DNA of 64,000 nt, taken from Xanthostigma xanthostigma. Its lineage: Eukaryota; Arthropoda; Insecta; Raphidioptera; Raphidiidae. The stretch spans positions 65,322,948 to 65,386,947 of the forward strand of contig OY754464.1 of the NCBI GenBank assembly GCA_963575645.1. Direction: 5' to 3'. Positions within the stretch are counted from its first letter, which is position 1. Each line of letters starts with the position of its first letter. Positions 1 through 64,000 of the stretch are shown one piece after another. The position numbers and the translations under genes were made by a program. The notes beneath the pieces are model-generated. The model saw nothing but the letters and a program-made list of their open reading frames with translations, was not told the DNA's origin and did not search any database.

Positions 1-248
1 AGTAAGAAAAAGTAGGTGCGGTTAAAAGTTTTCGTGGAAAACTAAAACAAACAACAATAAAGTCATACTAAAAATATTGACAAAATAAGAATTAGTACTC
101 AGCTCAGATATCTCCTTTTTTGTAAATTAGATACATGAGATGTATGAGAGCTATCTATCTCAAATCACGGTAAAATGAATGAAATTTTGTCAAGTTATTT
201 CCTAATATATTAGCAATAAGTAACAAAAATTTCAGAACAGTTTATTAA

Positions 249-330
249 ATACAGTGTTAACTCCATTTAACGTCATTCGATATAACGACAAACTCCTTAG
301 AACGTCGAAATTACTTAACTCTTGTTAGTT
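249..330 (+). mobile_element. pogo/Tigger-like terminal fragment
   Basis: CAGTGTTAACTCC followed by several ATAACGAC and AACGTC motifs resembles the terminal repeat of pogo/Tigger-type elements from memory. No matching right end was seen, so this is at most a decayed 5' fragment. Positions 331-540 contain one more ATAACGAC motif and otherwise nothing I can assign. Confidence 0.3.
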
Positions 331-555
331 TACCTTGTTGCTCATACAATGATACACTCTAAAAAAGGACGCACCCACTCTAAATAACGACAACAATACG
401 TCATAATTATCTGAATCGATTTTAATGAAATTTTAGAACCGTGTCTTACTTGGCGCAACTTACGTTATAGAATAGTTTTTATTAAATATTTTGTACCAAA
501 TTACGGTGTTTTGTGAAAAAAACTGTTTTAGTAACATGTTACTACATCTGACATC

Positions 556-766
556 ATTTACTCAAAGCTATTAGTTCAGACGCAAACAAAAAAAAAAACT
601 ATTTTAATAGCGATGTCTGATAGAATTCGCTCACAACTATTAGTTCAGAATCGAATCTGGAAGAATTTGCTCAAAGCGATTAGTTCCGACACCGGACTGC
701 AAACGAAATACGTTTTGCAGAATTGTATCTAGAGCAGCTACAGGTAAAACCGGGACGGGCCGCTAG
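556..766 (+). mobile_element. Helitron-like 3' end with short iterated motif
   Basis: The stretch ends in GGGACGGGCCGCTAG followed by T, the same style of ending (GC-rich hairpin, CTAG, then T) as the full-length Helitrons elsewhere in this window. Upstream, a motif of about 22 bp (CTCAAAGC.ATTAGTTC) occurs three times, near 556, 628 and 670. No 5' TC end was identified, so length is uncertain. Confidence 0.4.
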
Positions 767-1033
767 TATTCTATAAATCGATCATTTGTTTTTTTTTGTG
801 AGTACAGTGTAATGTGGCTACACAATAAAAAGTTTAAAACAACCTTAAACTGTTTTCACATCTAGAAACAATAAATATATTGTCGCAATCTAATCATTAT
901 TTTCTAATAAAACTTTCTGCAATACAGTATAGCAGTACCTACATGCTTGTAGCAAGTTTGAAAACGTGAAAACGTGAGTTTACCGAAAACAAAGAAATTC
1001 AGTCTCTGTTGCAATATTTATGTAGATATATAT

Positions 1034-2245
1034 GTTACCGGTCAAACCCGATTTCGGGACAAAGTAGTTTTGCCTAGGCCAAACTAGTTAGGATAAGCCG
1101 GAATAGCCTAGTTTGTCCTATTATGAATATGTACACTCTAGGACAGCGGTCGCCAAACTTTTTGACCTCACGGACCAGTTAATTCATAATTTAAATCCCG
1201 CGGACCACTAATAGGATTTTTTAAGTGTTAAATATATTTATAAAAAAAATTGTGATCAAAGAACACATAAAATGTACCTAGTTAATAAAATGAAACTATT
1301 AATAGTAACCAAGTTATGAAAGCTTTATTAAATAAACCATAATAAAATAAAACAGAAGTTTTTATAACTTGTCACGTATTGTTATGAATTGAATCATGTT
1401 TTAATGCATCTTGTCACATAACTTAACATGATGAGTAAGTATATTCCACATTTTTCTGCGGACCAGCGAAATTTTCTCGCGGACCACTAGTGGTCCGCGG
1501 ACCACCACTTTGGCAAACGCTGCTCTAGGATAAACTAGTATGGCCTAGTACGAACTAATGTTGCCGAATCGAATAGGTAGAGAAAGACAAAGATAGGAAG
1601 TGTTTTAAAACAGAAGAAAGCTATCGGATTGATATCGTATGTTGGATTTAGACAGGAATGCAGGCCATTCTTTCAACAATTAAGTATTTAGTAATTGCCA
1701 TGTCAATAGGTATATATAGCTGCTTAATGATTGTTAAAAATAATATGGACAATTTTAATGATCATACTGTGATTCATTAATTAATATGCTAAAAGTACAT
1801 ACGAACCAATTTTTTATGGTATAATTTTTTTTAATAAATTGCCACCAAAACAAGAATTTTAAAATCAAGATATGTAAAGAAACTTTTTTTAGAAAATTGT
1901 TTCTACAGCATAAAAGAGTTCTTTTACTTTTAACATGTACATTAATTATTGTACGAATGACAATAAATTTTATTATCATTTTAAAAAATCATTATTATTT
2001 CCCAGTATATTATTTATGTTTCCTTGAAATTAGTTCAAACTAACTAGGCTATACCAGTTTATTCTAGAGTGACCATATTCATATTAGGACAAACTAGTTC
2101 ATCCTAGGCTAAACTAGTTTGTCCTATCGAGCTAAGGCCAAACCAGTTTGGCCTAGGCTATACTGGTTTATTCTATCGCATATAGGCAGAACTAGTTTGG
2201 CCAAGACAAAACTAGTTTGTCCTGAAATCGGGTTTGGCCAGTAAC
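1034..2245. mobile_element. Long inverted-repeat element built of CAAACTAGTTTG units
   Basis: The left end GTTACCGGTCAAACCC is matched, inverted, by GGGTTTGGCCAGTAAC at the right end. Just inside both ends are many near-palindromic units of about 20 bp of the type (A)GG(A/C)CAAACTAGTTTG. The left block lies at about 1060-1140 and 1523-1560, the right block at 2040-2225. The interior (1565-2035) is AT-rich with no coding potential seen. The left block is interrupted by a hAT insertion at 1144-1522. A non-autonomous DNA transposon is likely; superfamily not recognised. Confidence 0.7.
1144..1522. mobile_element. Short non-autonomous hAT element, 8-bp TSD
   Basis: Terminal inverted repeats CAGCGGTCGCCAAAC and, on the other end, CAGCGTTTGCCAAAG are flanked by a perfect 8-bp duplication CTCTAGGA (1136-1143 and 1523-1530). 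Both features are diagnostic of the hAT superfamily. At 379 bp it has no transposase. GGACCAC-type motifs repeat near both ends. It interrupts the subrepeat array of the 1034-2245 element, so it is the younger insertion. Confidence 0.9.
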
Positions 2246-2699
2246 ATATATATATATTATGTAATATAACTAGAGGGGGAGGGTTCGAAATGGTTTGTGA
2301 ACTAGCCGGTGCAGCGCACTCCGGGCGCTTAGATTATTGACTTTATTGACAACTTACACTTAAAAAATTATTTTTTTTATTGCAGCGATTTCAAAATATC
2401 TCTAAAAGTAAAAAAGTAATTTCTCCTCCCGTTTTACAATCACAAGTATACATCTAGTATCTTTAAAAGAAATATTTCTGAAATGCTTCATATAAAATCA
2501 AATAAAAATTCTCTCAATGCTCAATTAGATACGGAAAATTTAAATAATATATTATACTTAGAATATTATTTTGAAATAATATTTTGTACTCACAATCATA
2601 TCCATGACTGCTTATTTAAAATTGTTTGTTCTTATTTTTTCAATATTTCAATATTAAAAAATCTTTCACGAATTTCATTAAAAATAAATAGAAACTAAA

Positions 2700-2870
2700 T
2701 ATTAATTACTTTTTATATTTTTAGAATAGTTCTGAAGAAGATCCACATCCAGATCGAAACGTTAATGTATTAATTACATTTTTGTTCTTAATATATTTGT
2801 CAAAAATATTGATCGATAATTTTATTTATTGAAGAGTTCTAATCAGACGTTAATCAAAGTTTGATAAACA
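2700..2870 (+). mobile_element. Penelope-like (family 1) single unit with hammerhead-like core
   Basis: From about 2732 the sequence reads CTGAAGA, then GATCC, a short loop, AGATC, then GAAACGTT. It continues through the family hallmarks TTGTCAAAAA, GATCGATAATTTTATTTA and CAGACGTTAATCAAAG. The same unit is found at 31440, 40074, 47150, 48082 and 50866. Stem II of the hammerhead-like core has one mismatch here. Assignment to Penelope-like elements is inferred from this core and from the 13-15 bp target duplications of sister copies. 2246-2700 holds nothing I recognise apart from AT-rich DNA. Confidence 0.5.
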
Positions 2871-2891
2871 AAGTATAAACATTACAATTCA

Positions 2892-3124
2892 ATAACAGTA
2901 AAATAGCTACAGTTTGCTACAACTGTTAAGAAACACACATTGTTACAATACAATATTAGAAAAAATAATTTTTAAACACGGTCACCGTCGGGATTCTAAT
3001 TCACTATCGCGGCGGAATGAATCCCGACCGTGACAATGTTTAAAAATATTTTTTTTTAATATTGCATTGTAACAATGGGTGTTTCGTCCCAATTTGTAGC
3101 AAACTGCAGCTTTCCCACTGTTAA
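2892..3124. mobile_element. Palindromic tRNA-like MITE (copy 1)
   Basis: Two arms of about 110 bp are inverted around 3008. Each arm runs from TAGC.ACAGTTTGCTAC through AAACAC.CATTGTTACAAT to GTCACCGTCGGGAT. The centre holds the remnant of a tRNA-like sequence best preserved at 20649-20720. Sister copies are 18758-19022, 20554-21000 and partial 39317-39452. Arms here differ by several substitutions and small indels, so this is an older copy than the one at 18758. Confidence 0.7.
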
Positions 3125-3129
3125 TAATT

Positions 3130-3158
3130 GCACATACCGCTGAACTAGCGATATGTGC
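3130..3158. repeat. GC-rich hairpin GCACATACCGCT
   Basis: GCACATACCGCT, a 5-nt loop, then AGCGATATGTGC: a 12-bp stem with one mismatch. The same hairpin with a perfect stem occurs at 44239-44267, and both are followed by TTTATT. It may be the terminal hairpin of a repeat family. Confidence 0.5.
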
Positions 3159-3898
3159 TTTATTTAGTTTTACGAACTATACCGTAGTAAACATTTACTA
3201 ATTACAATTTACTTTGAACAAATAATTCGGCAGTTTAAGCGACTACTGAGGTAAAACAACACGTCATATTCAATAGTAACAGAAATCCTTAGCGCGGTGG
3301 CAGAAAATTAAGTTACAATGGCGGAGGTGCCGGTCGATACCCGTTTCTTCCACCACAACCACACATTTGTGAACAATCGCGTCTCCCTCATACAATTCTC
3401 AACAATATGGAACAAGTTTCATTCAAATTGGTACTACAGTTTCTGAAATAATACACATTCCTTATCGTCAAACTATTTAAATTCTGGAAAACACGGAAAT
3501 TTTTAACAAACTCTAATCAGTGATTAAACAGCGCTCTTAAACTTCGTTATTTACAGTGACCAAGCATATATTTGGAGCTAATGGCCTTGCCGCTGCAAAT
3601 TTAAAAAAAATCTTGTTTTAAATCAGTTAAAATAAGAGCTCGCAAACACAAAACTTTCTAAACATCTTTAGGTTATTTAGAACTATTTTCAATTATTATT
3701 GCAAATAACATAGATACAATCATTTTTCGGATCAGAATCCAGGAAGTGGGGGCTTGTAACCGAGGAGCTATAGAAACGTCATATTATAAACACCGGCTTT
3801 GCTACACGTTCGGCTAGGCTATTCTCACGTCCAGAGGATTGTTTGTATAAAAGGACTTTTTCTGTTTATCCTTTCTATAGTCTAAACTTTGAACTTAC
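3159..3898. other. Presumed intron, no further feature seen
   Basis: AT-rich sequence immediately downstream (minus strand) of the alkaline phosphatase exon, starting with its GTAAGT donor. I see no second exon, no TIR pair and no RNA gene here. If the gene is intact this is intron. Confidence 0.5.
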
Positions 3899-4106
3899 CG
3901 AGTAAGTAGTCAACTTGTCTAGGATTGACCTCGTCCATTTGTCCTTTGTTCCAGACGTATTCAGCCCGGAGACCGCGTCGCTTTTTGTCTCGCACCCAGT
4001 CGTCTATCATGTTTCGGCCGTCGAGCCGGCGCCCCTCCTCGCTTGTCAGCTCCGGATCTCGAGCCACTTTTGGCAGCCAGTGACGCCGTCCACCTCCCAA
4101 CAGCAC
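3899..4106 (-). CDS. ALP: Alkaline phosphatase, internal exon (partial gene)
   Basis: This exon encodes about 69 residues beginning VLLGGGRRHWLP and ending QVDYLLG. In alkaline phosphatases this corresponds to the conserved block after the nucleophile region: a GGGR(R/K) turn, the R-LDG-(N/D) stretch (here RRLDGRN), an aromatic-W-N motif (YVWNKGQ) and a VDYLLG(L)F segment. Family members are metal-dependent phosphomonoesterases; insect forms are usually GPI-anchored at the midgut brush border. On the minus strand a pyrimidine-rich TTCTGTTTCTAG acceptor precedes GTGCTGTTGG, and the exon ends at G|GTAAGTTC, a consensus donor. Length 208 bp, intact frame, GC content well above its surroundings. 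The first codon is GTG within the exon, not a start. No flanking ALP exon was found in the window, so introns are long or this is a displaced fragment. A retained single-exon relic cannot be excluded. Confidence 0.85.
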
Positions 4107-5650
4107 CTAGAAACAGAACACAAAACGATTTAGCAAAAAAAAAATTCATTTCATAAAGTGTATATTGTCATTCGGTTTGAGGACTTATCTCTGACTGAAT
4201 TAAATCATATATCAATATAGGAAAGTTGAATGAAACGTTTTCTTTCTTTCGGATTAAACATTAATATTAAGATATCAAATTTCAATTACACACACAGAAG
4301 ATAAGGTCATGATATCATATATATTAATACGTTAAGGTTAAGATGTTTGCCTCCCTTTTTTGATAAAAAAACACACAATTTCTCCACATAAATTATATAT
4401 CATTTTACAGATAATTGCTTGCTCTACAGACATCGACAACTAAAAAATTTATTATTGCTTTTGTTTTTGTAAATTAATTAATTAACAGCAACGCTGAACA
4501 ACGTCTGCCATTTGACGGCTTTAATTTTGAAACAACGTCAACACTTCGATCTGTCATCTGACCTTCATATTGTAAATACTGCATACTGGCATCTGACGGC
4601 TTTAATTTTGAAACAGCGAGCAGCGCTGAACAACGTCACAGCAATGCTGCATGATGCCATCTGACGGCCTAGCTCAACGCTTTTGCTACTTGCGCCTCTA
4701 TATGACAATTTTAGTAAAATATTTCTTTGATCTGTCATCTGGGCTTCATATTGTAATACAACAAAAAGAAGAACGTTATAAGCAGTGTGCAAAATTAGAA
4801 ACTAATTGAATACCTGCAATCATATTTAAAAAATAATTTTGTAAAGTGATAATTATTATACTTATTTAGTGCGAATAATTCGCACAGGTCACACTAGTAC
4901 AAAATATATATAGCAATAGTTACACACATTTTTACAGTTACAATGCAATATGAAAAAAAGTCAGAACTCAAACCCGAAACTTCCACTATCACGGTGAATG
5001 AGTTATCATACCCAAACAATTTCTTATATTGCATTATAACTGTCAAAATGCGTGGTTTATACACAACAATAGCAAACTATGTGCTGTATGTATATCATTA
5101 TTCAGGTTTGTATAATCAAATATTATACCCTTGAATTAAATTTAAATACAATAACATTCAAAGGAAATGGCAACTGAAATGAGATATTCACTAAGAATTA
5201 AATTCCTTTACTTATTTTATGCATCAATTTTCCTTTCGGAAATGATGTACTAAATTCTCTGCGCATGAAATATGTTCACGGATAAATATTTTTTTTTTTT
5301 TAATTTTCGCTAGGGGAAACGTAACACATGATTTTACAATTCGCAGTTGGAAAACTCATTGTTCAAAGGGATTATTGACAATGTAAAAATCGTCGAAATT
5401 TAATCTACCTTTTCTCTGGTAGCCTGTATTACAAGTGAAAAAAAAAACAAAACAGCCATTTCAAATGTAAAATAAGATTAATGGTCAATTGTTCTAGCTC
5501 ACCAATGATTCAGTTTTTTCCTAATATTAAAAATCGGGTACAAACGCATGATAACAAAACATTTGATTTCAACATTACAGTGGTTTCAGGAACATTGGAA
5601 AAATATTGTAAAAAATTCGCGTCTTTTTACTCCGGTCAAAATTAACAATA
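4107..5650. other. Presumed intron with an internal duplication
   Basis: Sequence upstream of the ALP exon. A unit containing TGACGGCTTTAATTTTGAAA and a trailing CATCTG.(C/G)CTTCATATTGTAA occurs twice, at about 4486-4576 and 4590-4757, with CGCTGAACAACGTC also duplicated. This is a diverged local duplication. The remainder (4800-5650) is AT-rich; I see nothing more in it. Confidence 0.4.
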
Positions 5651-5654
5651 AAGT

Positions 5655-6365
5655 AGTGGTAGGTTTACAATAATTTGCATAGAGCTGAAAATTGGCACAG
5701 GTCTTAGGTACACTATTAATAATGAAATATCAAAAGTCCCTACCGATCCTACATCTGCTAAAAAAAATATTTAAGGTCAAAGGTTTTTAAGTATCGGTTT
5801 TTTGCACTTTTCTCGTAAACGGTAAATGTTATCTAAAAATAGGTCAGACAAAAGTTGTAGATCATGCAATTGTCTACAAGAACTGCTCTTATACTTTTTT
5901 CCTACGAATCACCATTATTTTGAAATGCTGATTTCATACATCGGAAATACTAATATGCAAATTTTTATTTAACGTTCAGTACGTACATAGTCATTTTGGT
6001 CCCATATCTCAGGAGTAGTGATTAGTAGGAAAAAAATATAAGGACAGTTTTTGTAAACAATTGCATGATCTACAACTTTTATCTGACCTATTTTTAGATA
6101 ACATTTACCGTTTACGAGAAACGTGCAAAAAACCGATACATTTGACTTTTGACCTTGAATTAATTGTAAAAAAGCATTCTACCAGACTGGGAATAATACT
6201 ATTAGGCGATGCACAAAAGATCTTCTAGGTCGCAGTGTTTGTGAGATATACAATTGTCTTATCACACCAAATAAATCTAAATCTGAATAAATTGTGAAAC
6301 AAATGTAGGATCGGTAGGGATACTTAACACCTGTATCAATTTTCAGCTCTATGCGAACTATAGTA
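5655..6365. mobile_element. Large imperfect inverted-repeat element
   Basis: The left arm (about 5655-5910) holds TAGAGCTGAAAATTG, CCTACCGATCCTACAT, GCAC.TTTCTCGTAAACGG and TTGTAGATCATGCAATTG in order. The right arm (about 6010-6365) contains the same blocks inverted, ending CAATTTTCAGCTCTATGC. The right arm carries about 120 extra bases near 6180-6300. No coding sequence. 6366-6620 shows nothing assignable. Confidence 0.65.
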
Positions 6366-6619
6366 AATTGAGATCTATATTTTGACTTAACTATTTTTGT
6401 TCTTGCTCGAAAACTTCAACGTGAATGATTAAATTACGCAGCTAACGTCGAAAGTACATGATTAAGTAAATAACGAGAAGCATAACCCGAAGGCGGTGCT
6501 TTTTATGTGCAGGTTGCCAAAGGATTCGTGATCTTAGTTCCAAGTAAAAGATGAAATTGTATTGCTTTTCTATAAACGTATGTTATCAATTAATAAATAT
6601 TTACGGTTTTGTTTTAATA

Positions 6620-7145
6620 TAAAATATTTTTAACAAAAAAATTGAACCGACTTCAAACATGCACTAAAAAGTAAAAAATAATAATTATTGTTATTTTTGG
6701 AGTCGGTGTCACATCAGAATTCGAAAGTAGCAATTTAAATGTTGCATGTCTCTAGTTCTCGGAATAGATTTCATTTTGGTTGACACCGACTCCAAAAATA
6801 ACAATAATTATTATTTTTTACTTTTTAGTGCATGTTTTGAAATCGGTTCAATTTTTTTGTTAAAAATATTTTATTTTTCTCTTTTTAGTGTTAGATAAAG
6901 TATTGCAATGGGTAGGCCAAGTATGCGTGCCTTTGAAATTTGAGAGTTTCCCCCGATTTCTCCGGATTCCACCATCAGATCCTGACTTTGTTCCGATGGG
7001 ACCACCTTGGAAGTGCACTCTTTCGAATAAAAAAAAAAAATTTGAAAATCGGTCCATAATTGATGGAGAAATCGGTGAACATACATAAAAAAAATATATA
7101 TATACAGTCGAACATAGAACCTCCTCCTTTTTTGAAGTTAAAAAT
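6620..7145 (+). mobile_element. Palindrome-headed element with 'gagaacctcctcc' type tail
   Basis: Arms of about 90 bp (6625-6715 and 6780-6875) carry AAAAAAATTGAACCGACTTC, GCACTAAAAAGTAAAAAA and TTTTTGGAGTCGGTGTC inverted around about 6748. They are followed by a non-palindromic body and a tail ACAGTCGAACATAGAACC TCCTCC near 7105-7130. The same architecture, with a related tail, is at 56997-58080, and a tail fragment is at 37680-37760. I know this tail as a common lepidopteran repeat, from memory. Positions 7146-7544 contain no recognised feature. Confidence 0.6.
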
Positions 7146-7544
7146 ATGTTTTGCTATATTATAGCAAGCAAAATTTTAAAATGAAATAAAGCAAGTGCCT
7201 TGATAAGTAACCAGATAAAATGTCTTATTAAACTCGACATGTAAGAAATTTCCTGTGCTAGACAACCATTCCACATACTGGATGTTAAAGTTTCTAGATA
7301 TTCATCAAGCACCGCAATCCATTGTAGCCACGTAGAGATAACAATGATATCGCTCCAGTATGGCTGACTGAAAGAAAATAGTGATTTTAAATTTTACACT
7401 TTCCCGTCAACACAACTATTTCCTTTGTTACGTGAATTTTCATTTACTTTTATTAAATTGTACTCCCCAAAATGGTAGACGATTTCGGTACTTATTCAAA
7501 TTTAGTAACTTTACTTTAACGTATGTAATTAAATATAAGTAGTT

Positions 7545-7815
7545 TAAAAAAAAACTAAAAAACACGCTTTATATCGAACTAAAAAGTAAAAAATATTATT
7601 TTTTTAAAATAAGCTTAAAACAATAATGAATAAAAAAAATACAAGTATTATTGTGAAATAAGCGCTTTGTTCCACATTTTCATATATCGAACGCCCTACG
7701 CTTTTTTCACAATAATACTTATATTTTTTTTATTCATTATTGTTTTAAGCTTATTTTAAAAAAAATATTTTTTACTTTTTAGTTCGATATAAAGCGTTTT
7801 TTAGTTTTTTTAAAC
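7545..7815. mobile_element. Long palindrome, likely head of a tRNA-bearing element
   Basis: Arms of about 110 bp share AACACGCTTTATATCGAACT, TAAGCTTAAAACAATAATG and AGTATTATTGTGAAA, inverted around about 7680. The right side is followed by TTTTTAGTTCGAT again and then, 70 bp on, by a tRNA-Leu-like module. This layout parallels the composites at 40835 and 55492. Confidence 0.6.
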
Positions 7816-7886
7816 TATATTTATTTTCCCCTTTTTAGTTCGATTTATTGTCAAAAATTTGCCGAAGAAAAACAATTTTTTTTTTC

Positions 7887-7975
7887 GGCGTGGATGGGAT
7901 TAGAACCCACGACCCGTGATTCCGAGAGTTGACGTCAGCGAAGACCCGTGCCTTAGACCGCTCGGCTAACCACTG
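7887..7975 (-). tRNA. tRNA-Leu-like sequence (probably a SINE or element module)
   Basis: On the minus strand an A box TTAGCCGAGCGGTCTAAGGC and a B box GGGTTCTAATCCC are well preserved, 89 nt overall with room for a long variable arm, as in Leu and Ser tRNAs. The T stem pairs (GTGGG with CCCAT, one wobble) but the acceptor stem pairs at only about four of seven positions. This looks like a tRNA-derived pol III module inside a repeat rather than a functional tRNA gene. Confidence 0.45.
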
Positions 7976-8046
7976 TAGTTACAGTGCTGGCGTATTATAC
8001 TACAGTAATAAACCACTTGCTGTAGTCCAAACGAAGGTTACAAACA

Positions 8047-8075
8047 AACATACATACATACATACATACATACAA
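8047..8075 (+). repeat. (ACAT)n microsatellite
   Basis: About seven tandem copies of CATA/ACAT, next to the tRNA-Leu-like element. Confidence 0.9.
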
Positions 8076-10024
8076 ACTGACAAGTGAAGTTATATAAAGC
8101 GTGTAAAAAAAGTTCTCAAAAACGTTTTTTTGTAAGTACTCGTGAAACACCTGTATAATGAAACGTTTGTACATCTTCTTACTCTGTTTAAATAAGACAT
8201 ACTTTTTCTAGTGTTAAATGCAATGAAACACTTCAAAATTGACAATTTAATAATTATACCTATCGTTTCTTTGCCATCCATTTTTTTCATATAATGAAAT
8301 ACCTGCCGTCAGATAATCTCGGTTTATTTACGGAACATTTAGCAAACTAGTTGAGTGAAAACTTGAAGATAAAATTCTGTGGCATAAAAGCAAAGTCGTG
8401 TATGCCGAATTTTGGTAATTTTTTATCGGCCTACTGTATTGGGGCAAGAATTTTAAGAAATGTGCCTGCAAAACTAAATGCCAATCAAATAAACATGCTT
8501 GTCGAAAAAATATTATATTGTTTAATTCCAAATGTCTTAACATGTAGGTACAAATAAATATAACAAACATTCGAGCGTTACCTATTTAAAGTTTTCCTAT
8601 AGTAGCAGCTAGTCAATTTATATATGGCGTAACTGCACCTTAAGCTTATATGAATTTAATATTTGAGCTAAGTGGGATTTTCCAAAAAAAATTCCAGAAA
8701 ATCTTAAATGTCAAAAAAGTAATTTTTTAGTAAATTTTTTATAGGACATATTTGAACTTTCCATATCTTCTTTTATTAGTCAATTTCTGCACCATTTAAA
8801 TAAAAACTACAGGTTGTAGTTCTAACTTTGTAATCTAGAAGAATAAAATTATGTTTGATTCTGTTTTACTTAAGGTTTATCTTATAGATTAATTTGCAAC
8901 TTATAACAAGTCAATAAATCCTATTTCATAAAAAAGACTACTCACAAAACATTTCAGCTCAATCGCAAACCGGAAAGTGGGTCAAATTTAACTTGAAAGA
9001 TTTGATTTTAGACAAGATTTGATTATAGGCAAACAGACACCGGACATGTGAAACTAAATAAAAGCTTGTAAAAACGAATCACCCATTTCTCTTGTTATTT
9101 GATAAACAAAGTAAGAGGTAGTTGTAGAGGCCAAACGATGGCACCACTGTAAGTACTGGCTGCTTCAGTTATAAAGGGAATTCCCCTCATATGTAAACAG
9201 CACTAGATTATTGTTTCTTTTTTTGCTGCAAGGGGAAAACTCAAAAGGGCATCATATCCAGAGTTGATAAAAATTCTCCAGTTTTGTTTACTTGTAGCCT
9301 CTAGTGGCCGAGAGTATAATTTTATAATACCTTATTAATTTAATGGCATAGAAAATTTTCGGCAAATTTTCCAGAAAATTTTCCGAAAAACCCACAACTC
9401 GCTAGACGTAACATAATAATTAAATTATCACACTTAGACTTAAAACATGGTAGGCGAATTTAAAGTACATATAGGTATAGTATTTGATTATTCATTACCC
9501 CTAGAAAATCACTAATTGTAACAACTGAATTGGTATGGTATAAAAAAATGTATTGATTAAACAAAAAACTTGACTAGTGCTGACATAAAAGCATAAAATA
9601 AGATTCCAGTATGACAAATATTTAGATAAAAAGAATTTTAGGGCACTAGCAAAATCTCACCAAACGTACTTTTCAGTTTTCATACTGGAAGCTTGTTTAG
9701 TACTTTCGTGTTAGCAGTTCAGAGAATCAAATCGACATTATCAGTGACATAAGTGACTTTACCTTGATACCACAAAATTCATTCGATTCGCCTAAGTTTC
9801 ATAAAGAGAATGCTCTCAATTTTCTTTAGACATATTGACATATTTTTCTTATTTTTTAAAGGACATTATTGGTACAAAATAATATTATCTAGTTTCATTT
9901 CTGCGGTACGTTATATAACAGCTATTGTCGTCTTTATCAGCGTTTATTGGAAAATATAACTTAAAGCGTATCTTCAACAGATTACCTACATATCACAAGT
10001 GACAGTATCCATACAAAATCTATA
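8076..10024. other. AT-rich unique-looking stretch, nothing assignable
   Basis: Reading frames are short and lack codon structure. I saw no TIR pair, tRNA, LINE or LTR signature. Probably old decayed repeat or intron. Confidence 0.4.
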
Positions 10025-10596
10025 TCTATACTAATATATAAAGCTGAAGAGTTTGTTTGTTTGTTTGTTTGAACGCGCTAATCTCAGGAACTACTGGTTC
10101 AAATTGAAAAAAAAAAATTTTTGTTGGATAGCCAATTTATCGAGGAAGGCTATAGAGTATAGGCTATATAATATCACGCTACGACCATTAGGAGCGGAGC
10201 ATTAAAGAAAAATGTTGCAAAATGTATCTCAAAAACAAGCTTCTATTCATCTGAAATGCACTAACTAGATATACTCATATTAACGTTACGGGTACAAAAC
10301 CCCAGCTGGCTCAATCGGTAGAGCATGGACTGTCAATATCAGGGCCGTAGGTTCAAGCCCCACGTTTGGCGAATATATTTTTATTTTTTTTTCTACATTG
10401 CTCTCTTCTAAGGCTTACATTTAAATTTTATGTAATTAATTAAAAAAAATTATTAGTTAATTGAACGGTAACTCCGATCATCATGAAATTTGGACTCAAC
10501 ATTCATCTCGGTAAACTAAGATGAATGTGTATACTCATGTTCCTCCCTTCCCCATTCGTTCTTTTACACCCGGGTGTAACCGGACGGGACCGCTAG
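10025..10596 (+). mobile_element. Non-autonomous Helitron with tRNA-Lys-like module (copy 1)
   Basis: The element begins TCTATACTAATATATAAAGC after an A and ends ACCGGACGGGACCGCTAG before a T, i.e. A|TC...CTAG|T, the Helitron insertion signature, without TIRs or duplication. A 12-nt palindrome ACACCCGGGTGT lies about 20 bp from the 3' end and could form the usual 3' hairpin. A (GTTT)n run lies near the 5' end. No Rep/helicase is encoded. Sister copies: 15813-16434, 26513-27130 (minus) and 60096-60835. Confidence 0.85.
10300..10371 (+). tRNA. tRNA-Lys-like module in Helitron copy 1
   Basis: A box TGGCTCAATCGGTAGAGC and B box GGTTCAAGCCC, 72 nt, ending GTTTGGCG. The body matches tRNA-Lys, but the anticodon loop reads CTGTCAATA where tRNA-Lys(CTT) has CTCTTAATC. 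The T stem is damaged. A run of T (ATATATTTTTATTTTTTTTT) follows directly, a plausible pol III terminator. Confidence 0.5.
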
Positions 10597-10744
10597 TTAC
10601 AAATACAAAAGTAATTCTGTCTGTCTGTTTGTTACGCTTTCACGCCCAGACCGCTGGGCCGATTGTAATGTAATTTAATAGGTATGGAGATGGTTTGTAC
10701 TCTGGGAAAGGACATTTCAAAAATTTATTTATTTATTTCAAAAA
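10597..10744 (+). repeat. Fragment of a common interspersed repeat
   Basis: AATTCTGTCTGTCTGTTTG, TTACGCTTTCACGCCCAGAC and CTGGGAAAGGACAT in order match a repeat type I recall from lepidopteran genomes. It directly abuts the Helitron 3' end, so the Helitron may have inserted into or next to it. Confidence 0.35.
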
Positions 10745-10748
10745 TTAA

Positions 10749-11181
10749 CCCCTAAAGCAGACACTAGGCTGGTTGCCAGCCGCGAGTTGTGGAAGCCGCT
10801 ACTGTCAGCCATCAATCAGCTTGGTGTGAGCATAAAATTTGCCGCTGGCGCCGCCAGCCGGCAAGTATTTATCAGCGGCTGGTGAAATTGGACATGTTCT
10901 ATTTTGGTAGCCAGGCAGCGGCGAATAGCAGGTCACGCGACTCACTCGCACCAGCTACCACCAGCGAGCAGCACAGTCTGACCGAAGCAGTGCATCATAG
11001 GCGAGTAAACCATCACGTACCACGTGGTTTATGTTCACCGGATTGGCAGCCACTACTCGCGGTAGACTAGCGAGTAGCAGCCGTAGTGTGACCGGGCTGC
11101 CCGCCGCTGCTTGCTGGTGCTACTGTCCGCCGCTAATCAGCAGCGGCTGACAAGCAGCCCAGTGTGACCCGCGCTTAAGGG
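10749..11181. mobile_element. GC-rich piggyBac-type MITE (family A)
   Basis: Flanked by TTAA (10745-10748) on the left and TTAT (11182-11185) on the right. Terminal repeats are CCCCTAAAGC...ACACTAGGCTG on the left and, inverted on the right, CCCTTAAGCGCGGGTCACAC. TTAA plus CCC ends are typical of piggyBac-type MITEs. The interior is unusually GC-rich and full of CAGC/GCTG and CCGGC/GCCGG motifs. It encodes nothing credible. Confidence 0.65.
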
Positions 11182-11652
11182 TTATAAATGCCGTCGAATA
11201 AATTGGGATTAAATGTGGGTGTTCCGGTACTTTTGAAGCGCCTAAATTGTGTAATGGTACATATTTACAAGTTTTTCATATGGATCGAAATATTGTTAGG
11301 GCTATTATAAATATTGGCAAATCCAATACCGATTTTACCAACGTGTTTGGTTTTCATTAAAAACTGACAACCATGCTTTCGGAATAACTATAAACAAAGC
11401 CCAGGGGCAAACACGTAATGTAGTTTAAAACAACCGGTTTTTCGCACGGCAAGCTGTATGTGACTTCCTCACGGATATAAAATCTTTGTTTTTGCAAAAA
11501 ATGGTACAACAAAAAAACATTGTTTATATGGCCGTCTTAAATTAGAATTTTGTAAGAATTTAGGAACTTTTTAATCAATTATATCAATTCTACACACAGA
11601 TTCTACGCGGACGAAGTTCATAATAAGTTTAAAATTGACATTTGAAATTTAA

Positions 11653-11968
11653 ATTATTACTACTAACATTAAATATATATGTATTGATTAATACGCCTAT
11701 TGCAACAACATAGAATAGTACCTGATCAATTTTAGCATACAAATATAAATTTATATAATGTGAATTGATGTTCCAACATTGAATAGACGGTGACAATTAA
11801 ATAATAAACTTTTCATATTTAGCAGTATAACTATTCGGTTGAATGTCGGTATATGAATTCACTAATTTATGTAGATTTATATTTGTATGCTAAAATGGAT
11901 TACTATTCTATGTTGTTACAATATGCACATTAATCAATACTTATATATTTTTATGTTAGATTACTATT
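11653..11968. mobile_element. AT-rich palindromic element
   Basis: Arms of about 110 bp: TGTATTGATTAATACGCC, CAACAACATAGAATAGTA, TTTTAGCATACAAATATAAA on the left recur inverted on the right (TTTATATTTGTATGCTAAAA, TACTATTCTATGTTGTTAC). About 10-15 percent of positions differ. No coding potential. 11190-11650 holds nothing else recognised. Confidence 0.6.
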
Positions 11969-11993
11969 AAAATATATGTATAATAATTTTGTT

Positions 11994-12427
11994 TATTCAA
12001 CACGCGTCAGTATTATATAATTTCGGGGCCCTGCTAAATTCGGAAGAAATAATAAATTACTTCATGTTGACGCGTAGAGTGTGAATAATGAGCCGAAACT
12101 GTACGATAATATATTACTGCATAGTTTCTGGACCAATAGGAACGCGGTAGCGATTTGTATATATGAAAACAACATCGCAATTCAACGAAAGTCAGGGCCA
12201 TCGAGAGCGGTGGGTACGTCAATCATTGAAGTGATTTATTATTTCTCACTCTTTTATCAGCGCCCCGATTACATATTACTCGTGCTAGTTGAATAAAGTA
12301 TTATGTGCGACTATTGATCGAAAGAGAATATTCCACTCACGTGTTACCGCACTGGCTATACGCTCGTGCGGCAAATTTCACGCTCATGGAATCTTTTCCT
12401 TCTCTCACTAGTCGCACAATATACTAT
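11994..12427 (+). mobile_element. Compound MITE (copy 1)
   Basis: Two adjacent inverted-repeat units. Unit 1 (about 11994-12296) has ends TATTCAACACGCGT and GTTGAATA with TTTCGGGGCCCTGC near the left and CGCCCCGATTACATATTACT near the right end. Unit 2 (about 12297-12427) has ends AGTATTATGTGCGAC and GTCGCACAATATACT. The same two-unit arrangement recurs in direct orientation at 17858-18346, so the pair moved or duplicated as one. Confidence 0.65.
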
Positions 12428-12429
12428 TT

Positions 12430-13450
12430 ATCCATAATTCCTTAAAAAAGATCTAAATTAATTAATATTTCTTTCGCAATTTGATGCAGTTAAAAAATAT
12501 ACTATTAGGTACTACAGACATCAAAATAATTTCAAATCCTTATCCCTCGTCTAAAAATTGTTACAGCTCTCCCGAGGCTATTTTTAAAATGAAAAGGTTC
12601 GTGTAAATGTCAAATGAATAATCAACAATCAAACTATTGAAACTATTGAAAAAAGTCATGGAAAAAATTATAAATTACGTAATCTTTCAAATCTAGTCAA
12701 AACCTTTTTTTCAAAAAAAAAAATGACGATGGGATATGTAGCGTGATTTTTAGACCTTCATTTGCCATTTACTCGAATTCTGTATCTTTAAAAAATAGCT
12801 TCGGGAAAGCGTTAACCGTTTATTAAGCCAGAGGATGTAAGATGATTGGTGCAGACGGTATTTGTATAGATAGCAGATAACTGTTTTCAAAATAAAAAGC
12901 TTATGTAAGGGCACTTCCTATTTACATGCTAAACATTTTATCAAAATTTGGTTCCGATTCGCTTGACCGCCTTAACTGTATCGCACTTACAGACATTTTC
13001 CGAAAATATGTTTTTTGAATTCGGGAGACCTTACAACGAAAAAATATCGTTATATTTTGAAAACTGAATTTTGATCTAAAACTAATATCATTCCCCACTT
13101 GTGAAGTTGAAATGGTTAAAAATCAGATGTATTGTGTTAAGCTACTATTATTTGAAACATCGAGGAAACATGCAAATTACAAAACTGAATTAATGAAATA
13201 TTCACAAGGCAAGTTAAATTAATGATATGTAAAAATACACGATGAGTATTCACACCCCTTAAAGTTGAAAAAATGTCCACAAATAATGTCAAAAGTTAAA
13301 AAGAATGTCTCGGTTTTCGCGTGAAAATTTATTTTTATGAAGTGCTGTATTACAAAACATACAAATGTTTCCTCATTATAAAGTTATAACAGGTTTTAGC
13401 AGCAAATTAAGCGTAGGCAATAAAAATAACAAAAAGTCAGAAACGCTCAT
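12430..13450. other. AT-rich DNA with one old repeat fragment
   Basis: About 13010-13110 is a decayed piece of the family seen at 32186, 35078 and 51570 (matching TATTTTGAAAACTGAATTTTG, CATTCCCCACTTGTG). Otherwise nothing assignable. Confidence 0.4.
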
Positions 13451-13459
13451 TGCAAGTAC

Positions 13460-13560
13460 AGTACAGCCTCGTTTATCCAATTTTCTGTTATTCGACTCAC
13501 TTTTTTGCTGACTATATTGTATACTGAAATAGCATAGATAAGCCTCAGTCTTTACAATTA
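13460..13560 (+). mobile_element. pogo/Tigger-like terminal fragment
   Basis: ACAGCCTCGTTTATCCAATT followed by TTCTGTTATTCGAC resembles pogo/Tigger ends from memory. No partner end seen. Confidence 0.3.
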
Positions 13561-13576
13561 ACCATTATCAGTTGAG

Positions 13577-13890
13577 CAGGGCCGGATTTACAATGTGGCC
13601 GCCCCTAGGCAGAGTAAATTGTGCCGCCCCTCTAATTGAGGTCTCACTGAGTTTTTTTTCATGTCAGTTGCATGGAGGTTAGTATTAAGCTAATCAGCGG
13701 GAAATTCAAATTGAAAATTGGAAAAAAATCAGTTTTTGCTTGAAAAATTTAGTTAATGAAATTACGTGATCGGCAAAAAAAATTTTGACTTGACTTTATA
13801 TTTTTTCAAACACATATATTTTTTCAACTCTGTTTTTTGTCGCCCCTACAAAATTTGCCGCCCTAGGCGCGAGCCTACATTCCGGCCCTG
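13577..13890. mobile_element. Short non-autonomous hAT, TSD CAGTTGAG
   Basis: Ends CAGGGCCGGATTTACAATG and, inverted, CAGGGCCGGAATGTAGG. Perfect 8-bp duplication CAGTTGAG at 13569-13576 and 13891-13898. 314 bp, no transposase. GCCGCCCCTAGG-type motifs lie just inside both ends. Confidence 0.92.
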
Positions 13891-14182
13891 CAGTTGAGTG
13901 AAACATATTTTAAAACTAACAATCCCAACAAAATGTGGTGCAACATGTTCACGAATGAAATCACCCTAAAAACAACGCACTTATATTTCAGAATAGGATG
14001 TTATGATAATGCAGATCAAGTAAGAGGTCACATCTAGTCGACCCGTTATAGTTAACAAGTAAAGTGGGACAACACAGGATTCGCCGTTGTGATCATAGAG
14101 GTACAAATAATACAGAGATGACACATATTCTTCTAATTTTTTCCACTACCTCTTATACAATAACTGATTCACATGCATATAC

Positions 14183-15437
14183 CGGGCGTTTTTTTTTGAA
14201 AACTTTGGACGTTTTTTTTAAAAAAGCAAACTGGTTGAATAAAGAAAGAGTTCGAACGAAAGTTGTTGGGTTTCGAGGGGAAATCGTTTGGACACAATAA
14301 CCACCCCCACCATATCACCCATTAGTGGGGAGAGTGGATGACTTTTGTTTTTTAAATGGGAACCCCCACTTTTTATCATCGAATTTTTTTTTGTATGTAA
14401 TAATGAACATCTTTTGTTTGAAATATTTTTCAATTTAAGGTAGTTTGGTAGCCAAATGACTTAAACTTGACCCTACATTTTTTTATATTTATTCAAATGA
14501 TTATAATTAAAGACACCTACAGAAAAAGATTTTTTTACCACACCGTCACCGTTTAAGAGATATAATTAATAAAAGTTATGCAAAAATACACGAGCCTTTA
14601 TGAGTGTTCTTGTTCAACAACTCCGGAAATTGAGGGTTTGTAAAAAATTGACAAATTGACCCCACAAAAAAAACTTTTTAATGGATAGAACGATGTCTGA
14701 AATACACACTGCAAAAATTTCAGAATAACTTACTACGTACTTTTGATTTTATTAATTTTTTAATACTGACATGTGGCCTCTATCTCTGTTGTTTATCTCT
14801 GTTGTTGTAGTGACAGTGACTAGTGACAGCTTAGTACTAATAAATTAATATTTTATTAATTACATTACTATAATTATTTAATTATAATTCGCATTAAATT
14901 AAATCAAATAAATTTTTGTGTGAATTTCTATTAATGATTATAGCATGATTTGGGTAATTATTTGAAGAACAAAAACTGTCATTTATTTGACTTGGGGTTG
15001 CGGCTTCCAAACTACCTTAACTTTAGTTTTTTTTTCAAATCGCTAATAATGGCTGACACATTGAAGAATCACCAGGCTCCCGAGAAAACTCTCCATGGTA
15101 ACGAATTTTATTTTTGTAACTGGGTGGCATCAAAGTACTGTCATTCAAGCCGGAGGTGCAACGGAGGGGAGAGAGGATGACCTTTGTTTTTTAAATGGAA
15201 AATTGTTAAATCGGATATTGTTTTTTTTGAAAAAAAAACATTGTTTGTCTGACCTTTTCTTCAAGTCAGCTCATAGTTTTTAACACCCTGCTAAGGGGTG
15301 AGGTGGTGGGGGTGGTTATTGTGTCCAAACGATTTCCCCTTCGAAACCCAACAACTTTTGCTTGAACTTTATTTTTATTCAACACGTTGTTTTTCAAAGA
15401 AAAACGTCCAAAGTTTTCAAAAAAATTAGGTGCGTAT
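14183..15437. mobile_element. 1.25-kb inverted-repeat element
   Basis: Left and right ends share TTTTTTGAAAACTTTGGACG, AAGTTGTTGGGTTTCGA(A)GGGG, AAATCGTTTGGACACAATAA and CCACCCCCACC, inverted. Arms are about 130 bp plus a second inner pair (GATGAC.TTTGTTTTTTAAATG; AAGGTAGTTTGG). The interior (14480-14950) is AT-rich. No transposase frame. A DNA transposon remnant of unknown superfamily. Confidence 0.6.
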
Positions 15438-15812
15438 CTGTTTGGAATTTTCTGCGGTAGAAAAGGGGGGATGACTCAGCGGCGGAGAAATATAAGAGAA
15501 GCCTTGACAACGCAAAATGGATAACTCGATATACCTATCTGTGATATGAGTAACAGATCGGCTTAAATAAAACACGGGTTTATTTCGGAACGGATACAAA
15601 TTATTCCTAATATTTCTGGCAGCAAAATATAAATAAGGTTATTTCAAAAGCGTCAATTCAAAGAATAACTAAACGCTTACATTGAAAGTACATTTAATAA
15701 TTAAAAAATAATAACTGGTTGAATATTTACTACCCTTCTAATAAAGTCACCAGGTACACTATTTCATGTTATATAATTATTATAAACCGTGAATATATCA
15801 CAGACAAACTTA

Positions 15813-16434
15813 TCTATACTAATATATAAAGCTGAAGAGTTTGTTTGTTTGTTTGAACGCGCTAATCTCAGGAATTACTGGTTCAAATTGAATAAAAATT
15901 TTGTTGTTGGAAAGCCCATTTATCGAGAAAGGCTATAGGCTATATAATATCACGCTACGACCATTAGGAGCGGAACATTAATGAAAAATGTTGCAAAATT
16001 TATCTCAAAAATAAGCTTCTATTCAGGTGAAATGCACTAACTAAATATACTCATATTAGCGTTGTGAGTACACAACGCCGGATAGCTCAATCGGTAGAGC
16101 ATGCGACTGTCAATATCAGGCTCGTGGGTTCAAGTCCCACGTTGGGCGAATATATTTTTATTTTTTATTTTATTTTCTACATTGCTTTCTTCTAAGGCTT
16201 ACATTTAAATTTATTTTAATTATATTTAATTAATTAAAAAAAAATATTAGTTAAAAAAAGTATAAATACTGCTTTTTATCGACAAAACCTTTTGAACGGT
16301 AACTCCAATCATCATGAAATTTGGACACAACATTCATCTCGGTAAACTAAGATGAATGTGTGTACTCATGTCCCTTCCTTTCTCTGTCCTCATTCGTTCT
16401 TTTACACCCGGGTGGAACCGGACGGGACCCCTAG
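15813..16434 (+). mobile_element. Non-autonomous Helitron with tRNA-Lys-like module (copy 2)
   Basis: A|TC at 15812/15813 and CTAG|T at 16434/16435. Same 5' sequence, tRNA-like module and 3' CCCGGGTGGAACCGGACGGG as copy 1. Collinear with copy 1 with only small indels, so the two are close relatives. Confidence 0.87.
16076..16148 (+). tRNA. tRNA-Lys-like module in Helitron copy 2
   Basis: A box TAGCTCAATCGGTAGAGC and B box GGGTTCAAGTCCC; the T stem GTGGG/CCCAC is intact. The anticodon position reads GTC in a tRNA-Lys-like body. The acceptor stem does not pair cleanly. Terminated by ATATATTTTTATTTTTT downstream. Confidence 0.55.
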
Positions 16435-16454
16435 TTAACTAATATAGACAGAAC

Positions 16455-16720
16455 AGATAGGACACAAAGAAGTCAGAAGTCAGTGTCAGTGACAATGCAC
16501 AGAGATAAATAGACATCTGTAAGATATAAATATTCTGTGTAGTTTAATGTTATTACAATTGTTTTAGAATTCATTTGTTTTTCGTTATTTATTTTATTAT
16601 TTAATTTTTGCATTATTATAAAGACGTTTTTTTAAGTCGTTTTTGTTAAAGTTTCTTTTTGTAAAACTACCAAAGAACAATTTTGTCAGTTTTTTTACAA
16701 TACGGATGCAGACCAGGAAC
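16455..16720 (+). mobile_element. LTR-like fragment
   Basis: Shares GAAGTCAGTGTCAGT, TAGACATCTGT, AAATATTCTGTG, TTTTAGAATTC and TTACAATACGG, in order, with 47756-49445, where a TATA box precedes the same CAGT-rich start. Probably the R-U5 part of an LTR whose upstream part ends at Helitron copy 2. Confidence 0.35.
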
Positions 16721-17857
16721 AGATCAAAATACATATCCGGACGGAGGTATCTACTTAAACACGACTGCCTTTCAGCTCTGCAGGAAACGGATATTTTTTT
16801 CACGAAATCAACACAAATATCTTACCTATATTTCAGAGTTTTTGGCGTTACACTTTCACCTCCATAGTTTTGACCCAGAGCTAAATGTTTATGATAGAAC
16901 GACATGTACAACAGCTATTCTTTGCATTTCAACGCAGTCTTGTACATAATATATATTATACACTTTGCTGTGCTATGTCGTGTTACCTTTATAATTATCT
17001 AACCAACACCGATGATCCTTAAGTATAGTACCTACAAAAAAGTAGAAGTCACCATCCAACTTTTTGCGACCTTGCCTTTGGGCTTTCATTAGATATAAAA
17101 AAATCTGCTAAGTACATAAATTAGGGTCCAGTACGATAACTCGATGTGCCTAGATTTTCACTTTTCTTTTGAAGTCATAGAAAACGCCAAATTTTGACAT
17201 TCAAAAAGAAAAAACTTTGCGGATTATTTACAAATTTTCTCAAAAATACGTAAAAACTTTTCGTCTTTCCATGTCATTTTTTGAATCTAACCAATCAGAA
17301 ATCTCATATTATCGTCATAACAACCGGTGTAGAATTACTTAATTACTATCTCACTCTGTAATTGTTTTTTTAAAGAACTCTCCCCAAACGCCTTTCCCTT
17401 TTCACTGCGGAAAAAAATATTTTTTAAAAAGCAATTTTTCGCAATTAAAACGGTTATTAATACTGTTATGTTATTCAAAATAATAATTGTGTATTTCCAA
17501 TGAATAGTTTGCACATCGAGTTATCGTACTCTAACCCATAAATTATATAATAACAAATAGATACATAAATAAATTGTTGAAATTAAAAAAAATTGTGCAA
17601 TCACAAAAATGCGTGCGTGTACTTATGTACGCGCGTTATAGAAACTGCACTTTTGCGGCGTTTTTAAAAATCAATTTTTATTTTGCATGCAAATGTTTTG
17701 TGGCCATATTCACCAAGTGTAAGTAGTTATTTACTCGGTTCATTTGTTCTACAGGTAACTATTCCTCCGAATAAATAGCGATAATTCAATTCACTAACTA
17801 TAATTATGTTTACTGCAGGTATAAATCTATTATGCTTCACTACCAAGGTATAAATAT
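16721..17857. other. No recognised feature
   Basis: Moderately AT-rich sequence with short frames only. Positions 16700-16950 are slightly richer in codable sequence but show no domain I recognise. Confidence 0.4.
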
Positions 17858-18346
17858 TTATTCAACACGCGTGAGTAATATGTAATTTCGGGGCCCTGCT
17901 AAAGTCGGGAGAAATAATAAATTACTTCATGTTGACGCGTAGAGTGTAATAATGAATTTTCTAGACCAATAGAAACTCAGTAGCAAGCCCAAGCGTGAAA
18001 TAATGAAAAAAAAAACTGCACGCAGCTTCTGGACCAATAGGAACGTGGTAGGCGGTATTGTATATATGAAAACAGCATCGCAATTCAGCGAAGTCATGGC
18101 AACCTTGTGTGCATACACTGACGGTGGGTACGTCAATCAATGAAGTGATTTATTATTTTTCCCTCTTTTATCAGGGCCCCGATTACATATTACTCCCGCT
18201 AGTTGAATAAAGTATTATGTGCGACCATTGATCGAAGGAGAATATTCCACTCGCGTGTGTTTTACCGCACTCGCTACGCTCGTGCGACAAATTTCACGCT
18301 CATGGAATCTTCTCCTTCTCTCACTAGTCGCACAATATACTATTAT
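17858..18346 (+). mobile_element. Compound MITE (copy 2)
   Basis: Direct repeat of 11994-12427 with the same two inverted-repeat units. Unit 1 is longer here (about 17859-18210), with a partial internal duplication of TTCTGGACCAATAG(G/A)AAC and a small insertion near 18110. Unit 2 spans about 18211-18346. Ends as in copy 1. Confidence 0.65.
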
Positions 18347-18757
18347 TCGCCTGATAAAATAATAATGGCCACCACATAGATCATAATACCTAACCTATAA
18401 ACGTGGAGTATTATATCTACAGTGCTCTTGAGAATTTTTACCTATATTTGTTGTTTATTAACCTTTTCTGAAGTATAGGTAATAAGTTGTAAAACATTCA
18501 AGTTAGTGGAAGTTTGTGTGCAACTGGGTAAGGATAAAACATTATTATTTTGTAAGTGTTTTTTTGACGTTTACACTAACGCCATCGGTCGGATTTTTGG
18601 ATGAACGTCAAAATATTCAACAAAAAGAGCTAGTAGTATAGTGTAGGGTATACTATATATTTATTCTTTAACTAAATTTTCTACCTGATAGTTTGCTTGG
18701 CCAATTGAAAGTAAATTTTATATGTGAATATTCATACGATAAGGACGCATAACCACC

Positions 18758-19022
18758 AATTAAGATACAGGTGTAGCCACCGTTCGCTACATTGTTAAGA
18801 AACACCCATTGTTACATTGCATATTATTAGAAAAATTTATTTCTCAAACAATGTCACCATCGGGATACGAACCCCGAATCTTTCCACTATTAGTGGAAAG
18901 ATTCGGGGTTCGTATCCCGATGGTGACATTGTTTGAGAAATAAATTTTTCTAATAATATGCAATGTAACAATGGGTGTTTCTTAACAATGTAGCGAACGG
19001 TGGCTACACCTGTATCTTAATT
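18758..19022. mobile_element. Perfect 265-bp palindrome, tRNA-like MITE (copy 2)
   Basis: Two 132-bp arms are exactly inverted around a single T at 18890; I read both arms base by base and found no mismatch. Each arm contains the sequence of the family at 2892 and 20554: GCTACATTGTTAAGAAACAC, CCATTGTTACATTG and the tRNA-like 3' half GGTTCGTATCCCGATGGTGAC. An arm identity of 100 percent means recent formation, ongoing arm-to-arm conversion, or an assembly fold-back. Confidence 0.85.
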
Positions 19023-19750
19023 AGTAAATTTTATTCTAACGAATAAATTTGTTCCAAGATTAGTAACTTTTATCTTTAATAGTGTTCGATGAATATGGGC
19101 TTAAGTAAATTTTAAATCGTAGATAGTAGTTGTGCTATTTTAAAACCGAAGTTAAGAGGATTATTATTAGCATCATTACGTACACATTTCTCAAGGACAG
19201 GGTCCCACTTTACAGATAAACTAACAAAGTAATTCTGGAATTTTAGTCCCGCGAGGTTATTCCGGGATTAATGGATCGCCCTAACGAAAGTGAGAGGCAA
19301 TCATAAAAGAGGAAAGGTTGTTTTCTTCTCTTGTAGTTAGCTAATTCAAGTGAGTGAGTTAAAGCACAAGTAGAGACTTGTGCTTTGAATCTGTCTCAAG
19401 TGGCGGTATAAAACAGGAGACTGAAACCCGCGAGAACCAACAGCTCCGAGATACATCACCATAACTGGGGCGGAGTCACTGGCGAGCTACAGACTTAAAT
19501 ATTAACGTTACACCATTTCTGCAGAATTCTAAGGGCTCTGCCTCACCCGCCTTGCAGTCTCGGTTGGGCTGTCAGTATCGCCACGCCAAACACATCTTGC
19601 TGACAATTGAATTGCGTTGGTTGATCTGCCAATAAAATACACAGAGTTCGTACGCGTCACTCACTCGGCTGCCAGACCTATTTTGGTCTCTCCTCTCAAG
19701 GCACAATCCTCCCAAATTTGATTTTTCTTGCGAATTAATTTTTCTTTTTT
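19023..19750. other. No recognised feature
   Basis: Somewhat more GC-rich (19240-19700) than the surroundings, but no frame, TIR or RNA gene was recognised. Confidence 0.35.
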
Positions 19751-19751
19751 A

Positions 19752-20178
19752 GGGTTCCGTACCTCAAAAGGAAAAATGGAACCCTTATAAGATCGCTTTG
19801 TTTTCCGTCTGTCTGTCAAGACTCTTGGAAATCAAAACCGCAGCAACATGCTACCCACGTATACAGTACAACAGTTCTTCTAATACAAAACAATCGTTAG
19901 CTAACGGTGCGTTTAAGTAAGAACTCTTGCATACAACACGGTACGACATTTAGGCTATCAGATATAGCTATACGATGAACAAAACAGTTCAGTAGTCTAT
20001 CTGAACTTATTGCAATTACACGCTTAGTTGGCAAACTGGGCGCGACCTTTGTCGATGCATCGCGACATCAGTTTTCCAAAGGCTCTCGATTCTCGTGATG
20101 GACGAACTATTTACATACCTACAAGCTTGTACGGAACCCTCGGTGCGCGAGTCCGACTAGCACTTGGCCGGTTTTTTG
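19752..20178 (-). mobile_element. 'agggttccgtacctc' interspersed repeat (copy 1)
   Basis: Bounded by AGGGTTCCGTACCTCAAAAG on the left and GGAACCCTCGGTGCGCGAGT, CGACTAGCACTTGGCCGG on the right. I recall this as a very common lepidopteran repeat of unsettled class. A second copy lies on the opposite strand at 50222-50808, and a short left-end fragment at 42085-42125. Confidence 0.6.
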
Positions 20179-20553
20179 TTAACAAGGAAGCAAATGGGAT
20201 TTGACATCTGTGGTCATTATCTTGCATTTTTTAATGAAATACTAGCAGTTTGACTGAATAAAAAAACATTTTTGAAATATGAAATAGGAGACTGTGTGAC
20301 TGGGTGACTACACACTAGAGGAGTAAAACAGGTATAATTTTAAAAAAACGACTAAAAAAATAAAAATAATTTTACTAGCAACGACCGCTGGGATCGCACC
20401 TACAACCTTTAAGTTACGGGACAGCCACTTTACCGTTTTACTTGAAAAAATGTTTTGGAGAAAAATTAACTTTTATATATTACTTTAGTACAAAATAGAT
20501 ATTTTTAACGTAAAAATATTAATCTTAGAAAATTTCAATATAATTTATAAACA

Positions 20554-21000
20554 ATTATAGAGTAGCTACTGTTTGCTACAATTGTTAAGAAACACCCATT
20601 GTTACAACGCTATCCACATAGAAAAATTAGTTGATTTTTTCAAACAAAGTCACCGTCGGGATACGAACCCCGAATCTTTCCACTCTCGCGGCGGACTGAG
20701 TTACATTACACCACAGTGACACAACTATCAAACTATCATTCTTATATTTATAGCATTGGTAACAGATTTTTTCACATCATGCGAGAGCCAATTATATTAG
20801 TTAACGCTAGATATGAACCACCACAGTAGTGAGAGCTATGAGTGAATCAAAGGTGAAATGTCCGCGAGAGTGGAAAGATTCGGGGTTCGTATCCCGACGG
20901 TGACTTTGTTTGAAAAAAATAAACTAATTTTTCTATGAGGATAGCGTTGTAACAATGGGTGTTTCTTAACAATTGTGGCAAACAGTAGCTACTCTATAAT
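20554..21000. mobile_element. tRNA-like MITE with long TIRs (copy 3)
   Basis: ATTATAGAGTAGCTACTGTT at the left is matched by AACAGTAGCTACTCTATAAT at the right. The TIRs are about 145 bp and nearly identical, separated by a unique loop of about 160 bp (20700-20865). Because the loop survives, this copy shows what the shorter palindromes (2892, 18758) have lost: the left arm plus start of the loop contains a complete tRNA-like cloverleaf at 20649-20720. Confidence 0.8.
20649..20720 (-). tRNA. Complete tRNA-like cloverleaf inside a MITE
   Basis: 72 nt. On the minus strand the acceptor GTCACTG pairs with CGGTGAC at all seven positions (one G-T). The T stem TCGGG pairs with CCCGA around an 8-nt loop GTTCGTAT, one base longer than usual. 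The A-box region is GTGGTGTAATGTAACTCAG and is weaker. The anticodon arm is not clearly assignable. The intact acceptor makes this the best folded tRNA-like sequence in the window, but the oversized T loop argues against a working tRNA. Confidence 0.5.
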
Positions 21001-22109
21001 ATATTATATAATTACTAACTGTAACTAAACTCATCTTTTATAAACAATATCAATATTTCCCAAGAATTTGTTATTTGGAGTTTACTCCTTCAGAAACGAT
21101 TTTGAATTATACGGCCTGGTACGAAAATTTAATGAATAGTTAAATCAATTGATGAGGCGTTACGCTCCACCGCTTCAATTGTGGCATTACGCTCGTCCGC
21201 TTCAAAAGAGACGAGCATATATATCTGTCAACAGCTAAACAAAAGCACGGTAGTGCACTTAGTTGTGCTGCCATGGCAGCCTGGTGTGGCAGGACCTTAA
21301 ATCGCCTTGCTGCTTGCATCAACTTCATGTAGGTACAACTGGTTTAACATAACTCGGCGTTGCATCAGCCAAAGAGGAATAAAAAAATGATGCACATGAC
21401 ATAGTAAATATGTCATGTGTAACATTTCTTTAGAATAATATAATTTATTATGTTTTAACAGACTTGAGGAAAAGAGCTTATCTATTCAATTTGCAGTTAT
21501 GAATGTATGTGCGCAATTATCTTTTGAACTACTGATCCTATTTGAAAAATCACCTCGTTTTTAAAAACGTTATTCTTCCTCAAGTAGCGTAGGCTACATA
21601 TTATTACGCTACGATAAAATGGGAGTGATCAATGAGTAAATATGTAAAGTGCATCACTGTCATAAAATTTTGATGGGGAGCAAAGATGTTCGGTACACAC
21701 CAAAAATTATTGGTTATAAAATTCGTGATGAAATGCTAAGAAAAATCGATTATAATCCACGTGACACAAAACGTCACTTTTGATTGGTGTGACGTCACTA
21801 GTCAGTAATGAAGATTGCAACATCAGCCTGTATTGTGCTCGTAATAAAGAAGGGAGACTATTTACGACAGAGAAAGACGAACGTTACAATCACATATTCT
21901 CGGCCATATTCGGAGCATTACGAAGGTCTATGGCATAACTAGACACGAAAATGGCATGGCATTTCCTACAAACTGTAGGTACACATATTATATTATGTTG
22001 AGTCAGATCTTTACACCGAACACAGCCGAACAGGCGCGGGGAACCTACTTCAAAAGTTGTTCCACGTATGCGACAACTGTCAATTTATTGACAGTTGGAT
22101 TATTTGTAC
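21001..22109. other. No clear feature; possible old Helitron trace
   Basis: 21480-21640 contains TTTTGAACTACTGATCC and ATATTATTACGCTACGATAA, which distantly resemble the body of the Helitron family in this window, but no ends are visible. The rest is unassigned. Confidence 0.35.
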
Positions 22110-22113
22110 ATAA

Positions 22114-22780
22114 TGTAACAAAACTGCTGTAGTCCGTGGCGGAAATTATTTATTTACGATAATAAAGGTTTAACAAAACAGTAAAACACACAAACGAAAG
22201 CATACTTCTTTAACTTAACGAAATAATAACGTTAACAGAAACAAAACTAATAGTTCTAAATTATAAAATAAAAGACTAAGTAACAGAGAATAAAGAGTCA
22301 CTAAATTATGTACAAAGAAATATTTACAACACACAGGAACACAACACAAACTTTATCAGCACACTTGTCTATTAACTATAAGTCATTTATTTAAAACCGG
22401 ATTTATAATTGCACTCACTAGAGTTAATTTATTTCCACAGTAAAATTTATGTCGTAATGCCAGAGCACTGTATCAACACAACTCGCCAACAACTCCAATA
22501 ACTGACTGCCTGACTTGCTCACTCTGCTTCCTTATATAGTTTCGGCCCACGCTTCTCTCGAATGTTCTGGACGAATCGAGATTTCTTCTTTACATCTATT
22601 GTTCTCTCCAAGCGATTCTAAGAAATCGAGTCTAACTTCGCTACCTGCTTCCCGCACCGAGATACTTTCCTTTACATGTATGTGTGTCTCCAACGTCGGG
22701 TGTTCTTTACCTGTTTCCATTGTTGTTGGTTCTAGTAGTTTCTACCGAATTCCATAGGCGTCCCATCAGGGCACGCAACA
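22114..22780 (-). mobile_element. Solo LTR, TSD ATAA (copy 1)
   Basis: The unit runs TGTAAC...GCAACA on the plus strand (TG...CA; minus strand TGTTGC...GTTACA) and is flanked by ATAA on both sides (22110-22113 and 22781-22784). On the minus strand a TATATAAG box lies at 22532-22539 followed by GCAGAGTGAGC. A 667-bp LTR with 4-bp duplication and no internal region is a solo LTR left by recombination. A related LTR lies at 58107-58525, sharing AACAAAACTGC and GTGG(C/T)GGAAA(A/T)TATTTA. Ty3/gypsy-type is likely from the 4-bp duplication. Confidence 0.75.
22532..22539 (-). promoter_or_regulatory. TATA box of the solo LTR
   Basis: TATATAAG on the minus strand, positioned inside the LTR where the U3 promoter is expected. 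Confidence 0.55.
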
Positions 22781-23224
22781 ATAATGTAGTCAAGCTGTCA
22801 GACTTCACATGACCTCAGGGCGTGCGTAGGCGGACAGTTTCTAGTGACGAGACGAAATATAAAAGTAACGGCAATTTACAATCTTTTACTGGCAAGACTA
22901 GTAACGGCTTTTAGTGAACGGGGTCTGAAATAGCAGCATCTTTAAATAGATGCTATTACGCTATATTTTTGGAACGAAGTTCATTATGGGACGTTATAGA
23001 TATAAATAGAGATGGCTAGAAAAAAAATCGTAAGAACAAAGCATAAGGAAAATCTGTAACGAAAATCTACATATATAATTACCTACTTTATATCTTTCTG
23101 TTGACATAGAAAATTGAAATTTGGCACATTTATAATATAGGGTATGGGACAAATCCTAACGGAGCCGGATTTTAGAATTTTGGTCCCAGAGGGGGCAATT
23201 GAAAACAAAAAAGTTTTTCACTTA

Positions 23225-23525
23225 TAATTTGCTCAATTTAAATCAGATCGGTTCGAAACCTGTCTTAAACGAAACAGAAGAAAATTTTACATAGATTTCG
23301 TATAACAGAATTCACACAAGTAGTTTTTTTTATACATAAAAAAAACAGAGCACGCGGATCGGTTATCCTTTTTCTGTTGCACAATGTGTTATGGAAATTT
23401 AAAGATAGAGAATGTTCTGTCTTAAAATAAAAAGATTGCATTTGTTCAAAAACGGATGCCATTTCAAATATTAGTCAGTTTTTTGACATTAATATTTTGT
23501 GAAATGCAACGCCTTCTAATTTAAC
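23225..23525 (+). mobile_element. Diverged internal part of the GACGTGATAACG element
   Basis: Shares GCTCAATTTAAATCAGATCG, AATTTTACATAGATTTCGTA, TAACAGAATT and TTTTGTGAAATGCAACGCC, in order, with 48283-48926 and 51858-52550, but lacks both ends. It is clearly older than those two copies. Confidence 0.6.
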
Positions 23526-23585
23526 GTTTTGTTATAAATTAATGTGTAGTAACAAACATGCATGGGTGTAGTAACAAACATGCAT

Positions 23586-23624
23586 GGTTGCGAGAGGTCC
23601 CGGGTTCAAATTCCGGTTGAGCCC
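23586..23624 (+). pseudogene. 3' half of a tRNA-Pro
   Basis: TTGCGAGAGGTCCCGGGTTC continues AAATTCCGGTTGAGCCC, matching the anticodon-arm 3' side, T arm and acceptor 3' strand of an arthropod tRNA-Pro, with two or three changes. The 5' half is absent and replaced by AACAAACATGCATGG, itself present twice (about 23550-23588). A TTTTTTTCTTTTTT run follows. A truncated tRNA gene or tRNA-derived repeat head. Confidence 0.6.
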
Positions 23625-23786
23625 AGTATTGTTTTTTTCTTTTTTAGTAAAAGAAAAATCAATATTGCTAGAAAAATATTCATATAATATTGTTTTGTAT
23701 TTTTCAATATTATGTTATTTTTTGATAGTATGTATGTTACTCTAGATAAATGTAAGTAATCCGGTATAAATAACGAAATCTATGCT

Positions 23787-23856
23787 AGATCAATGGTTCA
23801 GTGGTAGAATACTCGTCTGCCACGCGGGTATCCCGGGTTCGATTACTGACAGATGC
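23787..23856 (+). pseudogene. tRNA-Gly(GCC)-like sequence
   Basis: TGGTTCAGTGGTAGAAT, CTGCCAC anticodon loop (GCC) and CCCGGGTTCGATT match tRNA-Gly(GCC) closely. The acceptor (AGATCAA with CAGATGC) does not pair and the T stem is broken on its 3' side. Lies 163 bp downstream of the tRNA-Pro fragment, same strand, and is followed by a T-rich run. Degenerate gene or SINE head. Confidence 0.6.
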
Positions 23857-24529
23857 GCGCAACAAATGTTATTTTTATTTTATTAGAGTTGCAAATCACA
23901 CGATTAATTTTTGTTTATGATAATCTTATTATATTATAAATAAAAGTTTCGAATAATTTATCAAGAAAATTTGTAAAAAATTATTTGATACATAATAATA
24001 GCGAAAAGAACTTCGTTCCAACCGGGTGTTCCACTCACCTCTTTTTTTTAATAATAATTTTCCTTAAATATTCGAGTCAAAACGGGACGTTACTCATTTC
24101 GTTCGCTCGGTCAATAAATCATTTTGGCACAAGTACCGCGCGGTCGGTGTAAAATACGTTACTCGACTTTGCATCAAGTCGTGCATACGTATTATGACTA
24201 TACATTGCGAGGTGTTGTACGTACGTATGAAGTGACGGTTTTATTACATGCTCAGTTCAGTTCAAACTAAATGGCGACAAACATAACCAACAAAACTGCA
24301 TTACACTGACTTATGCATGCAAACATAGTCTGAAAGACTGAAGCTACACTGGAATAATCAAGCAGTTCTGAAAAATCAGCGTCCCAGTTGACATCCTTTT
24401 AATGGTATTTTAAATCAAAAATAAAAACTCGAGACGCAGTGCCAGACTCTGTAGTCATTATAGTGTATTTGCTAATACGGGCAGTGTGGCTATATTATGT
24501 GTACTTAAGTTTAATTTTGGACAAAATGA

Positions 24530-24712
24530 AAAGTGTAGCCTCAAATACATTCCATAAAATTTTACAATATCTTTTCGGTATGAGGTCCCCCGAATCCAAA
24601 AACGCATTTTTGGAAAAAACTCTGTTCGTCTGTTTGTCTGCGAACACGATACAGGTCAAACGGATGAACGGGCTTAAACCAAATTTTGGGAGAATGTTTG
24701 ATATGAAAATAT
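24530..24712 (+). mobile_element. Fragment of the 'gaggtcccccgaatcc' family
   Basis: ACAATATCTTTTCGGTATGA, GGTCCCCCGAATCC, GGAAAAAACTCTG and GGTCAAACGGATGAACGG match the element at 32186, 35078 and 51570. It stops where the (AATAG)n array begins. Confidence 0.6.
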
Positions 24713-24720
24713 TAAGTGTC

Positions 24721-24770
24721 AATAGAATAGAATAGAATAGAATAGAATAGAATAGAATAGAATAGAATAG
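24721..24770 (+). repeat. (AATAG)10 microsatellite, LINE 3' tail
   Basis: Ten exact pentanucleotides. On the minus strand this is (CTATT)n immediately after a LINE 3' UTR, so it is probably the tail of that LINE copy. Confidence 0.9.
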
Positions 24771-25195
24771 ATTTATTTCTAAATAGCCAAATAGGCAAGA
24801 AATTGTCACAATATGTTACAAGTTTCAATAAATTAATTAAAATATTCCTCAATAGAGTAAAAACACTGCTGAATGAGAAATTTTTTTAACGCAATTTTAA
24901 ATAAGCTAATGTTTAGATCTTTTATTTCGGCAGGTAAATTACTAAAAATGTTGATCCCAGAACAAACTGGACCTTTACTATATAAAGAAAGACATTGTTG
25001 AGGAATTATACAATATTGTTGGAATCGTCTCGTTGCCCAATTGGCTGAACTTTTTCTTAATTTCAATATTATTGTCAATACAACATCTGCACTACACCCT
25101 TCAGTAAATAAATCTGTAACGGCAAACATTTTTATAAAATTTGAAAGTCCGGTCCTTTCACGCCAATTTATTACAATTTTAGCAGACATTTTAAA
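24771..25195 (-). pseudogene. LINE 3' end with C-terminal piece of reverse transcriptase polyprotein
   Basis: A 118-codon frame (25189 to 24833) ends with KGPVCSGINIFSNLPAEI, then KALKK-type and CFYSIEEYF segments. The pattern G-x-x-x-(F/Y)N-x-LP-x-(E/D)I followed by FK...LKKFL...CFYS(I/V)-EY is what I recall from the C terminus of CR1/jockey-clade LINE ORF2 proteins in insects. The first half is less family-like. It is followed by a short 3' UTR and the (CTATT)n tail. The 5' part of the LINE is absent, as usual for truncated insertions. Confidence 0.6.
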
Positions 25196-25873
25196 TTTGA
25201 AATGATTCTGAGAACTGTTTCGGTATTTTTGAGCCTAAACATATTTTTCAACTCCTAAAAACATGCTTTAAATTATTTTAATTAGAACCATTTTAATCAG
25301 GCTTCGTGCGATAATGTACCAAATTTAGTTAGGCTATGAAACTTCGAGAAATTTTGGTCCGACTCCTAGATCCCGCCATCCGACCGATACCAATAGTGTA
25401 TGTGCCCTATGGCAAATATACTAAAAATGAGAACAACAAAAATAGTGAGACCTGATTTAAATTATCAATGCCTTCGTGTCGCTCTCTAATTATATTTTAA
25501 ATTAAGAAAAAGATTTCAAAAACGAGTTTCAAAATCCCAGAACATTTTCGATCGTCCTGATTTATTAATTCCCTCGAATCGTCCTTTTAACACGATTTCA
25601 AACCAAGAAAGTGAAATCAAATTCGCCTCGGGCATCATGGTCCTTGAGGTGTAATATACTATTAAATGAGTGTCTTAGGAGATATCATAGATCTAAAAAA
25701 AACTCGCAACAAAATAATTATGGTTTACTTGCTTGGCGCGACTTGCAAAGCTATTTTGATCAACAATGTGTGTACTAAATATAATAGATATAGTGGTAAA
25801 GCCTATTTTTCAATTGTTCCTTAACCAAATTAAATCTCCTTCAATACGTATTTTTGGAACTACAACTAACAAA
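25196..25873. other. Mostly unassigned, small repeat fragment
   Basis: 25805-25860 (CAATTGTTCCTTAACCAAAT, CTCCTTCAATACG) is a fragment of the family-2 Penelope-like unit at 46451-46841. Nothing else recognised. Confidence 0.4.
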
Positions 25874-26466
25874 CAGCCCCGGATCTACGATTTTTTGGAA
25901 CCGGGGCTGAAACTTGATAATGGCGCCCCCTCTCTCCATCGATTGAGATGAATTATTTAATAAAACTCACAAAATATATACTGCTTGGCATTTTTCGTAA
26001 CCCTTTAATAAATTTGCACTTTTTATTATCTATTACCATATTAAGTATATTATGATTTTGGGCCCCCCTGAAACTGCCACCAAGGGCGAGTGCATTGAAT
26101 TGCCACCCCCCTCAACTAAACCCGTGGCGGCTAACAAATATAGTATAGTAGGCGCCACGAATCTAAAAGATTCGGAAGTTAGATGCGAATGCAGGCTTGC
26201 GCTTGTATACAGTCTGTCGAAAAAATACAAACTCGCAACTTAACAAAACTAACATAGAAATAACAACTTGACAATAGCGTACTCGACTGTACTTTAAAGC
26301 AGGAAAGCGACAAGTGGCAAAGGCAACGAGCGATCACGGCCAATCACCGACGAGCGCATGTTCCGTGCAGGTAGCTGGGAGGTGGTTGGAGTATCAACGG
26401 CTCTAAAATGTGCCTTTGCGACGCTGTTTGTGACTAACTTCAGAACCTTTTAGATCCGTGGGGCGT
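25874..26466. mobile_element. Degenerate hAT-like element
   Basis: Left end CAGCCCCGGATCTACGATTT resembles the hAT termini CAG-GGC-GGATCTACG. A possible right end (TTTTAGATCCGTGGGGCG, inverted) lies at 26449-26466, but no 8-bp duplication is visible, so extent is uncertain. 26050-26150 has GCCCCCC and CCACCCCCC tracts. Confidence 0.35.
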
Positions 26467-26512
26467 ACTATACTCTTTTCTCTTTTTTAACTAAATGACT
26501 TTTATTTTAACA

Positions 26513-27130
26513 CTAGTGGTCCCGTCCGGTTTCACCCGGGTGTAAAAGAACGAATGGGGAAGGGAGAAACATGAGTACCACACATTGATCTTAGTTTACC
26601 GAGATGAATGTTGTGTCCAAATTTCATGATGATCGGAGTTACCGTTCAAAAGTTTTTTTCGATAAAAAGCAGTATTTAAACTTTTTTTAACTAATAATTT
26701 TTTTAAAATAATTAAATAAAATTAAAATAAATTTAAATGTAAGTCTTAGAAGAAAGAAATGTAGAAAATTAAAAAAAAAAAAAATATATTCGCCCAACGT
26801 GGGGCTCGAACCCACGATCCTGATATTGACAGTCGCATGCTCTACCGATTGAGCCACCTGAGGTTGTGTTCTCACAACGCTAATATGAGTATCTATATTA
26901 GTTCATTTCACATGAATAGAAGCTTATTTTTGAGATACATTTTGCAACATTTTTCATTAAAGCTCCGCTCCTAATGGTCGTAGCGTAATATTATATAGCC
27001 TATAGCCTTCCTCGATAAATGGGCTATTCAATAAACAAAAATTTTTTCAATTTGAACCAGTAGTTCTTGAGATTAGCGCGTTCAAACAAACAAATAACAA
27101 ACTCTTCAGCTTTATATATTAGTATCTAGA
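26513..27130 (-). mobile_element. Non-autonomous Helitron with tRNA-Lys-like module (copy 3)
   Basis: Reverse orientation: CTAGTGGTCCCGTCCGG at the left (3' end of element) after A, and TATATATTAGTATCTAGA at the right (5' end). The 5' end carries a small insertion relative to copies 1 and 2. Body, tRNA-like module and hairpin region match. Confidence 0.82.
26791..26863 (-). tRNA. tRNA-Lys-like module in Helitron copy 3
   Basis: On the minus strand: TGGCTCAATCGGTAGAGC A box, GTCAATATC anticodon region as in copies 1 and 2, and B box GGGTTCGAGCCCC with an intact T stem. A long T-run follows the 3' end (26771-26790 as A-run on plus). Confidence 0.55.
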
Positions 27131-27716
27131 AGTAATTCGCAAGGAATAAGATCTGTTGTTTTGCAATATCCACTACGCATATCGCGACATTATCTTAAAA
27201 GAGCTTTTAATAAGTTTACTTGTTTACAATTTCACGTTTTACCTGGTCGTGTAATTAAACATCAAAAGCTTTTCATCTCGTTTAGATAGTTAAACTCATA
27301 TTAATATAGTCTTTCGAATAAAGTTGACATCCAAAAGGATACTTCTTGTTCTTTTTGGGCACCAAAATCAATTAACTTAGGGCGATTGCATTACGTTTTA
27401 ACGATAGCGCTATAAAATCGTATGTCGTAGATATATACAGCCACAGACGGCACTTTAATTTTATAGTTGTGGTTCTTCGGCTAATTGAATTCTGTTAAGA
27501 AAAAGAGAAAACACCACTTTCATTAACTTTAAGTAAGTATATCAGATAAATCAAATTGGTTTGATTTTTAGAATAGTTCGTTACGGTTTCTGTTTAAGGT
27601 TTCATACATTTTTGTTTAAGGCTAACCTGTATACAAGCCGATTACAAACGTTGCGCTTCAATTCTTGGGTATAGAAAATATCTACGTACGCGTGTATCTA
27701 TACAGGCTGGCCGGTA
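27131..27716. other. No recognised feature
   Basis: AT-rich, no frame above background, no TIR pair seen. Confidence 0.4.
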
Positions 27717-28090
27717 ATTGCTTATATTCCTTTCGGGAGAAGACTGACTAATTTGGAATTATTTAACCTCTATCACTTGGCGGTCAGAAATGCGTAATTT
27801 TCGAGAAAATCTACTTCGGTTTTCTTTTAACAATAATTTTGAATTTTGGGGGTTAAAAATAAAAAAAAAATAATATTCAATTTTTCCATGATCTGATAGC
27901 CTTCCTAAAGCTAAAAGTCACTAAATTTACTGGTAGATTTTATGTTGCGTGTTAAAAACAATAAAATAAAAATTCTTCACAGAATTGTCATTATCATAAA
28001 AAAATGACGCAATTCCGACCTCCAAGTGACATGGTTAAATCATTCCAAATTAGTCATAGTTTCTCCTCCAGTGAGGAATACGAGCAATTG
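27717..28090. mobile_element. Inverted-repeat element
   Basis: Left arm (about 27717-27815): AATTGCTTATATTCC, GACTAATTTGGAATTATTTAA, ACTTGG.GGTC. Right arm (about 28005-28090) inverted: GACCTCCAAGTGAC, TTCCAAATTAGTC, GAATACGAGCAATT. An extra 30-nt perfect palindrome (28073-28102, GAGGAATACGAGCAA and its complement) sits at the right end. Confidence 0.55.
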
Positions 28091-28189
28091 CTCGTATTCC
28101 TCATGGGAGGAAGCCTTGTAAAATTTTGCATGAACATTATTTGAAACGCGGTCCGCGTAATAAGTTTCTGTCTCTATAAATATTATACT

Positions 28190-28415
28190 TGAAGGGAAAG
28201 TTTGGTTGAGGAACAATTTAAATTTACCGATGTTTTACTCGTGACCAACGTTTGGAAAAATTTACTATCATCTTCAGGGCCTCAGGCTACTTGAAGGTTG
28301 GTAAATTGTGCTAGTTTTAAATACATGGTCAACTTTCTTTAGTAACCCTTAGAAAGATCATGTATTTTTAAGGTTAGTACAATACACCGCGAGCCCGAGG
28401 CCCTGAAGATGATTA
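28190..28415. mobile_element. Penelope-like (family 2), decayed copy
   Basis: GTTTGGTTGAGGAACAA, GACCAACGTTTGG and ATCATCTTCAGGGCC match the family-2 unit at 46451. A second, inverted CCCTGAAGATGAT lies at 28401. On the minus strand the hammerhead-like core reads CTGAAGA...CAAA, so the conserved GAAA is mutated. Confidence 0.45.
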
Positions 28416-28455
28416 TTGACCTCTTAATTGATCGTATAGTTCAAAATTCTAGAAT

Positions 28456-29212
28456 AAGAGATGAGCAGATCCGGATGAATGCAGGTCCGGACCTGTATCA
28501 CTTGTGTGAGTTTGATGGATGCACATCCAACTCAAAGTCAGATGTGCATTCTTTGGAACTCTTACGTAGACGGACCTGTTGGCTGCTATAGGTAGATGGA
28601 CCTGGTTTTAAACGTGCAGATCACAGCCAAAGTCGGAACTGTGGCCGTTGTTGGTATGAAAATCATTCGAGCGGCAGTTGTAGAAGAAGACACAATTGAA
28701 TATTATGTACGCAGTAGAGCTGTAACAAACCGTATGTATTCGTTACTGAGTAACGGGTACATCGTCTGACTCGAAGTAACGAATCGTTACTTACAAATTC
28801 ATTTCGTTACTCGCATCTGTCGTATCCATGTCAGTTCGACTCGTTTGATGCGGTTATACGTTATACGAACAAAGTCATATCGTATCACGTATGCGACGCG
28901 CCTCGATGCGATGGTACATGCTTGATACACGATTGTATGTCGTATGAAAAGTAACGAGTAACGTAACGATACGAAAGTAACGGGTACTGGTTCTTTAAGT
29001 AACGAATACATACGGGTACACAATTTCTCGTTACTTTTACAGCTCTAGTACGCAGTATGTACATTGTACAGGTCCGACGTACAGTACACATCTCTTGGAA
29101 GGTGAGCTGGACCCATACAGGTCCGGCGGACACGTAACAAGGATGCAGATCCAAAGGGCTGGATGCACATCCCGACCTGCATCCTCAAAAACCTCGGACC
29201 TGCCCGTCTCTA
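28456..29212. mobile_element. hAT-like element with CGGACCTG subrepeats, host of a second hAT
   Basis: Ends AAGAGATGAGCAGATCCG and, inverted, TAGAGACGGGCAGGTCCG; possible target duplication TCTAGAAT/TCTAGGTG (5 of 8). GGTCCGGACCTG, CGGACCTG, GATGCA(G/C)ATCC motifs recur on both strands in both flanks. The middle is occupied by the 28715-29047 insertion; without it the element would be about 416 bp. Confidence 0.55.
28715..29047. mobile_element. GTTAC-rich short hAT (copy 1), TSD GTACGCAG
   Basis: Ends TAGAGCTGTAAC and, inverted, TAGAGCTGTAA; perfect 8-bp duplication GTACGCAG at 28707-28714 and 29048-29055. The interior is packed with GTTAC/GTAAC motifs in both orientations (CGTTACT, AGTAACG, CGTATACG), likely transposase-binding subrepeats. 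No transposase. A second copy lies inverted at 62572-62913. Confidence 0.88.
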
Positions 29213-29365
29213 TCTAGGTGTAGTTAAATCTTAAGAATTTACTAATGCTGGGTTGTAGAAGGGATTGTCAAAAAATTTGGTTTGACAATGAACTTAGATT
29301 GTTATTATTATATAGTTACAGTTTCCATACAACAGGAACGTATTCAAACTCCCTGTCATATACTA

Positions 29366-29646
29366 CAGGGGTGGCGAAACTTTCTACACCTACGTGCCAA
29401 TTTTTTTTTTTAAATGTTGAATGCAGCTGTGACGTGCCAACAAACAGTAAAAGAAATTTAGTTGTCAAAAAAATGAATCAAACATAGATGAATAAAATAA
29501 TTTCGATAATACATTAAGCGCTATGAAACTTTTTCGTATTTATTTGGTGATAGTCAATTTTTTTCGACATCTAGCATATTTTTAATTATTTCAATTTTGT
29601 GCCTCAATCAATGCCGTGCCAATAATTAATAGGTTCGCCACCCCTG
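29366..29646. mobile_element. Short non-autonomous hAT
   Basis: Ends CAGGGGTGGCGAAAC and, inverted, CAGGGGTGGCGAACC, with ACGTGCCAA near both ends. Flanks ATATACTA and ATCTAGAA match at five of eight positions, a decayed duplication. 281 bp. Confidence 0.85.
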
Positions 29647-29655
29647 ATCTAGAAC

Positions 29656-30606
29656 ATCAGATTGCACTTACGCAAAAACAAATGATTGTTCTACCACTTT
29701 TCAAGTCAAATTTTGATTAAAATGCGTACAAAAACGTTGTTTCAAAGTGAAAACTGTACAAAAAACGAAGCCAAACACATGAATAAACAGTTTAGTAAAA
29801 ATATCGTTTCAATCGATCAATTATGTAGCAGTATCGATTAAAAAGTCTACAATGCTTTTCATATCGAGAAATATGTATGTTTACAATCCAAAGTCATTGT
29901 TAAATCAGATTTTTTAACAATCTGCAGCGCATCATAGGACAATTCTAAATTAAAACTGACACAAAAACTGGACGCGTTTTAAATTTAAATTAAATTTTAT
30001 TTTTTGCTTCTCAGAGGCGTGATAACGTTTCCATATTTTTTCCAAACAATTATTGAAATAGCAACATCAATTATTAAATTTTGACGTCCTGTGCTCGTGA
30101 CCACATTGCCCACTGGTTAAATGTCCCCTGCGTTCCTCCTAAATCTGTTGCAAAATTTACGTTGAGATTCAACGTGAAATGTTAAAAGCGAGTGAGTTGT
30201 TAGAGGTTTACGGTGTCTCAACAAACATGGTTATTTATTAAGCTATTTTTGTGAAACGAGAAATATTACTGGCATTCGTGTGACCTCTGTTATTCGAGGC
30301 TGTGTGTGTGTGTGTATCCCCACACAAAAGATACTTTTGTGTGTTGCCAGACCTTACGAAAATTACTGAGAGAATTCAGATTTCAAAAGATGACATCGTG
30401 ATAAAGCTCTATTTACATACACTGCAGGTTATCTGAGCGCCAGTTCAGAAAAAAACATTCTTCGATATATTCTCAAGTAATATTGTGCAAACAGATTCAA
30501 ACACAATGTGTCTTACTAAAGAAAGAACGTCTACCAAAATAAAGTGCCTAAGGTTCCTTTGTTTTTCATATGGGAAAAACCGATTTTTCATCTATTAACA
30601 TAAAAT
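29656..30606. other. No recognised element; short (TG)n
   Basis: A (TG)8 run lies at 30300-30315. Nothing else assignable; frames are short. Confidence 0.4.
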
Positions 30607-31041
30607 TAAGACCGCTGCAGACCGAGGCTAAAAACGTGGCTAGATTTGCCTACTAGTTTGCTATGTGCTCGCTTCACACGAGACGTCTTTTCAAGCTAGC
30701 TTTGTGAATAAATCTGGTGCGCGCGCAGTGACAGTTCAAATATAAACACAGAGCAAAACGTGTCTGTTGTCTGACTCTGAGCAGAATGACCCCATGTTGG
30801 TTTGTGGGCGTTTGTTCAAGTCTCCCACGTGACAAGATACTGCTTCCTGATTGGTTCACGCTCATACCTAGCAGTAGACCTAGCAAGGAAAATAGCCCCT
30901 GTTGGAATTTTAAAATCGATCTTGAGAGCTAGCAGGCGAGCTTCAGTGACGTCATTTCCAGCTTCGTATCCAGCCTAGCGGCCAGCAGAACTCCACGCAG
31001 TGTTTCTAGCAGCGTTTCTAACTTTGTTTGGAGCGGCCTTT
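30607..31041. mobile_element. TTAA-flanked MITE (family B, copy 1)
   Basis: Left end TTAAGACCGCTGCAGACC, right end (inverted) AAAGGCCGCTCCAAAC, with GTTTCTAGCAGCGTTTCTA close to the right end. Shares GTGCTCGCTTCACACGAGAC, GTCTTTTCAAGCTAG and GTGACAGTTCAAATATAAAC with copy 2 (58849-59231) and part with copy 3 (54650-54789). GC-rich for this window. Target TTAA suggests piggyBac-like mobilisation. Confidence 0.6.
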
Positions 31042-31439
31042 ACATTTAAATTGTACTGGACCCAAAAATCTTGTCAGCTGGTGAATCACAATTTAGTTTT
31101 GTCACCAATGAATCATTAAATTTTTTTGTGGTTAAACTATATCTAAATAATGGCCCCTATTCTATTTACGCAAGGGAAGTGCTGTCGTTTTTTTGTCACT
31201 TTCTAGCAAATTTAAGTCAAAGTCAGATATAAATTTAACAGTACTGTTAATTTTAACATAATATTACCGAATAGCGTCATAAGTTTTTGATATATTTTTT
31301 AGAGAAAGTTCATCTTTAAAAAATTTTTTAAATTTATGTAAATCATATTTGCTCAACAAGCAGTAATTAAAAAAAAATTGTATTTGAAATTCTACCCACT
31401 CCATTAACTATGAGTATTATATAGAGATATAACTATATT

Positions 31440-31617
31440 TTTCAAATAAATAAAATTGTCGACCAATTTTTTTCAGAATATATATTGACAAAAAATAATA
31501 TAAAAATATAAATATAAAAATATTTATATTATTTTTTGTCAATATATAGTCTGAAAAAAATTGGTCGACAATTTTATTTATTTGAAGAGTTTCTATTCAG
31601 ACGTTAATCAAAAATTT
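31440..31617. mobile_element. Penelope-like (family 1) palindromic copy with 15-bp TSD
   Basis: AAATAAATAAAATTGTCGAC, CCAATTTTTTTCAGA and ATTGACAAAAAATAATATAA are inverted around about 31510. AGATATAACTATATT (31425-31439) and AGATATAGGTATATT (31618-31632) flank the unit, a 15-bp target duplication with two mismatches. The hammerhead-like part is missing from this short copy. 31042-31424 holds nothing else recognised. Confidence 0.6.
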
Positions 31618-31632
31618 AGATATAGGTATATT

Positions 31633-32185
31633 ATTTTGTTTTGATTAGATGCATTGTTTATTGTTTGAGGTTGTATGGCCGGCAGGCTTTTATGTTATTA
31701 AACAATTAATACAAATAAATAAAAAACATATTTTTTAAAATAAGTTTATTTGCGGAATTATAAAAATACTGTCGCATGGCGGGAGAAACGGAACACTTAT
31801 GGTGGCAGTAACGGGACTGTTGCTGAAATTTTGATAACTGGTTGTATTATTATCGGAACTATGAATGTGGGTAAAGTTTCAAGTCGATAAGATATTGCGA
31901 AAGTAGGTCGAAATGAAACTAAAAGGCAACTAATTAAATAACCACTAGAGTAAATATAAAGCTTGTTTAAATACAATTCCATAAAAAAACGTTGAATTCA
32001 GTAACTGGAGTTCTAAACAGTTTATTAATTAATTAATCAGAAGCAAAATAAAAAAACGTATCTATTTTTCACTCTAAATGATCACAGTTAGTTCCAGGAA
32101 ACAGCACTCATTCATCATAAAACCTATGTTCTTAGAAATGGCGACATTGTTCACTAGTACAACATATGACATTACAGTGGTGGCT
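31633..32185. other. No recognised feature
   Basis: AT-rich sequence without frames or repeat ends that I recognise. Confidence 0.4.
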
Positions 32186-32766
32186 CGTTGCCTTTTACCA
32201 TTCCAACCCACAAGTGGGGAATGGTACTAGTTTAGGTCGAAAATCACTTTTCAAAAATTTTACAATATCTTTCCGTTTTGAGGTCCCCCGAATTCAAAAA
32301 ACATATTTTTGGAAAAACTCTGTGCGTCTGTTAGTCTGTGAACACGATACAGGTCATACCTACGGATGAGCGGATTGAAACAAAATTTTGAGAGAATGTT
32401 TGGTATGCAAATATGAAGAGCCCTATTGTTTTTGGGGAAAATCGGCGCATGCGCAGAAGAGATATATGCTAAAACGGTATTTTTTATTAAGATGAAGGAA
32501 GGTTTTGGTTGAGGATCATAAAATAAGCTTTACCAGTGTTTCGCTAGTGGCCAACGTTTCGAAAAATAAATAAATAAATTTTTCGAAACGTTGGCCACTA
32601 GCGAAACACTGGTAAAGCTTATTTTATGATCCTCAACCAAAACCTTTCTTCATCTTAATATTCTATTGGATCAACACTACTTTATACTGAAGGTATTTTT
32701 TATATAATAATAGTATACTTTTCATAACGGCTTATTATTCTATTTATTTTTTCAAGAAAGTTTTGT
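32186..32766 (+). mobile_element. 'gaggtcccccgaatcc' family, interrupted copy
   Basis: Starts CCATTCCAACCCACAAGTGG, continues GGTCGAAAATCACTTTTC, GAGGTCCCCCGAATTC, ATATGAAGAGCCCTATTG and GGCGCATGCGCAGAAG, and resumes after an insertion with ATAATAGTATACTTTTCATA. Sister copies: 35078-35440 (minus), 51570-52640, with fragments 13010, 24530 and 43608. Class unknown; possibly Helitron-related. Confidence 0.6.
32488..32691. mobile_element. Penelope-like (family 2) palindrome with 12-bp TSD
   Basis: GGTATTTTTTAT flanks the insertion exactly on both sides (32476-32487 and 32692-32703). Inside, GGTTGAGGATCATAAAATAA, GCTTTACCAGTGTTTCGCTA and GTGGCCAACGTTTCGAAAAA are inverted around about 32573, followed by TCTATTGGATCAACACTAC and TACTGAA. 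The hammerhead-like CTGA part is deleted here. It interrupts the 32186 element. Confidence 0.7.
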
Positions 32767-32899
32767 TAAAAAAATTTATTTTCTTTATTATAATCAAATG
32801 TCAACATTTTTGAAGTTGGAATGGTCCCGTCGCCCAATCGGCTGGAATTTTTTTAAACAAGATGCTTTTGTCTGAGTAGTGCGCATATAAGAAACATAT

Positions 32900-33420
32900 A
32901 TACGGCTAACTGCTCCCCGCGACTTCACACGCGATTGTGATGAAACACGGTAGCGACAAAAAGTGCAGCTTTCGGCTATATAATATATTATATATAGAGG
33001 AACAAATAAAAAATACCTACGCAAACAAAAAAGTACGATCAAACTGCTAGAAAACAATTTTTTAAAGCGCGCGTTGAGACAACCATCCGCAATAGCTCGT
33101 GCGACAGGTTGCAGGCAGCCTTTGTGATATTAAGTCGGTGGAAGGGGAAGCTGTGAGTGGAAGTTTCGGGTTAAAGTCTCGACAGTGACATTGTTGAAAA
33201 GTATTTTTTTTATATAGTATTGTAACTGTAACAACGTGAAATCTAATTATTAGCATCAATTTTTTTTCAATGCTAATGTATTTTGACGAACTGCAGTTTT
33301 TAATAGCCTAAGTTACTCCTTATAACATTAGCTATCTGCAGTGAAAGTCCCGTTAAAAACGGTCCAGTCGTTTAGGAGATTAGCCGGAACAAACAAACAA
33401 ACAGACAAAAACTCTAGAAA
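32900..33420. repeat. Mosaic of old repeat fragments
   Basis: 32905-33005 (GCTCCCCGCGACTTCACACG ... GAAACACGGTAGCGACA) matches 36765-36850 and 39150-39215. 33062-33245 is a very decayed copy of the tRNA-like MITE (GTGGAAGTTTCGGGTT, GACAGTGACATTGTT). 33310-33410 (GTGAAAGTCCCGTT, GGTCCAGTCGTTTAGGAGAT) is a 3' flank shared with 36860 and 39255. Confidence 0.45.
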
Positions 33421-34185
33421 TTGTTTTTTTTTTTTGTTTTTCATAAGCACTTATTAAAAAGCTGTTATTTTGACATTACAAACAGACACTTCAATTTTAT
33501 TTATCTGTATAGATTTGTAGTAGGTACACAGGATATAGAAATCTTAGCTGTTTCAATCTATACTGTCGGCAGTTTCCTAATACCGCTACACGCAAGGCTG
33601 GTTTTCAAAATTAGAAGTGGGGCTATTTTTCTCTTTGATCACGAATAGGGATTATAATCCGGTGTCATTTCCAATCCGACCGGATCCGGTCGGATTAATC
33701 AAGTCAGGATAATTTTCGATTTTCGTTCCAAAATGAACTATTTATGAGAAAATCGAGCGAGCGTATTATAATCAACTTTATTCTACTGAGATCAAATAAT
33801 CAGATATTTGAGCATGCTAACAAGCCTCATTCTTATATTTATGACAAACATCATGATTCATGATGAATCCTGTCTAATGAATCGCATAATTATCACAATA
33901 AATCTAACTCCTTAGTTTAATCAGCTTACTATAAATAATTATTTTTAGTATACATTACTAAAAAATCAATTTTGGTTTTGGAAAAATTATCGTAAAAAGC
34001 AAATAGTGTTAATTGTGTCATCTGCCAATCAACTTCTAATATAGTTACAAATATATCCCGCGGCCGAAAGAGCTCTTTCAGCTTCTACACTTGTGGGCTT
34101 TATTGTCAACAAATAATCATGAACAGCAGGCAAGTATTCTCCTCGAACTCCTTTAGTTTCAAAAGCAGTCATTTACTTTTTTAGT
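33421..34185. other. No recognised feature
   Basis: AT-rich; one short near-palindrome around 33670-33690 (CCGACCGGATCCGGTCGG). Nothing else. Confidence 0.4.
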
Positions 34186-34285
34186 ACTTTTTGCAAGAAG
34201 CAACGTCTTTTACCATATATACTAAAAAAGGAAAAGATTTATCAAAATCTTTCCCTTTTTTAGTATGACGTTGCTTCTTGCAAAA
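34186..34285. repeat. Long hairpin
   Basis: TTTTGCAAGAAGCAACGTC ... ATACTAAAAAAGGAAA are inverted as TTTCCCTTTTTTAGTAT ... GACGTTGCTTCTTGCAAAA around about 34234. Arms about 45 bp with a few differences on the left. Confidence 0.7.
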
Positions 34286-34289
34286 ATTA

Positions 34290-35040
34290 GCGTCATCGGA
34301 TCCGCTAAAGGTTTAGTGATGCCGGATCCATCGAAATATCGGATTTGGTTTTCCGGATTGAAGTCCCTAATTACGAACCAATATAAAAACAGTATCTTGT
34401 CACGTTGGCGACATGTGCAAAAATATGGCGCCACAGTGTGTGCTCTGTTCAAAGACGATAAACGTCCACTTTTGTTCGCGCGCACAAAAAACCATCTGCA
34501 AATCCAGCTTCACAACACGCATTGTGTGAAGCCAACACATGCAAACCATCACACAATTCAGCGCTACAACACGCTTGAAGCATAACGGCGAAATCAAGTA
34601 GCGAATCCAGTGCCAAAACCAGTCTCGTGTTCACTGAGCTTAAGACTTTGAAGCGTGCTTCAATCCTGCTTCTAATTATACGCTTGAGTCAGCTAAGCTT
34701 CCTGTGATCATGATGATCACATGTATGCGTGAATTATGTTTTTCAGTTTGAATTATTATTATTCGACTGATACTTCTTTAAGCTGTGGAATGACAGTCAG
34801 TCGTCAAAACTCAGTTCGATGTTAGTTCAATTCATGCGTTTTCATCAGGAAAATTTGTATTTTCATGTTATTAGTCCATCATAAATGATACATCTAGATT
34901 TTTGATGAACAGTATTTACCTATATCATACAGTGGCAATTCACAGATGTGTGGGCTGCCTTCATAATTTAGAAAATTTCAGTCAATTGGGCGACGGGACT
35001 TCAAAATGTTGACATTTGATACAGTATAATAAAGAAAATA
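34290..35040. other. Unassigned, slightly codable
   Basis: 34290-34590 keeps an open frame of about 100 codons on the plus strand with no recognisable domain. GCTTCA/TGAAGC motifs recur (34500-34670), suggesting a decayed repeat rather than a gene. Confidence 0.35.
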
Positions 35041-35077
35041 AAATTTCTGATATCGCGTGAGGTGACGCGGGTAATGG

Positions 35078-35440
35078 CTAGTATTCAATATGTTATTTTC
35101 AAAAATATTTCCGAAACTATAAAGACAAACAAATGTTTAACAAAAGTTTCTTTAAAAAATAAATAGAATAATATATCACTTCTGCACATGCGCCGATTTT
35201 CCCCAAAAACAATAGGGCTCCTCATATTTGCATACCAAACACCCTCCCACAGTTTGGTTTTAATCCGTTCATCCGTTTGACTTATATCGTGTTCACAGAC
35301 TGACAAACAGACACTCAGGGTTTTTCCAGAAATATGTTTTTTGGATTCAGGGGCGCTCAAAAAAAAAAGATATTGTAAAATTTTGAAAAGTGAATTTTGA
35401 CCTAAACTAGTACTATTCTCCACTTGTGGGTTGGAATAGT
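35078..35440 (-). mobile_element. 'gaggtcccccgaatcc' family, minus copy, next to a Helitron-like end
   Basis: Read on the minus strand it matches 32186 throughout (CCACAAGTGGAGAATAG, GCGCCCCTGAATCC, GGCGCATGTGCAGAAGTG). At its left edge, GACGCGGGTAATGGCTAG before T (about 35066-35081) looks like a Helitron 3' end on the plus strand. Confidence 0.5.
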
Positions 35441-35834
35441 AATAAGGATGATATAGATTATAGAAGACTAGACATGGGCGACTTCAACGAAATAGAGTAG
35501 CAATCCTATTCGACTTGCATTTTTGACCAGCCGAACTGTCCAGTTCTTGATTAATAACAAAATACCAGGAATTATTTACTACAACATCAATACTTTTGTC
35601 TTTTTGTCTCTCGATTACTTCGTTCATTTTCCGGTTTACAATTTTAAATTTAATCAAAGCGTTACGTAAAACGACCGACCCAATATATCGATTAAAGAGT
35701 CGTCTGTTTGGTTGCCTGCAGGCATTGCTCGCTTAGTAGTTGAAACTTCCTCTACTTGCACTAATGAAATCGATTTGCAAGTCGACTTGCACCAAAAGTC
35801 TAAGTCGCCCATTTCAAAACTGTACAGTCTAGAT

Positions 35835-36148
35835 CAGGCCTGGGCAAATGGCGGCCCAAGGGCCGAATCCGGCCCGCAGCGCAATTTCGTCTCGGCCCGC
35901 GAAACATTTTAGAAAAATAATAAAATGCAGAAACAGAATGTGGGGACCTTTTTTTTTTGCTCTCCAAATGCGGAAATAGAATGTGAGGACTTTTTTTTTT
36001 GCTCTTCAAATGCGGAAATAGAATGTGAGAACATTTTTTTTTGTCTGCAAATTTTTGGCCCGCGGTGAAATTTTCAACAGCCATACGGCCCACGGTCAAA
36101 TTTTCATCAGCTATGTAGCCCGGCGATAAAAAGATTTGCCCGCCCCTG
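35835..36148. mobile_element. Short non-autonomous hAT, TSD GTCTAGAT
   Basis: Ends CAGGCCTGGGCAAATGG and, inverted, CAGGGGCGGGCAAATC. Perfect duplication GTCTAGAT (35827-35834, 36149-36156). GGCCCGC/GCGGGCC motifs repeat near the ends. Contains three tandem units of about 48 bp (35927-36052: GCGGAAATAGAATGTGAG, T-run, GCTCTTCAAAT). Confidence 0.93.
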
Positions 36149-36156
36149 GTCTAGAT

Positions 36157-36764
36157 GACAAAATCTCTCGACAGTGCATTGGATGCTTCCGAAATAATTC
36201 CTAGATACGCCTCTACCTCCGTACTTGACGAGTCGCCACTGTGATTTGTAGCAATATTTTCAACATCCCTAATAGTAAATTTTTGCCTGTCTCATCCATA
36301 AATCCCTTCATTATTCTTTAAATGAATATAACTATTTCCATAATTCTTGTCAAGTCTGTTCGCAAGAAGCCTACATCGTTCTAAATAAAGTTTCTCTATC
36401 TCGGAAAGAATAATAATCAAAACAAGATCTTAAGGTCATCTTAGAGGACGTTCATAATAGTAGATTGTAGTTGCGTACTATCATTACGTACGAGATATAT
36501 TAGGTACATGATATTTGTTGCACACCCCCCCTATAAAATGACTACTTTTCATGCCTCTATAGCGGTCTTAAAATGATCCATTTCACACTAGTGCGTAAAG
36601 TAAAACAAATAAATACTGTTTTACCAACTTAATAGTAATTTCCAAAAGTGGTCTGTTAGTTATTTAAAACTATATGAGCAACAGAGGCAGCCTAGTAGGC
36701 GCAGTTTTCGTAAATAATCCAAATATCCGAACACTAAACTATCCGATATATAATATATACTAGC
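36157..36764. other. No recognised feature
   Basis: Nothing assignable; a CACCCCCCC tract lies near 36525. Confidence 0.4.
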
Positions 36765-36960
36765 TGCTCTCCGCGGCTGCGCCCTCGGTTGTGAAGAAAC
36801 ACGATAGCGACAACAGTAGTGGAGCCTTCCGCTATATACATATTATACGTCCAAAACGACTGGACCGTTTTTGACGGGATTTTCCCTGGCAGATAGCTGA
36901 TGTTATAAGGAATAACTTAGGCTACTTTTATTTTAGGTATATATCGAAGAATCTCGCTAG
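36765..36960 (-). mobile_element. Helitron-like terminal fragment
   Basis: CTAGCTGCTCTCCGCGGC after an A is the reverse of a GC-rich hairpin followed by CTAG|T. Continues with GAAACACGATAGCGACA and CCGTTTTTGACGGGATTTTC, shared with 32905-33420 and 39140-39312. Confidence 0.45.
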
Positions 36961-37159
36961 AGATTCTTTTCTGTGCTAAATGCCAACGAATCTCTAGCGT
37001 ATTCTTATACATTGATTTTGCCTTTGTCCCATATAACGCCGTGTATATGAAGCAAGTTTCCAAGTTTTATAGTTCTGTGACCACGTGACTTTCATAGGAC
37101 CGATTTTTCGTATCACCCATATATACTTCTGTACCATAATAACAGCTTATACTGTGTGA

Positions 37160-37239
37160 GTGCCCGTGGACGAGCGGGTTACGACGTAGGCTAGTAATAA
37201 CTTAATAACAGGGTCTTGAGTTCGATTCCCGCCAGCATC
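37160..37239 (+). tRNA. tRNA-Ser/Leu-like module
   Basis: CGTGGACGAGCGGGTTACGAC resembles the A-box half of type II tRNAs and GAGTTCGATTCCC is a B box. The acceptor and T stems pair poorly. About 20 nt after the end are A- and T-runs (GGAAAAAAAAATTTTTC). Confidence 0.4.
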
Positions 37240-37825
37240 ATTGGAAAAAAAAATTTTTCAATTTTTAATTTTTTTATGTTTTTAATTGTTTTTTTTATTT
37301 TTAATTTATTTTCTCAATTTTTTTCTCATATATTTTAATTTCTTTTTTAATTTTTAATTTTTTTTATTTCCTTGTTTTTTGAAAAATTCACTCGTCAAAT
37401 CTTTTATTAAAAAATAACAAAATATATGATTGAAGTTAGATTTAAATAAATTAATTTATTAAAAAACATATTTATCATAAAAAGTGCAACAAAAATTAAA
37501 AAGTGAAAAGATTACGAAGTGAAACTTCTTTTTTTAATGCAAAATAAGTATTTTACAAATGATATGAAAAAAAATTGTATTTTTAATGGTGGGCCTTTTT
37601 CATTGATTTTTTTTTCATACCTTCAAAATGTGCCTTCATGGAATCTTCAAGAATATCCATATTTCAAATGAATATAAATAAAAAAAAAAACTAAAAAAAA
37701 AAAATATATACGCGTCGACTTGAGAACCTCCTCCGTTTTTGTTTTTCGTCGGTTAATAAAAAAGAATCATGTATTACAGAGCATAGACTTGTTATAGCTC
37801 ATTTTTATTTTTAATTGACTTCAGT
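37240..37825. repeat. A/T-homopolymer-rich stretch with 'gagaacctcctcc' tail
   Basis: 37240-37560 is almost pure A/T. At 37705-37755 the tail CGCGTCGACTTGAGAACC, TCCTCCGTTTTTG, TTTTTCGTCGGTTAA matches 58030-58080. Possibly one element running from the tRNA-like module to this tail. Confidence 0.45.
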
Positions 37826-38173
37826 CAGTGCCGTAAATAGCCTTTTTTGCGCCCTGTGCGAGCTTCTATAACTGCGCCCTTGTTTTTTTTTTTGAGATAT
37901 TATAGGTACCCTAGAGCAATGCTATGTATAGGCCTACTTTATTTCATTCAGGGTGATGAAATAAAGTGGTGTTTTGTCTAATTTAATAGACGTTTTTGAT
38001 GATACTGGCATGTAGGTACGTATGTGTTGGGATCGAGCACTAGGGGCGCAGCGGGAACTTATCAGGAGCAAACCGAAAAAATAATAGACCTGCCTGGTCT
38101 GACCATTCTTGCGCCCGCCAGAGTCTACGCCCTGTGCCTGGGCACCGGTGGCACCGCCCTATTTACGGCACTG
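37826..38173. mobile_element. Short non-autonomous hAT, TSD ACTTCAGT
   Basis: Ends CAGTGCCGTAAATAGCC and, inverted, CAGTGCCGTAAATAGGGC. Perfect duplication ACTTCAGT (37818-37825, 38174-38181). GCGCCC/GGGCGC motifs near both ends. 348 bp. Confidence 0.93.
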
Positions 38174-38329
38174 ACTTCAGTCTTCACATGGATTGTTTAC
38201 AAATTGAATGTCATGGTATTCGCATGGAGGTGTGATGAGCCGATTGCACCACTAGGTGTTGCACCGCGGCAGCACTGGACAACGCGGCAAAATATAAATG
38301 CACTTTTGTAGTACTGTTTGTTAAATGAG

Positions 38330-38402
38330 AAGTAAAAATCAAAAGTCGATTATTGCAATTTCTATAACCAACTTTTGATTGTTACTTCTTATTTAACAAA
38401 AT
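38330..38402. repeat. Short hairpin
   Basis: TTGTTAAATGAGAAGTAA, AAATCAAAAGT and their inverted partners ACTTTTGATTG, TTACTTCTTATTTAACAA. Arms about 32 bp around 38365. Confidence 0.75.
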
Positions 38403-38576
38403 ACATGAGAGACGCGCTCGAAACCACAGTTGCATGGAGTAAGGATCGTGTTGTTTTTTACAATACATATTCTAATTTCGGAGATTCATTGCATTTAAAT
38501 ACAACAATATAAAAAATGCACATATGTTTATTTTGGAGGAAAAATAAAAATAATGTCTCACACTTTGGAAAAAGAT

Positions 38577-39136
38577 GTGAAATCTTAAAAAAAAAACTTC
38601 GGAGAAGTAAAAACTTCGTTCTGTGCTAAATTCAAAAACTTGAGGCGACTGAATCTTAAGATTATAACTTAAAAAAAAAGAATTTCGAGGCAGACAAGAA
38701 ATTGAAATCAAGCTCGAAATTCTGTGCGTAAGACGTCGAAAAAAAATGAATTTCGAGGCAGACAAGGAATTGAAATCCAACCTTGAAATTCTGTGCTTAT
38801 AAAAACTACAAGAGCAACAGCAAAAAAAAGTGCACAGACGGCGTTTTTTTAGTGATAACTAAAGGAGTTATGCGAACACCGTCTTTGCATTTTTTTTGCT
38901 GTTGCTCTTGTAGCTTTTATAAGCACAGAATTTCAAGGTTGGATTTCAATTCCTTGTCTGCCTCGAAATTCATTTTTTTTCGACGTCTTACGCACAGAAT
39001 TTCGAGCTTGATTTCAATTTCTTGTCTGCCTCGAAATTCTTTTTTTTTAAGTTATAATCTTAAGATTCAGTCGCCTCAAGTTTTTGAATTTAGCACAGAA
39101 CGAAGTTTTTACTTCTCCGAAGTTTTTTTTTTAAGA
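38577..39136. repeat. 560-bp near-perfect palindrome
   Basis: Arms of about 250 bp (38577-38830 and 38889-39136) differ at only a handful of positions. Each arm holds AAACTTCGGAGAAGTAAAAA, TTCGAGGCAGACAAG twice (two related subunits of about 85 bp) and TACAAGAGCAACAGCAAAAA. The 60-bp loop carries GACGGCG...CACCGTC, a further inverted pair. Because of the symmetry the same roughly 66-residue peptide can be read from both strands, so these frames are not evidence of a gene. Confidence 0.85.
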
Positions 39137-39139
39137 TAA

Positions 39140-39312
39140 TATATAATAGCCGAAAGCTCCACTACTGTTGTGGCTATCGTGTTTCATCACAACCGAGGGC
39201 GGAGCCGCGGGGAGCAGCTCGTATAAAATAGAAGTAGCCAAGTCATCAGCTATACGCCAGTGAAAGTCCCGTCAAAATCGGTCCAGTCATTTCGGAGATT
39301 AGCTGGAACAAA
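39140..39312 (+). mobile_element. Helitron-like terminal fragment, opposite orientation to 36765
   Basis: GCTATCGTGTTTCATCAC, GAGGGCGGAGCCGCGG, GGAGCAGCTCG (expected CTAGT is mutated to CTCGT), then a flank with GTGAAAGTCCCGTCAAAATC. Confidence 0.45.
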
Positions 39313-39316
39313 GATT

Positions 39317-39452
39317 GTAATGTAACTCAGTCCGCCGCGAAAGTGGAAAGATTCGGGGTTCGTATCCCGGCGGTGACATTGTTTGAGAAATTATTTTTTC
39401 TAATATAGCGACGTAACAATGGGTGTTTCTTAACAACGTAGTAAAAAACAGT
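39317..39452 (+). mobile_element. tRNA-like MITE, single arm
   Basis: GTAATGTAACTCAGTCCGCC, GGAAAGATTCGGGGTTCG, TATCCCGGCGGTGAC and AACAATGGGTGTTTCTTAAC match one arm of 20554-21000. No opposite arm. Confidence 0.65.
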
Positions 39453-39494
39453 AGCTACACTTTAAAGTTAGATATTTAAAGTACTATTCCTCCA

Positions 39495-39929
39495 TTAAAC
39501 TAATTCTATAATCAGTGAAAAATGGGACAATACCGAATTACCCTTGATGCGACGTAAAACATTTTTCCGTTGTATATCAATAAATGAGTTCTTGTCTCGC
39601 CTTAAAGCGTCCATATTTTCTGGTAAACAAATCACTAAATCAATAAGAAAAAAGCAAAGATAACAAAAGCAATAAAAACGAATACAAAAACTATGTGCAA
39701 TTTTTGTAATACGTTGTATTTGTGTAACACACACTAGTGACGAAATTGCCATTTTCAAACAAAAGGCACTACTATAATAAAAATATATGCCGCTATCGAC
39801 ATTTCTATTTTCATATAAAAAGTTACCAATGGCGCAACTAACATTTTCAGTTTGCATAAAATCTATTCCAATTTTAAATTGTCGGAATGATACTAACAGT
39901 CTAAAATCCCGATTTGGCTCGATCTTCAT
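39495..39929 (-). CDS. Unrecognised 144-codon frame
   Basis: The longest open frame in the window, from ATG at 39929. It predicts two hydrophobic segments (about residues 47-68 and 83-101, the latter Cys/Phe-rich) and a basic C terminus (RRDKNSF, RKNVLRRIKG). I do not recognise a family, and no splice signals or promoter stand out. One frame of this length is roughly what AT-rich DNA of this size can give by chance. A decayed receptor exon or element-encoded protein is possible but unsupported. Confidence 0.15.
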   Translation of the reverse strand: MKIEPNRDFRLLVSFRQFKIGIDFMQTENVSCAIGNFLYENRNVDSGIYFYYSSAFCLKMAISSLVCVTQIQRITKIAHSFCIRFYCFCYLCFFLIDLVICLPENMDALRRDKNSFIDIQRKNVLRRIKGNSVLSHFSLIIELV

Positions 39930-40073
39930 CCATCGAGTTTTTTAATGAAATTTGAATTTTGATAACATAATGTATTAATAAAGAAAAATTGATTTGGTTG
40001 ATTTTCAATTTCTTGGCACAGCTATTTTTAATAAGAAATTAAAAGTGGTTAATTTTGCTTTATTTAAATCTTT

Positions 40074-40200
40074 GATTAGTACTCTTCAATAAATAAAATT
40101 ATCGACCAATTTTTCAGACAATTATATTGACAAAAATACATAAGTATATAATTCAATAAAACGTTTCAGTCCGGATTTGGATCTTCTTCAGAATTGATCT
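40074..40200 (-). mobile_element. Penelope-like (family 1) single unit
   Basis: On plus: CTCTTCAATAAATAAAATTA, CGACCAATTTTTCAGAC, TTGACAAAAATAC, ACGTTTCAGTCCGG, GATCTTCTTCAG. On the minus strand the hammerhead-like core CTGAAGA, GATCC...GGACT, GAAACG lies at 40161-40192, stem II slightly damaged. Confidence 0.5.
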
Positions 40201-40834
40201 AAAAAATATAAAAATTAATTAGTAATTAGTTGGTTTAAGATTTTTTTAATTTCGATATTAAAAAACTTGAACCGAATTTTGTTGGAAACTAATTACTTAT
40301 TGATACATTAAATAATGGTTCATTATTATGTTCAATTTTACGAGATTTTTTTAAAACTTTTTCTTTTGCTTGTTTCGTAAATATTTTGAGAATACTAAAG
40401 TCAGCTGTTTTTTTTTTTTCTGAAATAATTGAATCGTCAAAGAAAATAAGCTAGCTGATAAGTCATGAAAACGCCATATAAACAAATAATAATTAATAAA
40501 ATTGGATTTTTTTTAGAAATCGATGGTTATCGGACACTCGGTACATCTTGCGTCATCCTCTGCTGCGGGTTTCTCTTGCATACACTTATATGTGCCTATT
40601 TTAGTGTTTATTAGATTTTTTTATCTTTGCCTCGTTACATAAACACATTACACCTCAAGAAATGGCAAATGATTTTTTTACGACTAATAAAGGCTTTCTG
40701 ACTTTAAAAAGGAAAATGCAGTATTTTTTTGTTTTATTTTTTTAATGTTTTTATACGAATAAAAAAAAGAGAAATGCCCTATATCTGAAAGTTCTCGGTG
40801 AGACCGACAATTTGACATCATTTTTACCACGTTT
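40201..40834. other. No recognised feature
   Basis: AT-rich with T-runs, nothing assignable. Confidence 0.4.
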
Positions 40835-41457
40835 ATATTAACTTGCTTTTCGTGTATACCGGGCAGAACTTTGTAATTGATTTTAAACTAAGTTCCTGAT
40901 GAGATAGAGAATTTTTAACATTTAGCTCAGAATTAGATGAGAATACGAGAAAATACTAAAATGAAGAAGGAAATAATAAAAGAAATTTTAACAAATGCAT
41001 ATAATTCATCCTTATTTATTTACCGTTGTACAACGCCTTGCAATCATCGGTTGTAGCACAGTTGGTTAGATCATCATGGTTACAACGCGAAGGTCGCGAG
41101 TTCGACTCCCCCCCCCCCCATGAACCATATAATATTTTTATTTTTTTAAGATGTATTTTTTGTTTTGCGACGTTTTTATTAACTAAAAAAAAGAAAATAA
41201 TAAAGTAAATAAAAAAAAAATTAATAATATATAGGCATCACGTTTTTAAAACGAACTAATAAGTATAAAATAACTTTTTAATTTGTAGGATTTGAAACAA
41301 AAAACGTGGAGCGCAAATATTCGTTTTATCCCATAAATAGAGTTTTTCATTGACAGCTCCTCTCTACTACTTCTCAAGCGCTCCACGTTTTTCGTTTCAA
41401 ATCCTACAAGTTCAAAAATTATTTTATACTTCTTAGTTTGTTTTAAAACGTGGTATA
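40835..41457 (+). mobile_element. Palindrome plus tRNA-like composite (copy 1)
   Basis: From left: GTTTATATTAACTTGCTTTTC, TTGATTTTAAACTAAGTTCC, TTAGATGAGAATACGAGAAAA, TTATTTACCGTTGTACAACG, the tRNA-like module, T-runs, then a palindrome (41233-41457) of AAAACGAACTAATAAGTATA, TTGTAGGATTTGAAAC and AACGTGGAGCGC with its inverse. The whole order recurs inverted at 55492-56133, showing that these parts travel together. Confidence 0.75.
41047..41119 (+). tRNA. tRNA-like module of composite copy 1
   Basis: A box TAGCACAGTTGGTTAGA, B box GAGTTCGACTCC, then a C13 tract. D- and T-arm regions are recognisable; the acceptor stem does not pair. ATATAATATTTTTATTTTTTT follows as possible terminator. Copy 2 is at 55827-55899. 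Confidence 0.45.
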
Positions 41458-42313
41458 TATTAAAAAAAATATATTTATTTTATTTTATTTATGTAGTCGA
41501 CTACCTAATAAAAATAATATTGAAAATTCGAGTTAATGCTACGGTGTTGAAGATACGAAAGTAAACGGTGAGATTGACAGTTTTTTTTATTTATGTGATC
41601 GGTGATATAAGAAAGAAATGACCAGAAACGATCCCCGTGATTCGGCAGAATAAAAATAATAATTGTGGCTCCCTATTTGTCTTCCCAATGATATATACGA
41701 ACACAAACGAATACAATAATGTTATGATATTAGGGAAGAAAAAATGTTTGCCAGAACAATAATAATTTGATGCCGATTTCTGAGAACGAACTGTTTATAC
41801 GTACCTTTATCAAGACAAAAATAAAAATTAGATATATAACAATATTTACATTCCTTTCGCTCATCTGAAGCTCTTCCTTAATCTATTTTGGGGGGGAGGG
41901 GGCAATGCAGTGGCGTGAGCAGTTATAACTACAAAAATATGTTCTGGCTTAAACCCAAATCAATTTTAATTAAATACCAGCTTTTATATTACAGAGGTAT
42001 CTGTTCTGGAATGTTTTCTAGGGTGTTGATTGACTACTTCTCTATTCGTCTATAGCAGTGGCTCTTAACCTTTTAGTGATCCTATAAGGGTTCCTTTTAT
42101 CCTTTTGAGGTACGGAACCCTTAAAACACGGGCATATGTGAGAAACATTACGTAATATGCTAACATTCCTTAACATGTCCTTTTATTGACAGGCTATATT
42201 TTTGTATCCTACTGTGAATTTTTTAAGAGGAGTTATAAAACGGTCGAATAAAAAAAAATTTGGTGACAGATGATGAGATACTGTTTTAATAACTTGAAAT
42301 ATTAAAATAATAG
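41458..42313. other. Mostly unassigned
   Basis: 42057-42080 (CAGTGGCTCTTAACCTTTT) looks like a hAT left terminus; it is followed at 42085-42125 by a fragment of the 'agggttccgtacctc' repeat. No right end was seen. GGGGGGGAGGGGG tract at about 41889. Confidence 0.4.
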
Positions 42314-43040
42314 TTGGGTGACTAAATTACTAAGTGAGCGACTAAATTACTAAGTGAGCGACTAGAATGCCTTCGGTAATTTTGAAGCAGATATCTTCTT
42401 TTGTTTTTACTTTTTATTTTTTTTTTCACTTTGAGACTACAACTTAAAACTCACACTTTCATGAAGATTGAAAACCACCGCTTTTTTTGATAAAGGGGTA
42501 TGCGAATTGTCTCGCAGTGAAACGCGATGGGGCAAAGGTGGAGTTTTTAAAAAAATAGTTCCGGGGTGAACGATAAACGGGTATGCAAACTGTAATTCAG
42601 GGGTGAACGATAAAGGGGTATGCGAATTGTCTCGCAGTGAAACGGGAAGGGGCAAATGTGGAGTTTTTTAAAAAACAATTACGGGGTGAACGATAACGGG
42701 GTATGCGAATTTAATTGTTAGTTGTTTGAATAGAACTGCGTTTTCTAAAAAATGTATATTTAATTGACAGTCAATTAAATATATATTTTTTAGAAAACGC
42801 AGTTCTATTCAAACAATTAACTATTAACAAAATGCCGCTCAGAATAAATAAATCATTTGCCAAATTTTGAAAAAAATGCAGGACGTAACGTTGACACTCA
42901 AACAAATATTAGGTCGCTCAAATACTATGAAGTTTCCCATTTTGTATTTTAAGTAACTAAAATGGATGTTTGTAAGTTGCTGTTTTGTTGATTTCTCGTC
43001 ACGCGCAGTCAGTCGCTCACTTAGTAATACAGTAACCCAA
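42314..43040. mobile_element. MITE with 120-bp tandem repeat
   Basis: Ends TTGGGTGACTAAATTACTAA and, inverted, TTGGGTTACTGTATTACTAA, with AAGTGAGCGAC repeated at the left (two 20-bp units, 42321-42360) and once inverted at the right. Inside, 42489-42719 is a tandem repeat with exact 120-bp period (GATAAAGGGGTATGCGAATT starts at 42489 and 42609), each half carrying GGGGTGAACGATAA. 42712-42830 is a palindrome with arms of about 55 bp. No credible coding. Confidence 0.65.
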
Positions 43041-43978
43041 ATTGATTATTTTTGTCATCCAAAATTGTAATTTACAGTCACTCGTTTAAATACTACCTAC
43101 CCATTTTTAATAACAAAATCTTTTCAACTAGTATTTTTTAAAGGAACTTCTCGTTAACTAAATAACTGTCAATTCATTCCAGAGTAGCACCACTACTCTC
43201 TTTTATGGAACTACAATATTTCTTTCAAAAAAGTAGGTATAGGTACGTGTGAAGTTTTCGAAAATAAAAAATAATTTGCAGCAGAGCAATGCACAAGTCA
43301 AGTAGGTTCACATAAACGATATGCGCGTACGCCCCTTGAGACTAACGAAATTCAATTTGTAATTGGCTTCCGGCGAGGTTAAATAAATTCTGCAGAGTGA
43401 ATTTCCAAAAACACATATTCCACACTTTGAATGGGATGTAGTTAAACGCAGTTTACGTATTATTATTATTATTATTATCGACTCAGCGTGTTTTTAAAAA
43501 TAATTATTCGCAATTTAAAAAAAATGTAGATGTCAGCATCTGCAAGTTGCAACGTCTATGTGGGGTTTAGCCTGTCGTATCACGGGAGGTTATTTGTTTT
43601 CAAGTAAATTAATCTGTTTATCTATGAGCACGATACAGATGTCAAACGGATGAGCGGAGTGAAACCAAATTTTGAGACGATGTTTGGAATGCAAATATGA
43701 AGCCCCTTTTTGTTTTTGGGGGAAATCGGCGATGTTTAAATATATAATAATGGTATACGTTTCATAACGGCTCATTATTCTATTTATTTTTTCAAGAAAA
43801 TTTCGGAAATATTTTGTAAATAATATAACAGTGATTGCTTGCTTATCTGACTAATGTACTGACGGTAAATGGAGCTCAAAACCGATCTAAATAACACGCT
43901 ATAACTTGTGGGTCAGAAGTTGGACGGTTACACCGAGGATATCTGGTGATGACATTTCATGTGGTGCTTAAAAATTGA
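43041..43978. other. Repeat fragment and unassigned DNA
   Basis: 43608-43800 is a fragment of the 32186 family (GTCAAACGGATGAGCGGA, TATGAAGCCCCTTTTTG, GGTATACGTTTCATAACGG). (ATT)n at 43459-43479. The rest is unassigned. Confidence 0.45.
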
Positions 43979-44250
43979 ATCTGGCATGGTAAAAAACAAT
44001 ATTTTGATGAAAAATGTATTAAAGTATATAAAAGAGATATCTACCGTATTAATTTAGAAAAAATTTTTTTTTTATAGTTTGCAACGATTATACCATATTT
44101 TTTCATTAAATGCGACCACAGTTTTTAATGACAAAATATGGTATAATCGTTGCTAACTAGAAATTTTTTTTTTTAATTCTAAATTAATACGCTAGATCTC
44201 TTTTATATACTTTAATACGTTTTTCATCAAAATATTGCACATACCGCTAA
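43979..44250. repeat. Palindrome with arms of about 110 bp
   Basis: CAATATTTTGATGAAAAATG, TATTAAAGTATATAAAAGAG, ATTAATTTAGAA and CAACGATTATACCATATTTT are inverted around about 44112 with few differences. The right end adjoins the GCACATACCGCT hairpin. Confidence 0.75.
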
Positions 44251-44267
44251 ACTAGCGGTATGTGCTT
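44239..44267. repeat. Perfect hairpin GCACATACCGCT
   Basis: GCACATACCGCT, AAACT loop, AGCGGTATGTGC, then TTTATT. Same hairpin at 3130-3158. Confidence 0.75.
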
Positions 44268-44474
44268 TATTATCGCTTTGTGCGTCAGAGCTGACTTTCG
44301 TTCATATAAGAAGTTATATCTAAGTTAATTTCACACGAAATCCATTCAAATTGAAGCTTTTTGAAAAGAGGAGATTCTAATCTATACAATAGAACCATTT
44401 TTAAATCAATTTGAGTTCATAAATACTATTAAAATTGTAATTGAAAATCACAAACAGCAGTTGTCGGTTGGTCT

Positions 44475-44529
44475 GTACGTATGTACGTACGTATGTACGT
44501 ACGTATGTACGTACGTACGTATGTACGTC
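44475..44529 (+). repeat. (GTACGTAT)n microsatellite
   Basis: GTAC/GTAT tetramers in an 8-bp higher-order pattern, about 55 bp, self-complementary. Confidence 0.9.
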
Positions 44530-44772
44530 ACGACTCTACAGATCGCAATTTTGGTCGGATTGCCTTGGGTTATATTTTATTCACTTTGTTTACTATCAGA
44601 CCAGAACCCTATTTAAATTCACTAAAATGTGTTCAGTAGTTTAATTTTTATAAACAGTTTTATTTTTTATTATTTTTGACAGCTAAAAGTTTAAAAACAA
44701 TTTGTAAATATAGTGTAATCCATAAAACAAGTGCTACACTTGTATACCGTGATAACACCACTTCCGTATTAG

Positions 44773-44844
44773 GCCGCCGTGGCGCAATGGTTATGCCGTT
44801 GGATCGCCAAGGGCAAGGTCCTGGGTTCGATTCCTTACGAAACC
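44773..44844 (+). tRNA. tRNA-like module
   Basis: A box TGGCGCAATGGTTATGCCG and B box GGGTTCGATTCC, 72 nt. Acceptor and T stems are poor. Followed by ATTATTTTTCTTTTTTTTC, a good pol III terminator. A tRNA-derived repeat head. It may belong to the same element as the 43979 palindrome, about 520 bp upstream. Confidence 0.45.
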
Positions 44845-44849
44845 ATTGA

Positions 44850-46319
44850 TATTATTTTTCTTTTTTTTCTTTTTATTTTGTTTTATTTTATTCCACTTGA
44901 TATTAATTATATATTATATTATGTATAGTTCTTAATTTTTTTTATTTTTGCAAACTTAAAAAAAAAATTGTTATTTTTTTATCATACAGTGGAAAACTTG
45001 CGGGATGTGCACTTTTGGTTTTGCCAACTATTGTTTTTTACCATAGGTACCAGATTCAATTTTTAAGCGCCGTGACAGCTTTTACAAGGGCCGTGTCAAA
45101 ACACCACCCTAATTTTTTTCTGCAAGAAGGTTTGACATCTATTTTCTGCATAAAATTTGGTCTGTCAGCGAAAAATTTTTTTTTACTATGACAGACAAAA
45201 ATTTATAACAAATGAAGTCTGACAAATTTATTAACAAAAATTGTCAGCCAGACAAGTTGTATTAGATAGAAGAGATCTTAAGCTTTATTTAAAAAAAAAA
45301 ATCAAGGAGGTGTTATGAAATGTATTTTCATAAAAAAAATAATTTATAACAAATGAAGTCTGACAAATTTATTAACAAAATTTGTCAGCCCGATCAATTT
45401 TTTCAAAAATGGTACATTATTTACTACAAACTGTATAAATTTCAAGCAGGTGTTTTGGAAAGTAAAATCATGTTTTTTTTAAATACAAAAATTCATAAAA
45501 AAAACAATTAACAAATTTTTACTAGTCTGGGAGCTTGGACTATAAAGTAACATCTTTCTCACTACTCATCTTGTCGAAACCGAATACCAAAGGCGACTGA
45601 GAGAAAAATGTATGTGGACGTATGCCGATTTCGAAGTGGTCATTCGGCTTTTTCACTCGGTATTACCGATCGGCATAGTGAGGACATACCTTAAGATTTT
45701 GGTTGTTCTGCAGCTCCGCAGTGCTCATAGAGGAACCGCCACTGTGCTGCGCTATTCGTGGATGAAGACGCATTAGAAACAGTCTTTGACCGTAATGTTA
45801 ATAAATGGTAATATTATTGAAATGTCCAAAGTTGTTCTACTACAACCCTGTGTACACGTCCACACATGACTGAACGTAACATTATAGGCATTTCAGACTC
45901 TATTATTATATTCAAATTATATATTACGAATTTCATTTTCCACCAAATTATATAAAAATCCTCACTTTTATTGCTTTCATCGGAATAACAGCTTTACTTG
46001 AAAAAAATACAATAACTGAAGAGGTCGGGTAGCGGTATTTTAGCATTTAAAAGAAAGTCGATTCAGTTTCCAGTAGATGTGACGAAGGACTTTTATTTGG
46101 TTGAAAAACTGTACTACTCGATCATAATTTTCCTCAAAAATTTACACTGTTCAGTATCAAATATCATAACTAATAACGATGTTTAAATTTAATTATATCT
46201 TACATAAAAAATTTTATATTTTTATTGTGAGTTTATATAAAAATTGAATTAATATTAATGTGTTCTCAAAATATTTAAAATTGTATTAACGCATACTAAT
46301 GTTCATGTAGGTATATTGT
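44850..46319. other. Unassigned with one local duplication
   Basis: 45201-45258 and 45342-45400 are two copies of ATTTATAACAAATGAAGTCT, GACAAATTTATTAACAAAA, TTGTCAGCC, 141 bp apart. Nothing else recognised. Confidence 0.45.
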
Positions 46320-46450
46320 TGAAGCCCTGAAGATGAAAATAAATTTTTCGAAACGTTGGCTACTAGCGTAACATTGGTAAAGCTTATTTCTTGATCTTCA
46401 ACCAAACCTTCCTTCATCGTGACAATCGGTTGGATCGCAACACTAGTATA
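46320..46450 (+). mobile_element. Penelope-like (family 2) single unit with hammerhead-like core
   Basis: CTGAAGA, GAAAATAAATTTTTC (stem II) and GAAACG at 46327-46354, then TTGGCTACTAGCGTAAC, GGTAAAGCTTATTTC, TCAACCAAACCTTCCTTCAT, GGTTGGATCGCAACACTAG. ACG...CGTA after GAAA could form a short stem III ending at the expected cleavage triplet, but stem I is not evident. Confidence 0.55.
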
Positions 46451-46841
46451 TACTGAAGAAGATTTATTTGGTTGAGGAACAATAGAAATAAGCTTTACCA
46501 AAGTATCGCTTGTGGCCAACGTTTCGACAATTATATTTTCATTCTCAGGACCTATGAACATGTATAGTATTTAATTAGATTAATATTATTATGATTTCTA
46601 AATTACAAATAAATGCATTACAAATCAGATAATATGTTATAGGTAATGTTTAGTTTATCTGATTTCTAATGCATTTATTTGTAATTTAGAAATCATAATA
46701 ATATTACTTAATGTAATTAAATACTATACATGTTCATAGGCCCTGAGGATGAAAATATAATTTTCGAAACGTTGGCAACAAGCGATACTTTGGTAAAACT
46801 TATTTCTATTGTTCCTCAACCAAATAAATCTTCTTCAATAC
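46451..46841. mobile_element. Penelope-like (family 2) inverted dimer
   Basis: Two units inverted around about 46645, arms about 190 bp. The right arm holds an intact core at 46743-46770: CTGAGGA, GAAAATATAATTTTC, GAAACG. The left arm's core is damaged (CTGAGAA, GTCGAAA). TTGGTTGAGGAACAATAGAA and its complement lie near the outer ends. It directly follows the single unit 46320-46450 in the opposite sense. Confidence 0.65.
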
Positions 46842-47077
46842 ATATTTTGGAACAAAACTTCTACTAATACTGAAGACTATTTAATATAAGAACATAAAAT
46901 AATAAATTGAAAATATGAATTGTTGCTAGGCTTAAATAGCCCTGTCTGTTGGTGGCCTTAAAAAATACAATTTCGACTAAAACCATCAAGAAAAATCTCC
47001 ATAAAGATCAATAACAATATAATAATCATGTTTGGGGTTTGAGAAGAGCTCTGATCATTCCGAAGCAGTAATTTTGT
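46842..47077. other. No recognised feature
   Basis: Short AT-rich stretch between two elements. Confidence 0.4.
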
Positions 47078-47510
47078 GACGGTCGTTTTGGTCCCGCCGT
47101 TTTAGTAGCGGCCGTTTTGGTCCCTGTTATTAGATTAAACAAATAAAATTACTGACCAATATTTCAGACAATATGTTGACAAAAATTAAATAATATAATA
47201 ATTTCAAACAATTAACGTTTCAATCCGGATTTGGATCTTCTACAGAATTGAGCTAAAAAATAAGAATATAATAAATTAAAAGTAAAAAAACTTTTTTTTA
47301 AATGCGCTAAAAAGAATAAATCCGAAGAAGATCTAAATGCGGATCGAAACGTTAATTGTTTTAATCATATTGTTTAATTTTTGTCAATATATTGTCTGAA
47401 AAATTGGCCGGTAATTTGATTTGTCATAATCTAATAATACCGACTAAAAACGGCCGGGACCAAACCGCCGGAACCAAAACGGCGGGACCAAAACGGCCGT
47501 ACCAAAACTT
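47078..47510. mobile_element. MITE with CCGTTTTGGTCCC subrepeats, interrupted
   Basis: Left end GACGGTCGTTTTGGTCCC, CCGTTTTAGTAGCGGCCG, TTTTGGTCCCTGTTATTAG; the right end is the inverse with several CCGGGACCAAA / GGCGGGACCAAAACGGCCG units. Between them (about 47150-47400) sits a palindromic Penelope-like family-1 copy with two damaged hammerhead-like cores (CTGTAGA at 47220-47255 minus; CCGAAGA at 47326 plus). Without that insertion the MITE would be about 180 bp. Confidence 0.65.
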
Positions 47511-47969
47511 CATGTACCAAATCATTCATACCTTAATGTTTTCTAATTTTGAATTCAACGATTTTAATTTAGGTACGCATAGTATAATTACAATATGAAA
47601 ACACGTACATATTATATTAAAACATGACACTGTTTAAAATGAAAACAAAACTAAATTAATACATTTTTACCGCAAACAAGATGTATTTATATTTTTATAA
47701 AATTATACCTGTTTATATTATAATATATTATACACGATAATTTATTTAATTAATCTGTTCCGTTGAACCAGTGCTAAATAGAAGGCGGCGGCAGTGCATT
47801 GTTGTCAGAGCCGCGTAGACAACAATGCCTGCATTGTTGTCAAAGTGCTCGCATAGTTGTAACCGCATACACAACAATGCGTGCATTGTTACGCGTATTG
47901 TTACACTCTTTGTCATCGGAACCATAGAAGAATGCCGAAGAATATTCCACGATGCCGCTGAAGAACTTA

Positions 47970-47976
47970 TATAAAC
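47970..47976 (+). promoter_or_regulatory. TATA box upstream of CAGT-rich start
   Basis: TATATAA about 30 bp before the CAGTCAGTCAG block, suggestive of an LTR core promoter with an initiator. Confidence 0.4.
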
Positions 47977-48081
47977 AACGCTAGCGTAGAAGGCAATAGG
48001 CAGTCAGTCAGAAGTCAGTGTCAGTAACAATGAATAGTGCGCGACATTAATAAATTAATGTTCTAAATAAATATAGAAATA

Positions 48082-49018
48082 TTCAAATAAATAAAATTGT
48101 CGACCAATTTTTCTCAGACCAATATATTGACAAAAAATAAAAAATAACAAATCAATATAACACAAGATGACGTTTCGATCCGGATTTGGATCTTCTTCAG
48201 AAATATCTAAAGAATTTCTGAAGAATATCCAAATCCGGATCGAAACGTCATCTTGTGTTACATTGATTTGTTATTTTTTATTGACGTGATAACGTCTTAT
48301 AAATTGATGAATCACCAATCTTATAAATTGATAAAACACCGGCTGCATGCACGAAAAATTGTAACGTTCGTAACGCGTAACGCGTAACGTTCCGCCTGAC
48401 CCTGTGCGTGCTTTTTGCTAATTTCTCGCTCAATTTAAATCAGATCGGTTTGAAACCAGTCTTAAACGAAAGAGGAGAACATTTTACATAGATTTCGTAT
48501 AACAGAATTTGCCTAAACAGTTTTTTTATACAAATTTATATAGAAAAATAGCTGTATAAATGCAATGTTGTCTAATGCATGGCGCGACGCGGTCGGTCGT
48601 CTTTGTTTGCCGTACATGGAAATTAGAAGAGAACGTATGTCTTGTCTTAACATGAAAACGGCTGCATTTCTAATGTTTAATTCAATTTTTTGACATTAGT
48701 ATTTTGTGAAATGCAACGCCTTCTAAGTTAAGTATTGGAATAACTAATTATTATTAGAACATAATACTTTGACAGTTGCAAACGTCACTTTTGACATTTC
48801 TTATCATTCCGACACCAAGGATAAGCGGATTGAAACCAAATTTTGGGAGGTTTAGGTTATGTATTACGGAATACGTTATCACGTAAAACTATCGTCCGTA
48901 GACCGACTTTACAGACAACCAATTTTTGTTTGTCAATAGGTATATTGGTCTGAGAAAAATTGGTCGACAATTTTATTTATTTGAAGAGTTCTATTCAGAC
49001 GTTAATCAAAGATTTGCA
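48082..49018. mobile_element. Penelope-like (family 1) inverted dimer, 13-bp TSD, with nested insertion
   Basis: Flanked by exact AAATATAGAAATA on both sides (48069-48081, 49019-49031). Two units face each other around about 48210, each with an intact hammerhead-like core: CTGAAGA, GATCC...GGATC, GAAACGTC at 48171-48201 (minus) and CTGAAGA, ATATCC...GGATC, GAAACGTC at 48219-48248 (plus). The right arm is split by the 48283-48926 insertion and resumes with TTGTCAATAGGTATATTGGT. Confidence 0.75.
48283..48926 (+). mobile_element. GACGTGATAACG element (copy 1)
   Basis: Starts GACGTGATAACGTCTTATAA and ends GACTTTACAGACAACC(AATTTTT). It has ACGTGATAACGT at its start and the exact inverse ACGTTATCACGT about 40 bp before its end. 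Copy 2 (51858-52550) sits in a different host, so the boundaries are set by comparison. It contains AACGCGTAACG-type short tandem motifs near 48375. No coding sequence. Class unknown. Confidence 0.7.
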
Positions 49019-49127
49019 AAATATAGAAATACATAGACATCTGTGAGACATAAATATTCTGTGTACAATGTACAGTATAGTAGTTTAGTGTTATTATTGT
49101 TGTTTTAGAATTCGTTTGTTTTTAATC

Positions 49128-49315
49128 ATAATAATAATAATAATTCTTTATTAGGGTACGGACAAGCCAATATGGCTATCTCGTCCGCCCTCTACTAAAA
49201 ACAATACATTGGTGTAATATAATAGTTAAAAAAATTTAAAAATATCAATATAATTACATTAAGATGACAAAATAAAAATATAATCATATAACCAACTCCA
49301 CTGGTTTTCGTTATT
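49128..49315 (-). mobile_element. LINE/SINE 3' end fragment with (AAT)n tail
   Basis: On minus: ATAGCCATATTGGCTTGTCC, GTACCCTAATAAAGAATTA then (TTA)n. This ending followed by a simple-repeat tail is typical of non-LTR 3' ends. It separates two matching parts of the LTR-like unit. Confidence 0.5.
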
Positions 49316-49445
49316 TATTATTTCCTTTTTCATAACTATTAGAGAGGCACCTTTAGTTTCTTTTTCTTTTTGTTTGTTAACGTTTATTTTTGTAAATAAA
49401 TCTTTTCACCACCAAGTTCAGAACAGTTTTATCAGTTTTGTTACA

Positions 49446-50221
49446 ATACGGTCCACTATTTCATTATTGAAAAGTTATTCAACCAAAGTAACCTAAAATC
49501 AACATGATTTCAACCGGTTTGTGAATGGTGAACAATCTTTTACAAAACACTAAGCTCTATAAAAGAAATTGTATGTATGTAATTCCGTAACAAACATTTA
49601 TAAACAAAGACAAATATAAACTGTATCTCTATTTACTAATTAAATTCTTCCAGCTGAAATGCAAGAGCATTTTCAAGTTTTCAGCGGGTGCGTTCTTGGA
49701 GTTTTAAACAGCGTTCGAAATTGACATCGCTGAACGTTTGATTACACCTTCCACATAGTTTGTACAATTCGTTGAGCCTTTCTCGTACACAACAAGTACT
49801 TATCGATCGAGCAAAAAGATTGTATTTTATTAACGGCCACTTAATCTCAGAATCTTTAGTATTTGTTTCGCTAAAATACACACAACTGTAATATCGAAAA
49901 TTATTAATTACGAATCGATAACTAATATATCCACCGAAAATTCGAATACTCGCGTTATTTAATAACAATGAACGCAAATTTGTTTCGTATACACACGCCA
50001 TGACAACTTGCCCATATCTGTCAATAAAATAGTTTACTGTCGAATGCTGTTTCATCCATTTAAGTCTACAGAATGTGCGTATGTATGCATAAAGTTGTGT
50101 GCCTGGGTGTATTGATGCATGTCACATGTATTCAAATGTATTATATGGTGAGTGTGTATGGGGGGGGTGTCTATTTGTGTTTGATTGTCTGTATGGTAAC
50201 TATTTCGATGAATGCAGATAT
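49446..50221. other. Unassigned stretch around a minus-strand frame
   Basis: Contains the unrecognised frame 49681-50055 and a GGGGGGGTG tract at 50160. No repeat ends identified. Confidence 0.35.
49681..50055 (-). CDS. Unrecognised 124-codon frame
   Basis: Opens further upstream of the ATG (FCRLKW precedes it), so the start is not fixed. The product is Tyr/Asn/Cys-rich, with a C-terminal Cys cluster (CCVRERLNELYKLCGRCN) but no motif I can name. Unlike most frames here it does not overlap a recognised repeat. Either a host exon of unknown function or chance. Confidence 0.2.
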   Translation of the reverse strand: MKQHSTVNYFIDRYGQVVMACVYETNLRSLLLNNASIRIFGGYISYRFVINNFRYYSCVYFSETNTKDSEIKWPLIKYNLFARSISTCCVRERLNELYKLCGRCNQTFSDVNFERCLKLQERTR

Positions 50222-50808
50222 ATGAAAAAAAGCGCGTCGGACTCGCACACCGAGGGTTCCGTACAAACTTGTAGGTATGGAAATAGTTCGTCTATTACGG
50301 GACTCGAGTGACGAGTCTCGAAGATATTTCCTGCTCAGCCATTGAAAAACTGTTGTCCCTATACATCGATAAAGGTCGCGGCCAGTTTGCCAACTAGGCG
50401 TGTAATTGCAATGAGTTCAGATAGACTACAGAACTGTATCGTACATCGTGGCTATATCTAATAACCTATATGTCGTACCGTGTTGTATGCGAGAGTTTTC
50501 ATATTGTTCTATATAAACGCACCGGTAGCGGACACTTGTTTTGTATTAGAACTGTTACTGTGTACGTGCGTAGCACGTTGTTGAGGTTTAAAAACATTAT
50601 TTTTTTGTATTGTAACTACAAATTTACGGGTTTCGGATTTTTCCCTTTACTTGTGCTATAAGACATTGATTTTTGCCAAATTTCATGATTCTAGACCAAC
50701 GGGAAGTACCCTATAAGTTTTAATTCCCAAGAGTCTTGACAGACAGACGGACAACAAAGTGATCCTATAAGTGTTTCTTTTTTTCCTTTTGAGGTGCGGA
50801 ACCCTAAT
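50222..50808 (+). mobile_element. 'agggttccgtacctc' interspersed repeat (copy 2)
   Basis: GCGCGTCGGACTCGCACACC, GAGGGTTCCGTACAAACTTG ... CAGACAGACGGACAACAAAG, TTTTGAGGTGCGGAACCCTA. Same family as 19752-20178, longer at its 3' part. Confidence 0.6.
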
Positions 50809-50865
50809 AACATCAAAATAGACACCATATCTAAATTTTCAACATATAAAATTTACAAATCTTAG

Positions 50866-51010
50866 ATTAACGTCTGAATAGAACTTTTCAATTAAATAAA
50901 ATTATCGACCAATTTTTTCAGACTGTATATATTGACAAAAAATTATAAAAATATAATTCAAATAAATCAATAGATGACGTTTCGATCCGAATTTGGATCT
51001 TCTTCAGAAA
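50866..51010 (-). mobile_element. Penelope-like (family 1) single unit
   Basis: On plus: TTAGATTAACGTCTGAATAG, AAATAAAATTATCGACCAAT, ATTGACAAAAAATTATAAAA, GACGTTTCGATCC, GATCTTCTTCAG. On minus the core CTGAAGA, GATCC...GGATC, GAAACGTC at 50976-51007 is intact apart from one loop change. Confidence 0.55.
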
Positions 51011-51569
51011 TCAAAAAGTTTTACATTTTCATCAGTCTTGTAAAATTTCAGCAGAAGTGGGATGACAAGAATTAAAATACGTTCGAAAAAAAGAGGATTT
51101 TCAGACTATTAAAATTTAAAGAGTCGCTTTTTACAACATTAAATAATGCATTAAACATAAGGACTAAAGTATCGCTTACGAAAATATAAGTTAGATATTA
51201 AGGTATACGCTACAACTACTGTTGAAACTAACTGATTGTTGCGAAGACAAGTAAATGTTGTGTATCAAATTGCGAACATTATCGAGAACTGTTACGAACT
51301 TCCTCTTTCGGCTACGCTGTTACGTAAACAGCTTTTGTGGAGTATAGCATTTATGATAACATTATGTAACTAGTATAATATCAACAGAAAGGAGAACTTT
51401 TTCTTTATCAGATTTTATTCGAACGTAATACGGCAATACTCTGCAAAGAGCTAACCAACTATCCAACTTGCATCTAAGAAGTACATGATTTTTGTAGAAG
51501 ATAAAACGTGAACGTCTCGAAAATTCTATTCAATATAAGACCACATGTGTATCCGTGTATTGACTATAT
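51011..51569. other. No recognised feature
   Basis: AT-rich with no repeat ends or RNA gene seen. Confidence 0.4.
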
Positions 51570-52640
51570 CCTATTACCATTCCAACCCACAAGTACGGAA
51601 TGGTATTAATTTGGGTCAAAAATCACTAATCAAAATTTTACAATCTTTTCGTTTTGAGTACCCCCGAATCCAAACAAACATATTTTTGGAAAAACTCGGT
51701 GCGTCTGTTTTGTCTGTGAGCACGATACATGTCAAACGGATCAGTGGATTGAGACCAAATTTTGGGAGGATGTTTGATATGCAAATATGAAGAGCCCTAT
51801 TTTTTTTGGGTAAAATCGGCGCATGCGCAGAAGATATATATGTTATAAGGCTGTTTTGACGTGATAACGTCTTATAAATTGATGAATCACCAATATTATA
51901 AATTGATAAAACACCGGCTGCATGTACGAAAAAGTGTAACGTAACGTTCCTAACGTTCCTAACGCGTAACGCATAACGCATAACGCGTAACGTTCCGCCT
52001 GACCCTGTGCGTGCTTTTTGCTAATTTCTCGCTCAATTTAAATCAGATCGGTTTGAAACCAGTCTTAAACGAAAGAGGAGAACATTTTACATAGATTTCG
52101 TATAACAGAATTTGCCTAAACAGTTTTTTTATACAAATTTATATAGAAAAATATTTTATACAAATTTATATAGAATAATAGCTGTATAAATGCAATGTTG
52201 TGTAATGCATGGCTAGACGCGGTCGGTTGTCTTTGTTTGCCGTACATGGAAATTAGAAGCAAACGTATGTCTTGTCTTAACATGAAAACAGCTGCATTTC
52301 TAATGTTTATTTTTTGACATTAGTATTTTGTGAAAGCAAAGCCTTCTAAGTTAACTATTGGAATAACTAATTATTATTAGAACATAATACTTTGTAAGTT
52401 GCAAACGTCACTTTTGACATTTCTTATCATTCCGACACCAAGGATAAGCGGATTGAAACCAAATTTTGGGAGGTTTAGGTTATGTATTACGGAATACGTT
52501 ATCACGTAAAACTATCGTCCGTAAACCGACTTTACAGACAACCAATTTTTTTTTATATAATAACGGTATACTTTTCATAACGATTTATTATTCTATTTAT
52601 TTTTTAAGAAAGTTTCGGAACATCTTGTATGAGCGATTTC
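51570..52640 (+). mobile_element. 'gaggtcccccgaatcc' family, interrupted copy
   Basis: CCATTCCAACCCACAAGTAC to GGCGCATGCGCAGAAG, then the GACGTGATAACG insertion, then ATAATAACGGTATACTTTTC, ATAACGATTTATTATTC. Matches 32186 with its own, different insertion. Confidence 0.6.
51858..52550 (+). mobile_element. GACGTGATAACG element (copy 2)
   Basis: Same start and end as copy 1 and collinear with it: CATGTACGAAAAAGTGTAAC, repeated AACG(C/T) motifs (51945-51990), GCTCAATTTAAATCAGATCG, CACCAAGGATAAGCGGATTG. A small internal duplication of ATACAAATTTATATAGAA(T/A)A occurs at 52131-52175. T-runs flank both ends, so the exact duplication is not readable. Confidence 0.7.
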
Positions 52641-53150
52641 TATTATAATACAAAAATTATAATGGAATATTGCAACATATGGTGCGCAATGACGTCAGAT
52701 CTCGCATTGACACATTATAACAAAAGCTTATCTGCAATGCATTTATTATATTATATTCCACTTATCTTCAATGGGGTTACTGAACTATTATCAAAAGCTA
52801 CGTTCAAACCCTTATCGACATATTATATATGTGTTTTGTATATAATATACGGTTTTTGTATTCAAGATCCTTCAGGGTTAAACAACCCTTTTAATCAAAA
52901 ATTAATTAGCGCATTAAATCTTTTCAGGTTTAAATAAATTTCAATAATTTATGGAAATTACTGATTCGATAATTTATATGAATAATAAACTTTGTTGCAC
53001 TACCCCCTATAAAATAAATATGGTAAAATAAAACAAAATTGGTCCATTTTTACAGTAAATCTCTGTTTGTCAGTCAGTTGTCTATTTAGCGTTCCGACTT
53101 CTGTGCAATTATGAACAGATAAAGAGTGCTATACGATTGAGTATCAGGAG
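52641..53150. other. No recognised feature
   Basis: A plus-strand frame of about 100 codons (52629-52937) begins inside the preceding repeat and shows no motif, so I do not call it. Confidence 0.35.
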
Positions 53151-53223
53151 GGCAACTTGGTGTGATGGTTAGCGTGCTGGCTTTCGGATCAAACTGTCAT
53201 GGGTTCGAATCCTACTCCAGGTC
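53151..53223 (+). tRNA. tRNA-like module (SINE head)
   Basis: A box TGGTGTGATGGTTAGCGTG and B box GGGTTCGAATCC in correct spacing. The stems pair poorly. Followed by an AT-rich body (GTAATTTAATGCAATTACAC). Probably a SINE; no tail was defined. Confidence 0.45.
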
Positions 53224-53732
53224 ATGAATGTTTTGTAATCGTGTTTAATTTAATTTGATGTAATTTAATGCAATTACACGCAAATTATCGTAGTTGATCG
53301 AGCATCTATAATCTGCAAGAGAATGCAATGGAGCAAGTTTCATCAAAATCAATCCAGCCGTTCTCGAGAGCTAGTAAACAGATAAAAAAAAAATGGAAAT
53401 CGGTATTTCCCCTTTTGAATATTATCATATAAGAAAATAGCTAAAAATCCAAAAGAAATATTTTACTTATTACTATTGATAAATGAAATCTGGGAGTTGG
53501 TGTATTGTAAGATTACACACCTGGTGCAATTTGACAGAGATGACTGAATAAAGAAGAACGGGTGAGTTGCGCTGCGCTACGCGAATTAATCAGTCCGGTC
53601 GATAACCGAATTTAATATTTATTACTAAGAGCTTCTTAGCTACAAAATTATATATCAACTAGCCGATACCCGCAGCTTCTCACGCAATGAAGATTAAACA
53701 ATGTTTTACAACACCAATTTGTTGGCTATATA

Positions 53733-54831
53733 CAGTGTGTCCCAAAAAGTTTTATACAAATTGAGAAAATGTTTATCTTACATTTCACAAAAAAAATATT
53801 GTTGACAAAAATCTCTGCATGAGTTGTAGAATGTAGATCTATAATAAAGTACATTGGCTGGAATACAGAGAAAATCTAAATCATGGTTTATATTATTAAT
53901 TAGATTATTTATTGAATAAAGGAATAACACATAATAAACAATTGATAACCTTCATATCAATTTATCAACAATGAATAATACGGAATGTTCCGTTTTTGAT
54001 CTATAGTGATTTGTTATTATTTTTAATGACAAAAAAAAATAGATTTCGTTAAGTCAGATTTTAAATAAACGTAAGTTAGTTTGCTGCGCCCATTAATACC
54101 TATTATTGTACTTAACTAAATCAGGAAAATGACGCGATTAAGTTGTTAAAAAAAACTAAACATAGTTAAAAAAACAGGATAAGTATATTTATAAATAGAA
54201 CATTTAAAATATTATAAATATTAGCCGATCCAAATTATCACTATAAAATACATGCACTAAAATACAATACAAAAAAATGATCACTTGACTAATATTTTAC
54301 TTTACCTCGGAAATTTAAACAGAATGTGGATAAGGTAAAGTTACAGGGAAAGAAACGCCAAGCCCTCCTAAAACTAACTAATTTCAAAAAATTATTTCAT
54401 TTTAAATTTTAAGATTAGAATTTTTTACAAAACTTGAACATTATGTAACATGAACATTTTAACTGAGGCGTTGAATAATCCACCTGTAAAACAGTGTTCA
54501 TCAATAAGGTGACCAATTAAATTTTATTTAAAAAAAAAAGAAACATTTTTACTAATAAAAAAAATACGGACAGGAATTCTGAAATACGCTTCAGCAACTA
54601 ATAAATTTTATTAGGAACATGTAAAATTACTTAAATACTACGGAACTTCCACAAAATGAGCTTGAAAAATAGTCTCGTGTGAAGCGAGCACTTAACAGCA
54701 ATCAAGAAAACCAGCGCTAGAAAACTAGTAGGCAAATCTAGCAAGGAATCTAGCAGCGTTTCTAGCCTCGTGTGCAATGGCTTTAAGATAAACTTTTTCT
54801 CCATTTGTGTAAAACTTTTTGGGAAACACTC
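53733..54831. mobile_element. mariner/Tc1-like element remnant, TA target
   Basis: TIRs of about 41 bp: CAGTGTGTCCCAAAAAGTTT, TATACAAATTGAGAAAATGTT on the left and the inverse with five or six changes on the right (GAGTGTTTCCCAAAAAGTTT). TA flanks at 53731-53732 and 54832-54833. Length 1099 bp fits mariner, but no transposase frame remains. A family-B MITE lies inside at 54650-54789. Confidence 0.6.
54650..54789 (-). mobile_element. TTAA-type MITE (family B, copy 3, half)
   Basis: On minus: TTAAAGCCATTGCACACGAG, GCTAGAAACGCTGCTAG, TTTTCTTGATTGCTGTTAAG, TGCTCGCTTCACACGAGAC. Right half of the family is missing. It defines the family's left TIR, which is lost in copy 2. Confidence 0.6.
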
Positions 54832-54833
54832 TA

Positions 54834-55491
54834 TATCGGATGTCTACAATTTTTAGCATAATCTATAAAATTAGCCGACATTTGACATTTTTGTAAATTT
54901 ATAGATTAACTATTTAACATCCTTATTTTCGAAAATTCTTGGTGCTCACCTACATTATAATAAGAAACTCCTGTGCAAAATTTCATGCCTCTAGGAGTCT
55001 AGACCCACCGGATAAAGGTGTGTTTTGTCTGTTAGTCAGTCAGTGCTAGAGTTTTATTAAGTAGATAAGTACTAGTGATCTTTAATTAATGGATAGATGC
55101 ATAGATAGTGCCGGTGCATTAATCAATCAAAATATGTAACCCTTCTTATAAATTATTTCAGCTGCATTGTCTAAGTAGGTACTACTGCAAAATGCAAATA
55201 TCATTCACACTATATCTAAACTGAGCACTCTATTACTCACTGACACCAATTTTCAAACTTAATCACTCTTCGTCATGGTGACACTGTGACAATAACAAAT
55301 TTCAAATTCCAAAAATCAACACCACATTGAGTCCAGTGAACCTCACAACTTCGATTTCGTATTATTTATTTTCAATTTTGTCCCATCCATGCCCATATTC
55401 AAAGAACACTATTAAAGTTAATAGTTACTAATCTCGAAACAAATTTATTCGTTAGAATAAAATTTACTTTCAATTCACCAAGCAAAATATG
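54834..55491. other. No recognised feature
   Basis: AT-rich, nothing assignable. Confidence 0.4.
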
Positions 55492-56133
55492 AAACGAGCT
55501 AAAAAGTATAAAATAATTTTTAACTTGTAGGATTTGAAACGAAAAACGTGGGGCGCATGCGGCAATTATATTAGAAGTGTAGAGCGTAGCTATCGATGAA
55601 AAAATCTATTTCTGGGATAGAACGAATAATGCGCCCCACGTTTTTTGTTTCAAATCTTACAAGTTAAAAACAATATTTTATCCTTTTTAGTTCGTTTTAA
55701 AAACGTGGTAGGTACCTATGTTAAATTTTTGTTTTTTTTTTTTATTATATTATTTTCTTTTTTTTAGTTAATAAAAACGTACTAAAAACAAAAATTAATC
55801 ATAAAAAAATAAAAATATTTTACGGCCCATGGGAGGGGGGTCGAACCCGCGACCTTCGCGTTGTTACCACGACGCTCTAACCAATTGAGCTACGACCGAT
55901 GATGGCAATGCGTTGTACAACGGTAAATAAGTAAGAATGAATTATATGACGTATTTATTAAAATTTCTTTATTTCTTTTATTATTTTCGTCTTTATTTTA
56001 ATATTTTCTCGTATTGTCATCTAATTCTATTGTGTTAAAAATTTCAAGTCTCTATCTCCTCAGGAAGTTAGTTTAAAATCAATTACAAAGTTCCGCCCGA
56101 CATACACGAAAAGCGAGTTAATATAAACATGGT
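55492..56133 (-). mobile_element. Palindrome plus tRNA-like composite (copy 2)
   Basis: Inverted relative to copy 1 (40835-41457): palindrome 55492-55712 (AACTTGTAGGATTTGAAACG, AAAAACGTGGGGCGCAT and inverse), T-runs, tRNA-like module 55827-55899, CGTTGTACAACGGTAAATAA, TTTTCTCGTATTGTCATC, AAGCGAGTTAATATAAAC. Order and spacing are conserved; the loop of the palindrome differs between copies. Confidence 0.75.
55827..55899 (-). tRNA. tRNA-like module of composite copy 2
   Basis: On minus: A box TAGCTCAATTGGTTAGAGCG (canonical), B box GGGTTCGACCCC; better preserved than copy 1. Acceptor pairs only partly. TAAAATATTTTTATTTTTTT follows as possible terminator. Confidence 0.5.
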
Positions 56134-56996
56134 AATAACTCGAAATCTTTGAGTTATAACACCCTATATACATCCACTCTTAATTTGTTGAACAATAAAA
56201 CATTGATTATAATTTTCCACCCTGTTCATTGAACAGTTCAACAAATAATGTTCACAGAGACTGTACCGTGTGTACAGTTCGTCGCAACAATAATTAAAGC
56301 TAAGAGCGTAGTTAGTGAAAAAAAAAACTCCACGTTCTAACGAAATTAAAATTTTCCGGTTCGATGGTTTCATCTTCTGATTGTTACGTATATCTTCCGC
56401 GTTGGATAAACAGAATACAATATACAAGCTGAGAACACTTAAGGCAGCTTCAAGAGCAGCTAATATCTACGCTGTGTAAGTACTTTACTTTTATTCTATT
56501 GTATAGAATAGGCATTCGCAAGTTACCTCACGATTCGAAACATTTCCAGTTTTTCTTTTCTCTTATTATTTTTTATTTTCCCATACATATTAACGAGCCT
56601 TGAGACACAAACAAATAATTTATATTTTACTAGTCTTTACCCGTGGCTCAGCCAGCGTTAATCTCGATTTTGGCAGTTCGATAAATCATTCGTGATATAC
56701 TGAAAGCGTTATTGAGCCTAATTCAAAGGCTGTCTAGCTTTTCATTTCGAGACAAAAATGCTCACTTAACATTTATCGATATAAAAATTAAAAGCCAAAC
56801 TGTCTTTAAATTACGTTCAATACGGCTTTTGGTACATCGTTTGTCTCATTCGAAGTCAGCAATCTATTCATCGCCTTGGTTTTAATATATCACGCTGATC
56901 TGTTTTGTTGATTTTAAAAATATAAACAAATTCTAGATCATAAGTTCACATAAATACCTACTACTTGTTTTATCTCTAAATTCTTTTACTTAATAA
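56134..56996. other. Mostly unassigned; one Helitron-like end
   Basis: ACTAGTCTTTACCCGTGGCT at 56629-56648 has the shape of a reversed Helitron 3' end (A, CTAG, GC-rich). Nothing else recognised. Confidence 0.4.
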
Positions 56997-58080
56997 AAAC
57001 TTTTTAACAAAAAAATTAAACCGCCGAAAAACTGAAAAGCAAAAAATAATAAATCTTTTTATTTAACTAAGTTCTATCTAAGTAGTTGCACGTATGTGAC
57101 AGTCTAGTATATCTAAGTAATTTTGAGTCGGCGTCAACAATCTCTGAGCGTTCACGAAGTTAATGTCAGCGACAGAGCAACCCGAACGGGCACACACTGA
57201 GGGCACACGTCTTTGCGAGTGGTCGTGTGGAGAGCGCATGTTTGGAATGTTAATGTTTATCGCAGGAGATTTTTGTTAATTTGATTTGGTTATTTCTTTT
57301 AGTGATCTTTGTTCATTGATTGTTTGACGCCGACTCAAAATTACTTAGATATACTAGACTGTCACATACGTTCAACTACTTAGATAGAACTTAGTTAAAT
57401 AAAAAGATTTATTATTTTTTGCTTTTCAGTTTTTCGGCGGTTTAATTTTTTTGTTAAAAAGTTTTTTTTTTATAATTTTTTGTGGCTATATAATTTATAA
57501 TTGTAATACACAACTCAGCATGAAAATCTGTGAGTGAACAATAAATCACCCCTATTTTCCCATCCTTAGGGTAGGATTTTTTTTCCAAATTTATATGAGA
57601 CCAACCTCGAGGTATACCCTACCCAATAAAAAAATAATTATCAAAATCGGACTACTCTGTAAAAAGTTATGCGTAGTCATACATTACAATCTGTGAGTGA
57701 ACAATCAATAATCCCGTTTTCCTACCCTTAGGGTTGAAATTTTTTTTCCAAATTTATATGGGACTAACTTCGGGGTATACCCTTTCCAATAAAAAAAGAA
57801 TTATCAAAATTGGACTACTCGGTAAAAAGTTATGTGTGGTCATACATTACAATCAGTGAGTGAACAATCAATTATCCCCTGTTTTCCTATCCTTAGGGTT
57901 GGAATTTTTTTACCAAATTTATATGGGACCAACTTCGGGGTATACCCTTTCAAACAAAAAAAAAATTATCAAAACTGGACTGCTCTGTAAAAAGTTATGC
58001 GTGGTCATACATAGATAAAAAAAAAAAAAATATACGCTTCGACTTGAGAACCTCCTCCGTTTTTGTTTTTCGTCGGTTAA
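56997..58080 (+). mobile_element. Palindrome-headed element with 163-bp triplication and 'gagaacctcctcc' tail
   Basis: Arms of about 140 bp (56997-57140, 57328-57466) carry AAAAAAATTAAACCGCCG, TTCTATCTAAGTAGTTG, GACAGTCTAGTATATC and TTTTGAGTCGGCGTCAA, nearly identical. Then three tandem units start at 57525, 57688 and 57851 (AATCTGTGAGTGAACAATCA ... AAAAAGTTATGCGTGGTCAT), period exactly 163 bp. The tail CGCTTCGACTTGAGAACC, TCCTCCGTTTTTG, TCGTCGGTTAA closes at 58080. Confidence 0.7.
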
Positions 58081-58106
58081 TTAAATATAAGAAAATACAA
58101 AGTTAT

Positions 58107-58525
58107 TTTAACAAAACTGCATTCGGTTGTGGTGGAAAATATTTAATGACAAAAATAAAATGTTACAAAAAACATAAACAAACACCCTAAAAATACTTCT
58201 AAGTAATAAAAATAATATAAAGTCATTGTATACACAGAAATTTATACAAGAAATATTTATCTAAGCGCTATAGAAAATGTATATGTGAACTCAATGTTTT
58301 ATGTCTAGCCACTGCGTGTGGCACCGGCTTACACAGACTGTCTAACTGACTTATGAACTGCAGACGATCGAACATTCTGGAAAAAATCGACCTGAGTCGA
58401 TATTCTACTTACGCAATTCTGCGAGCTTTTTCTCAAATGTTCAAAAACCCTCTCTACCTGCTTCAACAAAAACTCTTCTACCTGCTACCTACGCACGGTA
58501 TCAGTGGCGGCTGGCGTGCGTAACA
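58107..58525 (-). mobile_element. Solo LTR, TSD TTAT (copy 2)
   Basis: TTTAACAAAACTGC...GCGTGCGTAACA flanked by TTAT on both sides (58103-58106, 58526-58529). Homologous to 22114-22780 at both ends (AACAAAACTGC, GTGGTGGAAAATATTTA, GCGTAACA); TG at the start is mutated to TT. 419 bp, so it has internal deletions relative to copy 1. No TATA box identified. Confidence 0.65.
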
Positions 58526-58570
58526 TTATAAACCCCGTCAAGAAACGTCTAGTATAACTGATCAGGCTGC

Positions 58571-58786
58571 ACCTACATTGGATCCATATTTCTGTCGATC
58601 TAATGTCGACATCAGAAGAAAAGCAAATACCAAGGTTATAAGGTAGATATGCCTTCACTGGAAAGTAAATCGGGATTCTCTTTTCAACGTCGGCACCTAC
58701 ATTATAATTTTGGTGTTTGTTTTTCTACTGATATCGTCCGACATCGACCGACATCAAAGCGGAATAAATACAGATCCAATGTAAGT
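58571..58786. mobile_element. Small MITE
   Basis: Ends ACCTACATTGGATCCATATT and, inverted, ACTTACATTGGATCTGTATT, with ATGTCG/CGACAT motifs inside both ends. 216 bp. Confidence 0.6.
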
Positions 58787-58848
58787 GTGTACTCTACGGC
58801 GTGCCATACGTCGGACTAGTCAATATTTATCGATCGACGCAGCTAGAT

Positions 58849-59231
58849 TTGCTTACTACTTTTATAGCGCTGGTTTTCTTGATTGCTGTTATGTGCTCGC
58901 TTCATACGAGACGTCTTTTCAAGCTAGTTTTGTAAATAAATCTGGTGCGCGCACAGTGACAGTTCAAATATAAACACAGAGCAAAGCGTGTATATTGTCT
59001 GACAGAGCAGAATGACGCCATATTGATTTGTGAGCGTTTATTCAAGTCGACCAAGTGACAATATATTGCTTCCTGACTGGTTCTTGCTCATACCTAGCAG
59101 CGAACCTAGCAAGGAAAATAGCCTCTGTTCTAATTTCAAAAACCTATCTTGTGAGCTACCAACCTCGTACCCAGCAAAACTTCAAGCAGTGTTTCTAGCA
59201 GCATTTCCAGTCTCGTGTGCAGCGGCTTTTA
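58849..59231. mobile_element. TTAA-type MITE (family B, copy 2)
   Basis: Collinear with 30607-31041: GTGCTCGCTTCATACGAGAC, GTCTTTTCAAGCTAG, GTGACAGTTCAAATATAAAC, GTGTTTCTAGCAGCATTTCC, ending GTGTGCAGCGGCTTTTA. The left terminus is missing (starts GCTAGATTTGC). Confidence 0.6.
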
Positions 59232-59783
59232 GTCCCGCTGTGTATGTGAGAGAGGCTTTACGCGCCTGCCAACTGTTCACGACGCCAATCAAGAAGCACT
59301 GAACGTGAGGATTACATTTGACGTTTTGCGTACAAACAACAAACTAACACAAATCGCTTAAGATTATTTACTTCTTTGATCTTGAGCATACGCCATCGCT
59401 CATCACTTGTACGAAATTACTCAGGTGACGTTGTGATAAATGAAGAGACGGGTAAACAAGCAAATGTTTCGAGGAATTAGATTCACAATTAACGTACCGC
59501 AATAAGTTTATTGGATTTTGAAATACATTTCGAAATGAGTATTCGACAACAAGAAGTACTGAACGAGGAAAATTGATACAGCAGCACCTCACTTGTATAA
59601 CATACCTAATTCAACAAAACGAAACAAAAAGCTAACCAGCAATGGCGATGCAGACTTCTATCAAAGTATCAAATGGGTAACTTGGTGACTCGTGGAATAT
59701 AGGTCTTGTTCACGCCTTTTTTCTTGACTATACCCAAACCTATAATTTTTTGAACACTCATATTTTGGAAACTATTCCACTAA
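59232..59783. other. No recognised feature
   Basis: Nothing assignable. Confidence 0.4.
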
Positions 59784-60095
59784 TGCCGGCTCTACACGAT
59801 GCTACCAACACCGTCCAACGTACGGTCGTCGCATCGTGTGGCCGACGGTCAAACCTACGAGCTTCCAATGTAGAGGGTCCAACGTTCGCGTTTGACAATG
59901 TTCCGGCTGTTGTCGGTATTCTTGATCCGAGTCAAAGGAAGCCTCCAACGTTCGAAGGAAAACATTCTTATGCTTTGATGTACGGCTACACGATTCGATC
60001 GAATATTATATCAATTCGTATTTGAGTGTTTATACTTTATAAAGATTATTTGTTTTGATTTATTTGTGTTTTAAACAGATACGTTTATTACATTA

Positions 60096-60835
60096 TCTTA
60101 TACTAATATATAAAGCAGAAGAGTTTGTTTGTTTATTTGTTTGAACGCGCTAATCTCAGGAACTACAGGTTCGAATTGAAATTTTTTTTTATTGGATAGC
60201 CCATTTATCGAGGAAGGCTATAGGCTATATAATATCACGCTACGACTAATAGGAGCGGAAAATCAATGAAAAATGTTGCAGAACGTCAGTCAAAATTTTT
60301 CACAATATACTTATATTCAGGTGAAATGCCCTAACTGAATATCCCAATATTAGCGGCACACGCATAATAGCTCGATTAGCTCAGTCGGTAGAGCGCTCGA
60401 CTCTTAATCTCAGGGTCGTGGGTTCGATTCCCACCTTGGACGAATATGTTTTTAATGTTTTTTTTTTATTTTCTACATTGCTTAAGGCTATCATTTAAAT
60501 TTATTTTAGTTTGATTTACGACTAATTAAAATTAAATAAATCTAAATAATAGCTCATTTGAAAACTATTACAGTACCTACATATAAAAATAATTTTCCTA
60601 CAGTGTTTTCAATTAAATATTTATTATATTTTATTAATTATACAGTAAAAATTGATTTAAAAGAAATAATTATGATTTAAAAAAAATATATTTTTATCAA
60701 AAATGGAGGTTTGAGTTTAAAATAAGTAATAAAGCATAGAACTGCCGAAAGCTGCAAAAAGTTTGGACCCAACATTCATCTCGGTAAACCCCATTCGTTC
60801 TTTAGCACCCGGGTGAAACCGGACGGGACCGCTAG
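60096..60835 (+). mobile_element. Non-autonomous Helitron with tRNA-Lys(CTT)-like module (copy 4)
   Basis: A|TC at 60095/60096 (TCTTATACTAATATATAAAG) and CTAG|T at 60835/60836 after GAAACCGGACGGGACCG. 740 bp, longer than the other copies. Inserted in the family-C MITE, so the MITE is older. Confidence 0.85.
60371..60443 (+). tRNA. tRNA-Lys(CTT)-like module in Helitron copy 4
   Basis: TAGCTCAGTCGGTAGAGC, GACTCTTAATCTCAGGGTCG, TGGGTTCGATTCCCACC, GGACG: 73 nt, closely matching arthropod tRNA-Lys with anticodon CTT intact and the T stem GTGGG/CCCAC perfect. The acceptor GCTCGAT with CTTGGAC has two mismatches and one or two wobbles. The best candidate for a recognisable tRNA identity, but context says mobile module. 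Confidence 0.6.
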
Positions 60836-61169
60836 TCATTTTGTATTTAGAAACATAAGCTTCCCGTACAAAATCCATTACTTTTTGCGCTATATTTTAT
60901 TAAAGTACTAACTGTAATAATTACAAGTTAACTTAATATTCCATTGATAGTATTTTGTATTAATTATCTTAAATTATATTGAAGTTACGTTTTTGTTGGT
61001 ATTTTGTATTTTTTGACAAACGTTTGTACCAAGTTTTCACAATTCAAGGTTTCAAACATTCGACACACCGTGTAGCAAGTACTGTGGCACACCAACTGTC
61101 GAACTCAGTTCACTCAAACGCTCGATCGAACGTTCGGGTCAACGATCATAGCATCGTGTAGCGCCGGCT

Positions 61170-62571
61170 TTAGAAGGATGAAATTTGGAATACATCTTCT
61201 TTATGGTAACCTTAACCCACCTGAATAAATCAGTTCTGTAACGTGATTAGTCTCGAAGATAGAGGGGGGTCGAAAAGGGCTCTAAATGGTTCGTGTAAAT
61301 TGTCACGTGGTGCCATAGCACCGCGACAATTTTTAATATTAGCATAAAATTATTATAAAAATATATAAATAAGGAAATCTTAAGTCACTAAATTCGCGGG
61401 TATTTGCATGCGCGGTACGATTTGGATCGCGAGGCTTGGACTTATAAACATAAGTGTGTCTATCGTGTGATCCAGTCGGCTGACTCTAAAAACGCGGTAT
61501 CTGTGATTTCAAAAGTGAAAAGTGACAAACAATAGTTGTTAGGTTTGAAATAATTAAAATCAATATTTATTAGTTACGGAAAAATAACAAACATTAAGTT
61601 GTTTTCCGGGATTCGAGGTGGTCGCACGAAAAGGACGCTCATGGAATAAACCACAGAATCATCTTCAAGCTACTTCTCCAAGCTAAATTTTAGACTTCAT
61701 TGTACTACAATGAAGCGCCTAACTACCCGTAGTCATCCACGAATTATGTAAAGTATTAATAGAATAAGTAATGTTCATGTGTAAGTAAAGTACTCTTCAA
61801 AAAGGTATGAAGCTCACGCCTAGTTTTTTTTTCCTCTTTCACGTATTTTTTTTAATTTAAACAATCTTATTAAATGTACTTCCCTAGATAATTAAGTGAT
61901 CACCTTGTCAGGGTTCTACCCCCAGCTCCTAATTGTTAGTCATGATCAAACCGTATTGTTAATCCTAAGAATGTTATTGCTCAAACCATATTGTTAATCG
62001 TAAGAATGTATTTTGTAAAACAAATTTCCTTGTACCTTATCACCGTCACGTTTTGAAGTGATTATTAAATATAATTGTTATCGATCAACTGCATATTCTT
62101 TTCTTAGTTACAATACTGCACAAGTTTCTCAGAATGGTAGAGGAAGTGGTGCTGTACCCTCTCTGATCACTATGGGCCCAAAATAACACCGGTACCGCCC
62201 AAACAATCCACCGTTTTGAGAAATCTGTCCGTCTTTCCTTTTTATTTATTCACAGGTGGGAATGGACCTACGTTACCCGAAAACCTTCCACTGCCGCGCT
62301 ACAAAATATAGCAAAATGTTTTGCGAGACCTTGGCCGGCGCACTACATGCGCTATGATTAGTATTTCACGGCAATCAGGTATTCTTTATTGTCAGTTATA
62401 AATATTTTAACTTACACTGGAATTGTTCCGATCCTATTGACATGGCTGATTATGTCAAAAGATGTAGAGGCCAATAAACCATATATTAAAAAAAAAATAT
62501 TTTAACGCCCACTCTGTATTTTTATTGCTCAATGCATTTTTCTTTTGCTCAAATATTTTTTCTTTTAATAA
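61170..62571. other. Unassigned, with a short tandem duplication
   Basis: 61942-62012 has two units of ATCAAACCGTATTGTTAATC and CTCAAACCATATTGTTAATC. 61296-61325 is a near-perfect hairpin (TGTCACGTGGTGC, AGCACCGCGACA). 61400-62130 may be LTR-like, but ends were not found. Confidence 0.35.
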
Positions 62572-62913
62572 TAGAGGTGTAAAAGCCACGAGCAATTGTG
62601 TACCCGTATGTATTTGTTACTTAAAGAACCAGTACCTGTTACTTTCGTATCGTTACGTTACTCGTTACTTTTCATACTACATACAATCGTGTACTAACAG
62701 CATCAAGAATGTACCATCGCATCGAGGCGCGTCGCATACGTGACACGGTATGACTTCGTTCGTATAACGTATAACTGCATCAAATGAGTCGAACTGACAT
62801 GGATACGAAAGATGCGAGCAACGAAATGAATTTGTAAGTAACGATTCGTTACTTCGAGTCAGACGATGAACCCGTTACTCAGTAACGAATACATACGGTT
62901 TGTTACAGCTCTA
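62572..62913. mobile_element. GTTAC-rich short hAT (copy 2)
   Basis: Inverted copy of 28715-29047: TAGAGGTGTAAAAG at the left, GTTACAGCTCTA at the right; flanks TTTAATAA and CTTAATAT match at six of eight positions. Same GTTAC/GTAAC motif field. Confidence 0.8.
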
Positions 62914-63420
62914 CTTAATATAGGTAATACTGTACGACTAAATACATGTTTAAAATATTTTTTTTAAAGAAAACTGAATAGGTTCAAAACCAAGTTTTAA
63001 ATTTAATGGTTAGTTTAGTTAGTGACTGAATACACAAACGTGTAAAAGCCAAAAGGTTCATAATAATAAGTGCGATTCTGATCATACTTCATAAACCTAT
63101 ATGCCATTATTGACTCTACAAGATGCCAACATTCACTTGTGTCGGAAAAATCAAGAAGTAGGTTTACTGATCAAAATGAAAATTTAAAGACAGAACGGTG
63201 AAGCGGATCCATTTATTAATAATAAGTACACTTCCCAAATAGATGTTCGTATATAAAAAAAAATAATTTTGTGATTTTTATTAGGAAATTGTAGGTAGGT
63301 ACTTATTTAATTAACGCACTGGATTTCTGGCGAGGACTTTGTAGATTATTAACACTCCACAACGTAAGTTATTAGCGTCTACTGTATTTATGGTACCTCA
63401 AATTTACATATCTGATCATG
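62914..63420. other. No recognised feature
   Basis: AT-rich, nothing assignable. Confidence 0.4.
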
Positions 63421-63428
63421 ATTTAGTG

Positions 63429-63937
63429 CAGAGGTCCCCAAACTTTTTTGTCTCGTAGACCACTTGCCATGTTTTTTGGTTTTGGGTAGACCCCCTGCTT
63501 ATCTGATATTGATTTTTTGCAAATTCATTAATTTCAAATGTATTTTTGACAACCGGTATAGTGCTACTCACTTTGAACGATTTAAATTTATAACGGTAGT
63601 GTGAAATGTTTAGTTTTATACATTTACTAATTAGATTCAAATTAAACGAATCAAATTAAAATTTACTTTTCGTTACATAAAATAACTAAGCAAAAAATAA
63701 ATGCTTTTAGTGTGAGGGATGAACCTGCTGCTTTAATAATAAATTTTCATTTGGCATCAATTTAGTTAGATTTAATCTTAAATCTCCTCGGTTAACGATG
63801 TCCAGTTTGTTTCTTTTTTTGTTAGGAGATTCACTATCCTTGACCCCCATTTTCATTTCATGGACCCCCAATTTTTTTCCCGCTGACATAGACCCCTTGC
63901 AAGCTGTCGTCGATATAGACCACTTTGGGAATCACTG
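63429..63937. mobile_element. Short non-autonomous hAT, TSD ATTTAGTG
   Basis: Ends CAGAGGTCCCCAAACTTTTT and, inverted, CAGTGATTCCCAAAGTGG. Perfect duplication ATTTAGTG (63421-63428, 63938-63945). GACC(A/C)C motifs (TAGACCACTTG, TAGACCCCC, TGGACCCCC) repeat near the ends. 509 bp, no transposase. Confidence 0.93.
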
Positions 63938-64000
63938 ATTTAGTGCAAACTGAAAGAGACGACTCTTTAATTCGCTATTTCGTGTAACTAGCGTAAGTTT

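Follow-up and report, generated by a model that had tools for sequence, protein, structure and literature searches.

Two families of palindromes in Xanthostigma xanthostigma were assigned, with a probability of about 0.93, to Penelope-like retroelements (PLEs), as pseudo-LTR (pLTR) ends that carry a hammerhead motif. They were observed in the window, that is, the whole 64,000-nt stretch analysed (assembly GCA_963575645.1, contig OY754464.1, positions 65,322,948-65,386,947, forward strand). PLE-type elements are of a known kind; this genome has thousands of copies, belonging to several lineages. An earlier note on this DNA had proposed that both families were Penelope-like, which was borne out by copies in the same genome joined to PLE coding frames.

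Genomic copies joined to PLE coding frames

Flanking reverse transcriptase (RT) and GIY-YIG frames, suggested by the earlier note as something to seek in longer genomic copies, were found for family 1 at locus L091 and for family 2 at locus L094. L091 was an element of about 3.3 kb in which an 835-aa RT/GIY-YIG frame was flanked by 461-bp direct repeats (pLTRs; 99.3% identity) holding the family-1 unit; the element also had an inverted arm of 39 bp and, read by eye, a duplication of 14 bp. L094 contained interrupted RT/endonuclease frames, and a family-2 core was located 352 bp further on. Both RVT_1 (E 1.8e-11) and GIY-YIG exceeded the Pfam cut-offs in L077, and RVT_1 (E 3.6e-11) was found together with GIY-YIG in L071, the endonuclease being at the C terminus in both; L077 and L078 were tandem copies in the direct pLTR arrangement. 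Pfam gave no direct match for RT or GIY-YIG in the L091 protein, and its domains were therefore assigned through similarity to the L077 PLE protein (33% over 538 aa, E 3e-67), the alignment covering GIY-YIG. In L094, RVT_1 scored 27.1 bits, below the Pfam cut-off of 29.6, and no direct Pfam match was obtained for GIY-YIG. A profile of the L077, L091 and L094 proteins compared with solved structures recovered, at E<=0.01, 11 sequences of retron, group II and further RTs, with no telomerase among them. No transposase, the finding that the earlier note had held would speak against PLEs, was present in Pfam scans of the L077, L091, L094 and L071 frames.

A 32-aa endonuclease piece gave 1806 first-pass candidates in the genome, and all 150 of the 150 scored were matches. 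A canonical core with a stem II of at least 4 bp was observed inside 22 of the 30 GIY-YIG loci examined (of 37 matches); 16 of these 22 belonged to one young lineage, some loci overlapped, and cores were assigned to PLEs by proximity, about 190-700 nt beyond the endonuclease. The core assigned to L061 may be that of a neighbour, because the L061 endonuclease is of the same type as those of L063 and L066, whose core differs.

Elements identified in the window

The features identified are as follows, with strand given where it applies; R1 is a covariance model described below.

2453..2551, plus strand: PLE endonuclease remnant, 33 codons near the C terminus, in a truncated copy (tblastn, 88% over 33 aa with E 1.2e-10, against L091 residues 797-829 of 835)
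2732..2763, plus strand: family-1 core with a 3-bp stem I, a 4-bp stem II and ACGU; cleavage predicted after 2763
2764..2862, plus strand: family-1 arm reaching from the predicted cut to the end of the tail
28190..28412: decayed family-2 palindrome, limits approximate (R1 E 1.1e-8); core on the minus strand within 28235-28288, with CAAA replacing GAAA
31441..31617: family-1 palindrome truncated ahead of the hammerhead, one tailed arm
32488..32691: family-2 palindrome, truncated within stem II; 12-bp target duplication GGTATTTTTTAT at 32476-32487 and 32692-32703
40066..40310, minus strand: lone family-1 arm whose inner limit is approximate; its core has 5' base 40191 and a broken stem II
46327..46357, plus strand: apparently complete family-2a hammerhead with stem I AGCC/GGCU, a 5-bp stem II and ACGU; cleavage predicted after 46357
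46460..46866: family-2b palindrome, nested within the terminal part of the 2a copy; duplication of 10 bp, ATACTGAAGA, at 46450-46459 and 46867-46876
46506..46559, minus strand: antisense arm of the 2b palindrome, with mutated core CTGAGAA
46743..46773, plus strand: apparently complete family-2b hammerhead with a 3-bp stem I, a 6-bp stem II and ACGU; cleavage predicted after 46773
47137..47424: decayed family-1 palindrome within a longer fold-back sequence
48082..49018: family-1 palindrome, left arm tail-less and right arm tailed, the latter interrupted by a foreign insertion; 13-bp duplication AAATATAGAAATA at 48069-48081 and 49019-49031
48169..48200, minus strand: family-1 core in the left arm of 48082..49018; stem II 5 bp, stem I 1 bp
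48218..48249, plus strand: family-1 core in the right arm of 48082..49018; a single mutation breaks stem II, and stem I has 1 bp
50857..51012, minus strand: lone tailed family-1 arm; its core, with 5' base 51007, has a 5-bp stem II and a stem I of 1 bp

The elements at about 28190-28412, 31441-31617, 32488-32691 and 47137-47424 were absent from the earlier note. Its 12-, 13- and 15-bp duplications were recovered at 32476/32692, at 48069/49019 and, with 2 mismatches, around 31441-31617, respectively; these and the 10-bp one at 46450/46867 were read by eye.

Hammerhead core and stem II

The arrangement CTGANGA, stem-II region, GAAA, previously noted at seven places, was present at all seven; three of the cores lay on the minus strand (5' bases 40191, 48200 and 51007), and the one listed as 48219 begins at 48218. 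Pairing of stem II, claimed for both families, held for five of the seven cores when counted unbroken from the stem base, with 5-6 bp at 46327, 46743, 48200 and 51007 and 4 bp at 2732; it failed at 40191 (2 bp) and 48218 (0 bp). That such pairing is hard to explain by chance was upheld, as the five window cores with a stem II of at least 4 bp compare with a mean of 0.06 and a maximum of 1 in 200 order-1 Markov windows. Three window cores also possessed a palindromic stem III and a stem I of at least 3 bp, a combination seen in none of the 200 Markov windows. The CTGANGA heptamer alone was not enriched (22 versus 15.5 expected, with 7 of 100 shuffles equally high), and a loose core pattern gave 9398 matches genome-wide versus 3 for the reversed control. 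The cores at 46327 and 46743 appeared complete and that at 2732 nearly so, the others being without stem I or having mispairs in stem II. The hammerhead core is real; self-cleavage by these hammerheads is predicted.

Stems I and III

The earlier note could not complete stems I and III. In seven PLE loci, stem I was found next to the core (2-5 bp) and a putative stem III as an intermolecular palindrome. Five of these loci had been picked by the CTGANGA...GAAA pattern with a stem II of at least 4 bp, and L091 and L094 were retained because the family core was present there; core and stem II are thus non-independent tests in this set, and stems I and III are independent ones. Stem I amounted to 24 bp over the seven loci, a total attained by the true pairing alone among 5040 permutations (permuted mean 5.9). 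Stems I and II covaried on both strands across the seven PLE-linked loci. Eight of nine stem pairs were altered on both sides, as many as in none of 500 shuffles, this count and model R1 being based on a 5-row alignment from which the family-1 rows were excluded because MAFFT misaligned them. In the window, stem I was 3-4 bp at 2732, 46327 and 46743.

Stem III was self-complementary in all seven loci, with three sequences, ACGU, ACUAGU and AUGUACAU, and judging from this self-complementarity it could be closed only between two RNAs. An intermolecular stem III has been reported for dimeric PLE hammerheads. Here, two RNA copies would pair through ACGU, which tandem PLE transcripts would permit in cis; palindromic copies could dimerise only in trans, because their two cores lie on opposite strands. 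When isolated pieces of 50-60 nt were folded, a double hammerhead was at the dimer energy minimum in 0 of 10 cases, and the monomer minima of 46327, L061 and L077 included stems I and II. At the family-1 window cores 40191, 48200, 48218 and 51007, unbroken stem I was 0-1 bp. Family 1 is strongly amplified (2763 first-pass genome candidates), and since its window copies other than 2732 are nearly without stem I, the data suggest that cleavage was unneeded for its spread.

Covariance models

Rfam detected no hammerhead, either at gathering score across all of the window or, with the limit set at E<=10, between 46000 and 51200 (5.2 kb). Such a result had been named in advance as evidence against hammerheads; it was obtained with Rfam, yet a home-built PLE model does match. 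Because Rfam at E<=10 also missed the cores of five PLE coding loci, its null result is non-discriminating. Matches to miRNA and CRISPR-repeat models below the gathering score were set aside as hairpin or short-repeat look-alikes. Model R1, built from five PLE-type hammerheads of which two were the 46327 and 46743 copies, detected three family-1 copies in the window (E 7e-5 to 6e-4, values rough). Among loci outside the training set, it matched L067 (E 1.2e-4), L077 (0.0015), L091 (0.0095) and L071 (0.042).

Architecture of the palindromes

Each arm ran from a variable inner truncation, through an outward-pointing core where this was reached, and stopped at either of two constant outer ends separated by about 30 nt. 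Among the first 100 matches listed for each pattern, no neighbouring cores were convergent. Within 2.5 kb, divergence was seen in 14 of 15 cases under the loose pattern, for the most part family 1, and in 14/15 for family 2; within 4 kb, it was seen in 22 of 24 for family 3. Both arms were possessed by 22 of the 36 sequences examined for target duplications, and 11 of these 22 two-armed family-1 elements shared a flank of at least 9 bp, the target duplications measuring about 13 bp. Among 462 mispaired controls the share was 2.6%, and the maximum reached was 13. Exactly one arm carried the tail, of roughly 30 nt, in 25 of 28 family-1 pairs and neither in 3, with no pair having two (one duplicate place dropped); for 10 family-1 pairs not retrieved through a tailed query, the corresponding numbers were 8 with one tailed arm and 2 with none. 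One family-3 palindrome, L023, apparently has two tailed arms, counter to a strict one-tail rule.

These palindromes could alternatively be MITEs or fold-back DNA transposons in which the likeness to a hammerhead is incidental, given that DNA transposon derivatives are typically palindromes with target duplications and that further palindromes are present in the same window. This explanation is highly improbable: the units run on into RT/GIY-YIG frames, the outer end is constant whereas the inner end is truncated at many points, the tail is mostly confined to one side, and L091 and L094 already contradict a DNA-transposon origin. A different possibility accepts the PLE remnants and regards the motif as a structural or protein-binding hairpin that has lost its role in cleavage in this genome. 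The near disappearance of stem I from the amplified family-1 form in the window would agree with it, as would the Anolis PLE, whose hammerhead mutants still inserted normally in vitro (PMC11167929, in which the ribozyme also required protein). It is nevertheless unlikely in view of the unpaired CTGANGA/GAAA core kept in 22 of 30 GIY-YIG loci, the pairing of stem I, which was no selection criterion, in all seven loci compared, and the joint change of core positions 3 and 8 in a founder sequence, with U3-A8 replacing C3-G8 (1158/1167).

Origin of the head-to-head pairs

For the PLE ends, a two-sided mechanism of reverse transcription is proposed, which we consider about as apt to be right as wrong. 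Many palindromes would be head-to-head pairs left behind by target-primed reverse transcription: the PLE protein would cut both strands of the target, reverse transcription on each side would begin within PLE RNA at either of two sites, and one tailed and one tail-less arm would result, their 5' ends joined head to head. The hammerhead core starts about 100-150 nt upstream of the inferred RT start sites. The palindromes might instead have arisen from a single cDNA by snap-back or by antisense self-priming, which concerns the mechanism only and leaves the identity of the elements unaffected. We hold this to be possible but lean against it. Perfect head-to-head palindromes do occur, such as a spacer-free one of 3142 bp around L078/L079, at two family-1 places the palindrome has the stem-III ACGT as its centre, and self-priming on an antisense template is preferred in the Adineta paper (PMC3846280). 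A short tail-less arm paired with a longer tailed one, as in L091 (39 bp in about 3.3 kb), L025, L027 and L030, is unexpected from simple snap-back, and the Anolis enzyme extends both strands (PMC11167929). Arm-to-arm identity, as a measure of one versus two templates, is confounded by short spans that let arms align across their own centre.

A possible role of cleavage in template length

A further reading is that ribozyme cleavage sets the length of the template, so that head-to-head pairs would be a genomic record of dimeric hammerhead cleavage in vivo; we consider this doubtful and quite improbable. RNA cut by the hammerhead would keep only the stretch of about 70-100 nt that separates the cut from the RT start sites, and reverse transcription running off the cleaved end would yield short palindrome arms. 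In one family-1 subset, the core was still upstream of the cut in 64 of the first 100 matches listed. The remaining 36 comprised 24 distinct upstream strings, 8 of which broke exactly at the predicted cut and 10 either there or at the next base (p 3e-4 under uniformity across 16 positions); among the 24, one resembles an intact copy with an indel, one is altered at the first base past the cut, two are both arms of one amplified palindrome and a third is similar to these, and the pattern is blind to breaks downstream of the predicted cut. In one amplified palindrome, both arms begin at the predicted cut. For family 2, about 4 of 48 listed places with sequence appeared truncated by eye, at differing positions and with no peak, and a cruder boundary estimate on 80 arms, confounded by palindromes, also gave no peak at the cut.

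Relation to known systems

Minimal type I PLE hammerheads, reportedly cleaving as dimers, are associated with Cervera and de la Pena in 2014 and with Lunse, Weinberg and Breaker in 2017. The present motifs resemble them in core, short stem II, lack of an internal stem III and thousands of dispersed copies, and differ, as far as those hammerheads are known by citation only, in having stem III palindromes of 4, 6 and 8 nt within one genome.

Adineta vaga Pen elements (PMC3846280) are similar in their RT-endonuclease frame, direct pLTRs with an adjacent inverted pLTR, optional tail of about 30 bp, short target duplications, head-to-head junctions and solo-pLTR insertions. The Anolis element PAc (PMC11167929) likewise has its hammerhead where pLTR and ORF join, and a pair of RT start sites around its tail; stem II of family 2 contains ATG as described for PAc, whereas that of family 1 has no start codon. 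In contrast to the Adineta and Anolis PLEs, many copies here consist of two pLTR ends forming a short palindrome, and they are numerous. In the monarch butterfly, a PLE carrying RT and GIY-YIG is also a dominant element (PMC8848866); no report of PLE hammerheads together with Lepidoptera or butterfly was found in the open-licence papers searched.

Metazoan non-LTR retrozymes (PMC7229834), which have been proposed to rely on PLE proteins (PMC7761336), are also short and non-autonomous with a type I hammerhead. They are described as repeated directly in tandem, all hammerheads facing the same way, whereas close neighbours here are mostly head-to-head; the elements were not placed in this class, given the divergent neighbours (14/15, 14/15 and 22/24 among the first 100 matches listed for each).

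In family 3, a U3-A8 core was present in 1158 of 1167 pattern matches, and this core also adjoins GIY-YIG frames at L062, L063 and, in part, L066. U3-A8 in place of C3-G8 has been reported in natural hammerheads (Perreault et al. 2011, PMC3088659), and because of that report it is not claimed as new. The double core change is the same and the 3-8 pair is kept in both; here, by comparison with that report, an amplified palindromic family has U3-A8 as its founder state.

Implications

Anonymous AT-rich palindromes of an animal genome can be assigned to PLEs through a ribozyme core that the Rfam models missed here. The one-tail pattern connects the anatomy seen in the genome with the pair of RT start sites described in the Anolis PLE. 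Junctions located at the predicted cut may offer an inexpensive genomic way to test what the ribozyme does in PLEs. With several lineages, varied stems, varied palindromic stem III sequences and a U3-A8 family in one genome, X. xanthostigma would provide material for testing dimer-only PLE hammerheads.

Hammerhead cores in the window and in the genome

The motif reported at seven places in the earlier note, CTGANGA followed by a stem-II region and GAAA, was found at all seven. Pairing of stem II, claimed there for both palindromic families, held at five of them (at least 4 bp) but was broken by mismatches at the other two. The cores, with the 5' base given for those on the minus strand, were as follows:

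2732, plus strand: stem II paired, hammerhead nearly complete
40191, minus strand: stem II mismatched
46327, plus strand: stem II paired, hammerhead complete
46743, plus strand: stem II paired, hammerhead complete
48200, minus strand: stem II paired, single stem-I pair
48218, plus strand: stem II mismatched
51007, minus strand: stem II paired, single stem-I pair

The CTGANGA heptamer alone occurred 22 times in the window versus 15.5 expected, which is ordinary; cores whose stem II had 4 bp or more numbered 5 versus 0.06 expected from simulated windows. Three cores (2732, 46327, and 46743) combined stem II with a self-complementary stem III and a stem I of 3 bp or longer, a combination absent from 200 simulated windows. 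The repeats in the window appear lepidopteran in character. Across the 623-Mb genome (28 contigs, the window lying in contig C1), the loose pattern CTGANGA-N-RRNYY-loop-RRNYY-GAAACGTH had 9398 matches versus 3 in a reversed control, and an exact family-2 39-mer had 775 versus 0 in the control.

Linkage to Penelope-like coding frames

Family 1 gave 2763 first-look candidates in the genome, and its copies had fixed outer ends and a varied inward reach. Upstream of the core, at nt 2453–2551 of the window, 33 codons corresponded to residues 797–829 of the 835-aa frame of L091, a Penelope-like element (PLE) in the same genome (88%); a 32-aa endonuclease piece had 1806 genome candidates, with a match in all 150 scored. 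L091 comprised the following parts:

39-bp inverted arm
endonuclease end
pseudo-LTR (pLTR), containing a family-1 unit and core
835-aa frame
second, near-identical pLTR

The pLTRs were 461-bp repeats (99.3%), and the target duplication, determined by eye, was 14 bp. The L091 protein aligned over 538 aa (33%, E 3e-67) with the PLE protein of L077, which possessed RVT_1 and GIY-YIG above the Pfam cut-offs; a Pfam scan of the L091 protein itself found neither. For family 2, a linked 54-aa endonuclease-like piece had 1389 genome candidates and led to L094, where RT and endonuclease frames, broken by one stop and a frame change, matched the L091 protein at 33% along 437 aa (E 1.6e-67), a family-2 core being located 352 bp further on. 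Endonuclease-like C termini weakly matching the L091 protein were also observed between the arms of the family-2 palindrome L093 (E 0.019) and adjoining a core in L092 (E 0.001). The Penelope origin proposed earlier, for which RT/GIY-YIG frames were to be sought beside longer copies, was borne out by L091 for family 1 and L094 for family 2; observation and interpretation are both upheld, and the elements are PLE pLTR derivatives with minimal hammerheads, a known kind.

The arms of L093 also enclosed a fragment of a different retrotransposon (approximately 733–1620), in which a YADD-type frame and a tail rich in ATT were present.

Stems of the predicted ribozymes

GIY-YIG loci numbered 37, of which 30 were fetched; 22 of the 30 contained a CTGANGA...GAAA core whose stem II had 4 bp or more. 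Of these 22, 16 belong to the lineage of L077, which is young, and some loci overlap. Seven PLE-linked loci (L077, L091, L094, L061, L067, L070, and L071) were compared. Since they were picked by core and stem II, neither feature counts as an independent test; stem I and the stretch from GAA to the cleavage base were unused in the choice. Cores were assigned to PLEs by nearness, and the assignment is doubtful for L061 because its endonuclease type accompanies another core in L063 and L066. Stem I had 2–5 unbroken pairs in each locus, 24 in total, versus a mean of 5.9 in a permutation test in which the true pairing alone among 5040 permutations reached 24. The stretch from GAA to the cleavage base was self-complementary in 7 of 7 loci, with these stem III sequences:

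ACGU, in five loci
ACUAGU, in L071
AUGUACAU, in L077

Judged from its sequence, such a stem III would be unable to close on itself, which fits the dimeric mode described for PLE hammerheads (PMC7761336). In an alignment of five PLE-type hammerhead rows, changes on both sides were seen for 8 of 9 pairs, a score reached by none of 500 shuffles. Model R1, a covariance model built here from the same five rows, window copies 46327 and 46743 among them, matched three family-1 window copies (E 7e-5 to 6e-4); it also matched four PLE loci that were not in the training set (E 1.2e-4 to 0.042). In none of 10 cases did energy minimisation of isolated pieces favour a double hammerhead; stems I and II were present in the monomer minima of three pieces (46327, L061, and L077).

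The window also contained near-perfect palindromes at 38582–39137 (248-nt arms) and 18755–19025 (135-nt arms), in which model R1 found no hammerhead core and which are other elements, as well as tandem arrays at 57525–58012 (163-bp units) and 42489–42706 (120-bp units).

A core variant in a third palindromic family

The fetched sequences were scanned for joint substitutions at positions 3 and 8 of the core. A TTGANAA core with full stems was found in a third palindromic family (L008, L018, and L023) and was also present beside GIY-YIG frames in L062 and L063 and, decayed, in L066; the core of L065 was TTTAGAA. No C3G/G8C or C3A/G8U change was found in the same scan. A 32-base family-3 pattern that tolerated C or T at position 3 together with G or A at position 8 matched 1167 copies genome-wide, 1158 of them U3-A8, indicating that U3-A8 is the founder state of the family and not decay. 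The same covariation in nature was reported by Perreault et al. 2011 (PMC3088659), so the variant was already known; new here is its amplification in PLE-like palindromes. No coding frame was reached in the family-3 loci examined, and the family is placed with PLEs through its core and its head-to-head tailed anatomy.

Arms, tails and insertion

Within the first 100 places listed for each pattern, closely neighbouring cores were divergent in 14 of 15 cases with the loose pattern, where most belong to family 1; the counts were 14 of 15 in family 2 and 22 of 24 in family 3, and no case was convergent. Both family-1 arms were present in 22 of 36 sequences examined. At least 9 bp was common to both sides in 11 of the 22, versus 2.6% of 462 pairings between different elements (maximum 13); in the other 11, nested and decayed copies among them, duplication was not clear. 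Arms ended at ...ATTTATTTGAA or, with the tail, approximately 30 nt further at ...AATCTAAGATTT. Exactly one tailed end was present in 25 of 28 family-1 pairs, none in 3, and two in 0, one duplicate place having been dropped and most pairs having been fetched by a tailed query; among 10 pairs fetched otherwise, 8 had one and 2 had none. The family-3 palindrome L023, by reading of its sequence, apparently had two.

Tails, inverted pLTRs, and palindromic junctions are shared with the PLEs described from Adineta, which have 8–10-bp duplications (PMC3846280). In the proposed mechanism, the PLE enzyme would insert at a staggered cut, each side of which would act as primer for copying PLE RNA into cDNA, beginning at either of two start sites, to produce head-to-head arms with one tail. 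An Anolis PLE protein is reported to cut and extend both strands, the tail corresponding to the interval that separates two RT start sites and the strands behaving alike in vitro (PMC11167929). The palindromes may also arise by snap-back of a single cDNA, and two family-1 places (C1:77219697 and C2:61685580) are palindromes centred on the stem-III ACGT, as would suit snap-back priming there.

At C4:23145367-23148508 (L078-L079), two 5'-truncated PLE copies form a perfect head-to-head 3142-bp palindrome without spacer, which may be either genuine or produced by the assembly. In the window, an insertion of approximately 645 bp (48282–48926, limits by eye) with a short inverted repeat, ACGTGATAACGT / ACGTTATCACGT, near its ends interrupts the palindrome at 48 kb in its right arm, and inverted minisatellite-like arms at 47084–47508, CGTTTTGGTCCC / GGGACCAAAACG, surround a decayed family-1 palindrome, as if it were carried by a fold-back element.

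Predicted cleavage and template length

Predicted cuts in L091 fell after 400 and 3206, upstream of the tail, so that cleavage would part the RT start sites from the remaining template. By analogy, this position would agree with Anolis PLE insertion, for which the ribozyme is reported not to be required (PMC11167929), and it agrees with the amplification of family 1 despite a weak stem I. A template cut at the hammerhead would yield short arms ending at the cut. In one family-1 subset, 8 of 24 distinct junction strings broke exactly there, some strings being related or possibly intact and the pattern being blind to breaks downstream of the cut; a cruder boundary estimate for 80 arms in the fetched loci had no peak. 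It seems improbable that ribozyme cleavage sets template length, with short arms ending at the predicted cut.

The interest of these elements lies not in a new class but in how abundant they are, how diverse their lineages are within a single genome, the variation of the palindromic stem III, and the pattern of tails.
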